64,000 nt of DNA, from assembly GCA_033439295.1 (NCBI GenBank), contig JAVTLE010000023.1, forward strand, positions 62,001-126,000, read 5' to 3'. This DNA comes from Deuterostichococcus epilithicus (Eukaryota; Chlorophyta; Trebouxiophyceae; Prasiolales; Stichococcaceae). Under the pieces are notes generated by a model. That model made no database searches. It saw only the letters and a list, made by a program, of their open reading frames with translations, and had not been told where the DNA came from. Positions within the stretch are counted from its first letter, which is position 1, and each line of letters starts with the position of its first letter. Below are positions 1-64,000 of the stretch, one piece after another. Both the position numbers and the translations under genes were made by a program.

Positions 1-1020
1 CTGGCAGAGTTACATGGGCTGGAATGCACGAGCGCCCTTCAGAACCCCTCAAGCGTGCGGCCATGTGTGCAGAGTTGGCGCCACAGCAAACAGCCTGACA
101 CAATTCCATTCAAAATGTGCCCATCGGTCCACAAACAGTATATTTCAGCACCAGCGCATCTGCTCAGCTGCAGCGTAGGTTGCAAGTCTACCGCTGCGCG
201 GAGGCAGATCGGGGGCACAAAACATGCTGCCCATGAACTTACCACGTTTGGGCGCCGTCAGGCTGGTCGCTGCCATTGCGGCGGCCCCATCGCCTGCGGC
301 AGCACTGCCGCCGCCGCCGGCCGCGCCGCCATTGCCTGCATCTTTGCTGAGGTCTGTGAGCGGCTGCAGCACTAAGAATGCAAGCATGCAGCGAGCCAGC
401 TGACGCAGATGTCGCTGCAGCCTGCTGCAGGCCGAGCACTCTGCTGGTGCCGACAGCTGTCACTACGCCTATGCCGGTGCAGTGCACAGCTGTATTCGTT
501 GACGGTGCTGACTGCGGCCACCAATAGTAGAACGTGCACCAATGCATTTGCGTCATATGCTCTCGCTGACGGATCATACGAGAGGCTGCCGAAGCCTGCA
601 ACAGCTCCGCGACTGGGCGGACCGCCGAGGACATGGCAGCATTGTTGCCTGCTGCCAGGCGGGTGCGGCTCATGTCGCAAGCGGAGCTGCCTCATCGCTG
701 AGATGCGCGCAGTTGCAGCCACCATTGCGAGACCTCACTCCGGGCAGGAGGCCGAGTGTTGCGCATGCTGCCTGCTGCTGATACGCCCACATGCTGTGCT
801 GGAGCCGCATTTGACATTGGCATTCTCCTCAGGAAAACCATGAGCGGTGAGGAAAGCACCGAACTCCCCACCAATGCAGATGGAAGCACCCGCAGTGTAG
901 TCCGCGCAGCAGCGCCAGCGTTGGGGTCAGCACCGCGCTGATGCCAGCTCAAGGATGGAAGCAATACCAGACAAACCCAGTCCCAGACCCTAAATGCTAA
1001 AGCAACATTAGCCCGCCAAC

Positions 1021-4000
1021 CTGGTAGCTCGACCGCCGCCGCGCCGCTGCCGTGGACACGGCTGCGCTTGCTGGGGCCGGCGCTGCCGCCTGCGGCCCGC
1101 CTGCCGGTGCCGGGGCGGGCGGCCGCCTGCTGCTCCGCCGCAAACAGGTACACGTCCTGTTCACAAGAGGAGGAAGACGATTAAATGGTGTCTTAGTCAA
1201 TTGAATTTTGCCTTTTTGCGGCACAGCTGCAGGCGGCCGTCCACCCACCAGAGCGCGTCATTCGATCGAACGACCACCAGCTGCGACAGTCACGAGCACT
1301 GGAAGCTGGGAGTCTGATCGTGGACTGCACGCTTGTCATGCGTTAAGAGGTGGGTGGCACCAGTCGAGTGGTCCGAATGCTGCAGAGTAGCAGCAAGCGG
1401 CGGCAGTTGCGTCAATCAGAGACATTTCCACAGTCAGCAACGGCACTCAGCAGTATGGTCACACTGATACAAAGGTTGTGCCCCTTCGTGAGGTGCAGTC
1501 ATGGCGGGTCGCAGTGGCCTCGGCCCAGTCAAATTATGTGTGCAGCTGTGCTGCTCGCAGCAGCCCTGCAGTGGCAAGCAGCGCCGCTTGCTGCAGCAGC
1601 TGAGTACACGCTCAGGACTGGAGTTGCAGATGGAGATGCTCCATAAAAGTGGCGCAGCACGAGCATGGTCATGTTATTATGTTCTAGCATGCTTGCGGTC
1701 GTGGCCTCGAACATGATGGCATGACCGTGCTGCTCCTCTTTGATGGACACATATCTGCTGCGGGGTTCCCGTGTGTGTGGAGCAGGACTGTCACGCGGTG
1801 CAGCCTGTCTGCTGAGTGCTTGCAGCGGCTTCCGCCCTCGAACGAGCTTTCACCTAGCCTGCGCCAGGCTCCAAAATCCAGGCTCAATGCTGGATGTGGG
1901 ACATGCTACCTCGTGTGGTGGGCAAGGTAGTCTGTTGAACTACGTTCCTATGTACTTCTGAAAGTAACACTTACTCGCCGCTTGATATCCACCTTTGTCC
2001 ACTATCTGTTGAGCTAACTACACCGCTCACCTCGTCGTTGTAGGTGGCCGCGATCTCGCCGTCGCCGCTGAACATGGCGCACGTGACGTGCACCGGGCCT
2101 GCCGCCGAGCGGCCACCGCCGCGCCGCAGGTGCGCCGGCGCCAACTTCCGCACCTGGGCAGCAGTAAGCAGTGCAGTGCGTAATTTGGCTTGGGGTTTTA
2201 CGGTTTAGAGCCAGCTATCGGGCGGATGCCGCCGCCCCGCAGGTGCGCGGCGCCAGCTTCTGTACCTCGGCAGCAGCAGGAAGCAGCAGCAGTGCGCAAA
2301 TTCAGGGCCTCAAGGCGAGATGAGCTGACTCGTTGCCAAGCGGCCGCCGCCGCGCCGCAGGTGCGCCGGCGCCAACTTCCGCACCTGGGCAGCAGTAAGC
2401 AGTGCAGTGCGTAAGTTGACTTGGGGTTTTACGGTTTAGGGCCAGCTAACGGGCGGATGCCGCCGCCCCGCAGGTGCGCCGGCGCCAGCTTCTGCACCTC
2501 GGCAGCAGCAGGAAGCAGCAGCAGTGCGCAATATTCAGGGCCTCAAGGCGAGATGAGCTGACTCGTTGCCGAGCGCCCGCCGCCGCAGATGCGCCAGCGC
2601 CAGCTTTCGCACCTGAGCAGCAGGAAGCACAGCGGTCAGCCGCTAGCGTGTCGAAAGGTGGCTATGATGTCAAAGTTTGCGCCCGTTCTCGACTGCACAG
2701 CATTGCCGTCAAGCCGCCGCCGCTGCACCGCGCCGCAGGGCGGTCATAAGGCCTGCTTTTCTGGTGATAGGGGGTCTCACCGGCTGCGCAATGGAAGCTG
2801 AGGAGCTGCCGTTGCCGCCGCCATCGCCGCCACCGCCGCTGCCGCCGTTTGCCCTCCGCTGATCGTACACCCGCACCGTCTCATCGGAGCCGCCAACGAC
2901 AAACTGCCACGGGCGCGCGGCGTTGCAGTGGATGGAGTTGAGCTCGATGGCGCCGCTGAACTGCGCGCAGGCAGGGTCAGAGGTGTCGACATATTTCCAT
3001 GAACGCCACGGCGCCGAGGTCAGCTCGATGGTCTGCTGCACAGACCGCGGGGAGGGGACGACCAGCAGCATCGCCAGAAGTTGAGACGATGTGCAGCAAC
3101 CCCACACATGCGCTTGAAGCTGCATCAACAACGTCGCATTCCATGCACAGGCACGAACAACCCAGCGCAGAGGCCCTCGAGGCAGGGGTTCCATGCAGGG
3201 CGCTGTGCATTGCAAAACGTTGGAAGGGTGAGCATCGCTGCTCACCCGGCCGGTGCTGGCGCGGCACACCAGCAGGCGGCGCCCTGGGCCCGGCGGCGTC
3301 CGCAGATCGAAGTGCCGCACCTGCGGCGCAGCGGAGGATGTGTCATAATTCATTGCTTTTTCAAGATGTTCGCCTTTGAATGAGCAAGAAGTATCATCGT
3401 CGCTAAGCTGGTCCGACTTGGGAGGCGTTCTTCCATGAGGCGGCTCTGCAGGAGTGCGGGCTGCAGCCACGGAGACGGTCTAGGTTTGGGAGAGCCTGAG
3501 AGGTCTCTCCACGGTCGACAGCCCCCTATGCAAGGCTGGTGATGCATCTGTCTTGTGCCCGTCACCGCAGCAGGGTTGAGCCAGACGCCAGCTGGTGCCT
3601 TGCAGCTAGCAAGGGCATCTGCTCTGCTAGCCTGCAGCGCTTGCGGGACCTCAGCGACAGGTCATCACCCAGCCAGTGATCCATATCCAGGCAGCAGGAT
3701 GCGGCAGGAACAAGGATGCTTACACGCCATGACTCTGCAACTGCGTGATTCAGGCATCCATCAGCTGCGGCACCTGGACACCTGAAGTCGTGCCATGCTC
3801 CCAGAATGGCATCTAGGATTTCTACGTGCAGTCTGGGTAGACTACAGGGGTGTTACAACCGCCAGCTGCATGGGCACTTGCATGAGAATTAAAACGACGC
3901 ACCTCGCCGCAGGAAGCAGATGGGGTCGTCCAACTCCAGCGCCCGCGCCTGACATGTTTTGGGAAGTTTCAGGAAGACAGCACTTGACTAAACATAGGGT

Positions 4001-6082
4001 TCATCGCACCGCGCCGTCCTCCCCGCAGGACAGGAAACAGGTGGGCGCATCTGGCTCCAGCGCCAGCTTGTGCGCCCGCCCGGCATGCGTCACCAGCTTG
4101 GCAGTCTCCACGCGGCCCGCCTCCGACACATGCCCCACGCGCACCTGTGAAGGGTGACCAAGGTTTGCTGACCTCAGATCCGAGAACATCGGCACAGCGT
4201 CACCGGCTTGGCGGTCTCCATGCGGCCTCCGACACATGGCCCATGGTGCACCTGCACATGCATGCATATGACCGGGTTGGGTTTCCAGGTTTCCGGGTTT
4301 CCAGGTCGGGTTTCGCTCCCTCTGCAAATGGCGGACAAGCTTCGCCATACGGACCGTCTCCCCACAGCCCGCTCCGACTCGGAGCTGACGCGCACCTGTG
4401 AAATGGCAGGTGCGGGATCGTTCGTGGTTTGCAAATTGAAAGTGACGACACAGCGTCACAAGTCGGGCAGTCAGCACGCTCCCATCTACTGACACATGCC
4501 CCATGCGCAGCTGCGATGCCACGACAAGTTTGTAGAGGGTGGTTTCATTCACGGTTCTACAACCTGACGACAAAATGTGAAGTATGAAACCCAGGACCAG
4601 CCTGGTCCAGGAAGCCAAGCTTCGACAAGGGATTTAACAGCAGCAAGAAGCCCCTGAAGCGGGAGCCTGGGACCTTCGAAGAGCAGCAGCCAAAGTGGAC
4701 TTTGGGTGGACCGTAACGTGACTACACGTATGGCATCAGCTACACGATGCTGTAAGAAGCCCTCGTGTTTGCGATGTCATAACATGACAGTCATGCCACC
4801 GTGACTGGGCCGCGGGTCGCGCTCTACAGGAAACCATCAAGTAGTGCATACCGGTTGCACTCCAGGAGTGTGACCGGCCCCAAAGAGCAGGGGCAGTTCA
4901 ATAGCCCTGATGTTGCAATTCCGTACAGTCTGTCTGCGACGACAAGGCAGAGGTACCTTTTTATATGAAGGAAATTTTACCTGACCGTCCGCGGCGCAGG
5001 TCACAATGGTGGCATCATTGGAGTACGGCAGCGCCCGCGCCTGCGGATGCAAATTGTGGAGAAGAAATTTCTTCTTGCCCGCACGCAGACAAGGCAAGGC
5101 ATACCAGCATACCCTTGCCTCCGCACCCTTGCTGCATTTTAAAACGTATTTGTGCTTCGCTGAGCTGGCTTTCAATTCCGTGAATCATTGGAAAGTCCTA
5201 CAGCTACATGCTCAAGTGCAGGGTTGACCACCCACCTGGAACACATTGTTGCGGTGCCCGCTGTTGTACTTGAGCCGCTGCTGCCCTGCGGCAAGCATGA
5301 AGGCTTGAAATATCGATGTTTGGGCATCGGCCCTTGAGGGGGGCTGCCAGATGCGACACAGTGTCACTGCCGCCTTTGAGGGCGGCGGGTGGGGAGCAAC
5401 ATTCATGACGCCACCTTTGCAGCCCAGCACCCGGTGGTTTAATGGATCTGGCAGGCCTTCGATCCCCCGATCCCAGCACGCTTGCGTGTGAGGATTCAGC
5501 ATCTCGTTTGTATATTATACACCTCACCCGATTGCCAGTCCCAGAGGATGACCGCATGGTCGTCCGAGCCAGACAGCAGGTGAGCTCCTGACGGCGTGAA
5601 GCTCTGCGTGCACAGGTTGTCGTGTTGCCTCAATCATTCCCTACATGCTCCTTCTGCTACTGCAACATCTGCATCGACTGCGAACCAGCTGCTGCTTGGA
5701 GATGCGCTGACCGCTCAGCTCAACTGGGAGATGTCGGCAGTGGTGCGCGAGAGACGGTCGTAAGAAGCCTATCCTGGCGCAGAACACTGATAGAGAGGCA
5801 GCATAGGCTGTTTCTAGCGGTACAACACCAGGCACGGCTTCCGGAATTGTCCCGGAAGCTGAGATTTTGGTGGCGAAGGTGACGCTAAAACTGCAAGCAT
5901 TTTGAGCACTTCAACAACATCACCAGACAACAACCCACCGCGGTATTGACACAGCCGTCGTGTCCGTCCAGTAGGCGCTGTCGCTCGAGGCGCTGCACCA
6001 GATCGCTCTCGGCGGAAATTCTGCGTTGCAGTTGCCGTGAGCTCACGCCACCGGTTTCACGCTGCTGTAGCACCCGGAACAT
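1021..6082 (-). CDS. DCAF8: DCAF8/WDR42A-type WD40 protein, 3' part missing
   Basis: WD40-repeat substrate receptor of the CUL4-DDB1 ubiquitin ligase family (family knowledge). Nine exons join in phase: 6082-5939, 5603-5528, 5285-5236, 5040-4981, 4144-4010, 3320-3270, 2960-2781, 2153-2031 and 1156-1021, giving about 318 residues. The N-terminal segment has the plant-like arrangement RETGG...LVQRL...GHDGCVNT. Clear blades follow: SGSDDHAVILWDW, GHRNNVFQ, CAADGQVRVG, HKLALEPDAPTCFLSCGEDG, VGGSDETVRVYDQR and FSGDGEIAATYNDE then DVYLF. A Gly/Ser-rich stretch follows the YDQR blade. The last exon ends at a GT donor inside an Ala/Arg-rich linker. The expected later blades (GHRN...VSGSDCG) are not in positions 1-1020, so they presumably lie beyond the left edge. 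The ATG at 6082 fits, but an extra upstream exon is possible because an AG acceptor lies a few codons inside. Several introns hold decayed exon copies, listed separately. Confidence 0.88.
2111..2640 (-). repeat. Five-unit array of partial DCAF8 exon copies
   Basis: The 5' end of the exon at 2153-2031, with its acceptor, is repeated upstream in the same intron. Matching points fall at 2140, 2252, 2371, 2484 and 2599, so unit spacing is 112-119 bp. Units 1/3 and 2/4 match best, showing a later 231-232-bp duplication of a two-unit block. The block also carries a shared telomere-like stretch (ttttacggtttag) at about 2195 and 2426. Only the unit at 2110-2160 continues into the intact exon. Confidence 0.85.
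3907..3960 (-). repeat. Decayed copy of the 3' end of DCAF8 exon 5
   Basis: The stretch from the ccgcaggaagcag at about 3909 to the gcctgacatg near 3956 resembles 4020-4087, which spans the exon 5 end and donor. The copy lies in the next intron, so both ends of this exon have echoes. Confidence 0.55.
4180..4520 (-). repeat. Three decayed copies of the 5' end of DCAF8 exon 5
   Basis: Copies of the exon start at 4144 (acceptor plus codons for VRVGHVSEAGRVETAKLVT) lie upstream in the intron at about 4185-4252, 4343-4402 and 4450-4520. They read as degraded versions such as AMCRRPHGDRQAG and RVGHVSVDGSVLTARLVT in shifting frames. Similarity falls with distance from the true exon. Confidence 0.75.
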
Positions 6083-7215
6083 GACGACCGTCTCAAGGCA
6101 TCGTCGAGATCGATGGGTGGTCTGCAGACAGCTCAGGAATTGCGCATGCACCCCAGCACGTGCACGAAGGCAACTTGATAAAAATAGAGATGGTCAGGCC
6201 GCGCTGCTCTGTCAATCAACTTTAAGAATGTCCGTCGAAGTGAACGCTGATGGCGCTAATGGCAGCTCGCGTCTGTTTGGAGGGCGCTGGCGAAGGGAAG
6301 GCATGTACCCAGGGTAGGGTGGTTTGAAAGGCAATATGGCCGCCGATCATTGCATCGGGGGCCGGTCGTACCAACTGGGACAGCTTGTGTACAGTTCGTC
6401 GCTTGTTTACCACTGGAGCATGAGTACGACAGTGCCTCGACAAGCATAGTTGAGTGCGCATAGTCGGGGTGATCTTTGTCACAAGGTCCCCATGCCGCAC
6501 ACCAACAGTGGGCATCAATGCGGACGTCGTACCTACCTACTTGCACCCCTCATGCGCAACAAGCACAGTCCCGTGCTCCCTCTTACAGTCCGTACAAACT
6601 CAAGTCCGCACATCCTATCACAGCCCTGATCAGCTGCTCACTGCGTTCATCCTCTTGATCATCACTCCCGCGCCGCCCCAAACCAGGGGTTGCATATCGC
6701 ATGCTGCTGCGGCCGCACTGCGCCGCCACACTCGCGCTGCTGCCAGCCGCTGCAGCTGCTGCAAAGTCGACCGCTGCGACCCACCCGCCGCTGCAGGGCA
6801 GCCTCTGCCGGTGCGTCTCCAGCGCCGCCGGCTTCCTCTCCTTACGGGGGAGCTGAGTCAGGAGTCTGGAAAGCCCACCCTCCACCAAACCGTCCAGCTT
6901 CTCAGTCTCTCTAGTTTCATTCGTAGAAAGCGCGGCCGCCCTCCTTCGCCTCGGCTAGCGGCGTGATGTCCACGGCTTCCCATTCCGTGCTGTCTGCAGC
7001 ACAGCAGCAGCTTCTGTTGTTGCTCAAGCTTGGCCAGCAGGACGCAGTTCGGGCAGCCGGGCCGCGGCTGCCACGCCTGCAGGCTGCACACCACGGGCTG
7101 ATCCCTCTTTCTGCAGCTCAGGGCGGGACCTCTGCAGCCAGCTGCTCTGCGTCGCGTGTCGGCAAGCAACATACTGGCTGGCTCGCAGACGGCTGACCGC
7201 GCACAAGTCAGTGCA
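6083..7215. other. No supported gene between DCAF8 and the elongin-B-like gene
   Basis: Only short open frames of biased composition are present. None shows a recognisable domain or a coherent exon chain. The left part is presumably the DCAF8 promoter and 5' UTR. Part of the right end could hold a further 3' exon of the elongin-B-like gene. Confidence 0.5.
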
Positions 7216-7978
7216 TCACCCAGCACGGTCCTCAAAAGTGAGTTCCAAAACCACACCTGGGATCTGGTACGTCAGCGCGAGCACGCTGTCGTTTTCCACC
7301 TTCAGCTCTGCGAGGGTTTTCGAGTCGTCGAGCAGCTCCGCTTCCCGGAACAGCCGCTGCGCCTCTGGCGCCTGTTGGACAGGAATCGCAACGATTGACA
7401 TGGATACATGTGTGAGATAAGGATGTGTGCACTTGTCTGCCAAATACTTTAGGTCGTACAGCAAGTAAGCCTCTCAGACCAACCGCTGCGCCTCCCACCC
7501 CTTGCCGGCAACTTCAGCCCAAATGCCCAAGGAGCACTGCAGGCAGCATGCCTTTTGATGCCCCCGCGAGGCTGCACGTCCAAGCGGTCGACAGCCAGGC
7601 TGTGCCACTGCCACTTCAGCGGCACCCCGCATCAGTGCCGGTTATGCAGGGCGCAGCCGCATGATGCAACGGCGCCGCGCTCCGAGCGGCTGTCACGACT
7701 GAACCTAAACCCTGTGTCCTGCGCCGTCATTGTGCCTGCTGCTGCGCGGCGCCCGTGCGCCTGTCCGGTGTAACCACCTTGCCGGTTGCGGGTGATGGCC
7801 GCAGTTCGAGCGGCAGGGGTGAGGATTGAGGGAGCGGTGGAAAGAGGGTGCTCGCCTGTGACAGCAGGTCCTGCAGCTTGTGCTTGACCTCCAGGATGGT
7901 TTCCGTCGGCTCCGCGGTCACGAAAACCGTCGTCTTCTTGCGCTTGATGCGCAGCGCCAGCCACTGCGCACGGGCCAT
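7216..7978 (-). CDS. Elongin-B-like ubiquitin-fold protein
   Basis: Small ubiquitin-like protein of the elongin-B type; the animal protein is the adaptor of elongin BC-cullin ligases (family knowledge), while the plant homologue's role is less clear. Exon 1 is 7978-7856 (41 codons, MARAQWLALRIKRKKTTVFV...). Exon 2 is 7371-7216. They join in phase 0 to give ...HKLQDLLSQ/APEAQRLF...LLDDSKTLAELKVENDSVLAL, matching the family's KTT, EQRL, LLDD-KTL and VENDAV-type signatures. The donor is GC (cag/gcgagc), not GT. The model gives 92 residues against about 115-120 in the family. The C-terminus is therefore probably incomplete: a GT lies right after TYQIP, and a further exon may exist below 7216. Confidence 0.72.
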
Positions 7979-8750
7979 GCGGACGGCTGGGTGAGTGCGG
8001 CTCGGGCGCCCTCAGGGATTTGTGCAGGTCAAAACGCGTTTTTCTCAGGCGCGCCAGGCATGTGGGTGACGCATGACGCCTCAAGTGCGAATGGACTGGA
8101 GCACCCGAACAGCGTTGCGGGTGCGGCGGCCCCTATGCCAATGCTATTGGCAAGCATGGCCTGCGCGTGGCAGCTGCAGCCAAAACGACCCCTGCGCGGT
8201 TTTGAAGCCTACCGTGGCTCCACTCGCCATGGGGGCGGGGCCACTCCCACAGCCCCTGCCAGGGGAAGCTCAGCCAAGCCGAGGTTGACCACGCCGCACA
8301 GTGGTACGACTGACTCTCAGCTGCTCAGGGAACGAGAGCTCGACGCACACCCTGAATGGGGTCTGGTGTCGATATGCTGCCTGCTGATCGTTCAAAGGGC
8401 AGTTGCAACGAATGCCGGGCCTGCTGCACCTGCGCTGAAGAACGTCGACTAACCAGAAATTTACAGACTGCGACACTAAGGGTGCAGCTGTGCCGCGGAA
8501 GGAGTTGCAACGGACTGTGCAAGTTTGTGACTTAGCGTCTTGTTCCAGCAATGTCCACGAGGGTGCGCCTCTGAACCGGTGCGACGTTTCAGACAAGGGC
8601 CAATCGGTCATCAGCTCATCACCCCCAAGGCCCCCAAAACCCTGACAGGGCGGCGAATCACGTAACCGGTGCTCGCACAAAGTCCAGGCGGCGTCTCGAG
8701 GGCGCCCTCTTTGGTGCCACACGCGCAGTGAGCACTTGGGCGGCGCCACC
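7979..8750. promoter_or_regulatory. Shared upstream region of divergent elongin-B-like and RPL37 genes
   Basis: These 772 bases separate two divergent start codons (7978 minus, 8751 plus) and so should hold both promoters and 5' UTRs. No TATA box or other recognised element could be assigned by eye. Confidence 0.4.
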
Positions 8751-10451
8751 ATGGGAAAGGCCGGCAAGGGTACCGGATCCTTCGGTGCGTGGCTCTGCCC
8801 CTGACGGCGTTTCTCTGGGGCTACAGGTTGGTGTGGGATGGTCAGGCACCTGGCGCCTGGGCAAGGCTGGCACGGCCCACGCTGAGAGGATGTGCTCAGT
8901 CAGACGCCTGAAGTACTTTGCAGCAGCTGCCGGTGTGGGAGCCAGCCCTGCGGGCCCAGCGTGACAGTCTCAGCAGCTCAGCAAACATTCAAGCGTGCTG
9001 CCCAAGCGGCGCTGCCAGCCAGCAGGGGCAAGAGCCTGCGTACAGTCTAAGCAGCGGCCAGATCGGTTGTCAGGGCCACGCGCTGGCTGTGATGCACATA
9101 CGGCACTGCAGTGCTCGACTGGGCACAATTGATGTTTGCTGGGAAGGGCAGACAAGGTTCACAGGCGATGGTCTGCAGTTGCAATGGCTATCCTACTCCA
9201 AGCACAAATGTGGCTGAAGCTGGGACAAGCAATCGCCGAGGCTTACAGCCGCAACTTTGGCAGCAACAGCTTGTACATGCGCGCGCTAACTTTTGTGCGC
9301 GGGTTCGGCCCTTCAAGGCTCTACACGCTGCAGGCTGTCGCATAAGTGGGAGGTCTTATGAGTCTGCCAGGATGTGTTCGTGGGCATCCTCTGTGGCGGC
9401 GCGGCCGGGCCGCATGCCCTTGCCGATTCAGGCTGGCGGCGGCAAGGTCTGGCAGGCCGGCGGAAGCAGCGCTGCGCGCCCCTCAGCATGCCCAAGCAGC
9501 GTCCCGTGGCTTCGGCAGGCTTCCGGGTCGCTCGCCGCCGAGCCCGACCTCGGCGGTGTCAGGTTTTAGTCAGATCTGTCAGCTCCTGGCTGAGTCCGGT
9601 CCTGCGTGTGCGCGCAGGTAAGAGGCGCAACAAGACGCACACGCTGTGCCGGCGGTGCGGGCGCCGGTCGTACCACATCCAGAAGTCCACCTGCTCGTCG
9701 TGCGGCTACCCGGCGGCGCGCATCAGGAAATGTGAGTTTTCCTTTTGTGCACTTGCCCGGCCACAAGCCGGGTTGCAGACGCAAGCTTGCGCGTGTGGCG
9801 CTGCCCTGGAAGCCTCAACCCTGAAGCAGTCGCCGGCAGCCGTCGCGTAGCTGGACTGCAGGCGTGCGCTGGCGCGCGTGTCTCCTTTCCATGGCAGCAG
9901 CGTTTGCAGTTGCGGTCCTACCCCGGCGCAACGTCGGCAGGCGGCACTCGTGCCGCCCCCAGCACCCAAACAAGGGCCCCGGCAGCGGGAGCGAGGGCGG
10001 CTTCGAGTCAAAGCAGCCCCACCGCGATTGAAATTGCAGTGGCAGGCGTCTGATGCACCCTCTTTTCTCCTTGTGCATGCAGACAACTGGTCCGTCAAGG
10101 CCATCCGCCGCAAGACCACCGGCTCTGGCCGCATGCGCCACATGAAGACGATCCAGCGCCGCTTCAACAACGGCTTCCGCGAGGGTGCGTCTTTCCTTGC
10201 AGAGTCGTCTTGCAGAACGTCTGCTGTGTTTGAATGACAGATGCCCAAGTTTTGCTGTGCCTTCTGGAACCGAGAGAAGAGTTCCAGACTTCCGAGACAC
10301 AGGGTGGCTGCTCGTGCTTTGCTGGCAGGCGGGAACGCAGTTCTGCTTCGGCTCCTGTGCACACTGCCACAGCAACTCGCATATGAAACATCGGACGATC
10401 ACTTCGAATCCCTGCACAGGCGTCACCGCCCCCGCCAGGCACCAGGCCTGA
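8751..10451 (+). CDS. RPL37: 60S ribosomal protein L37 (eL37)
   Basis: Zinc-binding protein of the large cytosolic ribosomal subunit. Exons: 8751-8784, 9618-9731, 10083-10184 and 10420-10451, all joining in phase. The first exon encodes [12 protein letters not shown]. The second encodes the zinc finger: C22-x2-C25-x11-C37-x2-C40. The third encodes the basic [18 protein letters not shown] core through NNGFREG. The last exon is the least certain: it adds [10 protein letters not shown] and a TGA, giving 92 residues, which fits the family's 90-97. The start context gccaccATGG is strong. A TGTAA hexamer-like element, the usual chlorophyte poly(A) signal, lies at 10690-10694. Intron 1 is unusually long (833 nt) for such a gene. 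Confidence 0.93.
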
Positions 10452-11322
10452 GCGTATTCCACGGCGGCGGAGCCCTCGAGGCACAGCGCCATGAGGCAGC
10501 GGCATCAGAGCCGCACGGATGTGCATGGGAGCTGGAGGCGAATGGTCAGGAGGCGGTCGCGGCGTCAGACCCGCCCTTCTGATGGGCGTGCCTGGCAGCC
10601 GGCTGCTGCTGCTGATGCTGCATCCTGCCACGGTTTGAACGCACCGCACTGGTGCTTGGAAATGCTTATGTGGGGTCCTTTGCAAGAGGTGTAACAAGGC
10701 CTTTCTGAAACAGCATCCAGACAAAATCAAAGCGCAGCGCTACTTACCAATTACCTACCTGCTACCTAGTCCAAACCACCGACACTTGACAGGTAACAAC
10801 GTGCATCCAACAGGCACTGTCGTTGCTGCTTGCAGATCCTGGGTATCTGTAGACCCATGACCACCTACGTGCATCAGACCATCCTGCAGACGCTCAGAGG
10901 CGGCCTGCACCTTCTAGCCTGCGCATCGACCTGTCAGACATACATTTAATAATATTTATCCGTAATCGTCGAGCGACACATCGTCATAATCAGTCCCCTT
11001 CGCAATCTCTGATGGTACAGTTCCGCACCCGCCGCTGCACAGGCGCCGCCGCCTCTCGCCATTGCCGCTGCAGCGCCTTGAGCTTGGCTCCCTGCAGCGG
11101 TTGGCAGAAACCGTGCAGGCTCAGAGCAGCGGCAGAGCCAAGCTTGGAGGCTTGACTGACGTCCCTGCCATCATGGGGGAGGACACGGTGCCAAGTCCGC
11201 CTGCCATGAAGACACCCAAATATCTCTTCACTATAGGCCATTCCAGCAAAACCGCGATCAAGCTATATGAAATCATTCTGCCAACAAGGCGCCAGCAGAG
11301 ATGGGGAGACGGCCCCACTGTT
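10452..11322. other. Convergent 3' region between RPL37 and the coiled-coil gene
   Basis: No supported gene. It contains the candidate RPL37 polyadenylation signal at 10690-10694 and an AT-richer patch near 10940-10965 (aatttaat-type sequence) that could be the downstream flank of both convergent genes. Confidence 0.4.
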
Positions 11323-13970
11323 TCACAAATGACAGCCCTCAGCTCGGTGGGGATGACGGACCTGGGGCAATCTGTCGCGTTGCATCAGCGTCACCTCCCG
11401 CCGCCGCACCGCACCGACCACGTCAAGCCCCGGGCCCATCATGCTGCCTACAGACCCTCTTTCAGGCCAGCTTCTGGCCTTGCTGCAGGGTGGCTCCATA
11501 TCCAAGGTCAGCTCCGCGTCCGTGCTAGGGTGTTGTGCGGTGTAGGCTGGCTGCTCTCCCGATGTGCTCCTCCCACGGCGCCGTGCCACTGGCATCACTG
11601 GGGGCGGCGGTGCAGCAGCGCAGCCGTCAGGCGGATCGCCGGCTTCCGGCGGCGCCTCTGGCGCCGTAGGCGCGTGCCGCACGCAAGTCCGTGCGCCGCG
11701 CAAGGCCACGGGCGAACCAAGGCGCTGCGGCTGCTGCTGCAGCAGCAAGGCTGGAGGACGCGGCTCCGGCGGCATGTTGCAGCCGGATGCATGCTGGGCG
11801 TCCATTGCAGCCGCTTGGTCCGGCGCCTGCTGCCAGCCGCGCCCGCGGTGCGCACAACATCCGTGCTGCCCATGCAGCGGCGGGGCTGATGCCAGCGTCG
11901 CCGTGCACCAATGACACTGCAGCCGGTAAGTAGCCTGTGCTGCCGCTGCAGTCTCGGCCGCCTGCTGCTGCGGTCAGCGCAGCGCGGAGGCCATGCAGTG
12001 CACATCCTGATCGTGAGCCTGATGCACAAGATGACAGAAATCCTGCTTAACCGTTCACAGGCTTCCGCAGCCCACTGCACGCCAACTCACAGCTTGACCG
12101 ATTTCAGGTTTCAAACTCCCTTCGACACAGGGAACGGATTGGTGACGTTACCAATTGCTCGCCTGGGCTTGAGCGTCCAGCCGCTGCCGTGCCATGCTGA
12201 GCGCCGCCCGGTCCTCGTTGCCAAGCTCCATCAACTGCTGGTTCTCCGCCGCCAGCCGCGCCGCCGCCGCCTTGGCCCCCTGCAGCGCCGCTCCCGTTGC
12301 CGCCGCGTCCTGAGTTCCTGCAGCGGCCTGCTCCGCGGCCGTCGCCGCCGCCGCCTGGGAGGCCACGGCTGCAGCGGCGGCCTCCGTGGCGGCTCTGCCA
12401 TCGGGGGCCGCTGCCGCCTGCTGCTGCCGCAGCACCTCAAACCGCTGCCTGAGGTCCACCAGCGCCGTCGAGGCAGCCTGCAAAGGGGCATCATTCGACC
12501 TTGGCTGTCAGTCTGATCGTCTGTGGGCCGTGCAGCAGTCATTGGCGGCGTGTAGCTGGCTGTGTGGCATGCTCATTCCGCAATCTGTCCTGCTGCGCAC
12601 GGCTTTGTGCTGATCTTGTTGCAGACAGCCTACTTGACAACCCAACACGCCTCGTCAGGAGCAGCAGAACTACACGCATAGGAAGGCGTCGCACCTGCAC
12701 TTTCGCCATCGCAGCATCCCGCTCCTGCGCCAGCCCTGCCAGCATCCCGCCGGCATCCGACGCAGCCGCCGCGTGCGCCCTTGTTGCCGCCGCCGCCGCC
12801 TCGTCTGCTTCCTTTGCGGCTGCTTCAGCTCCCCGCTTGGCCACCTCAGCTTCCCTTGGCCGCTTCTACTTCCTTTCTGCCCCGCCTCCGCCGCCTCGGC
12901 GCGCCGTTGCAGCTCCGCCTGCATGCTGCTTCCAGCTTCCGCTGCCTCCCGCGCTGCCGCTAGGTTCGCCTTCAGGGCCGCCGCTTCCGCCTCGGCCGCC
13001 ACCGCGCAGCTCGTGGCACGGGCCAGGTTTGCAGCCATGGCATCTGCCGCCGCCGCGGCTCCTGCCCGGAGCTTGTCCACCTCCGCCACGGCTGACCTGC
13101 AAATGTCTCATTGAAACAATACAAAATAATGCAAAGGAGATGAAGATTATGCTGCAGATGGAGCGCCACTCAAAACGGGAAAGGTCTCGCTGATGCTCAG
13201 AAGGGACTGGCTCGTGCTGGCGTTGCGGACGGTCCCGCCCGGTCGTCCGTGTGGCACTCTTTCGCCCTGTCGCAGCAATGTATTGTCACGCAGACATTGC
13301 GACGTGAAGTTGCAGACAGGGCACGGTGACGGGAGCAGGTGCCGACGGAGGCTGATATAGGCTGCTGGGGGCGTCCCAGCAACGCGTGCACCTCCGCAAC
13401 GACGCCAGCCAATGCCACACAGCCTCCGCCGCCTCCGCCTCCAGCTGCCTCAGCTGCCGCCGCAGCTCCTGCTTCGCGGCGGCGGCCGCCGCTGCCGCAT
13501 CCGTCGCCGCCGCTTCCGCCGTCGCTTCCAGGTGCTGCCGCAGCTCTCTGATCCGTCGCTCGTGCGTCTCCTCGGGCTTCCTGACGACTCGCCTTGAGCA
13601 CCTTGAAAACTCATCGAAGCTCAGTAGCTCTGAGGACTGACCATTGAAGCACCAGCCCGTTTGCCACGCAGAAGCCTTCTCTGAGAGCGGCTCATCTCTT
13701 GAGTGCGGACATCCTACGGTGAGCAGCAAGGTGAGCCCTGCACCCTATAAAGAAGGCTGCAGCATGCGCTGTGTCGCGCCTGCAGTAGACGCTGCGTTGC
13801 ATCGGCCTCCGCCCGCAGCCGCCGCACCTCGCCAGCTGCGGGGGCCTTTGCCGCCGCTAGGTCCCGCATGGTGGCGTCCCCGCAGGCTCGCACCTCGGCC
13901 GCTGCTTCCTGCTGCCGCTTCCCCGCTGCTTGTGCGCCAGCGATGGCGGCCTTTGCGCAGACGCCGCCGC
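11323..13970 (-). CDS. Ala-rich coiled-coil protein, 5' end unresolved
   Basis: Not assigned to a family. Five exons join in phase: 13970-13780, 13636-13392, 13096-12695, 12477-12163 and 11826-11323. They encode long Ala/Glu/Gln/Arg heptad-like helices (EVRRLRAEADATQRLLQ; ETHERRIRELRQHLEATAEA; AEVDKLRAGAAAAADAMA; LVDLRQRFEVLRQQQAAA; AAENQQLMELGNEDRAAL). A Pro/Ser-rich C-terminal tail follows. This is the look of a structural or scaffold coiled coil. Two introns use GC donors, after 13780 and after 12163. The exon 13096-12695 needs two single-base corrections near 12864-12886 to stay open: an AAA and a GGG run each seem one base too long. Its length excess of two bases agrees with that. These may be sequencing errors or real lesions. 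The first exon begins with one base of a split codon, so an upstream exon with the start is missing. Confidence 0.6.
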
Positions 13971-15295
13971 CTGAGGCTCAGAAAGCTCAGGTGTGTTGCA
14001 GTCCGCACCATCAGCAGGGCGGCTGTCACGTTCTTAGAGCTGGTCGACATGCGGAGTGATGCAGAAGACGCCACTGATTAGCGTGGCTTCGCCCGCTCTG
14101 GCAGCTGCTCAAGAAGTGCAGGCAGAACAAGCAGAGGAGAAAGCAGCCCGCGCCATGGCCGTTTTTTTACTTTGGTGCGGGTTCTGGGGGGGAGAGTACC
14201 ACGGCTCCAATGGCTGCGGTCTGGTCCTCGGCATGCTGATGGTCATCGGCAAGAACTTTTTTTTGGAACTCTCCATCGTCCTCGTCGGGGGCACCTGCCT
14301 CGTGTTCTTCAGCGGTGCATTTGGGGCGACAGCAGCGGCTGCGGCGCGGCGTTGTGCGCCGGTCGACTGCATACGTCACATCGAGGCCGGAATAATTAAA
14401 CACGCTGAAGATCTTGGTCCGCTTAGAAAGCTGTCAGAGCGCTTCCCATGTGGCACTGTCCGGCTCAGAGGCGAAATTGGCTGTTGCGGGTGACATCGCC
14501 TTGCTGCTGGCGAACCAACGACAGAGATGCCGACAATGCAAGCAAGGGTATGTTTAGCCAGCCTTAAGGCGTTCCTTCAATCCGACGCCAGCTCAGAGAT
14601 TCACGCGCTAACTGAATCGTGTGCAGTTGGGCAGTGACTTTGGGTGCGACACAAAGCACTCTGGCGTTTGCTGGTGCTGCAGGCTTGCGGCCTCGATGAC
14701 GTTTTATTCAAAGACTCGGAAAGTGTGATGCTCACCGTACGCGTTCGACAGCATTCGTGAAGTTCTGAACCGCAGGCACGGGCAGGCTTCCGGACATCGT
14801 TCGCGCGCTGGGGTGTAGACCGGATGGAGACTGCGCAAATGTGCATTGCAGCGAGTCGAACCTCTGTGGAGCCACATTGCCTGCGCTTGTGATTGCGGAA
14901 TGTCTGCAAGTATAGATTCCATAATTTGCATCTGCTGCGCCACACGTAGCTGCTTTCCTCCAGACACTGCTCTGGGTGCTTTCGAATCCGGACCCGCTAT
15001 TGCCCACGTTCTGCTTTGCAAGACCAGCTTGAGGTGTCTCAGGTGATTGCAAGGCCTGCGCACGGGGGAAGCGCATCGCACCATACAATTCGTTCGTGGC
15101 CTTGGCTGTCGGCCCACTCGATCTGGCTCACCTGGTGCACCAACTTAACAATACTTGCTAGTCCGCGAGTCGGCAGCTGTTGAATGGAGATGATTGCTGC
15201 TTGCCATAACTCTTGACCTGGCACCGCTACTCCTGCGCTTGGCGAGACATCAGCCCACACACGGGCGCGACCGCGGCGCTGGCGCGGCGCCGCCC
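13971..15295. other. Region between divergent coiled-coil and SEC22 genes; no supported gene
   Basis: It should contain the missing 5' exon of the coiled-coil gene and both promoters. A plus-strand frame at 14155-14345 is strikingly hydrophobic (MAVFLLWCGFWGG..., LVLGMLMVIG, LSIVLVGGTCLVFF). It has no recognisable family, splice pattern or support beyond composition, and the opposite strand reads acidic in the same stretch. Confidence 0.35.
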
Positions 15296-18232
15296 ATGGT
15301 TAAGCTCACGCTCATAGCCCGCGTCTCGGACGGCCTGCCGCTGGCGGAGGGTCTGGACAGCGATAAGGATCATGAACTCGGCAACTTCAAGCAGCAGGCG
15401 AAGGTGTGGTCGGCATCCACTGGATGCTCGCCTTCACATGTGCCGTGCAGGCGCGGCGCAGCCTTCGCCCTCTTCCCTTGTTGCATGAGCCGCCGCCAAT
15501 GCAGCGGCATCAGCGACACGCAACAGTGCTGTGCGAGGTTCTGTCTGCTTGCTGTTGCACATGCAGCTGGAGATGCATGATCTGTCACGTCTACAGCACT
15601 CGGACGCCTCCTGCAGTGCGGAACTTGTCCAGGAGAGTGGCTGGTTGGAACCGCGATATCCCTGGCTTCCCTGACAATAGCATCTGTGGCGCAGAACCTG
15701 TTCAAGAAGATGGCGGCAAGCGGCGCGGGGCAGCCCAAGCGCATGACGCTGGAGTCAGGGCCGATGACCTTCCACTACATCATCACCGGCAACGTCTGCT
15801 TCCTTACGCTCGCGGACAAGGCGAGAGAGCATGGCATCCTGCGCATGCCAGCCCTCTGAGCATCTGGAATCTCACAGGCAGCCGCACCTGAGGGTGTGTG
15901 GGACATCATCACCAGCGGTACCTGCTTCCGGCTGCCGCTGTTGATGATGTCCTGCACCCTCATGTGCGGCACCTGCTTCCTGCCGCCTGCAGCTGCCTCA
16001 TGACGGCAGGCAGGGCCCGACAAGCCGTTCAGCCGTCCCGGCGCTGCCAGGCGCGCTCAGCGTGGCCAGCAGCGCTCACGAGAGCGGAGATCCTCTGAGC
16101 TCTTCACTGCACAGCTAGCAGAGGTACCAGCAAATGGCCGACGAGCGCTCGGACGAGATGCAGCAGCAACATTCTTTCAAGTAACACTTCGGACGCAATT
16201 TGTCTCATCGAAGTCCTCCGAGTGGATGTTGGAACCCTTTGCTGGGCCGCAGAGCTACCCGAAGAAGCTGGCCTACGAGTATCTGGACGAGCTGCAGAAC
16301 GAGTTTGGGCGGTTGTACGGGTCTCAGGTGGATGCGGTCGCGCGGCCCTACGCGTTCATCAAGTTTGGTGAGTGGCTGAGGGTCCACGCACTCGAAGCAG
16401 GAGGTCCAAGCAGCCTTTTCTCACCTTCTCTGGATGACCTTCTCCAAAACTGTTACAGTAAGTGACACGGCGGAGCCGCACCGGGACGGAAGTTAGCTCA
16501 GTGGCAAAAAAAACCACCTTTAAAGCAGCAGTGGCGGGGAGCTGGTGGCGCAGCAGCGCTGCCGAACGGGGGCGAGGGCGCTGTGCACGTCCGCTTGATC
16601 CGTTGCGATCTGCATGACGGGTGTTCTGGAACACTGAGCTGCACCGCCAGCTGTGCCGGGCGACCAGCTGGAACGGCAGCTGGCCGACAGCTGGGGTTGG
16701 CTGGCAAGGATGTCCAGGCAGGGCAGTACTAGTGGCGCCACTCGCAACCCCTGCCAGGTTTCCACGGCAGAACGCCAACATGACGAGAAGTTGACGAGTG
16801 GTCAGAGGATGACGCTGGAGGTTTCCTCGCTCAGAGGTGCACTGGATTTGCTGCAGACACGTTCATCCAGAAGACCAAATAAAGGTTTTCTTGGTTATTT
16901 CTGCAGACACGTTCATCCAGAAGACCAAAAAGTTGTACTTGGACACGCGGACGCAGCGCAACATCCTGAAGCTCAACCAGGACATTGCCGAGGTGGGTTT
17001 AAGCTTTCAAAGTTTAGCGTCTCCGCCGCTGCGCAACGTATTGAAACCCTAAGGCGAACCCGCCTTGGCGAAGCAGCTGGACGACGCCGCCTGCCGTTTG
17101 CCGCTGCTGCTGGCCGGCGTGGGTGCAGCGCTCAGAGCTGCGCCATGACATTGCTTGCACCACTTGATGTCGAAGCAGCCGGTCTTGCCCACGAGGTGCG
17201 GCTTCAGTTTTACAGGTGCACCAGATCATGACGCGCAATATTGCGGAGGTGCTGGAGCACGGCGAGCGACTAGACCGTGAGCACTCGAATCCCAGTCACT
17301 ACATTTTGATAACTGCCCCTGCAACCTCACTCTCCTGTGGTACCAGCACGCGGTAGGCGGTGGCAGCCGTAGCATGCCTTCAGCCGCTGTGGTTGAGCAT
17401 GCACCGCACCTGCGGCATGAGCACATACGATCATACAATGTTTCCAATAACTTGTTAACACGTCAGCTCTCGGACCGCAGGCATGACGCAGATGTCCAAC
17501 ACGCTGACCTCCGAGTCTAAGGTGTATGCCAGCCGGGCAAAGGACCTGCAGCGGCAGGTGAGCGCCTCCGCGTTCAGCAATTTCGGTACTTTGAGTACAA
17601 TTGAAAAGGGATCCGGCAGGGGTGTACACCGGCAGTGCTCCAGATCTGCAGCGGCATGTGTGCCTCCCCATGGCATGCATGGCTACTTGTGGAGCACCGG
17701 AACATGTGGTGCTGAAGCATTCGGCAGGGTGTCCAGGTTGTAAAGCACGCCCTCATGCGTCCGCTCGCGAAGCTAGGCCTAGCTCGGTCGCCTTACGATG
17801 ACGAATAATCGTTCATGAGCGAGGCGCCGATGGGCAAGGCACCGCGCCTGACCAGCGCTGCTTGGACCCTAAACCTTTAAGAAGCCGCGCCCGCAAGGGC
17901 GCTCAAACAGCAATGCCCATGTGTGCTTACCGCCTGCGTCACAAGGCGCTCGCTCCGCAGGTGGCACAGGGGTCCGAGGGGCTAAACAGCAACTTGTTTC
18001 GAAAACTGGTCCGAAATCTCAACTCGAACTTCAGATAAAATGTCGCTTTGTCCCCGCCTCGGCCCCCTGCAGGACCTCCCACATCTTGCTGACTGACCTG
18101 CCCGCTTATGCCTGCAAGGTGAACCCCAGACTCTGCTCGCAGGCGATGCTCCGAAAGTACATGCCCTTCGCGGTCGTCGGCGGCATCGCGCTGCTGGTGC
18201 TCTTTTTCCGGCTCGTCTGGTTCCGGAGGTGA
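15296..18232 (+). CDS. SEC22: Sec22 longin-type R-SNARE
   Basis: R-SNARE for ER-Golgi vesicle fusion. Seven exons join in phase: 15296-15403, 15695-15820, 16253-16367, 16907-16992, 17216-17276, 17481-17557 and 18143-18232. The 220 residues match the family length of about 215. The longin domain spans roughly residues 1-125 (MVKLTLIARVSDGLPLAEGL; ESGPMTFHYIITGNVCFLTL; SYPKKLAYEYLDELQNEF; AARPYAFIKF-like). The SNARE helix spans roughly 130-190. The C-terminal anchor is FAVVGGIALLVLFFRLVWF. Exon 2 uses a GC donor (aag/gcgaga). The zero-layer position, Arg in yeast Sec22 (YRGD), aligns with His160 here (EHGE). Two introns carry decayed copies of exon ends. Confidence 0.95.
15897..15990 (+). repeat. 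Decayed copies of the 3' end of SEC22 exon 2
   Basis: acatcatcaccagcggtacc at 15903-15922 and the following bases match the exon stretch at about 15777-15815 (acatcatcaccggcaacgtc...). A weaker third version follows at about 15957-15990 (gtgcggcacctgcttcctgc). Both lie in the intron just downstream of the exon. Confidence 0.7.
16852..16884 (+). repeat. Copy of the acceptor and 5' end of SEC22 exon 4
   Basis: ctgcagacacgttcatccag and the next bases occur at 16852-16881 and again, as the true exon start, at 16901-16930. The offset is 49 bp. The upstream copy reads into a TAA right after ACCAAA, so using its acceptor would truncate Sec22. Confidence 0.9.
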
Positions 18233-20385
18233 CGGCGCGGCTGGGCGGGCTTCAGGCAGCCCTGGCGGCGGCAGCGGCAGCGGGGGCTGCGGAGGGCACG
18301 CCGCAATTGTCAACCGCTTACCAGGCCGGGCGGCGCTTGCGCCGCCGCTGTGGCAGCGGCGGCGGCTGCGGCGGCAGAGGAGCAGCGGCTTGGCAGCGGT
18401 GGCGGCTGCGGCGGCGGCAGCAATGCCCGCAGCAGCCTGGCGCACGGCGCAGCGGGCGTGCTGAAGCAGCTGCACGAGGTGGCCCTGCTGAAAGGGCTTG
18501 TGAAGCCGCCGCCTGGGCGGATCTGGCAGCTGCAGTTTTGCATCCGCTGCAGGGCGGTGGCAATGCGCACTGCTCTGAGAACTATGGCACGCAGGTGCTG
18601 GTGTCTCGATTGGAGGCTGTCAAATTGAGCCCGATTGGTCATACACGTGGTGTAAGACGGTCGTCATAAGGTACTTACAGAGTCGACGCCGGCACGTGAA
18701 AAGGACGACCTTTTTCAGCCTCAAACACGCGAACAGCTGCAGGACTCGGGGAGTGCCTGGTACAGTCGGGGTACATAAAGGACTGGAAACGGTGACTTAA
18801 ATACCTCGACTACCGGCGTGGAACTCGGGAATTTGTAGGGTTTTGATGCACATGCGGGAGCCGAGAAACCCGGCTTGTCGACATGCAAAGTTTGCGCCGA
18901 AACTGATCCCGGACATCAGGTTGCCGCGCCCGTCAGGTTGTCGGTGATCAGGACTCAAACGCTTCTGCTGTTACTGTCAGCACCTCACCGGCGCTGGCCA
19001 TCCAAAGTCGTTGCTGAGCCGACTCGATCTGGGGCCATTTCTGCCGGGGCCTGCAGCGCAAAACTGAACACCCACGCGACTCCAGGGTCTGAGCTACATA
19101 GGCGCATCTCGACTGCTGCTGATCCGGCGCGCCGGCAGTCTTGCAGGTGAGCACAAAACTTTTTGCCCGACGACCGAGCACCCGAGCCCGACAGCTTGCC
19201 GTCCGGCCGGCTCTTTGGGCGGGCGCCGGGGGGGAACGCCCCGCGGAGGATGGGGCACCTAGCCAGTTCGTATGCACGTTCTTGCATCCCGGCAGGCAAT
19301 CACCCTTTGCCCGGCCGGACCGCCGCCAGCTTTTCCTGGTTGGTTGAGGACAGCCCGCGGCCTGGGTCACAGAATGGCTAGGTTCAAAACGGGTTGCAGG
19401 TCTTCGACCCGATGCAACAGCCACTTCTGCGCCTTCACGAGCGTTTGCGGCCCGCTAGCCAGGCTTAGGAGACGCACCACTGGCGCCAACGGCCGGGCAG
19501 AAGCTGGCTGGCAACCTCGGGGCGTCCTGGGTGAAACTTCAAGACGCTGCCTGTCACGCCAAGTTGTCCCAATCCTGCTGTCTCGTCTCTCTCATTGCAC
19601 ATGTGGGCGGGCACTAGTGGCGGCCCTGCCGTTTACTACTCGGTTTTGTTACTTGAGTGCATCGGCAGCTGTCCCGCGCCCGAGTCAATCTGTGCGCTTT
19701 CAGCCCGGGGGGGATGACCTTGAGCCTTTGCTGCTCGGCTTCAGCTTCGATCCTGCCAACTCACGCGCGTCCTGGTCTCCTACGCCAGTCGCCCCGCGGG
19801 TTTGTTGCATGTCTAGTCCTGCAGTTGAGCCGTCAGTGTCCGCCGCTCAACTGAGCAACCCGCACCGCGGGCCCGCAGGCCGTGTTTGCTGCTAATGGCA
19901 GGGCGCGACTGACGTCCAGCGTCGGTGCACAGGGTGCTTGCCATTCAGAAAGCGACCGTGTGTGGTCGGAGAGCAAGTTCTCGCCCTCCAATTCTGCTTC
20001 GACGCCTCCAGTATTTGCGTGCTGCAGTCCTGTTGCTTTTGCTCAGACTGCGTCCTGATGCTCGCAGGCCACAGCAGCAGCCCTCTGGCGGCCCGCAGCC
20101 TTTGAACAGCAGCGCCAGTTCGCATCGCGCGAAAGCTGCCCTTCGGACGCAGCACCGGCCGGGTGCCCTGGATCCAGTCCGCAGACCGCCAGCAGCAGCA
20201 ACAGGCGATCGGCTGCGGTCCCTAGCGCTGTAGGCGGGGCACGGTCGCTGTGCTGCACTTGCCGGAGGCCTCAGCAGCCCGGCCATCGCACCAACAGTGG
20301 GCCAGCAACTCCGGCGACCGCAGCCCAGTCCAGCACAGCCCCCCCTTGCCGGCAGGCTCCAGCCAACCACCAGCAGCAGGCAGCC
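18233..20385. other. Intergenic region between SEC22 and the CslA-type gene
   Basis: The first part (18240-18630) is very GC-rich, with open frames on several strands such as 18350-18628 encoding an Ala/Gly-rich peptide. Composition explains these and no domain is visible. This is probably SEC22 3' UTR and spacer. The remainder, including the CslA promoter, shows no recognisable gene. Confidence 0.45.
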
Positions 20386-23300
20386 ATGCTGTTCACATAC
20401 ATGACCTACTCGGCCTACGAGCTGTATGTGGCGCTGCTCGATGCGCTGATCAGCGTCGCGGTCGCGCTCTCAGTCGTCGTCAGCCTGGACCGTGTCTTCC
20501 ACGTCGCCAAGTACATGCAGCTGAAGGCGCGCAGCCGTGTCACCGGCCGCAAGCCGGAGGACTACTTTCAGTTTGCGGCGCTGCCAGATCCCGTCGTGTG
20601 CGGGGACCTGTACCCGCGCGTCGCCATCCAGCTGCCCATGTTCAACGAGCGGGCGGTGTGCCAGGCCGCCATCGACTCGGCCTGCGAGCAGACGTGGCCC
20701 AAGGGCCGCCTGTTTGTCCAGGTAAGGAACTGCGGCGGCTGGTCTCACTGCAGCAAAGGCGGCGCTCCATCAGTGCAGGCTTGCCGCCGCGCTGGCAGGC
20801 TTTGAAAATTTTGCGAACTGCTAGCCTGCATGATCTCGAAAATTTCTGGGGTACACCCACACTTTGGTGAGTTCTACTCACCAGCGTGTGCGTGTCCTGC
20901 TCAGCACCTTGCGGCATCAAGAGCCATGGCGCCATCAACCATTGGCGGCATGTGCGGCCCTGACAGCGCGTCGGTCTACGCAAAGCACCAGATGGTCTCG
21001 TCTCTACCTCAACAGTTGCTGATCCTTAATTTTCTATCTTTCATCGTCAAACTTCATTCCTCAGGTGCCCTCCACAGTATGGAGCCTGGCAACGTCGGGG
21101 CCGCCGGTGCTGCGGCGCACAGCCCGCACCACCGCGGTCCGAGGGTTCCAGCCCCCAGTAGATGAGCGTCGTCCTGACTCTGCCAACAGGTGCTGGACGA
21201 CTCTACGGACAAGGGCACACGGGACCTGGTCGACGACAAGGTCATGGAGTGGCGGGAGCGCGGCGTGGAAATCGAGGTCCGCCGCCGCACCAACCGCGCA
21301 GGGTATAAGGCCGGCGCCCTGCACGAGGTGAGGAGACTGCCTTCGGGGGGGGCAGATGCTTTAGCGGCGTGCATGGAGGTCGAGGTCTGCCGCAACACCA
21401 AGTCTGTGGGGGCTACAATGCTGGCGCGCTGCATGAGGTATTTGACAAGGGACTGTGGGCAGGGGCAGGCTGCGCGGGGATCAGTCTCCGGACGCCTTTC
21501 CATCGGTTCGAGACTGGAAAATCAGTCTGCAAGCCTGTGCCGGCCGTGTGCGGTCTCTCAAGCTTTCATACCTTGCTGAGACGGCGCATCATCAGGAGGA
21601 GGCTTGCAGGCCGGGCTGTGCCATCATGCTTATGCCAGTTTCATCCAAAATTTCAAAATCTCTTCAGTTTAGTTCAGGTTCGTCAGTGTTTCTGTGCTCC
21701 CGATGCAGGGCGACAAGTTCCTGTCCGACTGCGAGTGCATTGCCAACCTTGGCGCCGCCTTCAAGCCGGAGCCCAACTTTCTAAACTACTTCTTAACTCT
21801 GAATTCTCAAACGCAGGGCGTCAAGTTCCTGTCCGACTGCGAGTACATCGCCATCTTTGACGCCGATTTTAAGCCGGAGCCCGACTTCCTGCTGCGCACG
21901 GTGCCCTACCTGGTCGGCAACGCGGACATTGGCTACGTGCAGACGCGCTGGGTGTTCACCAACCCCGAGGAGTCCTACCTAACCAAGGTAAGGGTTCAGG
22001 GTTCAGGGTCCCCTTTGCAACGCAGAATAGACTCGAAAGCAGGCAAAAGGGCGCGCGCATGGGGGTGGAAGGGGCGAGGTTGGCAGGGTGCACGCATGGC
22101 AGACGCGCTGGGTGTCTGCAAACACTGGGGAGTCGTACCTTGCCCGTTTGGGCAAGTCGCGGGATTTGCTTTCAAATCATTTTTTAAGTTTTACCAAAAT
22201 TTTGGGCTGGCAAAGGCAGAGGGAGTGCAAGACCGTGGAAGGTGATTCGAGGAGTTCGGCGGCATCACTGGGGAGACGAGTCGAGAAAGGCAGCGCCTCC
22301 TGCAGGGTCGCTGAGCCAGCGGTCGGCTCCATCTGGGCGGGGCGTCCGGCGGAGAAAAGAGCCTGGCTGTGCGGCAGGCTGGTCGACAGCATGCCGCAGC
22401 TGCGCCTGCCGGCGCCGCGGCATGTCTGCTGTCCCTAAACCCTGAAACTGTCTCTGCCGCCCCTGCACAGGCGCAGGAGCTGAGCCTCAACTACCACTGC
22501 AAGTGCGAGCAGTGGGTGCATTTCGGCACCGGCAGCTTCTTCAACTTCAACGGCACCGCCGGCGTCTGGTGCGTCAGCCTGCCTGCTTGCCTGCCCGCCT
22601 GCTCATTTGAGGCCAGCCCCCCGCATCTTCTCAAGTACCTCGAGTACTCATCACCCGGTGTCTTGCTCAGCGGCAGCATACCTGCCCTGCCCGCAAGCAC
22701 CCTCCTGCACACGACAACGGCGGTCCAGCTTTGCAAGCCAGTGAGCCACCGATTGCGCAACCCGCTACCTAAAACAATGCCTGCAGGCGCCTTCAGGGGC
22801 GCCGCACATATCCCGACGGCATCGGCGGCTGATGCGGTCGCATTCTGGCTGAAAGCATCATTCGTTGCGCCATGTGACCGTGCGTGTCCTATCCCCCCTG
22901 CAGGCGCCGCAAGTGCATCGACAGCATCGGCGGCTGGAACAGTCGCACGACTGTTGAGGACATGGACCTGTCGCTGCGCTCGTATGTCGGCGGCTGGCGC
23001 GCGATCTTCCTGGAGGACACCACCTGCCTGAACGAGGTGAGCTTCCGGAGATCCTGTGGCATTCTCATTGGCTAGGTTGCAGACTCGTGACATCGATTTG
23101 CGAAGCCAGTCGCTGCAGCTGGGCGGGCAATCTGCCTGGAGGACACACCCCCTGCCTGAAGACAAGGCGCGCAGCTTGGGCAGCAATGCCCGAGCAGGCG
23201 CGAGCCAGGAGATGTGGGGGGGCAGCGGGTGTGCAGTTGTCGCGGCCGCCGCCCCTGGCGTGTCAATCGGCTAGTGTACTGTCTTAGTGGGCTGTGGGCA

Positions 23301-25494
23301 GGGTAGGACAGGCCAGCAGGCAGCCCGCCGGCGGCAAGCGTTCCCTTTTCCCAAGTGGTGGCGATGCTCCAGTTGAAAATTGTCATCCATCCGGCACATG
23401 CTGCCGCCCTGGCGTTCTGCTCTCCGGTGCTGCCACCGGCAGCCTTCTTTGTGTGCTGCAAACAGCAGCACTGTTGCTGGACATGTCACCTAAGCTCTAT
23501 CGTTTTTGGCTGAAGCCCCTGCTCCACTTTGCTTTGCAGCTGCCGGCGTCATTCTTTGCGTACCGCAAGCAGCAGCACCGCTGGACCTGTGGCCCGGTGC
23601 AGCTGTGGCGCAAGACTGCGTACTACATCTGGCGCTCCAGCCTGCCGCTGCACCGCAAGGTGAGCAGGGCGCATCTCAAAGGGTTCACATCGCAGCCTTC
23701 ACTGCAGCCCACTGCAGCTGTCATAGCAGGGGTGACGCAGCGGTTGTCAGTGAGCACAGCACTCAGAGCTGGCGGAGCCTCGGGCTTGCTGCTCACCCTG
23801 TCGCGTTGAAGCGGTCTCGAATCTGACAGCTGCAGCACATGCTGTGGCACTGTGTGGTGAACCCTGGGTGTGGCGCAGTCGGAAGCAGCTGCGCAGTCAG
23901 AAACAGCACCTGCTGCCAGCCGCACATGTTCAGGGCAAGCACTGGTGTCACCCCGCAGATCGACATCCTGTTCTGCTACTTCGGCATCCGCAAGTTTGCT
24001 ACGCACTGGGTGTCGCTCGGCTTCTTCTGCATGCTGGTGCCGCTGTCCACCTTCACCCCTGAGGTTTGTGCTTCCGCCTTCCGCAACTTCCCCACTGCCT
24101 GCCGCACCCGCCACCGCGGAGGTGCTTTGTGTGACACAGAAATGCGTGCGCTGCTCTGCACCCACAGGCTGCCCATCTTGTCTGCAAGCTGCCCAACGTC
24201 AGGATCTGTGCATGATGTGTCGTCGTCGCCGCCGCCGCATTGCGCTCATGCTGCAACCTCCATTCCGACTGCAGGTGTCCATCCCGCTGTGGGCGCTGGT
24301 GCACCTGCCGGTGGTCGTCACCCTGTCGACCGCAGCCTTCACGCCCAACGGCTGGGTGCACTCCATCCTGTACGTGCTCTTCGAGAACGCGATGGGCATC
24401 GTCAAGCTGGGCGCCGTCATCGCGGGTGAGTGAAGTCTTTTGCTTGAGGGTTCAGGGATGAAAAATCCATTTGTGCTTCACCTTCACACCTCATCCTGGG
24501 TGTACCCAGCAGCCCTCCGCACAGCCTTTCGCAAGAGCCCGCAGTGAGCTGTGGGCGCAGTCCACAATGCTGCGTGTTCCGGAGCGTCCTTGCGACCGTT
24601 TCCGCTCGCCAGTCCTGGCACGCAGCCTCCGGCGCAGGGCCATTGCAGTGCAGCCACCTGCTGCGCAAGACTTTCCCTTCCACCTGGAGGCTTTCATCTG
24701 CAGCAGCTGTGAACGGGTCCATCCAGCCTCACCGATCGTCGAATTGGCAGCAGAACCCAACCGGGGCTGCAACACCTGGTTCTTAGTATGCTGAACTCGC
24801 CTTGCAACCGCGTGGATTTTTTCCATTACAGGCATGCTCGACCTGAAGGGCGCCCACGAGTGGGTGGTCACCACCAAACTGGGCAGCAGCGACGTGCGTC
24901 CGGGCACGACCCCCGTCATGACCACGCGCAACTGCCGCCTGTACGGCGGCGAGATGGCGATGTCGGGCTTTGTCCTGGCGGCGGCGTTCTACGGCGTGTT
25001 CACCGTCAACCGCTGGACCTTCTCCATCTTCCTGTTCCTCCAGGTGTATACTCAATGCAACTTCGAACCCTGAGTCCTGGTGGTCTGCAGGGCAGGAGCT
25101 CTCCTCCTGCCTGCCCCTGTTGCACTCGTCCAGGCAGACGACCTGTGCGTACTTTGCACACCACCTGCTGCAGTGCTTTGAGGCAAACTTGAATTTTTAC
25201 ACCCTGTCTCGCGGCTGTGCCTCCTGTCGTGGCCGCATCCGGCAAAAAATTGGCAGACTTGTGCTGCAGTGTCCGGCGTGTTCCAGCTGCTCCGGACCTC
25301 CTGCGGCTGAGCTCCTTAAACCCTTGAACCTGAACCCTATGTGGCCGCTTGTGCAGGGCATGGTGTTCTTCGCCTTCGGCTTCAACCTGGTCGACTGCGG
25401 CGGCCTGCTGGGCGGTCGCCTCGACTCCGGCGACACGAAGCTCCCCGCCAAAAAGGTGTTCATTGGAATGTTCATCATCTGCTGCAACCCTTGA
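20386..25494 (+). CDS. CslA/CslC-type family 2 glycosyltransferase (putative mannan/glucan synthase)
   Basis: Golgi membrane polysaccharide synthase of the plant CslA/CslC lineage; CslA makes beta-mannan and CslC the xyloglucan backbone (family knowledge), and the substrate cannot be told from sequence. Ten exons join in phase: 20386-20721, 21190-21327, 21817-21987, 22471-22568, 22904-23036, 23540-23659, 23959-24063, 24275-24425, 24832-25043 and 25357-25494. They give about 533 residues, the family's usual length. GT2 motifs are complete: D115/D116 (VLDDSTD), DxD at 173-175 (IFDADF), E266-D267 (TVEDMDL) and QQHRW at 303-307. There is one N-terminal membrane segment, with several after the catalytic core (LFCYFGIRK...FFCMLVPLS; LVHLPVVVTLS; FVLAAAFYGVF; FSIFLFLQ). 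At least six decayed exon-end copies sit in its introns. Confidence 0.95.
21367..21438 (+). repeat. Decayed copy of the 3' end of CslA exon 2
   Basis: The stretch starting gcatggaggtcgaggtctgc matches the exon at about 21264-21330 (gcgtggaaatcgaggtccgc...), including the end that reads CTGCACGAG/GTGAGG in the exon and ctgcatgag/gtattt in the copy. The peptide decays from VEIEVRRRTNRAGYKAGALHE to VEVCRNTKSVGATMLARCMR. Confidence 0.85.
21705..21786 (+). repeat. In-frame upstream copy of CslA exon 3 start, catalytic Asp lost
   Basis: After an acceptor at 21706-21708 the copy reads GDKFLSDCECIANLGAAFKP, against GVKFLSDCEYIAIFDADFKP in the true exon at 21817. The copy lacks both aspartates of the DxD motif. 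Offset is 108 nt and the frame stays open into the true exon, so use of the upstream acceptor would insert 36 residues. Confidence 0.88.
22080..22150 (+). repeat. Decayed copy of the 3' end of CslA exon 3
   Basis: gcagacgcgctgggtgt at about 22098-22114 and the following bases to the ccttgcccgt near 22150 repeat 21938-21990 (gtgcagacgcgctgggtgtt ... gagtcctacctaaccaag). One reading of the copy is QTRWVSANTGESYLA against QTRWVFTNPEESYLT. Confidence 0.85.
22433..22447 (+). repeat. Telomere-like tract near an intron end
   Basis: ccctaaaccctgaaa lies about 25 bp upstream of the acceptor of CslA exon 4 (22471). Confidence 0.85.
22783..22850 (+). repeat. Decayed copy of the acceptor and 5' end of CslA exon 5
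   Basis: ctgcaggcgcc...acggcatcggcggctg at 22783-22830 matches ctgcaggcgcc...acagcatcggcggctg at about 22899-22935. It lies about 115 bp upstream of the true acceptor. Confidence 0.8.
23086..23165 (+). repeat. Decayed copy of the 3' end of CslA exon 5
   Basis: gacatcgatttgcgaagcca at about 23089 through tggaggacacaccccctgcc to 23160 repeats gacatggacctgtcgctgcg ... ctggaggacaccacctgcct of the exon at 22960-23036. It lies in the downstream intron. Confidence 0.85.
23425..23505 (+). repeat. Decayed copy of the 5' end of CslA exon 6
   Basis: The stretch reads LPPAAFFVCCKQQHCCWTC in one frame, against LPASFFAYRKQQHRWTC in the exon starting at 23540. The QxxRW motif is destroyed in the copy (QQHCCW). 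Confidence 0.82.
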
Positions 25495-27568
25495 GGGGAC
25501 GCTCTTGTGGGACATCCTAGGGCGAGGAGGATGAGAGCCGCATACCTGCCTGTGCCAGCGGTGGGTTGAAGACGGGTTCTGCTGACCTGCTGTGCCGGGA
25601 CACAGGCTCGAGGCACGTATGCCCCCTGCGAAGCTGCTTCTCTAATGCTCCTTGTCACACCCGCGTAGGCGGCCAGCCAGCTGCCGAAGCGCACCTTCAG
25701 CGTGCCGTGAGCAGCGCTCACACAGCCCAGCACAGCGTAAACGTGCCAGCCGCGCGACTGCGCCGCGGCGGCGCGCCAGCCAGCCGGCACCGGGGTGCGG
25801 CGGCGACAGCGGCGTCGCCCGCTGCCCGCCCTTCCTGCCCCCGGCGCCGTGCAATTCTTTGCGCCGGCCCGGCTGGGGCGGGAGGCGGCGCCCGGGAGTT
25901 CGATCGGAATGGACGACATTGAAATGAAGGGACGCAGACTGGCGAGGAGAGTTTGTGCAGCCCTCGTCGTTGGAACAACGCACATTGAACACATTGCGGT
26001 TTGGCGAGGAAGGGGGGTAGGGGAGCAGGGGGCTGGTTGGCAAACCGCCGCATAGCGGGTCGTCGGAGTGGGCGGGTGGTTGCCCCCGCTGGCAGCGCCA
26101 TGCGCCCGCGGAGGCATGCAGACTGCAATTTACCTATAGCACACCAGCATCAGCAGGCCGTCACGGTCACAGACAGGATTTTGGACGCCGCCCCTCGGTC
26201 CGCAGCATTGCAACGCGCAAGTCAGGTCAGTCCGTAGGATGAGGAGGCTACAGGGTGGGCGGCAACCGCCCCTCTCGCAGCCTCAGGTCGTGCGCCTGTG
26301 CGTCGTTGTCACAACATCATATAACGCTAGAGTTGGGTGCCTCAAAGAACTCTCTGGACGTCTTTTTTAGCAGCGAGGGTGCGGCGGGCAGATAGCGTGG
26401 CTCTTGGGGATGCCTCTGCGGTGCCGGCTCTCTGGCGCCGCTTGCGGTCGTTTCCGCTTTGCTGCCGCTGCGCTGGCAGGTGCGCTTAGTGCGCTGTGCC
26501 TCCGCATGCAGAGTCCCGAGCATTCGGAGCTGTCGCACTGCAGCACCGGACCATTGCACCTGGAACTGGAGTTGTGTTTTCGCACCGCACTGGATTTGTT
26601 TGTCAAGATGTGCGTAGCCTGTTTGCTAGAGAGAGTGTCCTTGCAGTCCTGCCCGACGACGAAACTGAAAAATCAAACATCAAGTTTCCACCACCCTTCC
26701 GCAAAACAATACGTCAAAGCAGCCACGCTGGGCCGCTGTGTGCGCAAGGGCTGGTACGCGGACCACCGTCCTTGAGCAATAACCATGCTCGGCGTCAAGG
26801 GCAGCGCTGCTCGGCGGGGCGGCGGAACATCATTGACAGCGAGCACCGCCGCTGCCGCAAGGCAAGCGGCGGGCCAGGCCAGCAGTCAGCGTGGCCCGCC
26901 TGCACGGCGAGCGGTTGTGGCCCCTCCAACATGTGGGGTGGGCGGCCCCAGGACCACATGAACAGCTACTGTAGCCAGAGGGTTTTGAGCAAAAGCGACT
27001 TTCTGCCGAAGTGGAAAGTCGGCAGAAAGTCGTCAGCGGACTAATTCTCGTCATGGTTCGTAAGGCAAATCAACCATCATCCTGGGCCAAAGCTTCGCCC
27101 CGGCAGAACACCATTTCCACAGCCTTCGCTTGAGAGCTTTCGTCCACCTGTTGTCCTGACATGCGGCAACTCCCGCGCGCAGCCACCTGTTAGCAAGCGG
27201 GCTGCCGCACCCGAGTCCTGGAGTTTCGCAAGCAATATTCAGGTACTGCATCCTTCATCCGGCTGACAACTGCACCGTGCCGTTCCATGTCCTTGATGAC
27301 GAGTGATATACCCCCTGCACGAAGTAGATCGGGCTTGAGAGCGCACACCCGCGGGCTGTACGGTGATCTCATCACCATCGCTACGGTTCGTCACCTGAGC
27401 TGCAGCTCCTGTTCCGTGCTCACGCAGGTGGTGCCGCCTGCTGCAGCGCAGGCCGTAGCCCGGCTCCCCCAGCCAGTCAGGCCGCCAGAGCAGCGGCACC
27501 ACCACTGCAGCTGCGCCGCCACCGGTCCCGCCCCCATCCGGTGTTGCCCTGCAGCAGCTCCGGTAGCC
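25495..27568. other. No supported gene between CslA-type gene and the first membrane-protein gene
   Basis: A 182-codon plus-strand frame at 26496-27044 is the longest candidate. Its first half (SIKFPPPFRKTIRQ-like) looks non-repetitive, but no family, splice pattern or conserved motif could be recognised. The GC-rich part at 25640-25900 is open in several frames at once. Confidence 0.4.
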
Positions 27569-29641
27569 ATGGTGCGCTCGCCGCTGCGCCTACTGCGGCG
27601 CCAGGGCAGCTCCGCGCCGCCCAGCCCCACCGCAGCAGCCGCCCAGGACCTGAGCGGGCAGGCCGCCGACAGTGCACACAGCACCCAGAATGGCGACGCC
27701 GGCCGCGGCGCGCTGGCAGCGAAGATCCCTGCACTGAACGGGCTGCTGGTGACGGGCGGCGACGGGAGCGGCGACGGCGGCCCCGCCACGGCTGGCGACT
27801 TTGTGCCAGAGCATGCCGAGGCAACAGAGCAGGTGGTGCTGCTGCTGCGGGACCCCAACGCTGGCTTCCTGTCGCGGCTGTGGAGGTGTGCCCTCTCGAA
27901 GAACCGGACGTGCACTCTCCTCCACAGTCTATAGCATTTTGTACAAGTTGCCTGTATGCGTAAAGCCGGACACTGTGGGTCTGGGATTGGTGCTTGCCTG
28001 ATAGAAGCCTTGCCGCTTTGCCACCAGAAGGCTTTGGACTGCTGCCTCGTGCATTAGGGCTCGGTTGCATTCTCAGTGTTGCTGGCTTTACCGACCGGCT
28101 GCACGACTCGCCTGCCGCCTTTCGCCGCTCGGCGGAACGCAGCCATCCGCCTGAGCCGTTTTCTGCACCGCATGCATGTCGAAAGTAGTTGCATGTGCAT
28201 GCCCCACGAGGGCCGGGAGCCGCTGCCGCCCCCGCCGCCGCCTCGCGGCAGCCCCTGCCTGCCTCCTGACTTGCGCACGCACTTTGTCCCCCGTGCTGCC
28301 CGCAGGGACTTGATGCTCAAGGTGTCCATTTACAGAATCACCTTCACGATGAACTGCCTGGACCCCTGGGAGCAGGTGCCAAAACCCCAAACCCGACCCG
28401 CCAGGCCGGAGCCGCCCACCTCATTCGAAACCCTAGCCAACAACATTTGCGAGTCGTGAACACGGCATGGGGTGACGGCTGCCGGCGCCGCTGTGTCTGC
28501 CGTGCAGAAAGGCCGCCATCGCTGCGTCGCTGTACAACATAACCTTCGCGTTCAACTGCTTTGACGTGTGGGAACAGGCACGATCCCACTCTTGTGTGTG
28601 TTTGCTTCGCCCAACGTGTGCGCAGACAATGCACTAGCACACGGATCACGGATGACGGACGACATGTCATGAATACCCGGCATCTGGCAGCCTCCTGCAT
28701 TGCTTGGATGCCGCCCACTGGCGGCGGGGGTCATCTGTCAGATGCCTGCAGCCGTAGCCCATGGCTGCAAGTGCCCCGCTTGTGTGAGTTTGAAAGCGGA
28801 GTGCGTGCCGGGGTCCGGGCAGCACAGCGCACCATCCCGCATATGGCATTTGCAGCAGTGCCATAACAGCCATCTCTGGCTGCCCAAACGCAGCTTGTTG
28901 CCAACCTCTGCAGAAACCCTGTCCAGGAAGCCCGTTGGCAGCCCACCTTTGCTCACCTTTGCCGAGCTGCGGAGGGCCCCCCTTTGCCACATCTATATGG
29001 TTTCCTCTTGTCCAGTTCGTCCTTCCTCCCAGCGTGGGTTGTTCGATCTTCCGCGCAGGTGCTGGGCAATCTGTTGCTGCTGGGCTCGCTGGCGCTGCTC
29101 GTGTTTGGCGTCTGGCGCGAGGGTGGCCGCATGCTGCACTCCGGTGCTGCGCTGCTGCAGCAGTGGTGCGTTTTCCGGCTGCGCTCCTGTCCTGCGCATG
29201 CCCTGCCTCCAGGGTGTAGGGTTCCAGCTGAACTGTGACGCGTTAGAATCTGCGGAGGGATGCGAAGTTGCCGCCTGCAGGAGGGACGTAGCCGGCGGCA
29301 TCCTGCAGCGCCCGGTAAGCAGCACCGACAGCAGATACGCAGCCGCCGCCAGCCGCAGCCGGCACGACGCGCATGCCTTTGAGGCTTCGTCATCCGCCAC
29401 CATGCCTCCTCAGAAATCATCACACGCCCTTTCATTGCCGCAGGACGGACAGTCGCTAGGGTGTGAGCCGCCTCTGAGGCATTCTCGTGGGGCCATCTGG
29501 CTAGCGCCGGCCGCGGTCGGGACTCTGAGGTTGCTTCGCGGCCGGCGCGGCAGATCTCAAGGAAGCAGCATGCAGAGGCTGCGGACATCGGCTTGGCGGC
29601 CCTGTCCTCAAGACATTCAGCTCCAGGGTTCCTGCGGCTAA
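27569..29641 (+). CDS. Hypothetical small membrane protein with duplicated exon
   Basis: Family not recognised. Exon 1 (27569-27885) encodes a low-complexity, presumably cytosolic or targeting N-terminus that ends VVLLLRDPNAGFLSRLW. It can join either of two 70-nt exons in the same phase: 28306-28375 (DLMLKVSIYRITFTMNCLDPWEQ, GT donor) or 28508-28577 (KAAIAASLYNITFAFNCFDVWEQ, GC donor). Both continue in phase into 29059-29165 (VLGNLLLLGSLALLVFGVW, a clear membrane helix, then REGGRMLHSGAALLQQ). Exons 29281-29314 and 29444-29641 then fit by phase and splice sites and bring a stop, but their protein sequence is unremarkable and they are less sure. Total is about 241 residues. The second of the paired exons has the more natural membrane-proximal sequence. 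Confidence 0.55.
28306..28577 (+). repeat. Tandem pair of 70-nt homologous exons
   Basis: 28306-28375 and 28508-28577 have the same length and the same phase at both ends, and share the peptide pattern Y-(R/N)-ITF-(T/A)-(M/F)-NC-(L/F)-D-(P/V)-WEQ. The first has a GT donor and the second GC. Spacing is 202 bp. Confidence 0.85.
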
Positions 29642-30989
29642 CGGCACATGTGGCGCAGCCGCCGCCGCTGCGGGGCCACCTCTCAGGGGTGGACAGGGCC
29701 GCCACCGGTCCGCCGCGTCTGTCTGCTGATATGTAACGAGCTACACCAGGTTGTGGATGCTATTTCCGCATCGAACTCTAAATTGTGTTTGCATCAGTTT
29801 TCATGGCAGACATCGCCGCCACACATCGCGTGCTCCAGGCGTCTGCAGCTTCGAAGGTTGCTGATAATGAGTTGTCAGCTCCATGGACGTTATAGCGTGG
29901 TGCACTTTCTATCAGTATTTCCCTGCCCTTGCTTCGGCAGGCTTCGCTTCTCAGCGTCTTGCTGTTGCTTGGTACGACCTTATGGCCGCAGAGCCATCCC
30001 TGCCTGCATGTTGTACTTAATGTCTGCCGCGTCAGTGTTTTTTTCACAACCAGAGGTTGTGCTGTGTAATCATTCATACGGATGCCTGTGAGGACGAGGC
30101 AGCAAGGTCGCAACCTTGAAGACTTTCCAGCGGACAACAACCTCGGAAGCACCGATGAGATCTGATTGTGTGCCGAGACTTGCAATAACCGGCTGGCACC
30201 TGCTTGACAACGTTGTCCCCCCGGCAACCGTCTTCCCTCGCCCCATTCCGTCGAAAACCAAAGCCGCCGAGGCACTTGAGGCACCTGTCTAACGAACCTG
30301 GGACACTTCCTGTCAGCCTGACCCTCGAGCCAGGTGCCTTTTCTGTCGTGTGCATGTTGCTTGGCCGACCCCGCCTGAGTGCATTCCACCCGCTCGCACT
30401 TTGGTTCTCGTTTCCTTAGTTGCGGGGACAGTAGCACTTGAGGCACCGCCACGGTGAGTATTGGCGGACAAGTTTCAACGTCCTCATGTGCATGAGGGGC
30501 GCCTGGACACGAAGCCAGCCGTCTGCTTCTTCGAGTCTTTCTCAGCATGTTGACAGGCTTCCAAACGATAGTTTTGGTGTGAGGTCAGTCGGCAGGTCAA
30601 ACCGAGACGTGCACTTGCGGGGGAGTGTTGCAATAGTAGGTCGTTCCATGAATTCGAGACTCACAAACCCGTTCGTGTCTGCCCGGCACAGAGCTGACTG
30701 GCGAACGTGAAATCTGACTTGCATGCGAGACTTCAAAAGCCTGAAGCCCCGAGGTTCAGATGGTTGTTGAGTGAGTGCACCAGCCACAGTACAGCCGCCA
30801 GTTCACATATCAGCATCGACTTGGCTTTGCCATCAGTAGACCGCATGTTCGGCCGTTGTCCTTGTTTCTTCATTTATATATGCTAAGGCTATGCTGGCAC
30901 ACCAATGGCGGCAGCGAAGTGGCCGCTGCCACCCTTGCAACTGCCGCCGTGCCATCGTTGTTGCTGCTTTGCCAGCGCGGTTTGGTGCA
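29642..30989. other. No supported gene between the two small membrane-protein genes
   Basis: The first part (29760-30080) is AT-richer than its surroundings and probably 3' UTR and spacer. Open frames at 29648-30091 (plus) and 29778-30548 (minus) show no domain or exon chain. Confidence 0.4.
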
Positions 30990-32194
30990 ATGCAATCGTT
31001 CACGCACCGCACTGTTGCTGCTGCAGAGATGGCGGCAGCGACACGACAGGCAGCGGGAGGAGTCAGGATGGCAGCCCCGCAGCAGCGTCCGAGCAGCAGC
31101 CTGCGGCACAATATGCCGGCGGCCTCAGCTCCCAGCTGTGGTGGCGCACACGGCAACTCTGCCGATGCGCAGCGGAGCAGCCTGCTGCAATGCAGTGGCG
31201 GCATCGAGGAGCCTCTGTGCTGCTGCGCTGACCACGGCGGCACGTGCTCAGGTGCGGCTGCAGCATGGTGGCGCTCTGCACAACTACCTGCCGCTGCTCG
31301 GTTACTGCCGCCTTGCGCCGTCACAGGTAGTATCAGCACGCCCTTTCCAGAGCAGGTCACCATTGTGTGCAAGACATGTAACACTTATACCAAGAGGCCA
31401 ATTGCGGGCTCGCAACCGCGTCCTGTACTCGAAACGATGAGGACCAGGGGGTTGGGGGGGGGGCTTGGTGGCCTTGCCATTCATCGAATGTAAAAGTGAG
31501 CTGAAGTGACGCTTGCGCTGCAGGATCAGGATCTCATCCCGTGAAGCTGCTGTGGGACCCCAACCCATCGCAGCGTGCCTGCAAGCTCAGGTGCCGCACA
31601 CACCACCACCCTCGTTGCATCCGCCTGGGGGCATTCATTTGTGCTATGGTTTGGTCTTGAACGATACCGCACCACATGCCGCACGGCATCCGCGGGCAAT
31701 AGCAACAGGCGCTGTCTCGTCGTGTTTGAGGGTCTCAGAACAGAATTGCTCGGCGCTGTCTCGTCGTGTTTGAGGGTCATAGAACAGAACTGCTCGGCAG
31801 CTGGAGGTGATGTGCGGTCACAATGCATGCAGCATGGCAAAGTGCTTGCATGGCCGTTTTCCCTAAATCATGCGCACCGATATGATCCATCGCCTGCAGC
31901 GGCGGGGCTGCAACTGACGCGCAGTGCGGCGACCCAACTACTTGCGTTAATGTACCAGCAAAGCAGCCAGTCTCAGCATTCTCAGAGCCCAGAAGGTGCC
32001 TGCGCAGGCGCGTCCGCATCCAGGCCTACCGTTTTCACGTCACCTGCGGCTTCACGGCGGCGGAGCCATGGGAGTATGCAATAGGTTACGTGGTGATAGC
32101 AGCCTTTGGCGGCGCAGCGGCGTGGAAAGTGGCCGCCTTGGTGGCCGCGGCCACGAGAGGCGTCGCTGCCATTGCGAATGCGCTGTTGAGCTGA
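30990..32194 (+). CDS. Hypothetical organelle-targeted or membrane protein
   Basis: Family not recognised. Three exons join in phase: 30990-31326, 31524-31590 and 31993-32194, giving about 201 residues. The N-terminal 60 residues (MQSFTHRTVAAAEMAAATRQ...) are rich in Ala, Ser and Arg with no acidic residues until position 14, as in algal organelle transit peptides. The middle exon reads GSGSHPVKLLWDPNPSQRACKL. The last exon has a basic stretch (RRCLRRRVRIQAYRFH), then WEYAIGYVVIAAFGGAAAWK and an Ala-rich helix to the stop, so one or two membrane segments at the C-terminus. Support is phase agreement, splice sites and hydrophobicity only. Confidence 0.5.
31709..31796 (+). repeat. 44-bp direct tandem duplication in an intron
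   Basis: gcgctgtctcgtcgtgtttg begins at 31709 and again at 31753, and the two 44-bp units differ at only a few bases. It lies between exons 2 and 3 of the 30990-32194 gene. Confidence 0.92.
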
Positions 32195-33241
32195 GCTGAG
32201 TGCGCGAGCGGCGGGCGGGCGAGCTGTGCGTGCTGTAGCATCAAAGGACAGCCGCGACGCAGCAGCAGCTGGGCTGCAACGCAGCCAAAGGGGCCGCCCA
32301 GCAATGCCCCTACTCGCCGGCATGGTCCGTTGGAAAATGCGGCGGGGTCGTGTGGTGCAAAGCCGCCGCGACATGTAGCCCTTGTGCAGCAGCTTTATCA
32401 GGTACTGCATGCAGTCGTGATTGCGCGTGAGTGCAGCAGACAAGGCCTGCGCCAGCCGCCTGGATTGCACGAGTGCCGCTGCTCAGGCGTGGCACCTGTG
32501 GGCGGCAGGATCATTGTGCGACAGCTGTTGGACCTAGTGTCATGCAGACAGTAGTATCCACTATCCAAGTCAGCGCATCAGGGGAGTTGAATGTGACTGC
32601 TCATTGTGCACCAGGGGAGACTTGCAGTCTCGAATGATCCACATTCCGATACGCTGGCCGCTGAACAACAACACCCGCCATATATACTGAGAGTGCTTGA
32701 ATTTGGCAGTCGGCCTCAAGCTCATCTCCGATCCAGTCACGCGCAGTGCTGCACCAGTGGGTTCGCACCGAAGGCAACACATTTTCAGTGCTGCCTTCGG
32801 TAGCACTGAAAACAGCACAAGAGTTTGCAGCAATTGATAGGCAGCAGAGATCGTCACCACTGGCGCAGCAATCTGCCGGACAGCGCAGGTGTAATTTCGC
32901 ATAGACCGGTCAGCGGACAGATGCAGCACCTTGCCGGCCATCGGGCTGCTGGCAGTTGCGGAATGCTTGCAGCCGTTTGATTCAGTCGCGTCATGCCCTC
33001 TACTAGAGTCTGCCAGGGGAGGGCGCTGGCGGCTGGCCGCTCATGAGGCCCATTCCTCTTCCTCGACACTCGCCCGGTCCAAGGTGACGAAGTTTGCGTC
33101 ATTATCGGCGAATGCCGTCCATACTTCGCTTGCTGCTCCCCGCCACCTGCCGAGCTGCGTACCAGGCGCCCCCGCCCCCGTCCCCGCCAGGAACCAGCCC
33201 TTCCAGCCCCACGCGACGCAGCATCGTGCTGTCATAAAACC
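32195..33241. other. Convergent 3' region; no supported gene
   Basis: It lies between the plus-strand membrane-protein gene and the minus-strand ELF4-like gene. A minus-strand frame at 31982-32470 overlaps the real exon 31993-32194 and is its shadow. Nothing else recognisable. An inverted repeat at about 32770-32812 (gaaggcaacacattttcagtgctgc / tgccttcggtagcactgaaaac) could form a hairpin. Confidence 0.4.
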
Positions 33242-34365
33242 CTAGACGCCGCCGCCGGCGACGGCGCCGCCGGGCCTCCCCGCCGTCGCCGTGAACGCCT
33301 CAAAGGACGTGCCCATCTCCTGATACAGGTCCATCACCTGTACCAGGAGTTTGACAAGAGTTTTCTACCACAACTCTTCTGGGTACTCTCCTGCAGCGCG
33401 ACCGTCCACGATGTCAGCTTTAGGAATATGAGCCGCCGACTGATCTATGGGGCTGAGCAATATGAGCAGGCACATCAAGAAGCTGTCTACTACCAGTCCC
33501 CATCCCCTGGTGCAAGGATTACTGCCTGCAGCGTCACCACACACCTTGCGGCACCATTTCACACCTTGGCAACGTTGTCGTTGAGCTCCCCGATCAGCAG
33601 CTGGTTGCGGGCCAGGCCCTCAGGTGCCCGCTCCTCGTGGTTCGCCGCGATCTCCTTGATCAGCAGCCTGCGGGGCGGGATGCGGCACACTGAAACATCC
33701 GAGATGAGCAGCCTGCGGGGCGGGGGCGGCACACTAGAAAGATCCGAGCCTCATAAGTGCCTGTGCATGCATGCAGACGGCAAGAGCACGTCCAATTGCA
33801 GAATGTCGCTTGCGGCCGGCATGCATGCCGCCCGGGCGGCGAACAGAACAGGCCGGTAAAACTCACAGCATCCGCCCCCTCGCGCACTTGTTCTGGTCGA
33901 GGATGTTTTGCACGTTGCCCGTCAGCTCGAAGCCGGGCCAGCCGAGCCCGTCCGGCGGCATCGCCGGCTCTGCAGCCGCCGGCGGCGCCACCGCTGGCGC
34001 CGGCACCACGAACGCCGGCGGCGCTCCCACCCCTCCTGGCAGCGCCGCCGGCGCCGCCAGCATCTGTGCGGGCGCCGCCTGCGCCGCAGGGACCGTCTGC
34101 AGCGGCTGCTGAGGCTGCGCGCTGGACCAGGGCTGCTGCTGCTGCTGCTGCTGCTGCTGTGGCTGCTGCAGCACCGCTGCCATGCCTCCGTTCAGCATGC
34201 CCGCATCTGTCGCGGGCTGGCCTGCATAGCCCCCGACAGGCTGCTGCACAAATGAAGGCGCCACCGGCGCCTGCTGCATGGTTGGGCGTGCTGGCCCCGC
34301 CTGTGGCTGTGGATTTCCGAATTCCTGCTGCCGTGCGACTGCAGGCTTCGCAGCCTGCAGCACAG

Positions 34366-34427
<62 letters not shown>

Positions 34428-34543
34428 AGCTGCTGTTGCGGTGACAGCTGCTGCGGCGTTGCCGACGGCATAGCCTGCTGAGCTGCGGGTGTGGCGAATG
34501 CGGACGACGCTGGTACTCCTGCCAGCGCCTGATTATCGCTCAT
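33242..34543 (-). CDS. ELF4: EARLY FLOWERING 4-like circadian clock protein with polyQ N-terminus
   Basis: ELF4 family; in land plants ELF4 is part of the evening complex with ELF3 and LUX (family knowledge). Three exons join in phase: 34543-33888, 33667-33565 and 33337-33242, giving about 284 residues. The C-terminal ELF4 domain is clear: NVQNILDQNK/LLIKEIAANHEERAPE then LARNQLLIGELNDNVAK/VMDLYQEMGTSFEAF. It matches the DQN-LIQ-VN-NH...NLVKNV-LI-ELN-NI-KVV-LYS-LS-F pattern. The N-terminal 200 residues are Gln/Pro/Ala-rich, with a run of about 20 Gln. Land-plant ELF4 proteins are only about 110 residues, so this extension is unusual. The ATG at 34543 (MSDNQALAG) was chosen; an open frame continues 96 codons upstream to an ATG at 34831 but looks like 5' UTR. 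Confidence 0.85.
33661..33737 (-). repeat. Copy of the acceptor of ELF4-like exon 2
   Basis: cagcagcctgcggggcggga at 33661-33680 recurs as gagcagcctgcggggcgggg at 33707-33726. The shared ggcggcacact end follows in both. The offset is 46 bp, and the true exon starts at 33667. Confidence 0.85.
34367..34426 (-). repeat. (CTG/CAG)20 microsatellite coding polyQ
   Basis: Twenty uninterrupted CTG units on the plus strand encode a Gln run in exon 1 of the ELF4-like gene. A second shorter run lies at about 34135-34160. Likely length-polymorphic. Confidence 0.95.
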
Positions 34544-35442
34544 GTCACTGCGTCGTGCATGAGAGCATGCTTGATGCAGATTAGGCAGGCGCTCGTAGGC
34601 TACTGAAAAAACTTGACGTGCGGCACTTTCGTATGCTGATCTCAAACGTACCCACGCACGCGGATTCCACCTCCGACCCAGAAGTGACAAAGCCCTCACC
34701 ACGAAGGAGTCTTTCAGACCTGCCGCTCTGGCTTGCACTGCGTGCTGACTGCGCTTGTAAGCTGCTGCCTCAGAGCAAGCTTTGTCGCTCGATTCAGATG
34801 GCCTTGCAGGTTGAATCTTGTTCAAAAGCAACCATTTCCGATTTAAGCCTCGGTTGTGGAGCTTTGTATCGTGATGGCCACTCGCTAAGCGAGTGGAGCA
34901 GCAACGACAACGGCTTCAGTGGAGTTCCCGGTTGCAGATTGCTGAGAGTGCAGTTGTGTAATCGGCAGGAGCAGCAGCTGTTGAAAGTGCAATTACGTAA
35001 GGGTCAGAGATCAAGGTGCAGAGTCCTGGCATAGTCTTCAGAGGTGAAGACCTCGCGTTGAGATTCTCAGAGGGCTTTGTGCCACTCGCGCCTATGCTCC
35101 ATCAGCCTGGGTTTCAATGCCGCGGCGATACTGCTTCATGCAACTGCAGCCGTGGGGCTGTGCTTTCCGGCAGTGAGTGACTCGAGCAGGCTTCAGCTGC
35201 ATGCCGCGCTGCGGGAACTTATGGGCACGCGGCAGCGTCTGTTTAGAGGCCGTGCTGCAGGGCGCCTTCACTATTGGCTGTTGACTTGTCTGATGAGCAG
35301 TTGCTAGTTTGGATACCGTTCGCTGCGCTAGGCTGCACGACAGGCAGTCTATGCGGCGCCTTTGCCACCCGGCACCCCCTATGTGCCTGCCTGCTGCAAG
35401 CCGCAGGCCTTCCTTCCCGAACAAGCTTCCCCACAACCCCCG
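34544..35442. other. ELF4-like upstream region; no supported gene
   Basis: It lies between the ELF4-like start and the 3' end of the dehalogenase-like gene, both on the minus strand. It should hold the ELF4-like promoter. No evening element (AAAATATCT) was noticed. Confidence 0.4.
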
Positions 35443-37314
35443 TCACGCTGTCAGCCGATCCGCCAGCTCCGCAAGACTGGCCACAGTCAGATCCGGCGGC
35501 GTGAAGAAGGGCGGGTATGCCTCTCCGTCGCGGGCGATGAAGGCAGCCTGCAGCCCGGCGGCCTTGGCGCCATGGGTGTCCCATGGGTGTACCGCTGCCA
35601 GCATCACCTGGTGCGCAGGCAGCAGCAAAAACCTGGGTGTCCTCACATTACAAGGGCAGCAGGTGTCTACCAGGCATGAACGTGGACATGCCAGAGCAGA
35701 GCGCTGTCACTGCCGGACGGCAGGCCCGTTAGCTGTTGGGAGGTCTGCAATGGATGCGTTTGCCAGGCCCTTCGGATGCATCTCACATGCTGCAGACTGC
35801 CGCGTCTCTTGATGCGTCAGGGCCCTGCACCTCTGCCACATGGTGGCAGGTCCATGACTGCAAAACCCTGCGGATCGCCATGGCAAAAGGTCAGCTGCCA
35901 GCGCGGCACCTCTTCGGGCGCCAGACGGAGCGCGGCCGCTGCATGTAGGTACGCCGCCGGCGCAGGCTTCCATGCCTGCGGCTCCGACACGTCCATAATT
36001 GCCGACATGATGTCCCGCACCCCGGCCTTGTCCAGCAGCCCATTTGCAATGTCCGCCGTGCCGTTCGTCATTGCCGACACCTGCAGCGCCGCGCGGCAGT
36101 TGGAGTGCCATTGTTCTAGAGCACTGTTTCGTCATGCGACCCTTTCTCAGGTGTCAGCGGCGGGCCAGCGGCGGGTGCTGCGCGTCCCATCAGGCAGGTT
36201 TCCATGATTGGCTAGAGCGACGAGCATGGTCACGACCGCAGCAGGCCTGGGCGTTGAAGTCGCACTCGTGCAGCTGTTGCGGTGCCGGGCTGGCATCACC
36301 GGCCGGCACACAGGGCTCATCGCGACTCTTGTTGCGGGGCTGCACCCGGAGGCGAATGGAAGCAGTTGGGGCTTGGGGTTTAAGAAAAATCGGTTTCACC
36401 TGGATGCCGGACTCATGCAGCCGCCGCAGCGCAGGGCCGACATCATCTGCCGGTGGCGCCTCAAGAAAGGCGCCCAAGATATGCTGTGCCTTGCTTCCTG
36501 CTTCCTCTGCTTCCACACCGCGCTCGGTCAACATCCGCTGCAGGTGGAACGCGCCGATCTGCGGGCAGCAATCAAAGGTAGGTAAATACGCTGATGTCAA
36601 GGAGGTCGGACGGAGGCAAATATCCTATGTGCCTCTCCCGCGCAGCCCACACGCTGGCAGCGCCGCCGCTCAGCACACACCCCTGTTCTAGCGCTGCCTT
36701 GAGAGCCGGGCGATGGCAGCCCTTGGGCGGACTTTCAAGGCAGCATGGCAACAGCCGCAGCAATAAGATTCATGCAACTGCGCTGCCATGAGATAATGTA
36801 TGCCAATGAAGACAACGTACACCAACTATAAACATATCGAACCTCCTTGAAGTGAATGAAGCTGCCGGCGACAGTCGCCGCAAAGCCGTCCCTCAGCACC
36901 CGTGCGAACCACACCTGCAAAGCACAACGGCTGGCACGCTGGCGCCTGTTGTGAACGTCCCTGCTGCATCCCGAGGCAGGTGAGGGTGCCGGGCACAGAG
37001 TGCAGTCCCAGCCTGCAGCCTCAGCCACAGGCGCAGCCTGAAAGCCGCTTTAGCCAGCTTCAAGCATTGCCAGACATCGCAGAAGCATTGCCGCATGCAA
37101 GAGCTTTGCTGCTGAACTCAGGGCAGGCGCTTTTGGGAATGAATGCAGTATATCAGCTGCAAGGTATCGTGCAGTTTTCAGAGGAAAAAGTCAAACACAC
37201 CTGAAGGTCCTGATCCTGTGTCAGGCCAGCCTGGCGCATGCGCTCGCCAACTGGCTCGAGGCTGAACAGCGTCTGATTGACGTCAAACAGCACCGCCTTC
37301 GGACGCGGCGGCAT
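35443..37314 (-). CDS. Type II haloacid dehalogenase-like hydrolase (HAD superfamily)
   Basis: Five exons join in phase: 37314-37201, 36914-36843, 36558-36400, 36080-35910 and 35607-35443, giving 226 residues, typical for the L-2-haloacid dehalogenase group. All HAD motifs are visible: motif I FDVNQTL with nucleophile Asp11; WFARVLRDGFA in the cap; motif II SAMTNG; motif III WKPAPAAY with the conserved Lys; motif IV HPWDTHGAKAAGL. The Asn at the +2 position of motif I is usual for this subgroup rather than the Asp of phosphatases. Substrate unknown; cytosolic by lack of an obvious targeting segment. Confidence 0.92.
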
Positions 37315-37855
37315 AGTGTCTGGTTCCGATCAGGCGCGCGGTTCGTGACGCCGCGTCGCCGTGCGCTGCCGCTGCCCGCCCAGCGCTGCAGCGGCGCTGC
37401 AAACCAAGCCGCTTTCGGGCTGCAATTGACGGATGGGGGATCACATTGAGGTTGGGTTCAATTATGAGCAGCAGTTACGCCCAGCCAGCGGCGCATGAGG
37501 GTGCCCAGTCACACAGTTGGCCTCGTGCAGTGGATTCGCAGTCGGCGGTGTGCATGCCGTCATGTACCAACATGCCTAAGTGCACAGGCGATCTACATGC
37601 AGGTTTGGCATGCGCACCGCGACGTGACACAGCTGCTGAGCGGTCTCAAAGACCTGAAATCCTTGAAAGTGCCGCAGTGCCGCAGTGGGCGCAGTGCACA
37701 TACCACCTCTGTACGGTTACAAAGACACGGAGCGCGTGTAGCAGATTATGATACGGCAGCTCTGAACTTTCCGGCGTCTCGCAATTCAGCGTTTGAGCAC
37801 AGCGCACATGCGGCAGCATGCCGAAGCTGTCCGTGTCTTCAATTGTGTGTGACTC
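37315..37855. other. Divergent upstream region; no supported gene
   Basis: It lies between the dehalogenase-like start (minus) and the putative start of the PHD-like gene (plus). A frame with LLSGLKDLKSLKVPQ at about 37630-37680 could be an unassigned 5' exon of the PHD-like gene, but no junction supports it. Confidence 0.4.
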
Positions 37856-40800
37856 ATGACAACTCCCTCGCAGACCCTCATACCCCTTGTTCGCGGACAT
37901 GAATCCCGTTTGAAGACTTTGCAAGTTGCACAGCTTGAAGACTTGCTGACTCGTGCGGTCCGAGAACTGCGCAGGCCAGCTCGCAGCGGAGTGTTCGCTC
38001 TGCGACGCACAGGAGCAGCTCGCAGCGCAATGGGCCTCGTGTCAGCCCAGTTTGCGGTGTGCTACAAGGTGCGGCTTTGGAGGGGGGGTCCTACTCCGGC
38101 CTGCTGCAAAGCGCTCTGTGTCAATGCGCAGAGCCCAGCCACCGCGTGACAACTGACGTCTACCTCGATGCAGCCTGCGTGCTGTAGCCTTCGATGCGTG
38201 GCGTAATGAGCAGCGGACTGTTGCAGGCTTCACTCGTCAATCTGACGGCGAAGAAGCGTCTCAGCATGCGACGCCTCGACGTCTCTCTGTCTCAACATCA
38301 CGATCACAACTTAACGTAGGGTTCCATGCCAGCCACGTTCATTCACACTTTAACCCACGCAGTGCGACAAGCAAGACAAGAAGGGAAACCTGCAGCGCTG
38401 CCTGGGCTGGCAGCTGCTGCGGCGCCTGGAGGACGACGCCGACGAATTTAACGCGCTCCAGGCGGAGGCCACCGAGCGGGATCAGCGCGCTCACAACGCT
38501 GCACAGCAGCCGCACCCGGCGGCGCCACACGGCCTCGGCGCCGCCGCCGGTGCAGCGGACGGCACGAATGGCGCCGCGGCGCAGCCCGGCGGGGACTCGA
38601 CCTCCGCCGGCGGCCAGGGCCATGCCGCGGCCGCCGCCGCCGACCCCAGCAGCCTGACGGCGGCGATGCAGGACGCCACGGGAGCAGCGCCCTCTGCAAA
38701 TACGGCGCCGCCGGTGGAACAGGAGCTGCGCGAGACAAAGCGGTTCGAGCTGTTCAACCGCGGCGCCAGCCTGCAGGCGTACGCAGCTTGCCCGTTCCAG
38801 GTGATCTACTCATTCGAAGTCAATCTACTGAAAACGCAAAACTGATGGCCAGACAGCGGTCCGAGCCCTGCCCTTCGTAGCAACACGCCATCCTGGCAGC
38901 ACCGTGATCCCCGGGCCTCCGTCGATGAGGACTGCGCTGCTGCTGCTGCTGTACTGCCAAAGCAGCGATGCTTTCCAGCGCCGCTGTCGATGCTCCACAC
39001 GTCTTAGCTGCCAGGGCGCAGGTTCCACGAGTTCCACGCGCAATATCCCTGGCAGATGCGCGGGATGTGCACGCATGCTACATCATCCTGATGCGCCAGC
39101 CCAGCAGTGTTCTGATGGAGCCAGTTCTACATTGTTATCGTTCATCCTGCCTTCACTCTTCTTGTTCTTCCTACCCCCACAGCCGAGCGCTGCGGAGGGC
39201 CGGCATTTCCACCAGACGTGCCTGGGCCGCGGTGCGCACCTCGCCATGAGCCGCAAGATCCTGCACTGGTCCGGGCGCAGCAACTCCAACAAGCGCAAGA
39301 AAATCGACAAGCTGCAGGCGCGCACTTGTTTGTCTCCTACACTCTGGACGCTGTGACAGCCTGCACTGTTTGGGGGCGCATCAAACCCAGCGAGCGTCAA
39401 CAGATCGACAAGCTGCAGGGGAGGGCATTCATCCGACAGGGGCAACCTGCTAGGAGGCCTCGGGTCGTGGCTGCCATGTCAGACGTGCATTGTGCAGAGT
39501 GTATGCAGCGCCGGGTGCGGCCGCCCCTAAACCCTAGACTCCACATGGCAGCTGCTCTGTGACGGCGGCTGTCCTGGCCGACACTTGACTTGGGCGCCTC
39601 ACGCCTGGAGCACAGCGCAGCGGGCTCTGCGGCGGTCTTGAGTCGCTCCACCTTTGTGCCTTCCGAGGTCGCTGCACATTATGTCCTGCACAATGTTTGC
39701 ACAGAAACCAGCGCGCCGACTGACTCGCAGGCCCTTGTCGACCATTGGACCCATCGGAAACCCTGAATGTAGTAGGGCCAAACCGTGCTCGGTCCCCCTG
39801 ACATGCAGGCGCGAGACCAGGTGAAGGTCACTGGGCGACACGCGCTGTGCGACGACTGCGTTGCGGCACTGGCGCAGACGCTCGGCAGGCCCGTCGAGGG
39901 TACGCCCTCCTGGGCTCCCACGGCAGCACCAGCTGCAGCGCCTGCGGCGGCAGCCGTACTGTTTGGGAAGCTTTCTGGGAGGCTTCCTGGCGAGTTGCGG
40001 AATCAAGCCCCGGCTGTAGGATGGTGGACGCCGCCACGCTTGTGCATACCCCGGGTCTGCGTGTGCAGCCTCAGCCATCCAGGGTCCTGCGCTGGAGCCG
40101 CGGGGGTGGACGCACCCTCAGGTTCAGTCGGGCCCTCAGCTGCCTCCTGTCTTGGAGCGCGAAGCACACTCTGCTGCCTGCAGGGCAGCCCACAACGGTA
40201 GCAGGACGATGGCTGCTACCAGGTCAGCACAGGTTTAAAATAACATCCTTTGTCTCACTGCTGTGCAGAGATGCTGCCGGCGGAGTCGAACCCGGAGCGG
40301 CGGCAGGTCAAGGTCAACAGCCGGCACCGGCTGCACCATGCGGCGGAGCTGCCGGCCCTTGGCCAGGCCGGCAACCTGGTCTTCTGTGCCTACGTGTCGC
40401 CAGCAGGTACATTGCCATGCAGCCATGGAGATGTACTCCTTCTTCTGAGTTTTGCTGCATGATGTGGTATTGGTGCACATGCGGCAGTGCTGGCGGCGCT
40501 CGGCCAAGGGCCGGCGCCCTTGGCTTCCGGCCCCTGAGTCTCGATGGCAGGTGGACAGAAGCTTTGTGAGTCGGTGAGCCGTCTGGAGTCCTCCGGGGAC
40601 GTTGTGCTGTCCGTCACTTCTGCGCGGTCGTGGCTGAGGTGCCTGCCCTCGGGCAGCCAACTGGGCAGCCTTCGCGCGGTGCAAACATGCGGCGTCTCAT
40701 AACTGGAATTGAATCTCATTGTTGTTACGAAAGCTCAAACCTTGCGCCGCCACAGGCCGGGTGGGGGTGTACCAGACGGAGAGCTTTGCCGAGCTGCGCG

Positions 40801-42359
40801 GCGCAAGCGATGAGTTACACGTGGCCTGCAACACGCTCGAGGCGCTGCTGAGGTGGGTTTAGGGTTTAGGCTAGACCAGCAGCGGCGCTGTCCATATGAA
40901 AGCTGATGCAGATGCCATGCCAGGTTTCGGGCCATCAGGCCTGATGGCGCACTGCTGGTGACATTGCAAACGCCGCCGGAGACAGTGCGGAGCTCAGCGA
41001 GCAACAGGCTGAAGCGTCAATGCCATCACTGCCGCCACTCTGTGCCTCCCACTCGGTAACACTCGGGAAGGCTGCGGCTGCTGGTGCTGGGCCTGCCGTG
41101 GGAGACCTGGGGGCGCAGCATGCGAAGGGGACAGGCCGCTGACATCAGGGACTGGGTCCTGGAAGTTGAGGAAGTACCTACAGGATAAACGTACATTAGG
41201 ACGCGGAATGTTTGCTTTGGGCAATCCATTGATGGTGAAGGAGCATCAGGACTTGTGGTTCTTTCTCGGAAGCAGGAAGCAGGCGATGGAGGAGAAGGCG
41301 CAGGACGCTGCGGTGGTGGCGGAGCGGCGCAAGAAGCGGCGCACACCCTCCGGCGCAGCCTCGGACGACGGCGGTTTCGGCGGCCAGGTGCGGCTGCTTC
41401 CTCTCGGCCTTTGCAGCCGCCTGGGCGCATGCGCGAAGAGAAGATGTTTCGTCCCTTGCCGCGCTGTCGGACACGTGAGGCGAGCAAGCCGTGGCTGTGG
41501 CGGTTCACGCTTTGTGCAGTGTGGCGGTCTGCTTCGACGAGAGGGAGGCGCTGCTCAGAGTGTCACCAAAGTCCCGCAGAAGCAGGGTGCAACGACACCA
41601 GCAGCGGCGCCGCCTTCAGCGTTCAGGCGGTCATACGATAGAAGCAGCATGTGTGCGGCGAGGGCACCAGATGACAGCATTTCTTGTCCTTACATCTCGC
41701 ACCGTGGCAGCACCTGAAACGCTGAGGCGCTCCTAAACTCCAAACCCTTTGCTGCCAGCAGGCAGAGCTGGAGGGGGACCCGGCAGCAATCCCTATTCCC
41801 GACGCTGCAGCCGCGGCGGCGGCGCCGCCCGCGACGCTGTTCGCGGCCGGCCTGCCGCAGCAGCTGCAACAACTGGTCGCGGCGCATGCGCAGACCCTGG
41901 AGCAGCAGGTGTGTTTCTGCCTGTGATCAACGTCGTTTGACGGTTTCGACTCTGCGGCTCGAACTGCGTCGAGAAGCTTGCCGTCCCGACGTGGGCCGCG
42001 ATTGGACAGCTCCCCCAGAGACATGGGCGATGCTGCAGGCTCAAGCTTGGCAGCAGGGTCTCCAAAAGGGGGCGCCCACACAGTGCCACATGCGGGTGCT
42101 TGCATGCTGATGTGCGCAGTCTTTTGACGTGGCAGCCCTGGTGCTGCAGGAGCTGCAGCTTGAACAGCAGGAGCAGCAGCAGCAACAGCAGCCGCCGCCG
42201 CCGCAGCAGCAGCAGCAGCTGGCGATGCAGCCGGCAGATGCGGCAGACGCGGCGCCGGCGGCGCAGCAGCAGCCGCCAGCAAGCCAGCAGGCAGAGCAGC
42301 CCATGGATGCGCAGCCGCCGCCGCTGCCGCAGTCGCTGGCGCCGCAAACCCTGGTCTGA
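37856..42359 (+). CDS. PHD-finger-like, Gln-rich putative chromatin protein
   Basis: Not matched to a named family. Exons joining in phase: 37856-38068 (start uncertain), 38363-38800, 39183-39317, 39809-39899, 40269-40406, 40756-40852, 40924-40957, 41184-41387, 41762-41908 and 42120-42359; about 578 residues. Spliced together, CYK/CDK gives C-x2-C, followed by RCLGW, AACPF, HFHQTC (H-x2-C) and LCDDC (C-x2-C). That order resembles a C4HC3 PHD finger with a large Ala/Gly-rich insertion between the early cysteines and the His. Next come basic segments (KRKKIDKLQ; ERRKKRR), a segment GRVGVYQTESFAELRGASDELHVACNTLEALL, and a polyQ/Pro C-terminus. The exon at 39183 ends at a weak GC donor, and exon 40924-40957 is the least certain. 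A nuclear reader protein is a guess. Confidence 0.6.
39394..39428 (+). repeat. Decayed copy of an exon 3' end in the PHD-like gene
   Basis: acagatcgacaagctgcagg at about 39401-39420 repeats agaaaatcgacaagctgcag/gcgcgc at the end of exon 39183-39317. It lies about 103 bp downstream, in the intron. Confidence 0.75.
39525..39538 (+). repeat. Telomere-like tract inside an intron
   Basis: ccctaaaccctaga, two heptamer units in CCCTAAA orientation, in an intron of the PHD-like gene. Confidence 0.85.
40855..40870 (+). repeat. Telomere-like tract at an intron start
   Basis: gggtttagggtttagg begins two bases after the donor GT of the exon ending at 40852. It is two units of the plant-type heptamer TTTAGGG. 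Confidence 0.9.
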
Positions 42360-43331
42360 GGCGTTGAGAGGCTCGGTCTGATGTTCCTTTGAAGTGGAAG
42401 GGTTATGCCTTCAGGGGAAGGCATCCCCTGAAGGAAGGAAGGACGAAATCACGGGAGCACATGCGCGGGCACTGGGCCCCCCGGAAAGGGATGGGAATGC
42501 AAGGGAATGCATGTGTACCTTGCAAACGGAGTGCTGCGGCCTTGGCTGCTATCGCCGCAGGGTCGTGGAGGTGAATTTACCTACATGGTGGACAATGCAA
42601 TTTTGCTTTGGAAGAGCAACTGGCAGTCGCTGCTACCTTTGGGTGTATGAAATGTGTCATTTGGCCCCAAGGTTGTGGGAAGATGTTGAGGCAGATGAAC
42701 GATCGAACCAAGCCATACCAGTATGTGCACTGCGGCAATCCCAGCAGCTAGTCAAGTGCACTTGCAGCATGGGAAGGGCCATGCGCGGAGCAGAGCACGG
42801 AAAGCGCGATGCACGGAGCGCAAGTGAATGGGACGAGAACATTTCATTCCGCAGCCAACCGTTTACAATGTGGCTGCTGCACTGCTGCATTCAACGTCAA
42901 AGTCTCCCATGGCCTCTACTGCGACAGCGCAGCCACTACCGACCCATCGACACGCCAACGGCAGACCATTTGGGTTCTAGAAGCAGGCACTGCCGCTGAT
43001 AAAAAGGCGCAGCAGGCCGCTAGTGAATTGCACAATTTGCTGCGATCCAACTTCCAGACGCAGATGAGATGCAGCGCGCACCTGCCAACGCTTTACACGC
43101 CCTCGTAACACCCACAGAGGCGCATCCAGCGCGGTGTCAGCTGCATAGAGGGAAGCATGCGGCCACTCCTGCCCTGTGTATGCGCTTGTCGACACCCCAG
43201 ACGCCAGAACCTCGTGCCTGATCTTGCACGCCCCCCCTCCTCTCCTTCTTCCGGCCTGCCATCAATGACCCAGATGAAGCACCTTTCGCCCGCATGGCGC
43301 CGGCGTGCGCCGTCCCGACGCACAACTGGGC
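42360..43331. other. Convergent 3' region between PHD-like and multi-Tudor genes
   Basis: No supported gene. A near-palindrome at about 42409-42435 (ccttcaggggaaggcatcccctgaagg) can form a stem of about 10 bp and may be a 3' UTR or terminator-like hairpin. Confidence 0.45.
42409..42435. terminator. Hairpin 50 bp downstream of the PHD-like stop
   Basis: ccttcagggg and cccctgaagg form a perfect 10-bp inverted repeat around a 7-base loop (aaggcat). Position just after the stop codon suggests a 3' UTR stem-loop; a role in 3'-end formation is only a guess. Confidence 0.5.
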
Positions 43332-45021
43332 TCAGTGCGCCGCCTGCTGCGCCGCCGCATCGCCATGCGGCCGCGCAGGATCCGCCGCCACAGTGCGGCA
43401 GTCCTGCGGCGCCGCACGGCCCTTGTTGCCGTTGGTGACGGCGCCACGGGCGGCGGCGCTGCAGCCATTGCCGTTGACGCTGCCAGGCTGCACAACGCCG
43501 TCCTCAAAGTCAGAGCCGCTGCCGCATGCAAGCGCGGCGATGTCGGGCACACTGCGGCCGGTGCCGCCGGCGGGGCTCAGGCAGCCTGCGGCAGGCTCCG
43601 CAGCGGCATCGCCGCCGCCGCCAAAGCTGCTCCTGCCGCCGCGCAGGAGCTCCTGCAGGGTGGCCGGAGGCGACTGCGGCGACGCCCCCGCCGCCGCCGT
43701 CGCCAGGTGCGCGGCTGGCGCAGCGGCTGCGGCGACCAGTGCAGGCTTTGACAGAGGGGTGGCGGCCGTCGTCGTTCCCGCCGACAACGCCGCCAACTGC
43801 GGCGCCGCCTCGCCGGTCAGGTCCACGACTTCCGGTGCCGCCGCCGCTTGCTGCCACGGCGCCGCTCGCTGCTGCGCTGGCGCAATGAGCGTCGGGCCGC
43901 CGCCGCCAGCTGCCGTATGGTTCGGGCCCGCAGCCGTGAGTGGCTCCACGACGCCTGCGCCAGCCGCTGTCAATTGCGCCGCAGGCGCGCCCCCAGGTGG
44001 CATGGCGGCCTGCGCCGGCGCCCGCAGCGCCGGCAGCGCCAGCGGCGGCGGCGCTGACGCCGCTCCAGGAGCGGCAGCCAGCGGCCCGCTGGCCAGCACC
44101 GGCGTGCGCAGCGGGTCGCCAGTCGAGGTGGCATGACNGGNNANGGTGANANTGCGCACGGGCCGCGGCGACGGCGGCGGCGGCAGGGCGGCTGCAGCTT
44201 CTGGCACAGGCAGCTTGCCGCCCAGCAGGCGCCTGCAGAATCATGAGTTCGTCCTCAGACCTCGTCTCTTCTGCGTGCATACTCAGGTTTCGTGCGGATT
44301 CAAACTTGCGAGGAAATTCCGAAACAGCTTCAGAGACTTGCTGTGGGAGGCCACCAGACCAGCAGGGCGCTGCTGGGACCTCAGCGTTGGCAGAGCATGT
44401 ACGGGTGCAGCTGTGCACCAACACCAATTGTCAAGGCCACTGCCAAGCATGAGGCTGCAGGATCGCCATTGACTAACGATCTGGGCCGCCTTATGTGAGC
44501 CACAGCCGGCGCGACTGATCCAGTGCGAGAGTGCGGCCGTTGTGACGCATCACGGTCGCGAATTGCTGCCGCTTGATACAATGCCGCATGAGTGAAAGGT
44601 CGCTTCACCTTGTGCTGACCGCCACTCGTGCCCGCTGCGCCAGGCGTTTCTCGCCGGCGCCGACCCGTCCCAGCGCTGCTTCAAGGCGCTGGAGCCGGTC
44701 CGCCAACGCGACAGCTGCCGGCGCGGCCGATGTGGTGGCAGATGCCGGCGGCTGCGGTGGCGGCGCAGCGGCAGAACCCACCAAAGGGGGCGATGCTGGA
44801 GGCGGGCCAGGCGCCGGCTGTGCCTGAGGCTGCTCCGCATCTGGCGCCGCCTGCGGCTGCGGCGGCGATGCAGCGGTGGCCGGCTGCGCGGCCAGCTGCG
44901 CCGCCAGGGGCGGAGCCGCCGTTGCCGTGTGNGCCGCCGATTCCGGTCCGGGCCGCGAAGGATCGCTGCCGCTGCGCCGCGGCCCGTAGATCGCCACGCG
45001 GACGAGGCCGTGGCCGCCGGG

Positions 45022-45054
<33 letters not shown>

Positions 45055-48000
45055 GCCGCTGGAGTGGCTGAGCCGCGAGAACAGGGAGCCCGTCGACCCG
45101 GCGCCCAGGCTCTGTGCGAGGCGCACCAAAACATCAGAGTCTGTGTGCTTGAAAGTCGCAGCAATGTGCAGGCAAAGCCAGGGCGGCCCAGGGCACGTGG
45201 AGCACTTGTAATGATAGGTTTAGGGTTTCCTGCGCCAGAGTTGCTCTCCGTATGCTGTCAAAGGTATTGCGGCAGCAGCTAGCGTGCTCAAGCGCCGTTG
45301 CTGGAGGGGGGGGACCGACACCAGCCTTGAGCGCCCATCTAGCCACACACTTGACCATCGAGTCGACATGTCAGGGTTAGCCGCCATCCCGGTCATTGAC
45401 ACATGTGCTGACTGATTTTTGCCCCGACTCGAGCGCTGCGTGGCTGCCGGCTGCAGGTGTGCAGCCGCAGGAGCTGCACGTCGTACGTAGCATGAAGGTT
45501 GAAAATTCACTGATGCGTGCCGCATGCTCATGCTTTGGCGGATGCCTGGGGGAAAGGAATTCTCTCGCACCTGGCTGGCAAAGCCGCCAGGCCGCAGCGG
45601 CGCCCGCCCCAGAGCCGCCATGCTGGGCAGCCACCGCTCCGCTACAGGGTTCCCCGGCGGAAGCGGCTGCTGCTCGCCCGGTGGCGGCAGCCGCGTCGCC
45701 AGCGAGCCTGCGCAGGCGGGGAGGCAAGGGGGAGGCTCAGCGACGTCTTATTCGCTCAACAGGTTTGAAGCGGCGGCCAGCGGCGCAGTGCCGGGCCCCC
45801 CGGCACGGGCAAAGCGTTTTGAATGATGCGCAGGACGAAGCAGGCGGCCCTGTGCAGAAACTTTGCAACAGCCCCTGTCGTCACTTCGGATTAGGTGTCA
45901 GAGAGTACAGGGTTTAGAGAGGCCCCGCACCTGTGGTGAAGCGGCCGGCCTCGGCCAGCTGCTGGGACCGAGGCGCCTGCCGGTGCGCTGTCCGCGATGC
46001 CGTCGGAGTGTAGTCCTCATCGTCGTCCTGCAGGGCAGGGGACCAGAGCAGGGATCAGAGCTTGCAGGTTGTGGCTGGGTGTCAGCGGACGCGGCGGCGC
46101 TGTCAGATGCGCCGCAAAGTGTCTGAAAGCGGCGACGACAAAACGGTAGAAAACATGAGCGGAGGCCATCACCCTTCCAGGTGTGGGCCAGAGCCCCTCG
46201 CCGGTGCAGCTGCTGTGCTGAGGGGCTGCGTCCTCATATGCAAACAGGGCGCGCAAGTCAGCTCTCGAGATGTGCCTGAGCTGAGATGTGCCTGAGCTGA
46301 GGTGTGCCTGGGCTGCGCACAAGGCGAGGGGACACTCACATCGTCGGACGAGTCGGTGGCGGCGCGGCTGCGCGGGCGCCGCCGCCGGGCTGTGTCCTCC
46401 GACGGACCCACCTCCGGCGGCAGCAGCCACTTGAGCTTCTCGTTGGCCAGCGTGAGCGCCTCCCGTTCCCCGTCGTCATACAGCACCGAGTGCCTGGCGG
46501 CAGCAGGGCCACAAGGGTTTAGGTCAACACTGTTGCGGCCGCACACGGCAGTGGCACTGGGGAAACGGCCGTTGCTCCGCGCCAAGGCGTTTCGCTGCCA
46601 CCGTCGCGCAGCACCAAGCGCTTGAGAGGAGGGGGACACACAGTGGGTCGCGCGTCTTCGATCTCGCAGGCACAGCCTTTGCAGGCAAACGCTTTCAGCA
46701 TCACCCTGCTCAACGGCGAAGGTCCAACATGACTGAGGCAGAAGCATGCAGAAACAAAGGGCGCCCTGAAGGGATTCCCTCAGATGCCGCCTGCTCAACG
46801 GCCGTACTGCCGAAATGCCGCGTCAATGTACAACACGAGGGTCCAGCAAATAGGAGGCGGGTGTTGAGCACACAGGTTGGCGCAGGAGGCGGGTGCAGCC
46901 ACAACTGCAGGCAGCGGCGCCGTAGGAGAAAGCGCATCTCTGGAGAGCGCACCTCTGAACTCTGAAACGTTCCAGTGATCAGGGGTGACGCCGCATTTGA
47001 AAGCAAGGCAGCAGACCAGAAAGTGAGTAGGCGAGAATAGAGATCTGTAATATTTAGGGTTCACACCCTATGTTTTCACGCACCTGCCGGTGGCGGCGCT
47101 GTAGGACAGGACATCTCCGACATAGAAGGTGCGGTCATCGCGCCACCAGACACCGATGCGCCAGCCGACAGCCGCCTGCTCGCGCGGCACCGGCTTGCCT
47201 GCGGGCAGTGTGAAACAGGGCGTCAGGCAATGCCTACTACCCGCAGTCGGGGGACCCGAGGGAACCGCACAGAGACGATGTGGCGGGGACCGCCTGCAGA
47301 AACAACGGCATTGGCGGCTGCAGGGAAGACTGCTGCGCGAGCATCGCGGCGCAGGCTGCGCAGGCCACCATGCAGGGGACGGCACAGGCCAGCACCCGCC
47401 GACGCAGGCCAGCACCTGCCGGCAGGCAGCAGGGTGCCGGGCGACACCGCGCGGCCCTGTGGCACACCAGATCTCGCGGGTCACCGGATGAAGCGCGAAA
47501 CAGAGTGTGTTCACCTGCCGGCAGGCCGGCGGCGCTGGGGCCCGGCGGCGCGGCGCCCAGCCACCGCACCGCCTCCGCGCCCAGCTTCAGCAGCTCGTCC
47601 TCGCCATCCTCGTACAGGATGTGGTGCTGCCCGCGGTGGCGGTCGTAGGACAGGATCTCGCCCCTGCAGATCGGGGCGGAGTGGGGATCTCAAGTCCAGG
47701 CAGGACAGCATCTTGAGTTTCAGTAGGACAGGATCTCCACCCTGCAGGGCAGCGCGAGTTTCAAGCTTCAGCCTGCGTCCAGGCACTGTCTCAGTACAGG
47801 GTGTGGTGCTGCCCGCGGTGGCGGTCGTAGGACAGCATCCCACCCTTTGCAGCGCAGAGCGGGGAGCCCGATTCCGACACTGCCTCAGCACCAAAACTGG
47901 TCATGGCCCCAAAGGCGGTCGTGTAAAAGACACTGGCCCCTGGGAGCGCATGACAGGAGATCGGCCCTGTTGCGGGGATAGGGAAGGAGTAACCCTCCAG

Positions 48001-49775
48001 GTGCGCTCAGGCCGCAGGGCTGAAAACCAGCAGAGCACCGCACAGCTGGCTTTGAACTGTCGTGCAGGGTCCAGCACGCGAAATTGGGTGGCGAAGACCA
48101 AGTGCAGCAAGCCCTGAAAAGCGGACCTGTAAAGTTCGCCATTGCCTGGACACCAAATGGCGACCCGCTGACCCACGGCCGCGAGGCCGGCGGGCTGCGC
48201 CAGCTCCCCTGGAGCCGCCGCCGCCAGAGCTGAAGAACCCACCGCGCCCTGGGGCGACCATGCCGGCGGCGACAGCGGCTCCATCGACAGGCCTGACACA
48301 CGTGAGAGTTGAGGTTCAAACGGCACTTCTGCAGCAAGTGCCTGCACTGAGTGTGGAGCTTCAGTGGTTGAGGCCCCGGGACAGCGCCCGCCTCTGCTTC
48401 CGACAGAAGCCGAGCACCCAGCAATGCCATGTTCAGATTCTGCATTGGGTTCTGCACCGGTGCGAGCTGACCTGCATGCCTGGCACCAGGGTCTGCTTGA
48501 CTAGCTCAACGGGAGACCAGCACCGGCAGAATCGCCTCGAGTTCAAAGGAAGCCGTGCCACATCCACGCACAGCAGGCAAGTAGGTTGGGTGCTCGACCA
48601 GGCGGACTTATATTGATGATAATCAATTGCTCACCCTGCGCGCCCAGGGCGAGCAGCGCCCGCTTCAGCGGCTCGGTGCAGCCCGCGGACCGCGCCCGGG
48701 GGGCCAGCCACCGGAAAGCGTGCCGCGGCAGCGCCAGCCACTCGTCCTCCCCGTCATCGTACACCACCTTTGCGCGCTTGTGGTAGCCGTCGAGCGCCGC
48801 CAGGGTGCCCTGTGTATTGACCAGGTTTCAGGAGGTGAGCAACGGACGGCCTTGGCACGCTTGTGGTAGCCGTCGAGCGCCGCCAGGGTGCCCTGGCGGG
48901 TCGATCAGCTGTTTCAATTCTAACCCGAACATTCAAATACCGCGGCCGGGATGGCCATGGAAGGAGGGCGCAAGGGTGTGAATTGACCTAAAAGAATGCT
49001 CCAGAGCTTTGGGCCATGCACCACCCGGCGCCCCTCTTCAGTGGCATCCCTGCCTCGGCACTCGAGAGAGCCCAAGACCCCCGCCTGGGCGTGAGCACTT
49101 GACACAGCTCGCTTACCGATCCCCTGCAGGAGCAGTGAAAAGGGGGGCAGGACCCAGACGCTGCGCGAGAGAGGAGACCCGCAGGAAAGAACCCGCAGGG
49201 GGAATGAATCACCTTGTAGTAGGCCGCGTCCTCGTCCCAGTAGACGGCAATGCGGGCGCCGGTGAGCGCTCCTCCCCGCGCCCAGGGCCGCCCGCGACCG
49301 CGCCGCCAGCCGCGCCGCCCGCAGCGGCCGCAGCCCCGCGGCGTCGGCGCCCCCCGGGTCCTGGCCGGCCTCTGGCAGCTTGCTGCGCCGCACCTCGCAG
49401 GGCTGCACGGCAGGAGTGCACGTCATACGCCTGCTCAGCTGAGTCGAGCAAGGGGGGGATTCGAGGCTGTTCCCTTTTCGAGCTGGCTGTGCACACAGCC
49501 AAAGTATGAGGGACGGGCCTGCAAGCGCTGGGTGCATTAGCGTCCGCCCACTTGCTCAGAGAAAAGAGAACGGCCCAGTGCAGCAGAAGAGACTTGAGGA
49601 GAAAGTGCTGCTCGCCTGCTCGGGCGGCGGCAGCGGCGGGCTGGTGCCGACGACCTCCGGCGGCGCCGCCGGCGCCGACAGCCGCACGCAGATTGGCGAC
49701 AGCGCTTTCTGGTGCTGCTGCGCCACCGACAGCGGCGGCTGCGGCGGCGGCGGCTGCGGCGCCGTCAGTGTCGAC

Positions 49776-49817
<42 letters not shown>

Positions 49818-52800
49818 GGCGCTGGCTGCTGCTGCAGCGCGAGCGGCGGCGGCTGCTGCCGGGCTGAGGCCTGCTGGTGCTGGGCCGGCTGCGGGCGCTG
49901 CAGCTGCAGCAGCGGGGGCGGCGAAGCTGTGGCCGCGGCGCGGCACAGCCTACGGCCGGCTGCGGCGGCCACACTGNNGGCGCGGCGGCGGCGGCGGCGC
50001 CGGGCGGTGGGTGCCCCCGCAGCAGGTTGGCGGCCATGTGCAGAGGGTCATCCTCCGGACGGCACGCCTGCAAATTGGCAACACAAGACCCAGTTGGTTT
50101 ACCAATTGTCATGTGAACTCTTGCCGAAAGGACATTCCTGCAGCACCGCTTGGCGTGCATGAGAGGACGTCGATTTAGTGTTCTTGGAGCCAGGGTAGCA
50201 AAAATCGAATCTATTTGAAAGCGATGCGCATGTCGTCTGGAGCAAGACACATAGTTGTTGCTGCCAGGCGCCAGGAGCAGCACATCACCCTCCATGCAGC
50301 GTGTGCTGTGACAAGCGACACGGTTTCACCAGCGAGTGCACACAATCGGGTTCCAAAGACAGATAGTCTCGGATTTATGCACCTTGTAGGCCTCGTAGCT
50401 GAGCGACTCGTAAGTCAGCGGCGCCGGCGGGTAGGGCTTTGGAGCCGGCAGGGACAATTGCAGACCGCTCGGTGAGGCCGTCAGCGGCATGCTCAGGGCC
50501 GCCTGCACAGCAGAAACATGACTGAGACTACCCCTGTAAACCTTTGCCTGATGCAGTCTGTCTTCCTCAGCAAGAGAACAAACGTTGGCTGCTATGGTCT
50601 CCAGCAAGCTCCCCTGATCTGCGTCACAGCAATCATGCAGGATGTCTCACCTGCAAGGTAGTGGCCTGCGGGCTGAAACCAAGTGTGCTGGCCGGTGCCG
50701 ACGCGGCGGTCAAGTGCCGCTCCGGCGGCGGTGTGGGGCTGCCCGCCGCTGCCCGCACCGCCAGCAGCTGCTGCGGCTGCGGCTGCCCAGCAGCCAGCTG
50801 CCCATTGGCCAACTTGCCACTGAGCCCCTGCCTCTGCTGCTGCGGGCTTTGCAGCAGGCTGTCGCCGTGCGACCCGCCGGCAGGGCTGCCGGCCACCGCC
50901 GCCGCCGGCTGCACCACCCTGGCCGACAGCAGGGTGTTCTTCACGAGTGGCAGCATGCCGCTTGCCGCGGGCGACGTCGCAGCAGGCGCCGCCGCTGCNN
51001 CGNCGNCGGCGGCGGCGGCACTGCCGGGATCTCTGACACGGACCTCATGCGCTGCATCCCCGGGAAGCCGTGTGCGCGCCCGCCAGCGGACGCTGGCACT
51101 GCACCCTTCGTGCCGCCGCCGCTGCGGCGGTGCGCTGCGGCCGCCCGCTGCTGGCGCGGCGGCCCCGGCGCTGCCGCGCCGGCAGCTNCNGTCTTCGCAG
51201 GCGCGGCGCAGCCTGGCGCCGTCACGCCTGTGCGGGCAGCGCTGCCAGGTGCCGCAGCCGGCGCCGCAGCAGAGTGCTTCTGCTGCGGCGTCTCAGCAGT
51301 ACCTGTAGATGCCACGGGAACGGGATGAGCAAGCCGTGGTGGCAGCAAAGCAAGAATGCGATGCATGGCATGCTTCTGCCCGAATGGTCCGATGTACCGG
51401 TTGCATGACAAGGGCCCAACTGGAACACTCATTACGCCAGTGGCACGCCCTTCCACGCCCTGTTGTCATGCTAGCGTGCGGCATTGCCGCCAGGAAGACG
51501 CGATGTTCCAGTGCAGAGAGCAGCACGAGTCAGCACACCTGCAGGCTGCGCGGGCTGCTCGGAGAGCCGCGCCACCTTCGGCGGGCTGCCGGCGGCTTCA
51601 GTGTTTCCAGCCGCAGCGCGCGGCCGCTTGCTGCCGGAGGCAGGGCCGCCGTCGGCGGCGGGAGGACCGCCTGTGCTCGGCGCCGCCGGCTCGCCGCGGC
51701 CGCCGCTGCCGAGCCCCGGCTCATGGCCGCGGCGCCGCTGCCGGGCGCCGGCATCGCCGCCCGCGACCTTGCGGGCGGCGCCGCGCCGCACGCCCGGTGG
51801 GCTGCCGGCGTCGCCGCGCCGCTCCCGCTTCGGCGAGCGCCGGCTGCCGGAGCGGCTGCTGGGGCGCCGGCGGCCGCCACCGCCGCGGGTGTCCGGCCGC
51901 TCAACGGCGGCCCGTCGGTCAGGGATCGGGGTGTCACCGTCCTCGCTATCTGAGGGAGCCTCTGCCCGCTGCCGCCTAGGCCGCGGCGTGGCGGCCACAG
52001 CCTTGTCGCCAGCTGCGGCCCTGCTGCTCGACGCCGCCTGCTTCCTGCCGCCGCCTGCTGCCACGCTGCTGCCCGCTGGGCTGCCGTCGGTCGAGCCGCC
52101 GCCGCCCTGTTGCTGCCCGCTCTCATCCACCAGCACCACCGCCTCGTGCTTCAGGTTGACCTCCTTCGCATCGCCGTCCTTGTATGCGATCAGGTGCCGC
52201 CGCGTGCGCCCGTCATACCCTTTGACGGTGCCCAGGTACCACCTGCATGTTAGGCTTTGGGGTTTAGGGTGCGGCGCAGCTGGATCGAGGTGGCGATCAA
52301 CGGGGTCTAGGGTCCAGGATCGGGAGGCTGCGGGACCAAAGGCTTTTGCCGCACCAGACTGGCCAGCCTGCTTTGCCACTGCAAGAGTGCGCCCAAGGGC
52401 AGCTGCCGCAGAAGCTGTAAAGCCCCCAGACTGCACCAGGAAGGCAAGCCACACAGGCTGCTGGGTTTGCTGCATTGACAGGCGCAACCCGCTTCCGTGG
52501 ACCAGTGAGTGGAACCACAACGCGGCTTCGCGCGGGTCTCACCTGCCCATGCCCGGCCAAAAGACCTTGACCTTGGCACCGGTCAGCGCCTCCTTGGCCG
52601 GCAGCGCGGCGAAGGAGGGGTTGGCGCCGCTCCCCGGTCGCGGCGGGCCCAGCCACTGGAAGCGGGAAGCCCCCAGCGCCAGCCACGCCTCGTCCTTGGC
52701 GGTCGCCCCCTCGTACTGCACCCGGTGCTTGCCTGCGGAGCAGGCGGATTTCAGGGTTTAGGACCATGACCATGTGAGTTTCATCTGTCAGCCATGTATG

Positions 52801-53741
52801 CAAGACAGTGAACATGACCCTTGGGGCGCGTCCACCCCCCCCCCCACCCCCAGTGTGGCAGGCGACTCTGCGCCGCAGCAATGTGCCCCTTGCTCGTCAG
52901 TGCCCCCGCCCGCACCGCTGCCACAGCAGCAGCGGGCCCGGCTCCCTGGAGGGGTGCCCATTGGCCGTTTGGTGATGTCAGGGTGTGGCATGCCGGGAGC
53001 GCGCTGAACGGCAAACCCCAGCAGTTTCTGCAGCCATACACCCACGAGGCTCTGCATGAGCGCCTGTGCAAGACGCAGCGGCACGGTCCCGGAGCAGCTG
53101 CATGTGCACGGTTCTGTGCGCCGGCGAGCTGTGACGCCGCGCTGGATGCGCCTCAGATCCTTGCTGAACGCACCCCCAATAGCTGCTGCTGCCAGACTGT
53201 CCTTGGAGTGACTGCGTCAGCGCTGCGAGTCGAGATTCTTGGGAGGCCAGGGGCGGCACCTGTGGAGGCGTCAAACCCCTTGACGCGCGCCTCCACCCAT
53301 TCCTGCGGCCGCTGCCACCACACGCTCAGGCGGCGGCCCACCACCTCCTTGCCGGCAACGAGCTCCGCGGGCTGCTGCTGCCGCGCCGACTTGCNGCCGC
53401 CGCTGCGCATGGCTCCGCCCGCTGGCCGCCTGGCCGCCGTCCGCCGCGTGCTCATTGGCCGCCCCGCCAGCTGCAGCCCTGCCATTCGCGGCGTGCCCAT
53501 TCCCCAGACACTCGCCGGTGCCGCTGCTGGATGGCGTGCCGCCTGGCATGCTGCCTGGCGTGCTGGCCGGCGAGGCTGCTGCGCTGGAACGAGTGTTGGG
53601 AGTGGCGGACGCCTGGCGCATCTCAGCGCCTGCGACGGGGACAGGGGCGGGCGACCGGCCGATCGGCGGCACGCAGCCGCTGCCGGTGCGGTGCAGGTGC
53701 TGGCTCGCCAACCGCGGCAGCTGCGTGATGCTGGGGCACAT
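43332..53741 (-). CDS. Five-Tudor-module, Pro/Ala/Gln-rich putative chromatin protein
   Basis: Sixteen exons: 53741-53260, 52732-52543, 52242-51539, 51302-50651, 50502-50383, 50067-49616, 49403-49213, 48809-48635, 48292-48127, 47663-47515, 47198-47084, 46493-46340, 46027-45931, 45707-45571, 45111-44609 and 44232-43332; about 1,700 residues. Five Tudor-like modules are each cut by an intron: RRLSVWWQRPQEWVEARVKG/KHRVQYEG; AKVKVFWPGMGR/WYLGTVKGYDG...YKDGD; ARIAVYWDEDAAYYK/GTLAALDGY...YDDGEDEWL; QRVAIWCPGNGELYR/GEILSYD...YEDGEDELL; WRIGVWWRDDRTFYVGDVLSY/HSVLYDDGERE. These resemble the Tudor domain of plant PDS5-like proteins, which read histone marks, but no HEAT repeats are seen. The last exon holds EVVDLTGE, a SUMO-interaction motif. 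Exon 49403-49213 is one base off phase. Ambiguous bases fall in five exons; dropping them restores phase in two. Exon 6 uses a GC donor. Confidence 0.75.
46267..46314. repeat. 16-bp direct repeat, three units
   Basis: gagatgtgcctgagct is repeated three times with a few changes, in the intron next to the 3' end of Tudor-gene exon 12. Confidence 0.9.
47697..47850 (-). repeat. Three decayed copies of the 5' end of Tudor-gene exon 10
   Basis: The exon start (plus strand ggtcgtaggacaggatctcg, 47641-47660) recurs upstream as gcaggacagcatctt (about 47700), cagtaggacaggatctccac (47721-47740) and a long copy at 47797-47850 that includes gtgctgcccgcggtggcggt and ends ccctttgcag. The long copy reads YDRHRGQHHTLY then a stop. 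Confidence 0.88.
48848..48893 (-). repeat. Copy of the acceptor and 5' end of Tudor-gene exon 8
   Basis: On the plus strand, ttgtggtagccgtcgagcgc and the following gccagggtgccctg occur at 48778-48812 (true exon start) and again at 48861-48895. Offset is 83 bp. The copy then diverges. Confidence 0.93.
49775..49816 (-). repeat. (CTG/CAG)14 microsatellite coding polyQ
   Basis: Fourteen CTG units on the plus strand encode a Gln run in exon 6 of the multi-Tudor gene. Confidence 0.93.
52259..52270 (-). repeat. Telomere-like tract near an intron end of the multi-Tudor gene
   Basis: ggggtttagggt on the plus strand lies about 17 bp upstream (in gene sense) of the acceptor of exon 3 at 52242. Confidence 0.85.
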
Positions 53742-55433
53742 GGCTGCTCAGGGGCCCGCCAATGCACATGGCCTCTCACTCAGCCGCGCCGCAGCTGCCG
53801 CCGCAGCTGCCGGCTGCGAGCGCCGCCGACGCCACAAGGCCTGGGCCCATGAGTTGTCCTGGCTTCCCTCCTCTCTGCCAGTGCCGTGGATGTGACGCTC
53901 GCCGCTGTGCGACAGCCTCGCTGGCAGCTGGATCGCCGCCACTGCAATACTACGTGTCCCTGCCGCTGCGGCGACGCTGTCGTATGACCCCTGCGGTCGC
54001 TGCCGTCCCGCCCTGCTGTCGGCCGAAAGCTACAGGCGTTCAACAGCCTGCAGATGAGAGGACAGCAATGAAAGCACGGTTACGAGACGAGATGTTGGTT
54101 TGAATTTGAGCATTGTGACTGGCGGCTAGCCGCCAAGCGTGCGCTGCCGCATCAGGCATTGAACTGCCTCGGAGCCAAGCGACCATGCGCAGCACTTCGA
54201 ATGGGATGCCCGTGCCTTCACTGAGCAAGCGCAATTGCCCTGAAGAGGGCGAAATGTGGCTCCAGGATTCGTGTGCAGCACAGCCTGATCTGAGTATGGA
54301 GCAGTACACCAACAGACTCGCGGCTGCCCCGAGCCACAAGGAACACAGCTGAATCATCCCGGCAGATGGCAGGCATGTCCGCTAGCAAGCTGGCGACAGC
54401 AGCGCCCGAGAGCCAGGAGCTCCACAAGCAGACCACGGCCAAATCACCAACATCTGCGCGCAGGACGGTCCCCGCACGGTGTTGGACACTCAAGGTGGCT
54501 GCACGCTGACCCAGCAACGGCCCCGACAGCCTGACAGGACGTCAGGCGACGCTGCTTCCTGCCTTCATGCAGCCTGCTGTGCAGGCATCGGGGCGGCGGA
54601 ACCTGCCCGGCAGTCCTTTGCAGCGGCGCGCTGGAGGCACTCGAACGTTCTGACGAGCCACTCAAACGCGCCCAAAGCACGCCAGGCGCACCGGCCCGAT
54701 GCTGGCCCTGCAGCGACGACCAATCAGGCGTACCCAAAGCTCGCAAGGGCGTGCAGGACCCCTTGCAAGCTCTTGCCCGCAGGCGCAGAGGCGCCAGGAG
54801 TACGCATAATATGCACTGCCGCACGCGCCGGTGTGGTAGCGGCGTTCCGCGGACCGCTGCACCGGCGCCGAGGAAGAGGTCTCCCGCTGTTTGAGCGGGA
54901 TATTATTCGCCTTCCGTTCTGCACACCCGTGAACCGCCTCGCAAACGGCGGAGCTCACCTGTCAGAAGGCGTCCGTGGCGTCCAGCCAAACGTATCTCGT
55001 CCCGTGGCGGTCCTGGCGCGTTCTGCAGCTCCCAGTGCGCTGATGCGCACCTTGCCACGTTTGCAACGAGCCAATATAGGGTTTTGCCCCACGAGACGAC
55101 AAACCCTAACGAGACGCAACGAGACCAAGAGATGATGCCGTAATTGTTTCGCAAGCTCACCTCACACCATTTGTCGAGGTCCTAGGTGACACCTTGTAGG
55201 ATCCGCGCACGCGTAGCTCTGCTGTGACGGGTCGACCGCCTGCAGCTGGCAGCTGTCCAGAGTTAGTCGCGGAGGCTGGACCCGCCCCAACGACATCCTA
55301 CTGTGCCGAGCTTGACGATTCTGGGCATGGGGCATTTGAGAGGAGACTTTCAGAGCTGAAAACTGGTTCTGGTCTCAGCGGGCCCATCGAGTCGGCCGTT
55401 AGCTGCACGTAATCGCGCCAACCCCGGCGTGCG
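53742..55433. promoter_or_regulatory. Divergent upstream region of multi-Tudor and P4-ATPase genes
   Basis: No supported gene. A short direct telomere-like patch (aaaccctaacgagacg) lies at about 55101-55116, with cgagacgac/cgagacgc elements around it. The P4-ATPase exon 1 start is at 55434. Confidence 0.4.
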
Positions 55434-58400
55434 ATGGCGGGTGGTTCCGAAGGGCCGTCGGGAACGCCCCGGAAACGCAAGGGCCTGCGCAAACTGCTGC
55501 CTGGCGGCCACAAAAAGCATGGGTCGCCGCTGCTCCACCGCGCCTCGGTGGATCCCATTCGGCGTGCTGCGCTGCAGCAGGAGTCCCAGCGCAGCCTGCA
55601 AGTGCAGGCGCAGGCAAGTTCTCTCGCTGTGCTCCCTCTCTGGAGTCCTCGAAACTTGAAGTGATCCGCAATCACGTCATACCTGCAAGCTCTGCGCGCA
55701 GAATGGCCTGCATGTGCAGCTTGGCAAACCTGCGGTACAGCCACTGTGATGGGTGCTGTGCGCCATCACATGTTTTGTGCGCACCGACCAGGTTGTCCTG
55801 ATTCGCCTGTTGGACAGCAACGAAGACGGCCTGCATGCGGATCTGCATTCTTTTAGCGACATGCCTGCATCACGATACGGCTGCTGGTGCACCGGGGGAG
55901 GCGCCGTCAACAAGTCCAGCTGCCATGCGGCAGCTCCGCATCAATTGCCTCAAGTCGCGGAGCTGAGCACCTGGCGTGCTGCAGCGTCGACGCCTCCTGC
56001 TCTATCACGAGCGCCAAGTTCACTGCGGCGTCCTGTCCCAGGCGTCGGGGGGCTTCGCGAGGATGCTTGGGGGAAGTTGCCCCGAAACGGCAGCACTGCC
56101 ATCCGCCGAACGCTGCACTGACGGTGTGTGACGCATCGTGACGCGACCGCAGGACTCGGCGCCGGTGCCGTCAGAGAGCCGCACGGTGATGCTGGAGGGC
56201 GGCCGCCCGACGCCGGGCTTCAAGCACAATGGCATCAAGACGTCGAAGTACAACCCGGTCACCTTCCTCCCCATCTTCCTGTTCGAGATGTTTTCGCGCG
56301 CCGCGTACCTCTACTTCCTCATCCAGGTGTGGCTCTGCTTCCACCTTCCAAATATGAAAATCGCACCCCACTCCGCTGCGCCCCTGCTGCCCCCTAGCGC
56401 CGCCCGAGCGACAGGGCTGAGCGCACCGTGCCTTCAGCGCTTCCCCCTAGTCCGATGAGGGCCGTGCACACACCGCTCGGCATGGTGGCAGGGACAGCGG
56501 CTCCCGGGGGTGGGCTCTCAGTGCGGGGCGGCAGCGTCTTCTGGAGGCCAACTCCGCTGAGCCCCGCCGCTACCTACTTCGCGGCATGCCAGGCGCCCTT
56601 CCTACCGAGCAGCAGGCAGCCCCTGCCGCCACAGGGCTGCCCCACACGGGTGCCTCCCGTGTGATCATGGGCGGGCCACGCCTGGTGGGACACAGTGAGC
56701 CCCCGCAGTGGCTGTGGTACCAGCGCCGGCCCGGCATGTTCCCCTGGTGAGACGACAGCCCTTCATGTCAGCACGCTCAGCGTGTCACACCCATGCTACA
56801 CCCCTAACTCTTCTGCTGTTAGGCGGGCCTCGCCTGGTGGAGCACCGTGAGCCCCTACGGCGGCTTCGGGTCGACCGCCGCGCTGGTGTTCGTGCTGCTG
56901 GTGGCCGGCATCAAGGCGGTCTACGAGGACTTCAAGCGCCACGCAGAGGACAATGAAACCAACAAGACGGTTACGCACGTCATGCAGGCCGACGGTGAGG
57001 CCACAAAAGGCTCTTGAACCTTGAGAGCTTTACGGGGCAGCGGCGTGCGGAGGTCGACGCAAACAGGAGTGCCGCGCATGTCCGCGTCGGCCATCAAGCC
57101 CGTTTCAGATATATCTTTGTACCGAGCGTTGCATGGCGCGGGTGCGCGCTGCGCCGCTGTGTGGCACGTATGGTTAGCAAGGTCGCCGCAAGCGCGGGCA
57201 GCTCTGCAGGATTGTGCAAGCAGTGCTGCGCATCGGTGTTACTGGAGGCGCATGGCAAAGCCAGGCCGGCCTCGGGGCTGAGCTCCTTGTGAAACGCTGC
57301 CGCCACTGCGACCCTGCTGGCTGCTTTGCCGCCGCAGCTTCCAAACTTGCGATGCCGCACAGTGTGGATGTCAGCCAGGTCGTCAGGGGGAACGACGAGG
57401 AGCTGTTTCCTGCAAATGCCGTGCCGTGCCGAGCCTTGGTGCTCAACAGCAACCGGGCTCCTGAGTTGCAGGACGTGACATGGCGGAAAAGTGGAGGCGG
57501 GGCAGACTGTCAGAGTGGACGACGAAAGATACACAAACTCAGAAAGATAAACAGTGTTACTTATCGTTGTTCAGGCAGCTTCAAGGACGTCACATGGCGA
57601 AAAGTGGAGGTTGGGCAGATCGTCAGAGTCGACGACGAGGAGCTGTTCCCGGCGGACCTGCTGTGCCTCGCCTCGGCGCTGCCCGACAACGTGTGCTTCA
57701 TCCGCACGACCAACCTGGACGGCGAAACCAACCTCAAAGTCCGAAGGTGGATAAAATATTCTTGTTTGAAAACAGAAGCTCCCAGCAGTGTTCCCGCCCC
57801 GCGCGCTCATATGTGATGTGGCATCTGCTATGTCGATCTTGACAAGGGGAGGCCAAACCGCGGGCGCCGTCACTGATGCCAGCTGTCTGACAGCCTTGCT
57901 CCTGCTGGTCGCAATCGCTTGGTCATCCGTAGCCTCTGAACGTTCGCAGCTAATGCATGCCATGCTGGCGAGCACCGGGAATAGCTGAGGCGGCGGTGGA
58001 CTGGCAGTTGGGTGAGCGGCAGCGGGCACTGGTGTCTGCACGCTCCCCTTACTGCTGGCACGCAGGCCCTTGGAATCGCGAACTGGGAACGCCCCTACCA
58101 AGCGAATGCCCCTACCAAGCGAATGCCCCTACTAGGCGAGCACGTCCGGAACTCCGTCACAGCTTCGACCTGCGCCTGTGCAGCACGCTCAACACAGGCC
58201 CCGGGGGGCCGGACCGGGACGACCACTGGCTCACAGTGCGCGGGCGGCTGCAGTGCGAGGTGCCAAATGCGGACCTCCACAAGTTCAAGGGGCGCTTCGA
58301 CATGGTGCCCGCCGGTGCGTTTGTGAAGATCCGCACATGGATCAGGGCATGAGTCATGTTTCAGTCACACAAGTGTGAGGCCAAGGCGTGGCTGCACAGT

Positions 58401-61400
58401 TCGTGGGGCTTTTCAACACTGTGCCTGCCGGTGCGCCCTCAGGGCAAGCTCTGCGCTAGCCTCCAGCATGCCAGTCTGCACAAAGCACGCGAAAGTCATC
58501 ACTCAAACTGATATCTTTGCTGGCGGGCACTGCCGCAGCTTTGCGTGCTGGACCATGTGCCAGCGTGCACGTGACACGCTGGCATCGACCGCGCAGACGG
58601 TGAAGCGCAGAGCTCAACGTGCAGGGTTCAGGGTTTAGTGCGCCTGACTGCATGCCCTCGGGCTCGTGCCCCATCCGCATGCGACGTGCGTCCAGAAGTC
58701 TGCTCAGCATGCGGCAGCGGCTGTCAAGAAGCCGAGCCCCTGGCGCACTTCTTTGGCTAGGAGATGCTGCCGTCTGCTGTGCGGCACCAACACAGGATCG
58801 TGAGCCGAGCCTGCCCGACTCGGCATGTCCCTTATGTGCGACCCTGCCTTGTGCAACTCTAATACACCCTGTGTTTGTTGGCGCAGAGCCGGGTGCGCCG
58901 GCGGCCCGGACGGTCCCCATCACCATGAACGAGATGCTGCTGCGGGGGTGCACCCTCAAGAACAGCGGGCATGTCCTGGGAATGGTGGTGTACACCGGCG
59001 CTGACACCCGCATCCAGCAGAACGCCGCGGAGACGCCCCTCAAATACGGTGCGCTAGCTAGAGCTTAGGGCTTGCCTACCCCTACTACCCAGCTGCTCGA
59101 AGCGGCGCGCAGGGCTGCGCCGGTTGCACACACGCTCCCCCGAGTGGGGAAAGCTCCTGGTGTGCTGGTGCTGCCATGGGGCGAAACCAGGGCCGAGACA
59201 TCTGATCGCCTGAACGCGGTGGTCATGCTACTCGCGGACAACATCCACTGCATGTCCCTCCATTCCCAGCCTGCAATTTAGTACAATACACAGGTTGACC
59301 ATGTGCCTCCCCCTGCCGCAGGTTCCTTCGACAACTTTCTCAACATCCAGATCGTGCTCATCATCGCGCTGCAAGTGGCGATGTGCCTGCTGCATGGCGG
59401 CCTGGCGCTGTGGTGGCGCAACGCCCGTGGCGTCGACCGCTACTTCCTTGCGCTCACCCTGGAGGGACAAGTGCGTCTGTGTCTACACGTGCTTTTTATT
59501 GATGAATCCAAATCCCACACATGATACCCAGACCACCCTGTTCAGCTCTCGCCCCTGCCAGCAGTCCTCCCTGCGCTTGCCCTCACATAGAATTGTGGGT
59601 AAGGATTTAGCGTGAGAGGCACAGTTCTGGCATGTCGCGCATGAGTCAGTGCCGTGCACAGGGCTTGCTGCTGCTGCAGTTGTCTGTGCAGGGTGGGATG
59701 TTGCAGTGTGCGCCATACACATGCATTTTTGCCACTGCTTGCAGCCGTCTGACTGGCCAAGCCATGCGCTGCTTGCACATTTGTTCAGCCTGTTGAGCTC
59801 GCCATGTCGCTTCTCTGCACGCAGGGCAACTACACGAGTGACACGGCGCAGTTCTTCATCAACCTGGTCACCTTCTGGATCCTGTACTCCTACCTGGTGC
59901 CCATCTCGCTGTTCGTCACCATGGAGATCGTCAAGTTCTGGCAGGTGTGGCACTCTCCTAAACCCTTGGTCTGGATCCTGTACCTCACCTTGGGAGACCG
60001 CGAGGTTCTGGCAGGTGCGGTACCTCGAGGATTTGGTGATGGTGGATGCGTCAAGGACCTATGTGTTGAAAGCGGACACAAGAAGCGGTTCATGTCGATG
60101 TGAAACCCATCAGGTCTCTCAAGTGCAGGGCATCATGTTCGCAACTAAACCCTGCATCGACCCGGAGACGGTGTGGACGCGACGGTGTGGCCTGGACATC
60201 CGACACCGTGTGCATCAGTCCGGACGTTTGATCTAGTAGTTATGTTTGGGGCGCAGGGCTTCGTGTTCGTGAACAATGACCCCGAGATGGTGGACGCGGC
60301 CGGGCAGCATGCCAAAGCACGTAACACCAACCTGAACGAGGACCTGGGCAAGGTGAGCGCACGTATCACGGATCCGGAAGTCGTTGGGAGTCTGATCAGT
60401 AGAGACGTTCAAGTATAGCTGGAAGTCATTGGGAGAAATCCTCACCGGTGCCGGCTCGAGGACCCGGACAATGTGTGGCTGGTGCTCCAGTCCAGCTTGC
60501 AGTCAACGCTAGCTTGCGGTCAGCGGCAGGGATGAGCTAGCGATGCGCATGTGATTGGCGCCAACAGCGTGTGTGTGTCCAGACAAGCTCGGCGGGCTGC
60601 CGGACACCCAACCTTGCGCTGCGCTGCCGCTTGCCATCTACATTGCAGCGCAAAGGAGACTCACCCTTTTCTTCATGCCCTGCAGGTGTCGTACGTGTTC
60701 TCGGACAAGACCGGCACGCTGACCAGCAACGAGATGCAGCTGCGGCAGATCGCCATCGAGGGCGCCGCCTATGGCAGCGCCGCCTACAGGTGACACTTTT
60801 GCCGCAACATTCAGGGTGTCACGACCTCAATCGCGGCCTCACAATGCACGCGGCGGTGCGGGCACACGGGTGCACTGTTTAATTTGTAGGGTTTGGTGTC
60901 ACGGCATACTCACTGGGCTTGCTATGGCAGCGCCGCGAATGCGTGACGTCCTGCTTCAAGGCCTTGGCCCTGCTGCAACTGACTGTTCCTCGTAATAATT
61001 GTACCCTGTCATCAGCAGCTGCACGGTCTGCATTGCTGTGGGGTGTGCAGTGCAGTTCGCCCAGAGACGGACCACCAAATGATTCCTTCGGAACTCTGCA
61101 CTCTGACCAAGCACACCTTGCACGAGGGCGCGCAGTCGGCTAGCTTTGACAGCTCCACAAAAGACTTGAAACCTTCTCTCTGAACCGACTGAAGGATGCC
61201 CGCAGATCAACGGCACGGATGCTCAATGCCATTGATCTGTGCGCCAGATTTTAGTCCAGAGGAGACTCCGGCGTAGGCGGCCGGAAGCGGCGGCAGCCGA
61301 AACTTCAATGTGACTTCTGCTGGAAGACCGAGCGACTTGGTATCTGTGACATGCAGGCTGGAGGACCACCCAGAGCTGAGCGGCTCTGACGCTCTGCAAG

Positions 61401-64000
61401 CCTGGGACGAGCGGCTGGCGGCGGCGGCGGCCGCGGGGCCGGACGCGGCCGAGGGGGTCGCTTTCCTGGCCGACCAGCAGCGGGCTTTCTGGACCAACGT
61501 CTGCATCTGCAACACGCTCATCGTTGAGCGTGGCCCTGACGGCGAATACGTTTACCAGGTGAGAAGTTTAGGGTTCTTAGGGAGTGAGTAGGGTCTGGGC
61601 CGGTGTGGTATCTGTGCAGTCGAGACGCCTTTCAGGCGGTTTAGCAGAGTCGCATCGCCGGCATCGGGGGCACCCGTTAGGCCAGTCCTCTCAGCAGAAC
61701 AGTCGGCGACGCTGCTGCACGGGCCCAGCCGTGGTGCTTGGCATGCTCGCCTCCGCCAGCGCATCATGCGATCCCCTGCTTGCCCCAAGCCCCCGGGGCC
61801 CATGTTCTGACGAGGTGGCGCTGCTGGAGAGCGTTTTGCAGCTGGGCTTCCGGCTTGTTACATGCAGCCTCCTGCTCGGTTGAGAACGGATTTAAGAACC
61901 TGCTCAAGCGCTTTTCACCTTTGGCAGGGCCCGTCTCCTGACGAGGTGGCGCTGGTGGAGGGCGCCGCCCGGCTGGGTTTCAAGCTGACGCAGCGCACTT
62001 CCAGCTTCCTCACCCTCAACTTCCAGGGCGAGGTGCGCGCATGCTGTACGTACTCAAAAGGTTCAGGTTCCAGATTTTTGAGGTCAGTTTGCGCCCTGCA
62101 CAACCAACGTGCACCTTTCAGATCGTTGAAGACTCTCAGGGACTCTCAGGGCAAGGTCTTAAGATGCCATCTGAACGTTTGCGTTTACTGCGGATCCGCC
62201 CATTTCAGGTCCCAATTTCGCAGACGATATGTTGATGAGCAGCCTGTCAACGCCAGTATGCATGCCGCCTTGCGGACAGGTCTGGATCTGTGGCGCTCCA
62301 TTTGACATTGGAATGAAAAGGAAATGAACAGGATGTAGGAAAACTCAACGGAAAGGAAAAATTTGCGCCACAGGAGGAGGTGTGGGAGGTGCTCAACGTG
62401 CTGGAGTACTCCAGCGCGCGCGCGCGCATGTCCGTCATTGCGCGGGGGCCCGACGGCAGCATCTTCCTATTCTGCAAGGGCGCCGACGCTCGGGTGCGGG
62501 GGCGCATACGCCCTTGAAGTTGCCGCGTGATGGTTGCGCCCCCCCTGCCTGTCCAAGGCGTGCTGTTGCATTGTGGCGAGGTGTTGAAGATACGTACCTG
62601 GGCGCTCCGACAGCAGCTCTCCGGCGCTACTGCCAGGCTGTACCACTAGTTGATCCCGGCCGCGGGATCCGACACAGCTGGATGTCCTGCCGGTGGCATC
62701 TCGCGACTCTTACTCTCTTTTGTCACGTTGGTGCGTAGATTTTGATACTTGGTTTTTCTTCTCAGTCTTCATTTCCACTTTTCAGGTCCTGTCAATGGTG
62801 GAGGGGCGCACTGAGCCGGAGCTGTACCGCGCAACGGAGCAGAATCTGCATGAGTTCGCCGTCAATGTGAGTCTGTGGTCTCCCTTCGTTTAGCTGCGAG
62901 GCGCCACCCACTTCGCACAATCGCATGATCGCACAAGGCGAAACGTCCAAAACTAAACAGGTTCCCGGCCTTGGATCTGACGCAAGAAATTGGCGCTTTC
63001 GCGGTCCCTGCTGGCTGGGCGGCTCAGGACTGTTTGGGGACTTGCATGCTGCTGGAGCATCTGCACTTGTAACGGAGGTGTCAAAAGGTTTGTGGGGACA
63101 GCACATTGGTCGACAGACTGCGGCGCAGGCGGCACATGGGCAAGGCTCCGCTCGACCCTGTGATCGATGGGCCCACTGCCTGGCTGCAGCCTCTTTGCTG
63201 ATGTGGCCACCAGTGTGCGAGCGCTGCGCATTCCGAATCCGAACGCTCTGGTAACTGCTACCAGGGCGCAGTCTTCTGGCCGATAAAGCTGCACGCATTG
63301 TGGGGTTTGCCGGCAAGGGTGTCCTGACGGCCCAGCGAGTGGGCGCCTCTCATGATGCACGATGCCCGCCGATTAGTTGATGACATCTCTTGTTGATGCA
63401 CTGCAGGCTTCGCACAGTCATCTTTTGCGCCAAACTCCCATTCGGTGGCAATGCAACCCGCTGACTCTTTCCCCACTGCTCAGCAGGTTCTGAATAGGGC
63501 TTCGATGGTGGTCAACAAGGAAATGGGGCAAGTTGGTGGCCCGCCTGAGCTGCTCTTTTTGCATTTTCCTCAACGCAATACCAATAGCAACCACTTGATG
63601 CTACAGGGCCTGCGCACGCTGGTAGTTGCCAGCAAGGAAATGGGCGAGGATGAGTGGGCGGCCTGGGACGCGCGCTACCAGCAGGCGGCTGCAGACCTCG
63701 ACCGCCGCGACGAGCTGGTGGGTGTCGGACTCCTCTTCACGTGGCATGTGTGACGCACCCTCTGACGTTTTGGATCGCCACTCCTTGTGGGATTCCATCC
63801 CGGGAGCTCCTTGAAGGGGGCTGCCTGTCGTCCCACGACGCCGCGTGCACAACGTCGGTGGACGCCTCGCCGCTGTGCTGTGTGCTGTGCTGTGTCCACT
63901 GCTACAACCAGCTGCAACACTGTTTCGTGCACCTTTCCGTGTCTCGTACCTGTTGCGTCATTCGTGAACCCAGGTGGCCAAATGCGGGGAGGAAGTCGAG
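55434..64000 (+). CDS. P4-type ATPase (phospholipid flippase), 3' part off window
   Basis: Flips aminophospholipids across Golgi or plasma membrane (family knowledge; ALA in plants). Sixteen exons join in phase: 55434-55613, 56153-56326, 56823-56994, 57575-57746, 58163-58314, 58887-59048, 59322-59470, 59825-59944, 60257-60352, 60686-60789, 61357-61558, 61928-62032, 62374-62493, 62786-62866, 63607-63717 and 63974 onward; about 709 residues of an expected 1,100-1,300. M1 and M2 lie in exons 2-3 ([40 protein letters not shown]). The actuator motif DGET is at 224-227. M4 has PISL at 413-416. The phosphorylation site DKTGT starts at Asp466. SPDEVALV follows in exon 12 and KGAD at 631-634 in exon 13. 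Exon 1 ends at a perfect GC donor (cag/gcaagt). At least eight decayed exon-end copies are in its introns. Confidence 0.96.
56665..56745 (+). repeat. Decayed copy of the 5' end of P4-ATPase exon 3
   Basis: gggccacgcctggtgggaca at about 56675 through cagtgagcccccgcagtggc repeats the exon start at 56823 (gcgggcctcgcctggtggag ... accgtgagcccctacggcgg). Offset about 150 bp. Confidence 0.85.
57371..57540 (+). repeat. Two decayed copies of P4-ATPase exon 4 sequence
   Basis: 57373-57450 reads [20 protein letters not shown], against [18 protein letters not shown] in the exon. 57468-57530 (ttgcaggacgtgacatggcg...) repeats the exon start ttcaaggacgtcacatggcg and reads [17 protein letters not shown], against [17 protein letters not shown]. 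The two copies are overlapping parts of the exon in partial order. Confidence 0.9.
58087..58136 (+). repeat. 18-bp tandem repeat before P4-ATPase exon 5
   Basis: cccctaccaagcgaatg is repeated with a period of about 18 bp: two near-perfect units and a third degraded one (cccctactaggcgagca). Confidence 0.9.
58416..58442 (+). repeat. Decayed copy of the 3' end of P4-ATPase exon 5
   Basis: acactgtgcctgccggtgcg repeats acatggtgcccgccggtgcg of the exon-donor junction at about 58300-58319. Confidence 0.7.
59960..60020 (+). repeat. Decayed copy of the 3' end of P4-ATPase exon 8
   Basis: ggtctggatcctgtacctca and gaggttctggcaggtgcgg repeat ccttctggatcctgtactcc and caagttctggcaggtgtgg of the exon and its donor at 59944. 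A telomere-like patch (cctaaaccct) separates copy from exon. Confidence 0.85.
60376..60440 (+). repeat. Short direct repeat with 45-bp period after P4-ATPase exon 9
   Basis: ggaagtcgttgggag at 60376 recurs as ggaagtcattgggag at 60421. Confidence 0.85.
60915..60952 (+). repeat. Decayed copy of the 3' end of P4-ATPase exon 10
   Basis: gctatggcagcgccgcgaat then gcgtgacgtc repeats gcctatggcagcgccgccta/caggtgacac at the exon-donor junction (60767-60796). Confidence 0.85.
61785..61865 (+). repeat. Decayed copy of the 5' end of P4-ATPase exon 12
   Basis: tctgacgaggtggcgctgct at 61806-61825 and gcagctgggcttccggcttg repeat cctgacgaggtggcgctggt and ccggctgggtttcaagctga of the exon at 61928. The peptide decays from [18 protein letters not shown] to [17 protein letters not shown]. 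Confidence 0.92.
63480..63535 (+). repeat. Decayed copy of the 5' end of P4-ATPase exon 15
   Basis: ggtggtcaacaaggaaatggggcaag at about 63507-63533 repeats ggtagttgccagcaaggaaatgggcgagg of the exon at 63607. Confidence 0.78.

Follow-up and report, generated by a model that had tools for sequence, protein, structure and literature searches.

In some genes of Deuterostichococcus epilithicus the terminal part of an exon recurs, on the same strand and in various states of decay, within the neighbouring intron. The distribution of these copies, referred to as echoes, supports a recurrent, local, same-strand process that puts exon-end copies into the touching intron. The window, i.e. the whole stretch of 64,000 nucleotides, was read together with 28 loci, of which L001 repeats the window. 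It was chosen since the first-pass annotation had flagged it; a piece of C15 was drawn randomly.

The gene finder was self-trained on 294 kb and reached convergence when started with generic codon statistics. Excluded from the gene models were L003, L004 and L009 (two contigs of small size and a contig end rich in repeats) as well as the low-GC, organelle-like L020 and L021. Most exon models are self-made and wrong in part. At 19879-26906, 6 of 16 model exons are missing from the transcript protein of the CslA-type gene; thus, gene-model error is considerable. For the exon-end counts the model exon start 21709 was shifted by hand to 21817, and the gene models themselves were left unchanged. 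A Pfam search with ten long open reading frames of the window gave no match, because the exons are short. Two gene names of the first-pass annotation could not be confirmed: the gene called DCAF8 matches WD40 and ubiquitin-like families in Pfam, and no Pfam family was found for the gene called PHD. Two further protein searches revealed no transcript of the same species; their best rows showed 49% and 57% identity.

For the comparison with introns, up to 100 bp of each exon end were aligned to the adjoining intron. In the 294 kb, 49 of 1,025 pairs of exon end and touching intron matched with a score of at least 30. From the introns of other genes 0.7 matches were expected, and 2 were found in inverted orientation. 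For the window 22 of 232 pairs were detected at this score (0.15 expected, 1 inverted). Exon ends were also compared with the non-touching introns of their own gene, with 22 matches of at least 34 in 15,929 comparisons. The intron on the opposite side of the same exon accounted for 20 of these; one further match lay within the DCAF8-type array and one was ten introns off. Thus, exon-end matches are commoner in adjacent introns than in the other-gene, inverted and same-gene comparisons, and the first-pass annotation stands in this respect.

Comparable results were obtained with self-matches. An ungapped search of the window (at least 24 of 30 bases) yielded 32 matches at offsets of 15-999, and 1, 0, 0, 0 and 0 matches in five control offset ranges of equal width. 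Gapped local repeats (E<=1e-3, offset <600) were direct in 27 cases and inverted in 1 in the window, and direct in 78 and inverted in 3 in all 294 kb, in line with the described same orientation. Among the genic repeat pairs, 46 of 64 were exon-intron and 3 intron-intron, while one third would be intron-intron if the same pairs were placed randomly. The estimate of 25-30 copies in the window was about right, with 23 exon-to-intron BLAST pairs plus four others (16842, 22798, 33649, 56670).

An artefact, either by assembly mixing of haplotypes or paralogues or by chance likeness of GC-rich sequence, is hardly credible. The controls with far offsets, inverted orientation or introns of other genes yielded almost nothing. 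Furthermore, there is no excess of differences at third codon positions such as is typical of allelic or paralogous exons, and three tested loci are without a second copy in the genome. For these three loci there is accordingly no paralogue to serve as outgroup.

The clearest junction-bounded case in the window belongs to the acceptor end of exon 48635-48809 (48850..48895, minus strand; offset 83), with 44 of 46 bases identical and an end 3 bp past the junction. Two echoes on the minus strand were assigned to the acceptor end of exon 47515-47663 of the multi-Tudor gene, 47723..47747 (offset 78; 92% over 25 columns) and 47794..47845 (offset 182; 92% over 52), the end of the second coinciding with the junction. 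Three echoes on the minus strand were assigned to the acceptor end of exon 4010-4144, namely 4197..4254 (offset 110; 82% over 62 columns), 4356..4402 (offset 252; 77% over 48) and 4453..4516 (offset 366; 75% over 64), whose spacers are mutually unrelated by score. In the SEC22-type gene the start of exon 16907-16992 is echoed at 16857..16892 (plus strand; offset 50; 92%).

Six echoes, all on the plus strand, were identified in the CslA-type gene. Exon 21190-21327 has one of its donor end (21371..21439; offset 108-110; 74% over 69 columns). For exon 21817-21987, the start (21705..21782; offset 108; 86% over 78) and the donor end (22099..22140; offset 160; 81% over 42) are copied. The same holds for the start of exon 22904-23036 (22798..22842; offset 105; 76% over 45), which with E 0.002 falls below the cut used for the set of 46 pairs, and for its donor end (23122..23160; offset 126; 85% over 39). 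The sixth copies the start of exon 23540-23659 (23428..23486; offset 107; 75% over 59).

Further echoes of the window, likewise on the plus strand, are as follows. In the gene first read as PHD-like, the donor end of exon 39183-39317 is copied at 39360..39419 (offset 100; 77% over 60 columns). Near the donor end of exon 40269-40406, the copy 40474..40527 (offset 142; 78% over 55) ends 22 bp inside the exon. In the P4-ATPase gene an echo at 56670..56703 (offset 152; 88% over 34) copies the start of exon 56823-56994 and overlaps the end of a possibly false model exon. Two copies precede exon 57575-57746: an older one at 57364..57443 (offset 240; 72% over 80), ending 29 bp inside the exon, and one at 57470..57525 (offset 114; 88% over 56), ending 9 bp inside it. 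Donor ends of exons 58184-58314 and 59825-59944 are copied at 58398..58435 (offset 116; 79% over 38) and 59978..60023 (offset 69; 78% over 46), and the start of exon 61928-62032 at 61796..61833 (offset 131; 87% over 38).

Graded decay, as described in the first reading, was found: the copies are of many ages, with identities of 74-96%. From the tests of codon position, frame, offset expectation, flanks and spacers, 11 of 41 echoes were omitted (arrays; ends >15 bp inside the exon). The differences at the three codon positions amounted to 43/379, 42/385 and 59/376 (27 echoes), and the offsets leave remainders of 0, 1 and 2 after division by three in 11, 8 and 11 of 30 cases, i.e. without frame preference. 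Echoes decay like sequence without constraint. The transcript-derived protein P0001 confirms ten exons of the CslA-type gene; none of the six echoes of this gene is present in it, including 21705..21782, which is in frame and stop-free. In view of the even codon-position differences, the missing frame signal and the absence from P0001, functional alternative or tandem exons were rejected. The idea that the copies supply raw material for new exons was not borne out, as neither a frame preference nor a trace of the six CslA-type echoes in P0001 was seen. No case of an echo turned into an exon was found at the level of the DNA sequence.

The copies had been described as including the splice junction. 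They do reach it, but most do not cross. Within the exon part identity is ~75%, and 3-6 bp beyond the junction it has reached the background level (24 echoes of acceptor and 17 of donor ends, 5 of the 46 pairs being omitted and the DCAF8-array rows included). In 28 of 46 pairs the outer end lies at -2 to +10 bp relative to the junction, compared with 12.4% under random placement, and in 37 of 41 echoes it is found on the exon side, at most 11 bp from the junction. For the CslA-type gene, checked against a transcript, all six outer ends are found -7 to +5 bp from the junction. The flanks of acceptor-side echoes score -0.12, between real acceptors (1.38) and random intron (-0.87), and are thus not plainly random.

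Short tandem duplication across splice junctions, as first proposed, was not borne out as the general case. In this model, the intronic part of an ordinary head-to-tail duplication of ~110 bp would become invisible, since drift acts on the two copies of the intron, in contrast to the conserved exon. True tandem arrays are in fact present (2104-2630, L014 and, in coordinates of the joined sequence, C15:17897-18211). The array 2104..2630 in the WD40 (DCAF8-type) gene (minus strand), with periods of 113 and 231, spans exon ends and introns and is a positive control, not a junction-bounded echo. At 33658..33748 (minus strand) a head-to-tail repeat of 45 bp with 89% matches covers the acceptor end of exon 33565-33712, the model's ELF4-like end. 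The intronic parts still align in true arrays; thus, the flank test is able to detect tandem duplicates. For 22 young echoes (identity of at least 83%) tandem duplication predicts 21.6 related flanks, but only 4 exceeded the 99th percentile of the null. Two more exceed the 95th percentile, and in one further flank, C15:19109, ~23 of 40 columns match as judged by eye. Hence, some events are or resemble tandem duplications. The expectation decreases to 10.2 of 22 if flanks evolve 2.5 times faster and to 8.2 of 22 at threefold faster evolution, with 1 of 60 simulations as low as observed. Flank evolution ~3 times faster than assumed would be needed, but indels in noncoding DNA of the sample are ordinary, e.g. 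45 substitutions vs 5 gaps in 1.3 kb. Simulated tandem duplications gave 270 intron-intron vs 188 exon-intron repeats, compared with real counts of 3 vs 46. In the simulation 69% extend into the intron by more than 10 bp; the observed set (arrays removed, 10 of the 46 pairs omitted) has 4 such cases among 36, and none among the 15 with identities of at least 84%. Ordinary tandem duplication does not explain most copies stopping near the splice junction, and we consider it unlikely as their source.

The offsets provide a further argument for head-to-tail duplication, since they cluster near 110 bp despite variable lengths of echo and spacer. Offsets of 100-120 were found for 17 of 41 echoes (arrays included), compared with 3.0 under uniform placement. 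From independent echo and spacer lengths 5.6 were expected and 12 of 30 observed (P 0.00065, with the bin chosen post hoc). This concentration may hint at a duplication unit. Of the offset clusters named in the first reading, the one at ~105-118 bp is real; for each of those at 44-50, 83 and ~230 there are one to three cases. At six exon ends with several echoes, the nearest one was the most similar in three cases, with one tie and two reversed. A comparison of 28 spacers with the sample gave three rows: in two, short stretches (19 and 17 bases) matched loci elsewhere, and in the third the match was to an echo of the intron concerned.

RNA-templated or RNA-inserted splicing intermediates were also considered. 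Fragments of exon RNA ending at the splice site would repair nearby intron breaks, which accounts for outer ends bounded at the junction and for the strict same-strand orientation. For human cells, PMC11390984 reports RNA guiding the repair of breaks near exon-intron junctions, a further point in favour of this route. On the other hand, no spliced exon-exon copy was detected: of 30 flanks compared with the adjacent exon, none matched it at P<=0.05. Moreover, the echoes remain beside their source exon. A core of 3-6 bp of the splice site within the copy is also unexpected from a cleaved exon end. Junction-spanning matches were limited to 2 in 8,615 comparisons. One of them, C15:1140, was rejected as a spliced copy (anchored P 0.15); the other, in C10, has a score of 34. 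Origins from spliced mRNA, circular exons or the adjacent exon were tested and rejected. Altogether, RNA templates appear quite improbable.

Alternatively, local copies could arise anywhere, and selection on splicing could purge those with a working splice site, leaving junction-cut copies. The small number of copies reaching far into the intron (4 of 36) would be accounted for, but neither the rarity of exon-interior copies, seen in the 37 of 41 outer ends near the junction, nor the near-absence of intron-intron copies is explained. We regard such selection as a very unlikely cause.

Junction-anchored break-and-copy repair fits best, and on the sequence patterns we would give it an even chance. 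A recurrent local mutation would copy ~20-75 bp of an exon end, mostly together with the core of the splice site, some 3-6 intronic bp. The copy would be left in the same orientation in the touching intron, with junction equivalents most often 100-140 bp apart. It would then decay unconstrained, being spliced out in the single gene for which a transcript was available. Exon-intron junctions may be a focus of DNA breaks or template switches, e.g. where an RNA:DNA hybrid covering the intron ends, and repair may re-copy the exon side while adding or keeping an unrelated spacer. In a wider sense, a mutation coupled to transcription or splicing may mark junctions in DNA and repeatedly write splice-site-cut exon ends into the touching intron. 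Splicing would thus leave a heritable mark and introns would lengthen from their ends; we hold this for a serious possibility, without favouring it yet. The copies bear on the growth of introns and on a possible influence of transcription and splicing on mutation in the genes concerned. If bounded by the junction, they would record such an influence legibly, with the age of each echo given by its decay, together with its source and the start and end of the event, and a genome rich in echoes would allow the study of this mutation in numbers.

Introner elements of algae and fungi bring sequence gain within introns. The echoes resemble them in that introns gain sequence, but no dispersed intron family is present here and the copies derive from the adjacent exon. 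The 11 intron-intron pairs in 523 introns are mostly repeats within one intron, the DCAF8-type array and duplicated genes at contig ends. Tandem exon duplication likewise repeats exon sequence next to its source, but echoes copy one exon end only and then decay. In potato RdRp, according to PMC4974935, a tandem genomic duplication crosses an intron-exon boundary and a new intron results. Both systems have a local duplicate with an internal splice junction, tolerated via splicing; compared with this description, the echoes mostly stop at the boundary, no new intron was seen and many exon ends are affected. In the intron gain model outlined in PMC3443670 and PMC2891723, an AGGT-bearing exon segment is duplicated and the echo is placed directly next to the far splice site of the gained intron. 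Nearby duplication of exonic sequence and a splice-site motif at the edge are shared with this model. In contrast, the gap to the far splice site was at most 25 bp in 4 of 41 echoes only, three in L014 and one at C15:18607; the others lie 65-730 bp from the far junction, and echoes outside arrays at least 65 bp. Direct repeats separated by filler have also been described; these are short, but echoes of 20-75 bp lie in existing introns and are junction-anchored. No description of junction-bounded exon echoes was found in the literature searched, a coverage from which subscription journals mostly fall out.

The density of echoes claimed in the first reading was found in the window (18 of 117 introns) and in the randomly drawn stretch of C15 (16 of 36), but it is local and not genome-wide, with 6 of 369 introns elsewhere. 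The best 18 echoes of the window total 841 bp of 40,547 bp of intron, a lower bound of ~2%. Thus, the introns are not 'built' from exon-end copies, as had been stated. Introns bearing an echo are longer: the median intron length is 418 bp with an echo, 294 bp without one in echo-rich genes and 210 bp elsewhere.

Copies of exon ends in the introns adjoining them had been claimed in the first-pass annotation. This observation is real, and sharper than could be seen there. An exon end matched the intron touching it in 49 of 1,025 cases (0.7 expected), and direct repeats exceeded every control: 32 repeats at short offset were counted vs 0-1 in the controls, and 78 were direct vs 3 inverted. Comparison of exon ends with the other introns of their own gene gave 22 matches in 15,929 comparisons; 20 of these fell in the intron that flanks the exon at its opposite end.

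Gene models were obtained with a purpose-written gene finder, whose unsupervised training used 294 kb: the window (bases 62001-126000 of the 4.61-Mb contig C19), 15 contig ends of 10 kb each and four internal 20-kb pieces. The whole genome comprises 46.8 Mb in 21 contigs and contains CCCTAAA telomere-type repeats; its protein neighbours include Trebouxia, Coccomyxa and Elliptochloris (identity 71-75%). Repeats and neighbours alike point to a probable trebouxiophyte green alga. The contig ends have a common repeat of up to ~2.4 kb (identity 95-99%), and 171-bp tandem arrays occur in the sampled loci L008, L014 and L019. Contigs C20 (97 kb) and C21 (211 kb) look organellar; GC of their first 10 kb is 30% and 28.6%. 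In the 294 kb, 46 genes with 523 introns were found, with donor CAG/GTG, acceptor YGCAG/G, internal exons of ~119 bp (log mean) and a median intron of 225 bp. Pfam and PDB concur with the earlier naming of the SEC22-like (Longin, Synaptobrevin), CslA-type (glycosyltransferase 2), ELF4, Tudor and P4-ATPase genes. For the supposed DCAF8-type gene the matches were WD40 and one ubiquitin-like, and the Pfam search of the supposed PHD-like gene returned no family. A single model at 33242-37314 fuses a HAD-like hydrolase with the ELF4 domain and may be two genes joined by the gene finder. Long CTG/CAG-type runs at 34360-34460, 42146-42240 and 49777-49835 encode glutamine tracts in the HAD/ELF4-like, PHD-like and multi-Tudor models.

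For the CslA-type gene the top match was P0001, a protein derived from a 2,451-base JGI contig. Since its exons cover 5.1 kb of genome, this contig was read as a spliced transcript. P0001 matched ten consecutive model exons with one residue differing from the genome; six further model exons of this stretch are absent from it. At every echo-bearing junction, an echo being a decaying same-strand copy of the exon end in the touching intron, the protein continues without insert, except for residues 248-250, which the exact-match test left unplaced at a junction codon adjoining the differing residue. GC replaces GT at 13% of all model donors, but at 0/9 donors between the transcript-confirmed exons; thus many model GC donors may be errors.

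Most copies end close to the junction. Of 78 repeat pairs, 14 lay outside gene models. The 64 genic pairs were exon-intron (46), exon-exon (8), mixed (7) or intron-intron (3), whereas random placement of same-size pairs makes one third intron-intron. A rare intron-only duplication is the 44-bp tandem repeat at 31708-31803 (92% matches), entirely within a model intron. The outer end, the edge of the match on the junction side, lay -2 to +10 bp from the junction in 28/46 exon-intron pairs (12.4% by random placement). Column-wise identity was ~75% on the exon side and reached background 3-6 bp past the junction. In the clearest echo (48850-48895), 44/46 bases equal the exon end at 48809, with no visible similarity beyond it.

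Tandem duplication across the junction, as formerly proposed, would copy a ~110-bp unit head to tail. Tens of intron bases would then be copied too and still be visible where the copies are at least 83% identical. Intronic flanks above the 99th percentile of the null were found for 4/22 echoes, but 21.6 were expected, and still 10.2 or 8.2 if flanks evolve 2.5 or 3 times faster; two more exceeded the 95th percentile. When simulated tandem duplications were searched with the same BLAST, 69% of the matches extended past the junction by over 10 bp of intron (observed 4/36), as did 78% at an identity of at least 84% (observed 0/15). That real tandem duplicates are recognised is shown by the array at 2104-2630 and by another within the C15 piece, a randomly drawn, echo-rich internal stretch. 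Besides the four related flanks and the two above the 95th percentile, two observations count against reading the copies as junction-bounded. A duplication unit would explain why 12/30 offsets fall at 100-120 bp, compared with 5.6 if echo and spacer lengths were independent, in a bin picked post hoc. Flanks of acceptor-side echoes have scores intermediate between those of real acceptors and those of random intron. The proposal is best restricted to a minority, among them these arrays and perhaps the four related flanks; tandem and junction-bounded events may occur side by side.

Differences at codon positions 1, 2 and 3 amounted to 11.3, 10.9 and 15.7% (27 echoes, identity at least 78%). This is the pattern of an echo that is free to drift and an exon that changes chiefly at silent sites. 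Had the copies been alleles, paralogues or a second exon with a function, the differences would be strongly concentrated at third positions, which they are not. The suggestion that echoes are raw material for exons is unsupported here.

Echoes were patchy, with 16/36 introns of the C15 piece, 18/117 of the window and 6/369 of the remainder bearing them. Those of the C15 piece belong to an SDG2-type gene and its neighbour. Their spread over genes is far from equal rates (X2 204 vs a simulated mean of 45), and echo-less introns are longer in echo-rich genes (294 vs 210 bp). The patchiness may reflect expression, replication timing or low recombination.

The copier would have to recognise exon ends, act within a few hundred bases while keeping the orientation, rarely copy intron and strike one end repeatedly. 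One end of exon 4010-4144 was copied three times, with mutually unrelated spacers. We favour, by inference, breaks arising at exon-intron junctions, possibly where RNA:DNA hybrids formed over introns end, with repair re-copying the exon side. Spliced mRNA as template was unsupported, with 0/30 echo flanks matching the adjacent exon at P<=0.05. In the open literature searched, of limited coverage, no description of such echoes was found. RNA is reported to steer break repair near exon-intron junctions in human cells, though in a different manner (PMC11390984). The nearest published single event found is a potato tandem duplication crossing an intron-exon boundary (PMC4974935). The intron from 21988 begins with the telomere-like repeat GTAAGGGTTCAGGGTTCAGGG (21988-22015). 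TTCAGGGTTCAGGG occurs once in the window, in the same orientation in no other sampled nuclear piece, and once reversed in the sampled locus L002. Capture of such a repeat at the 21988 junction would, as a single case, fit break repair.
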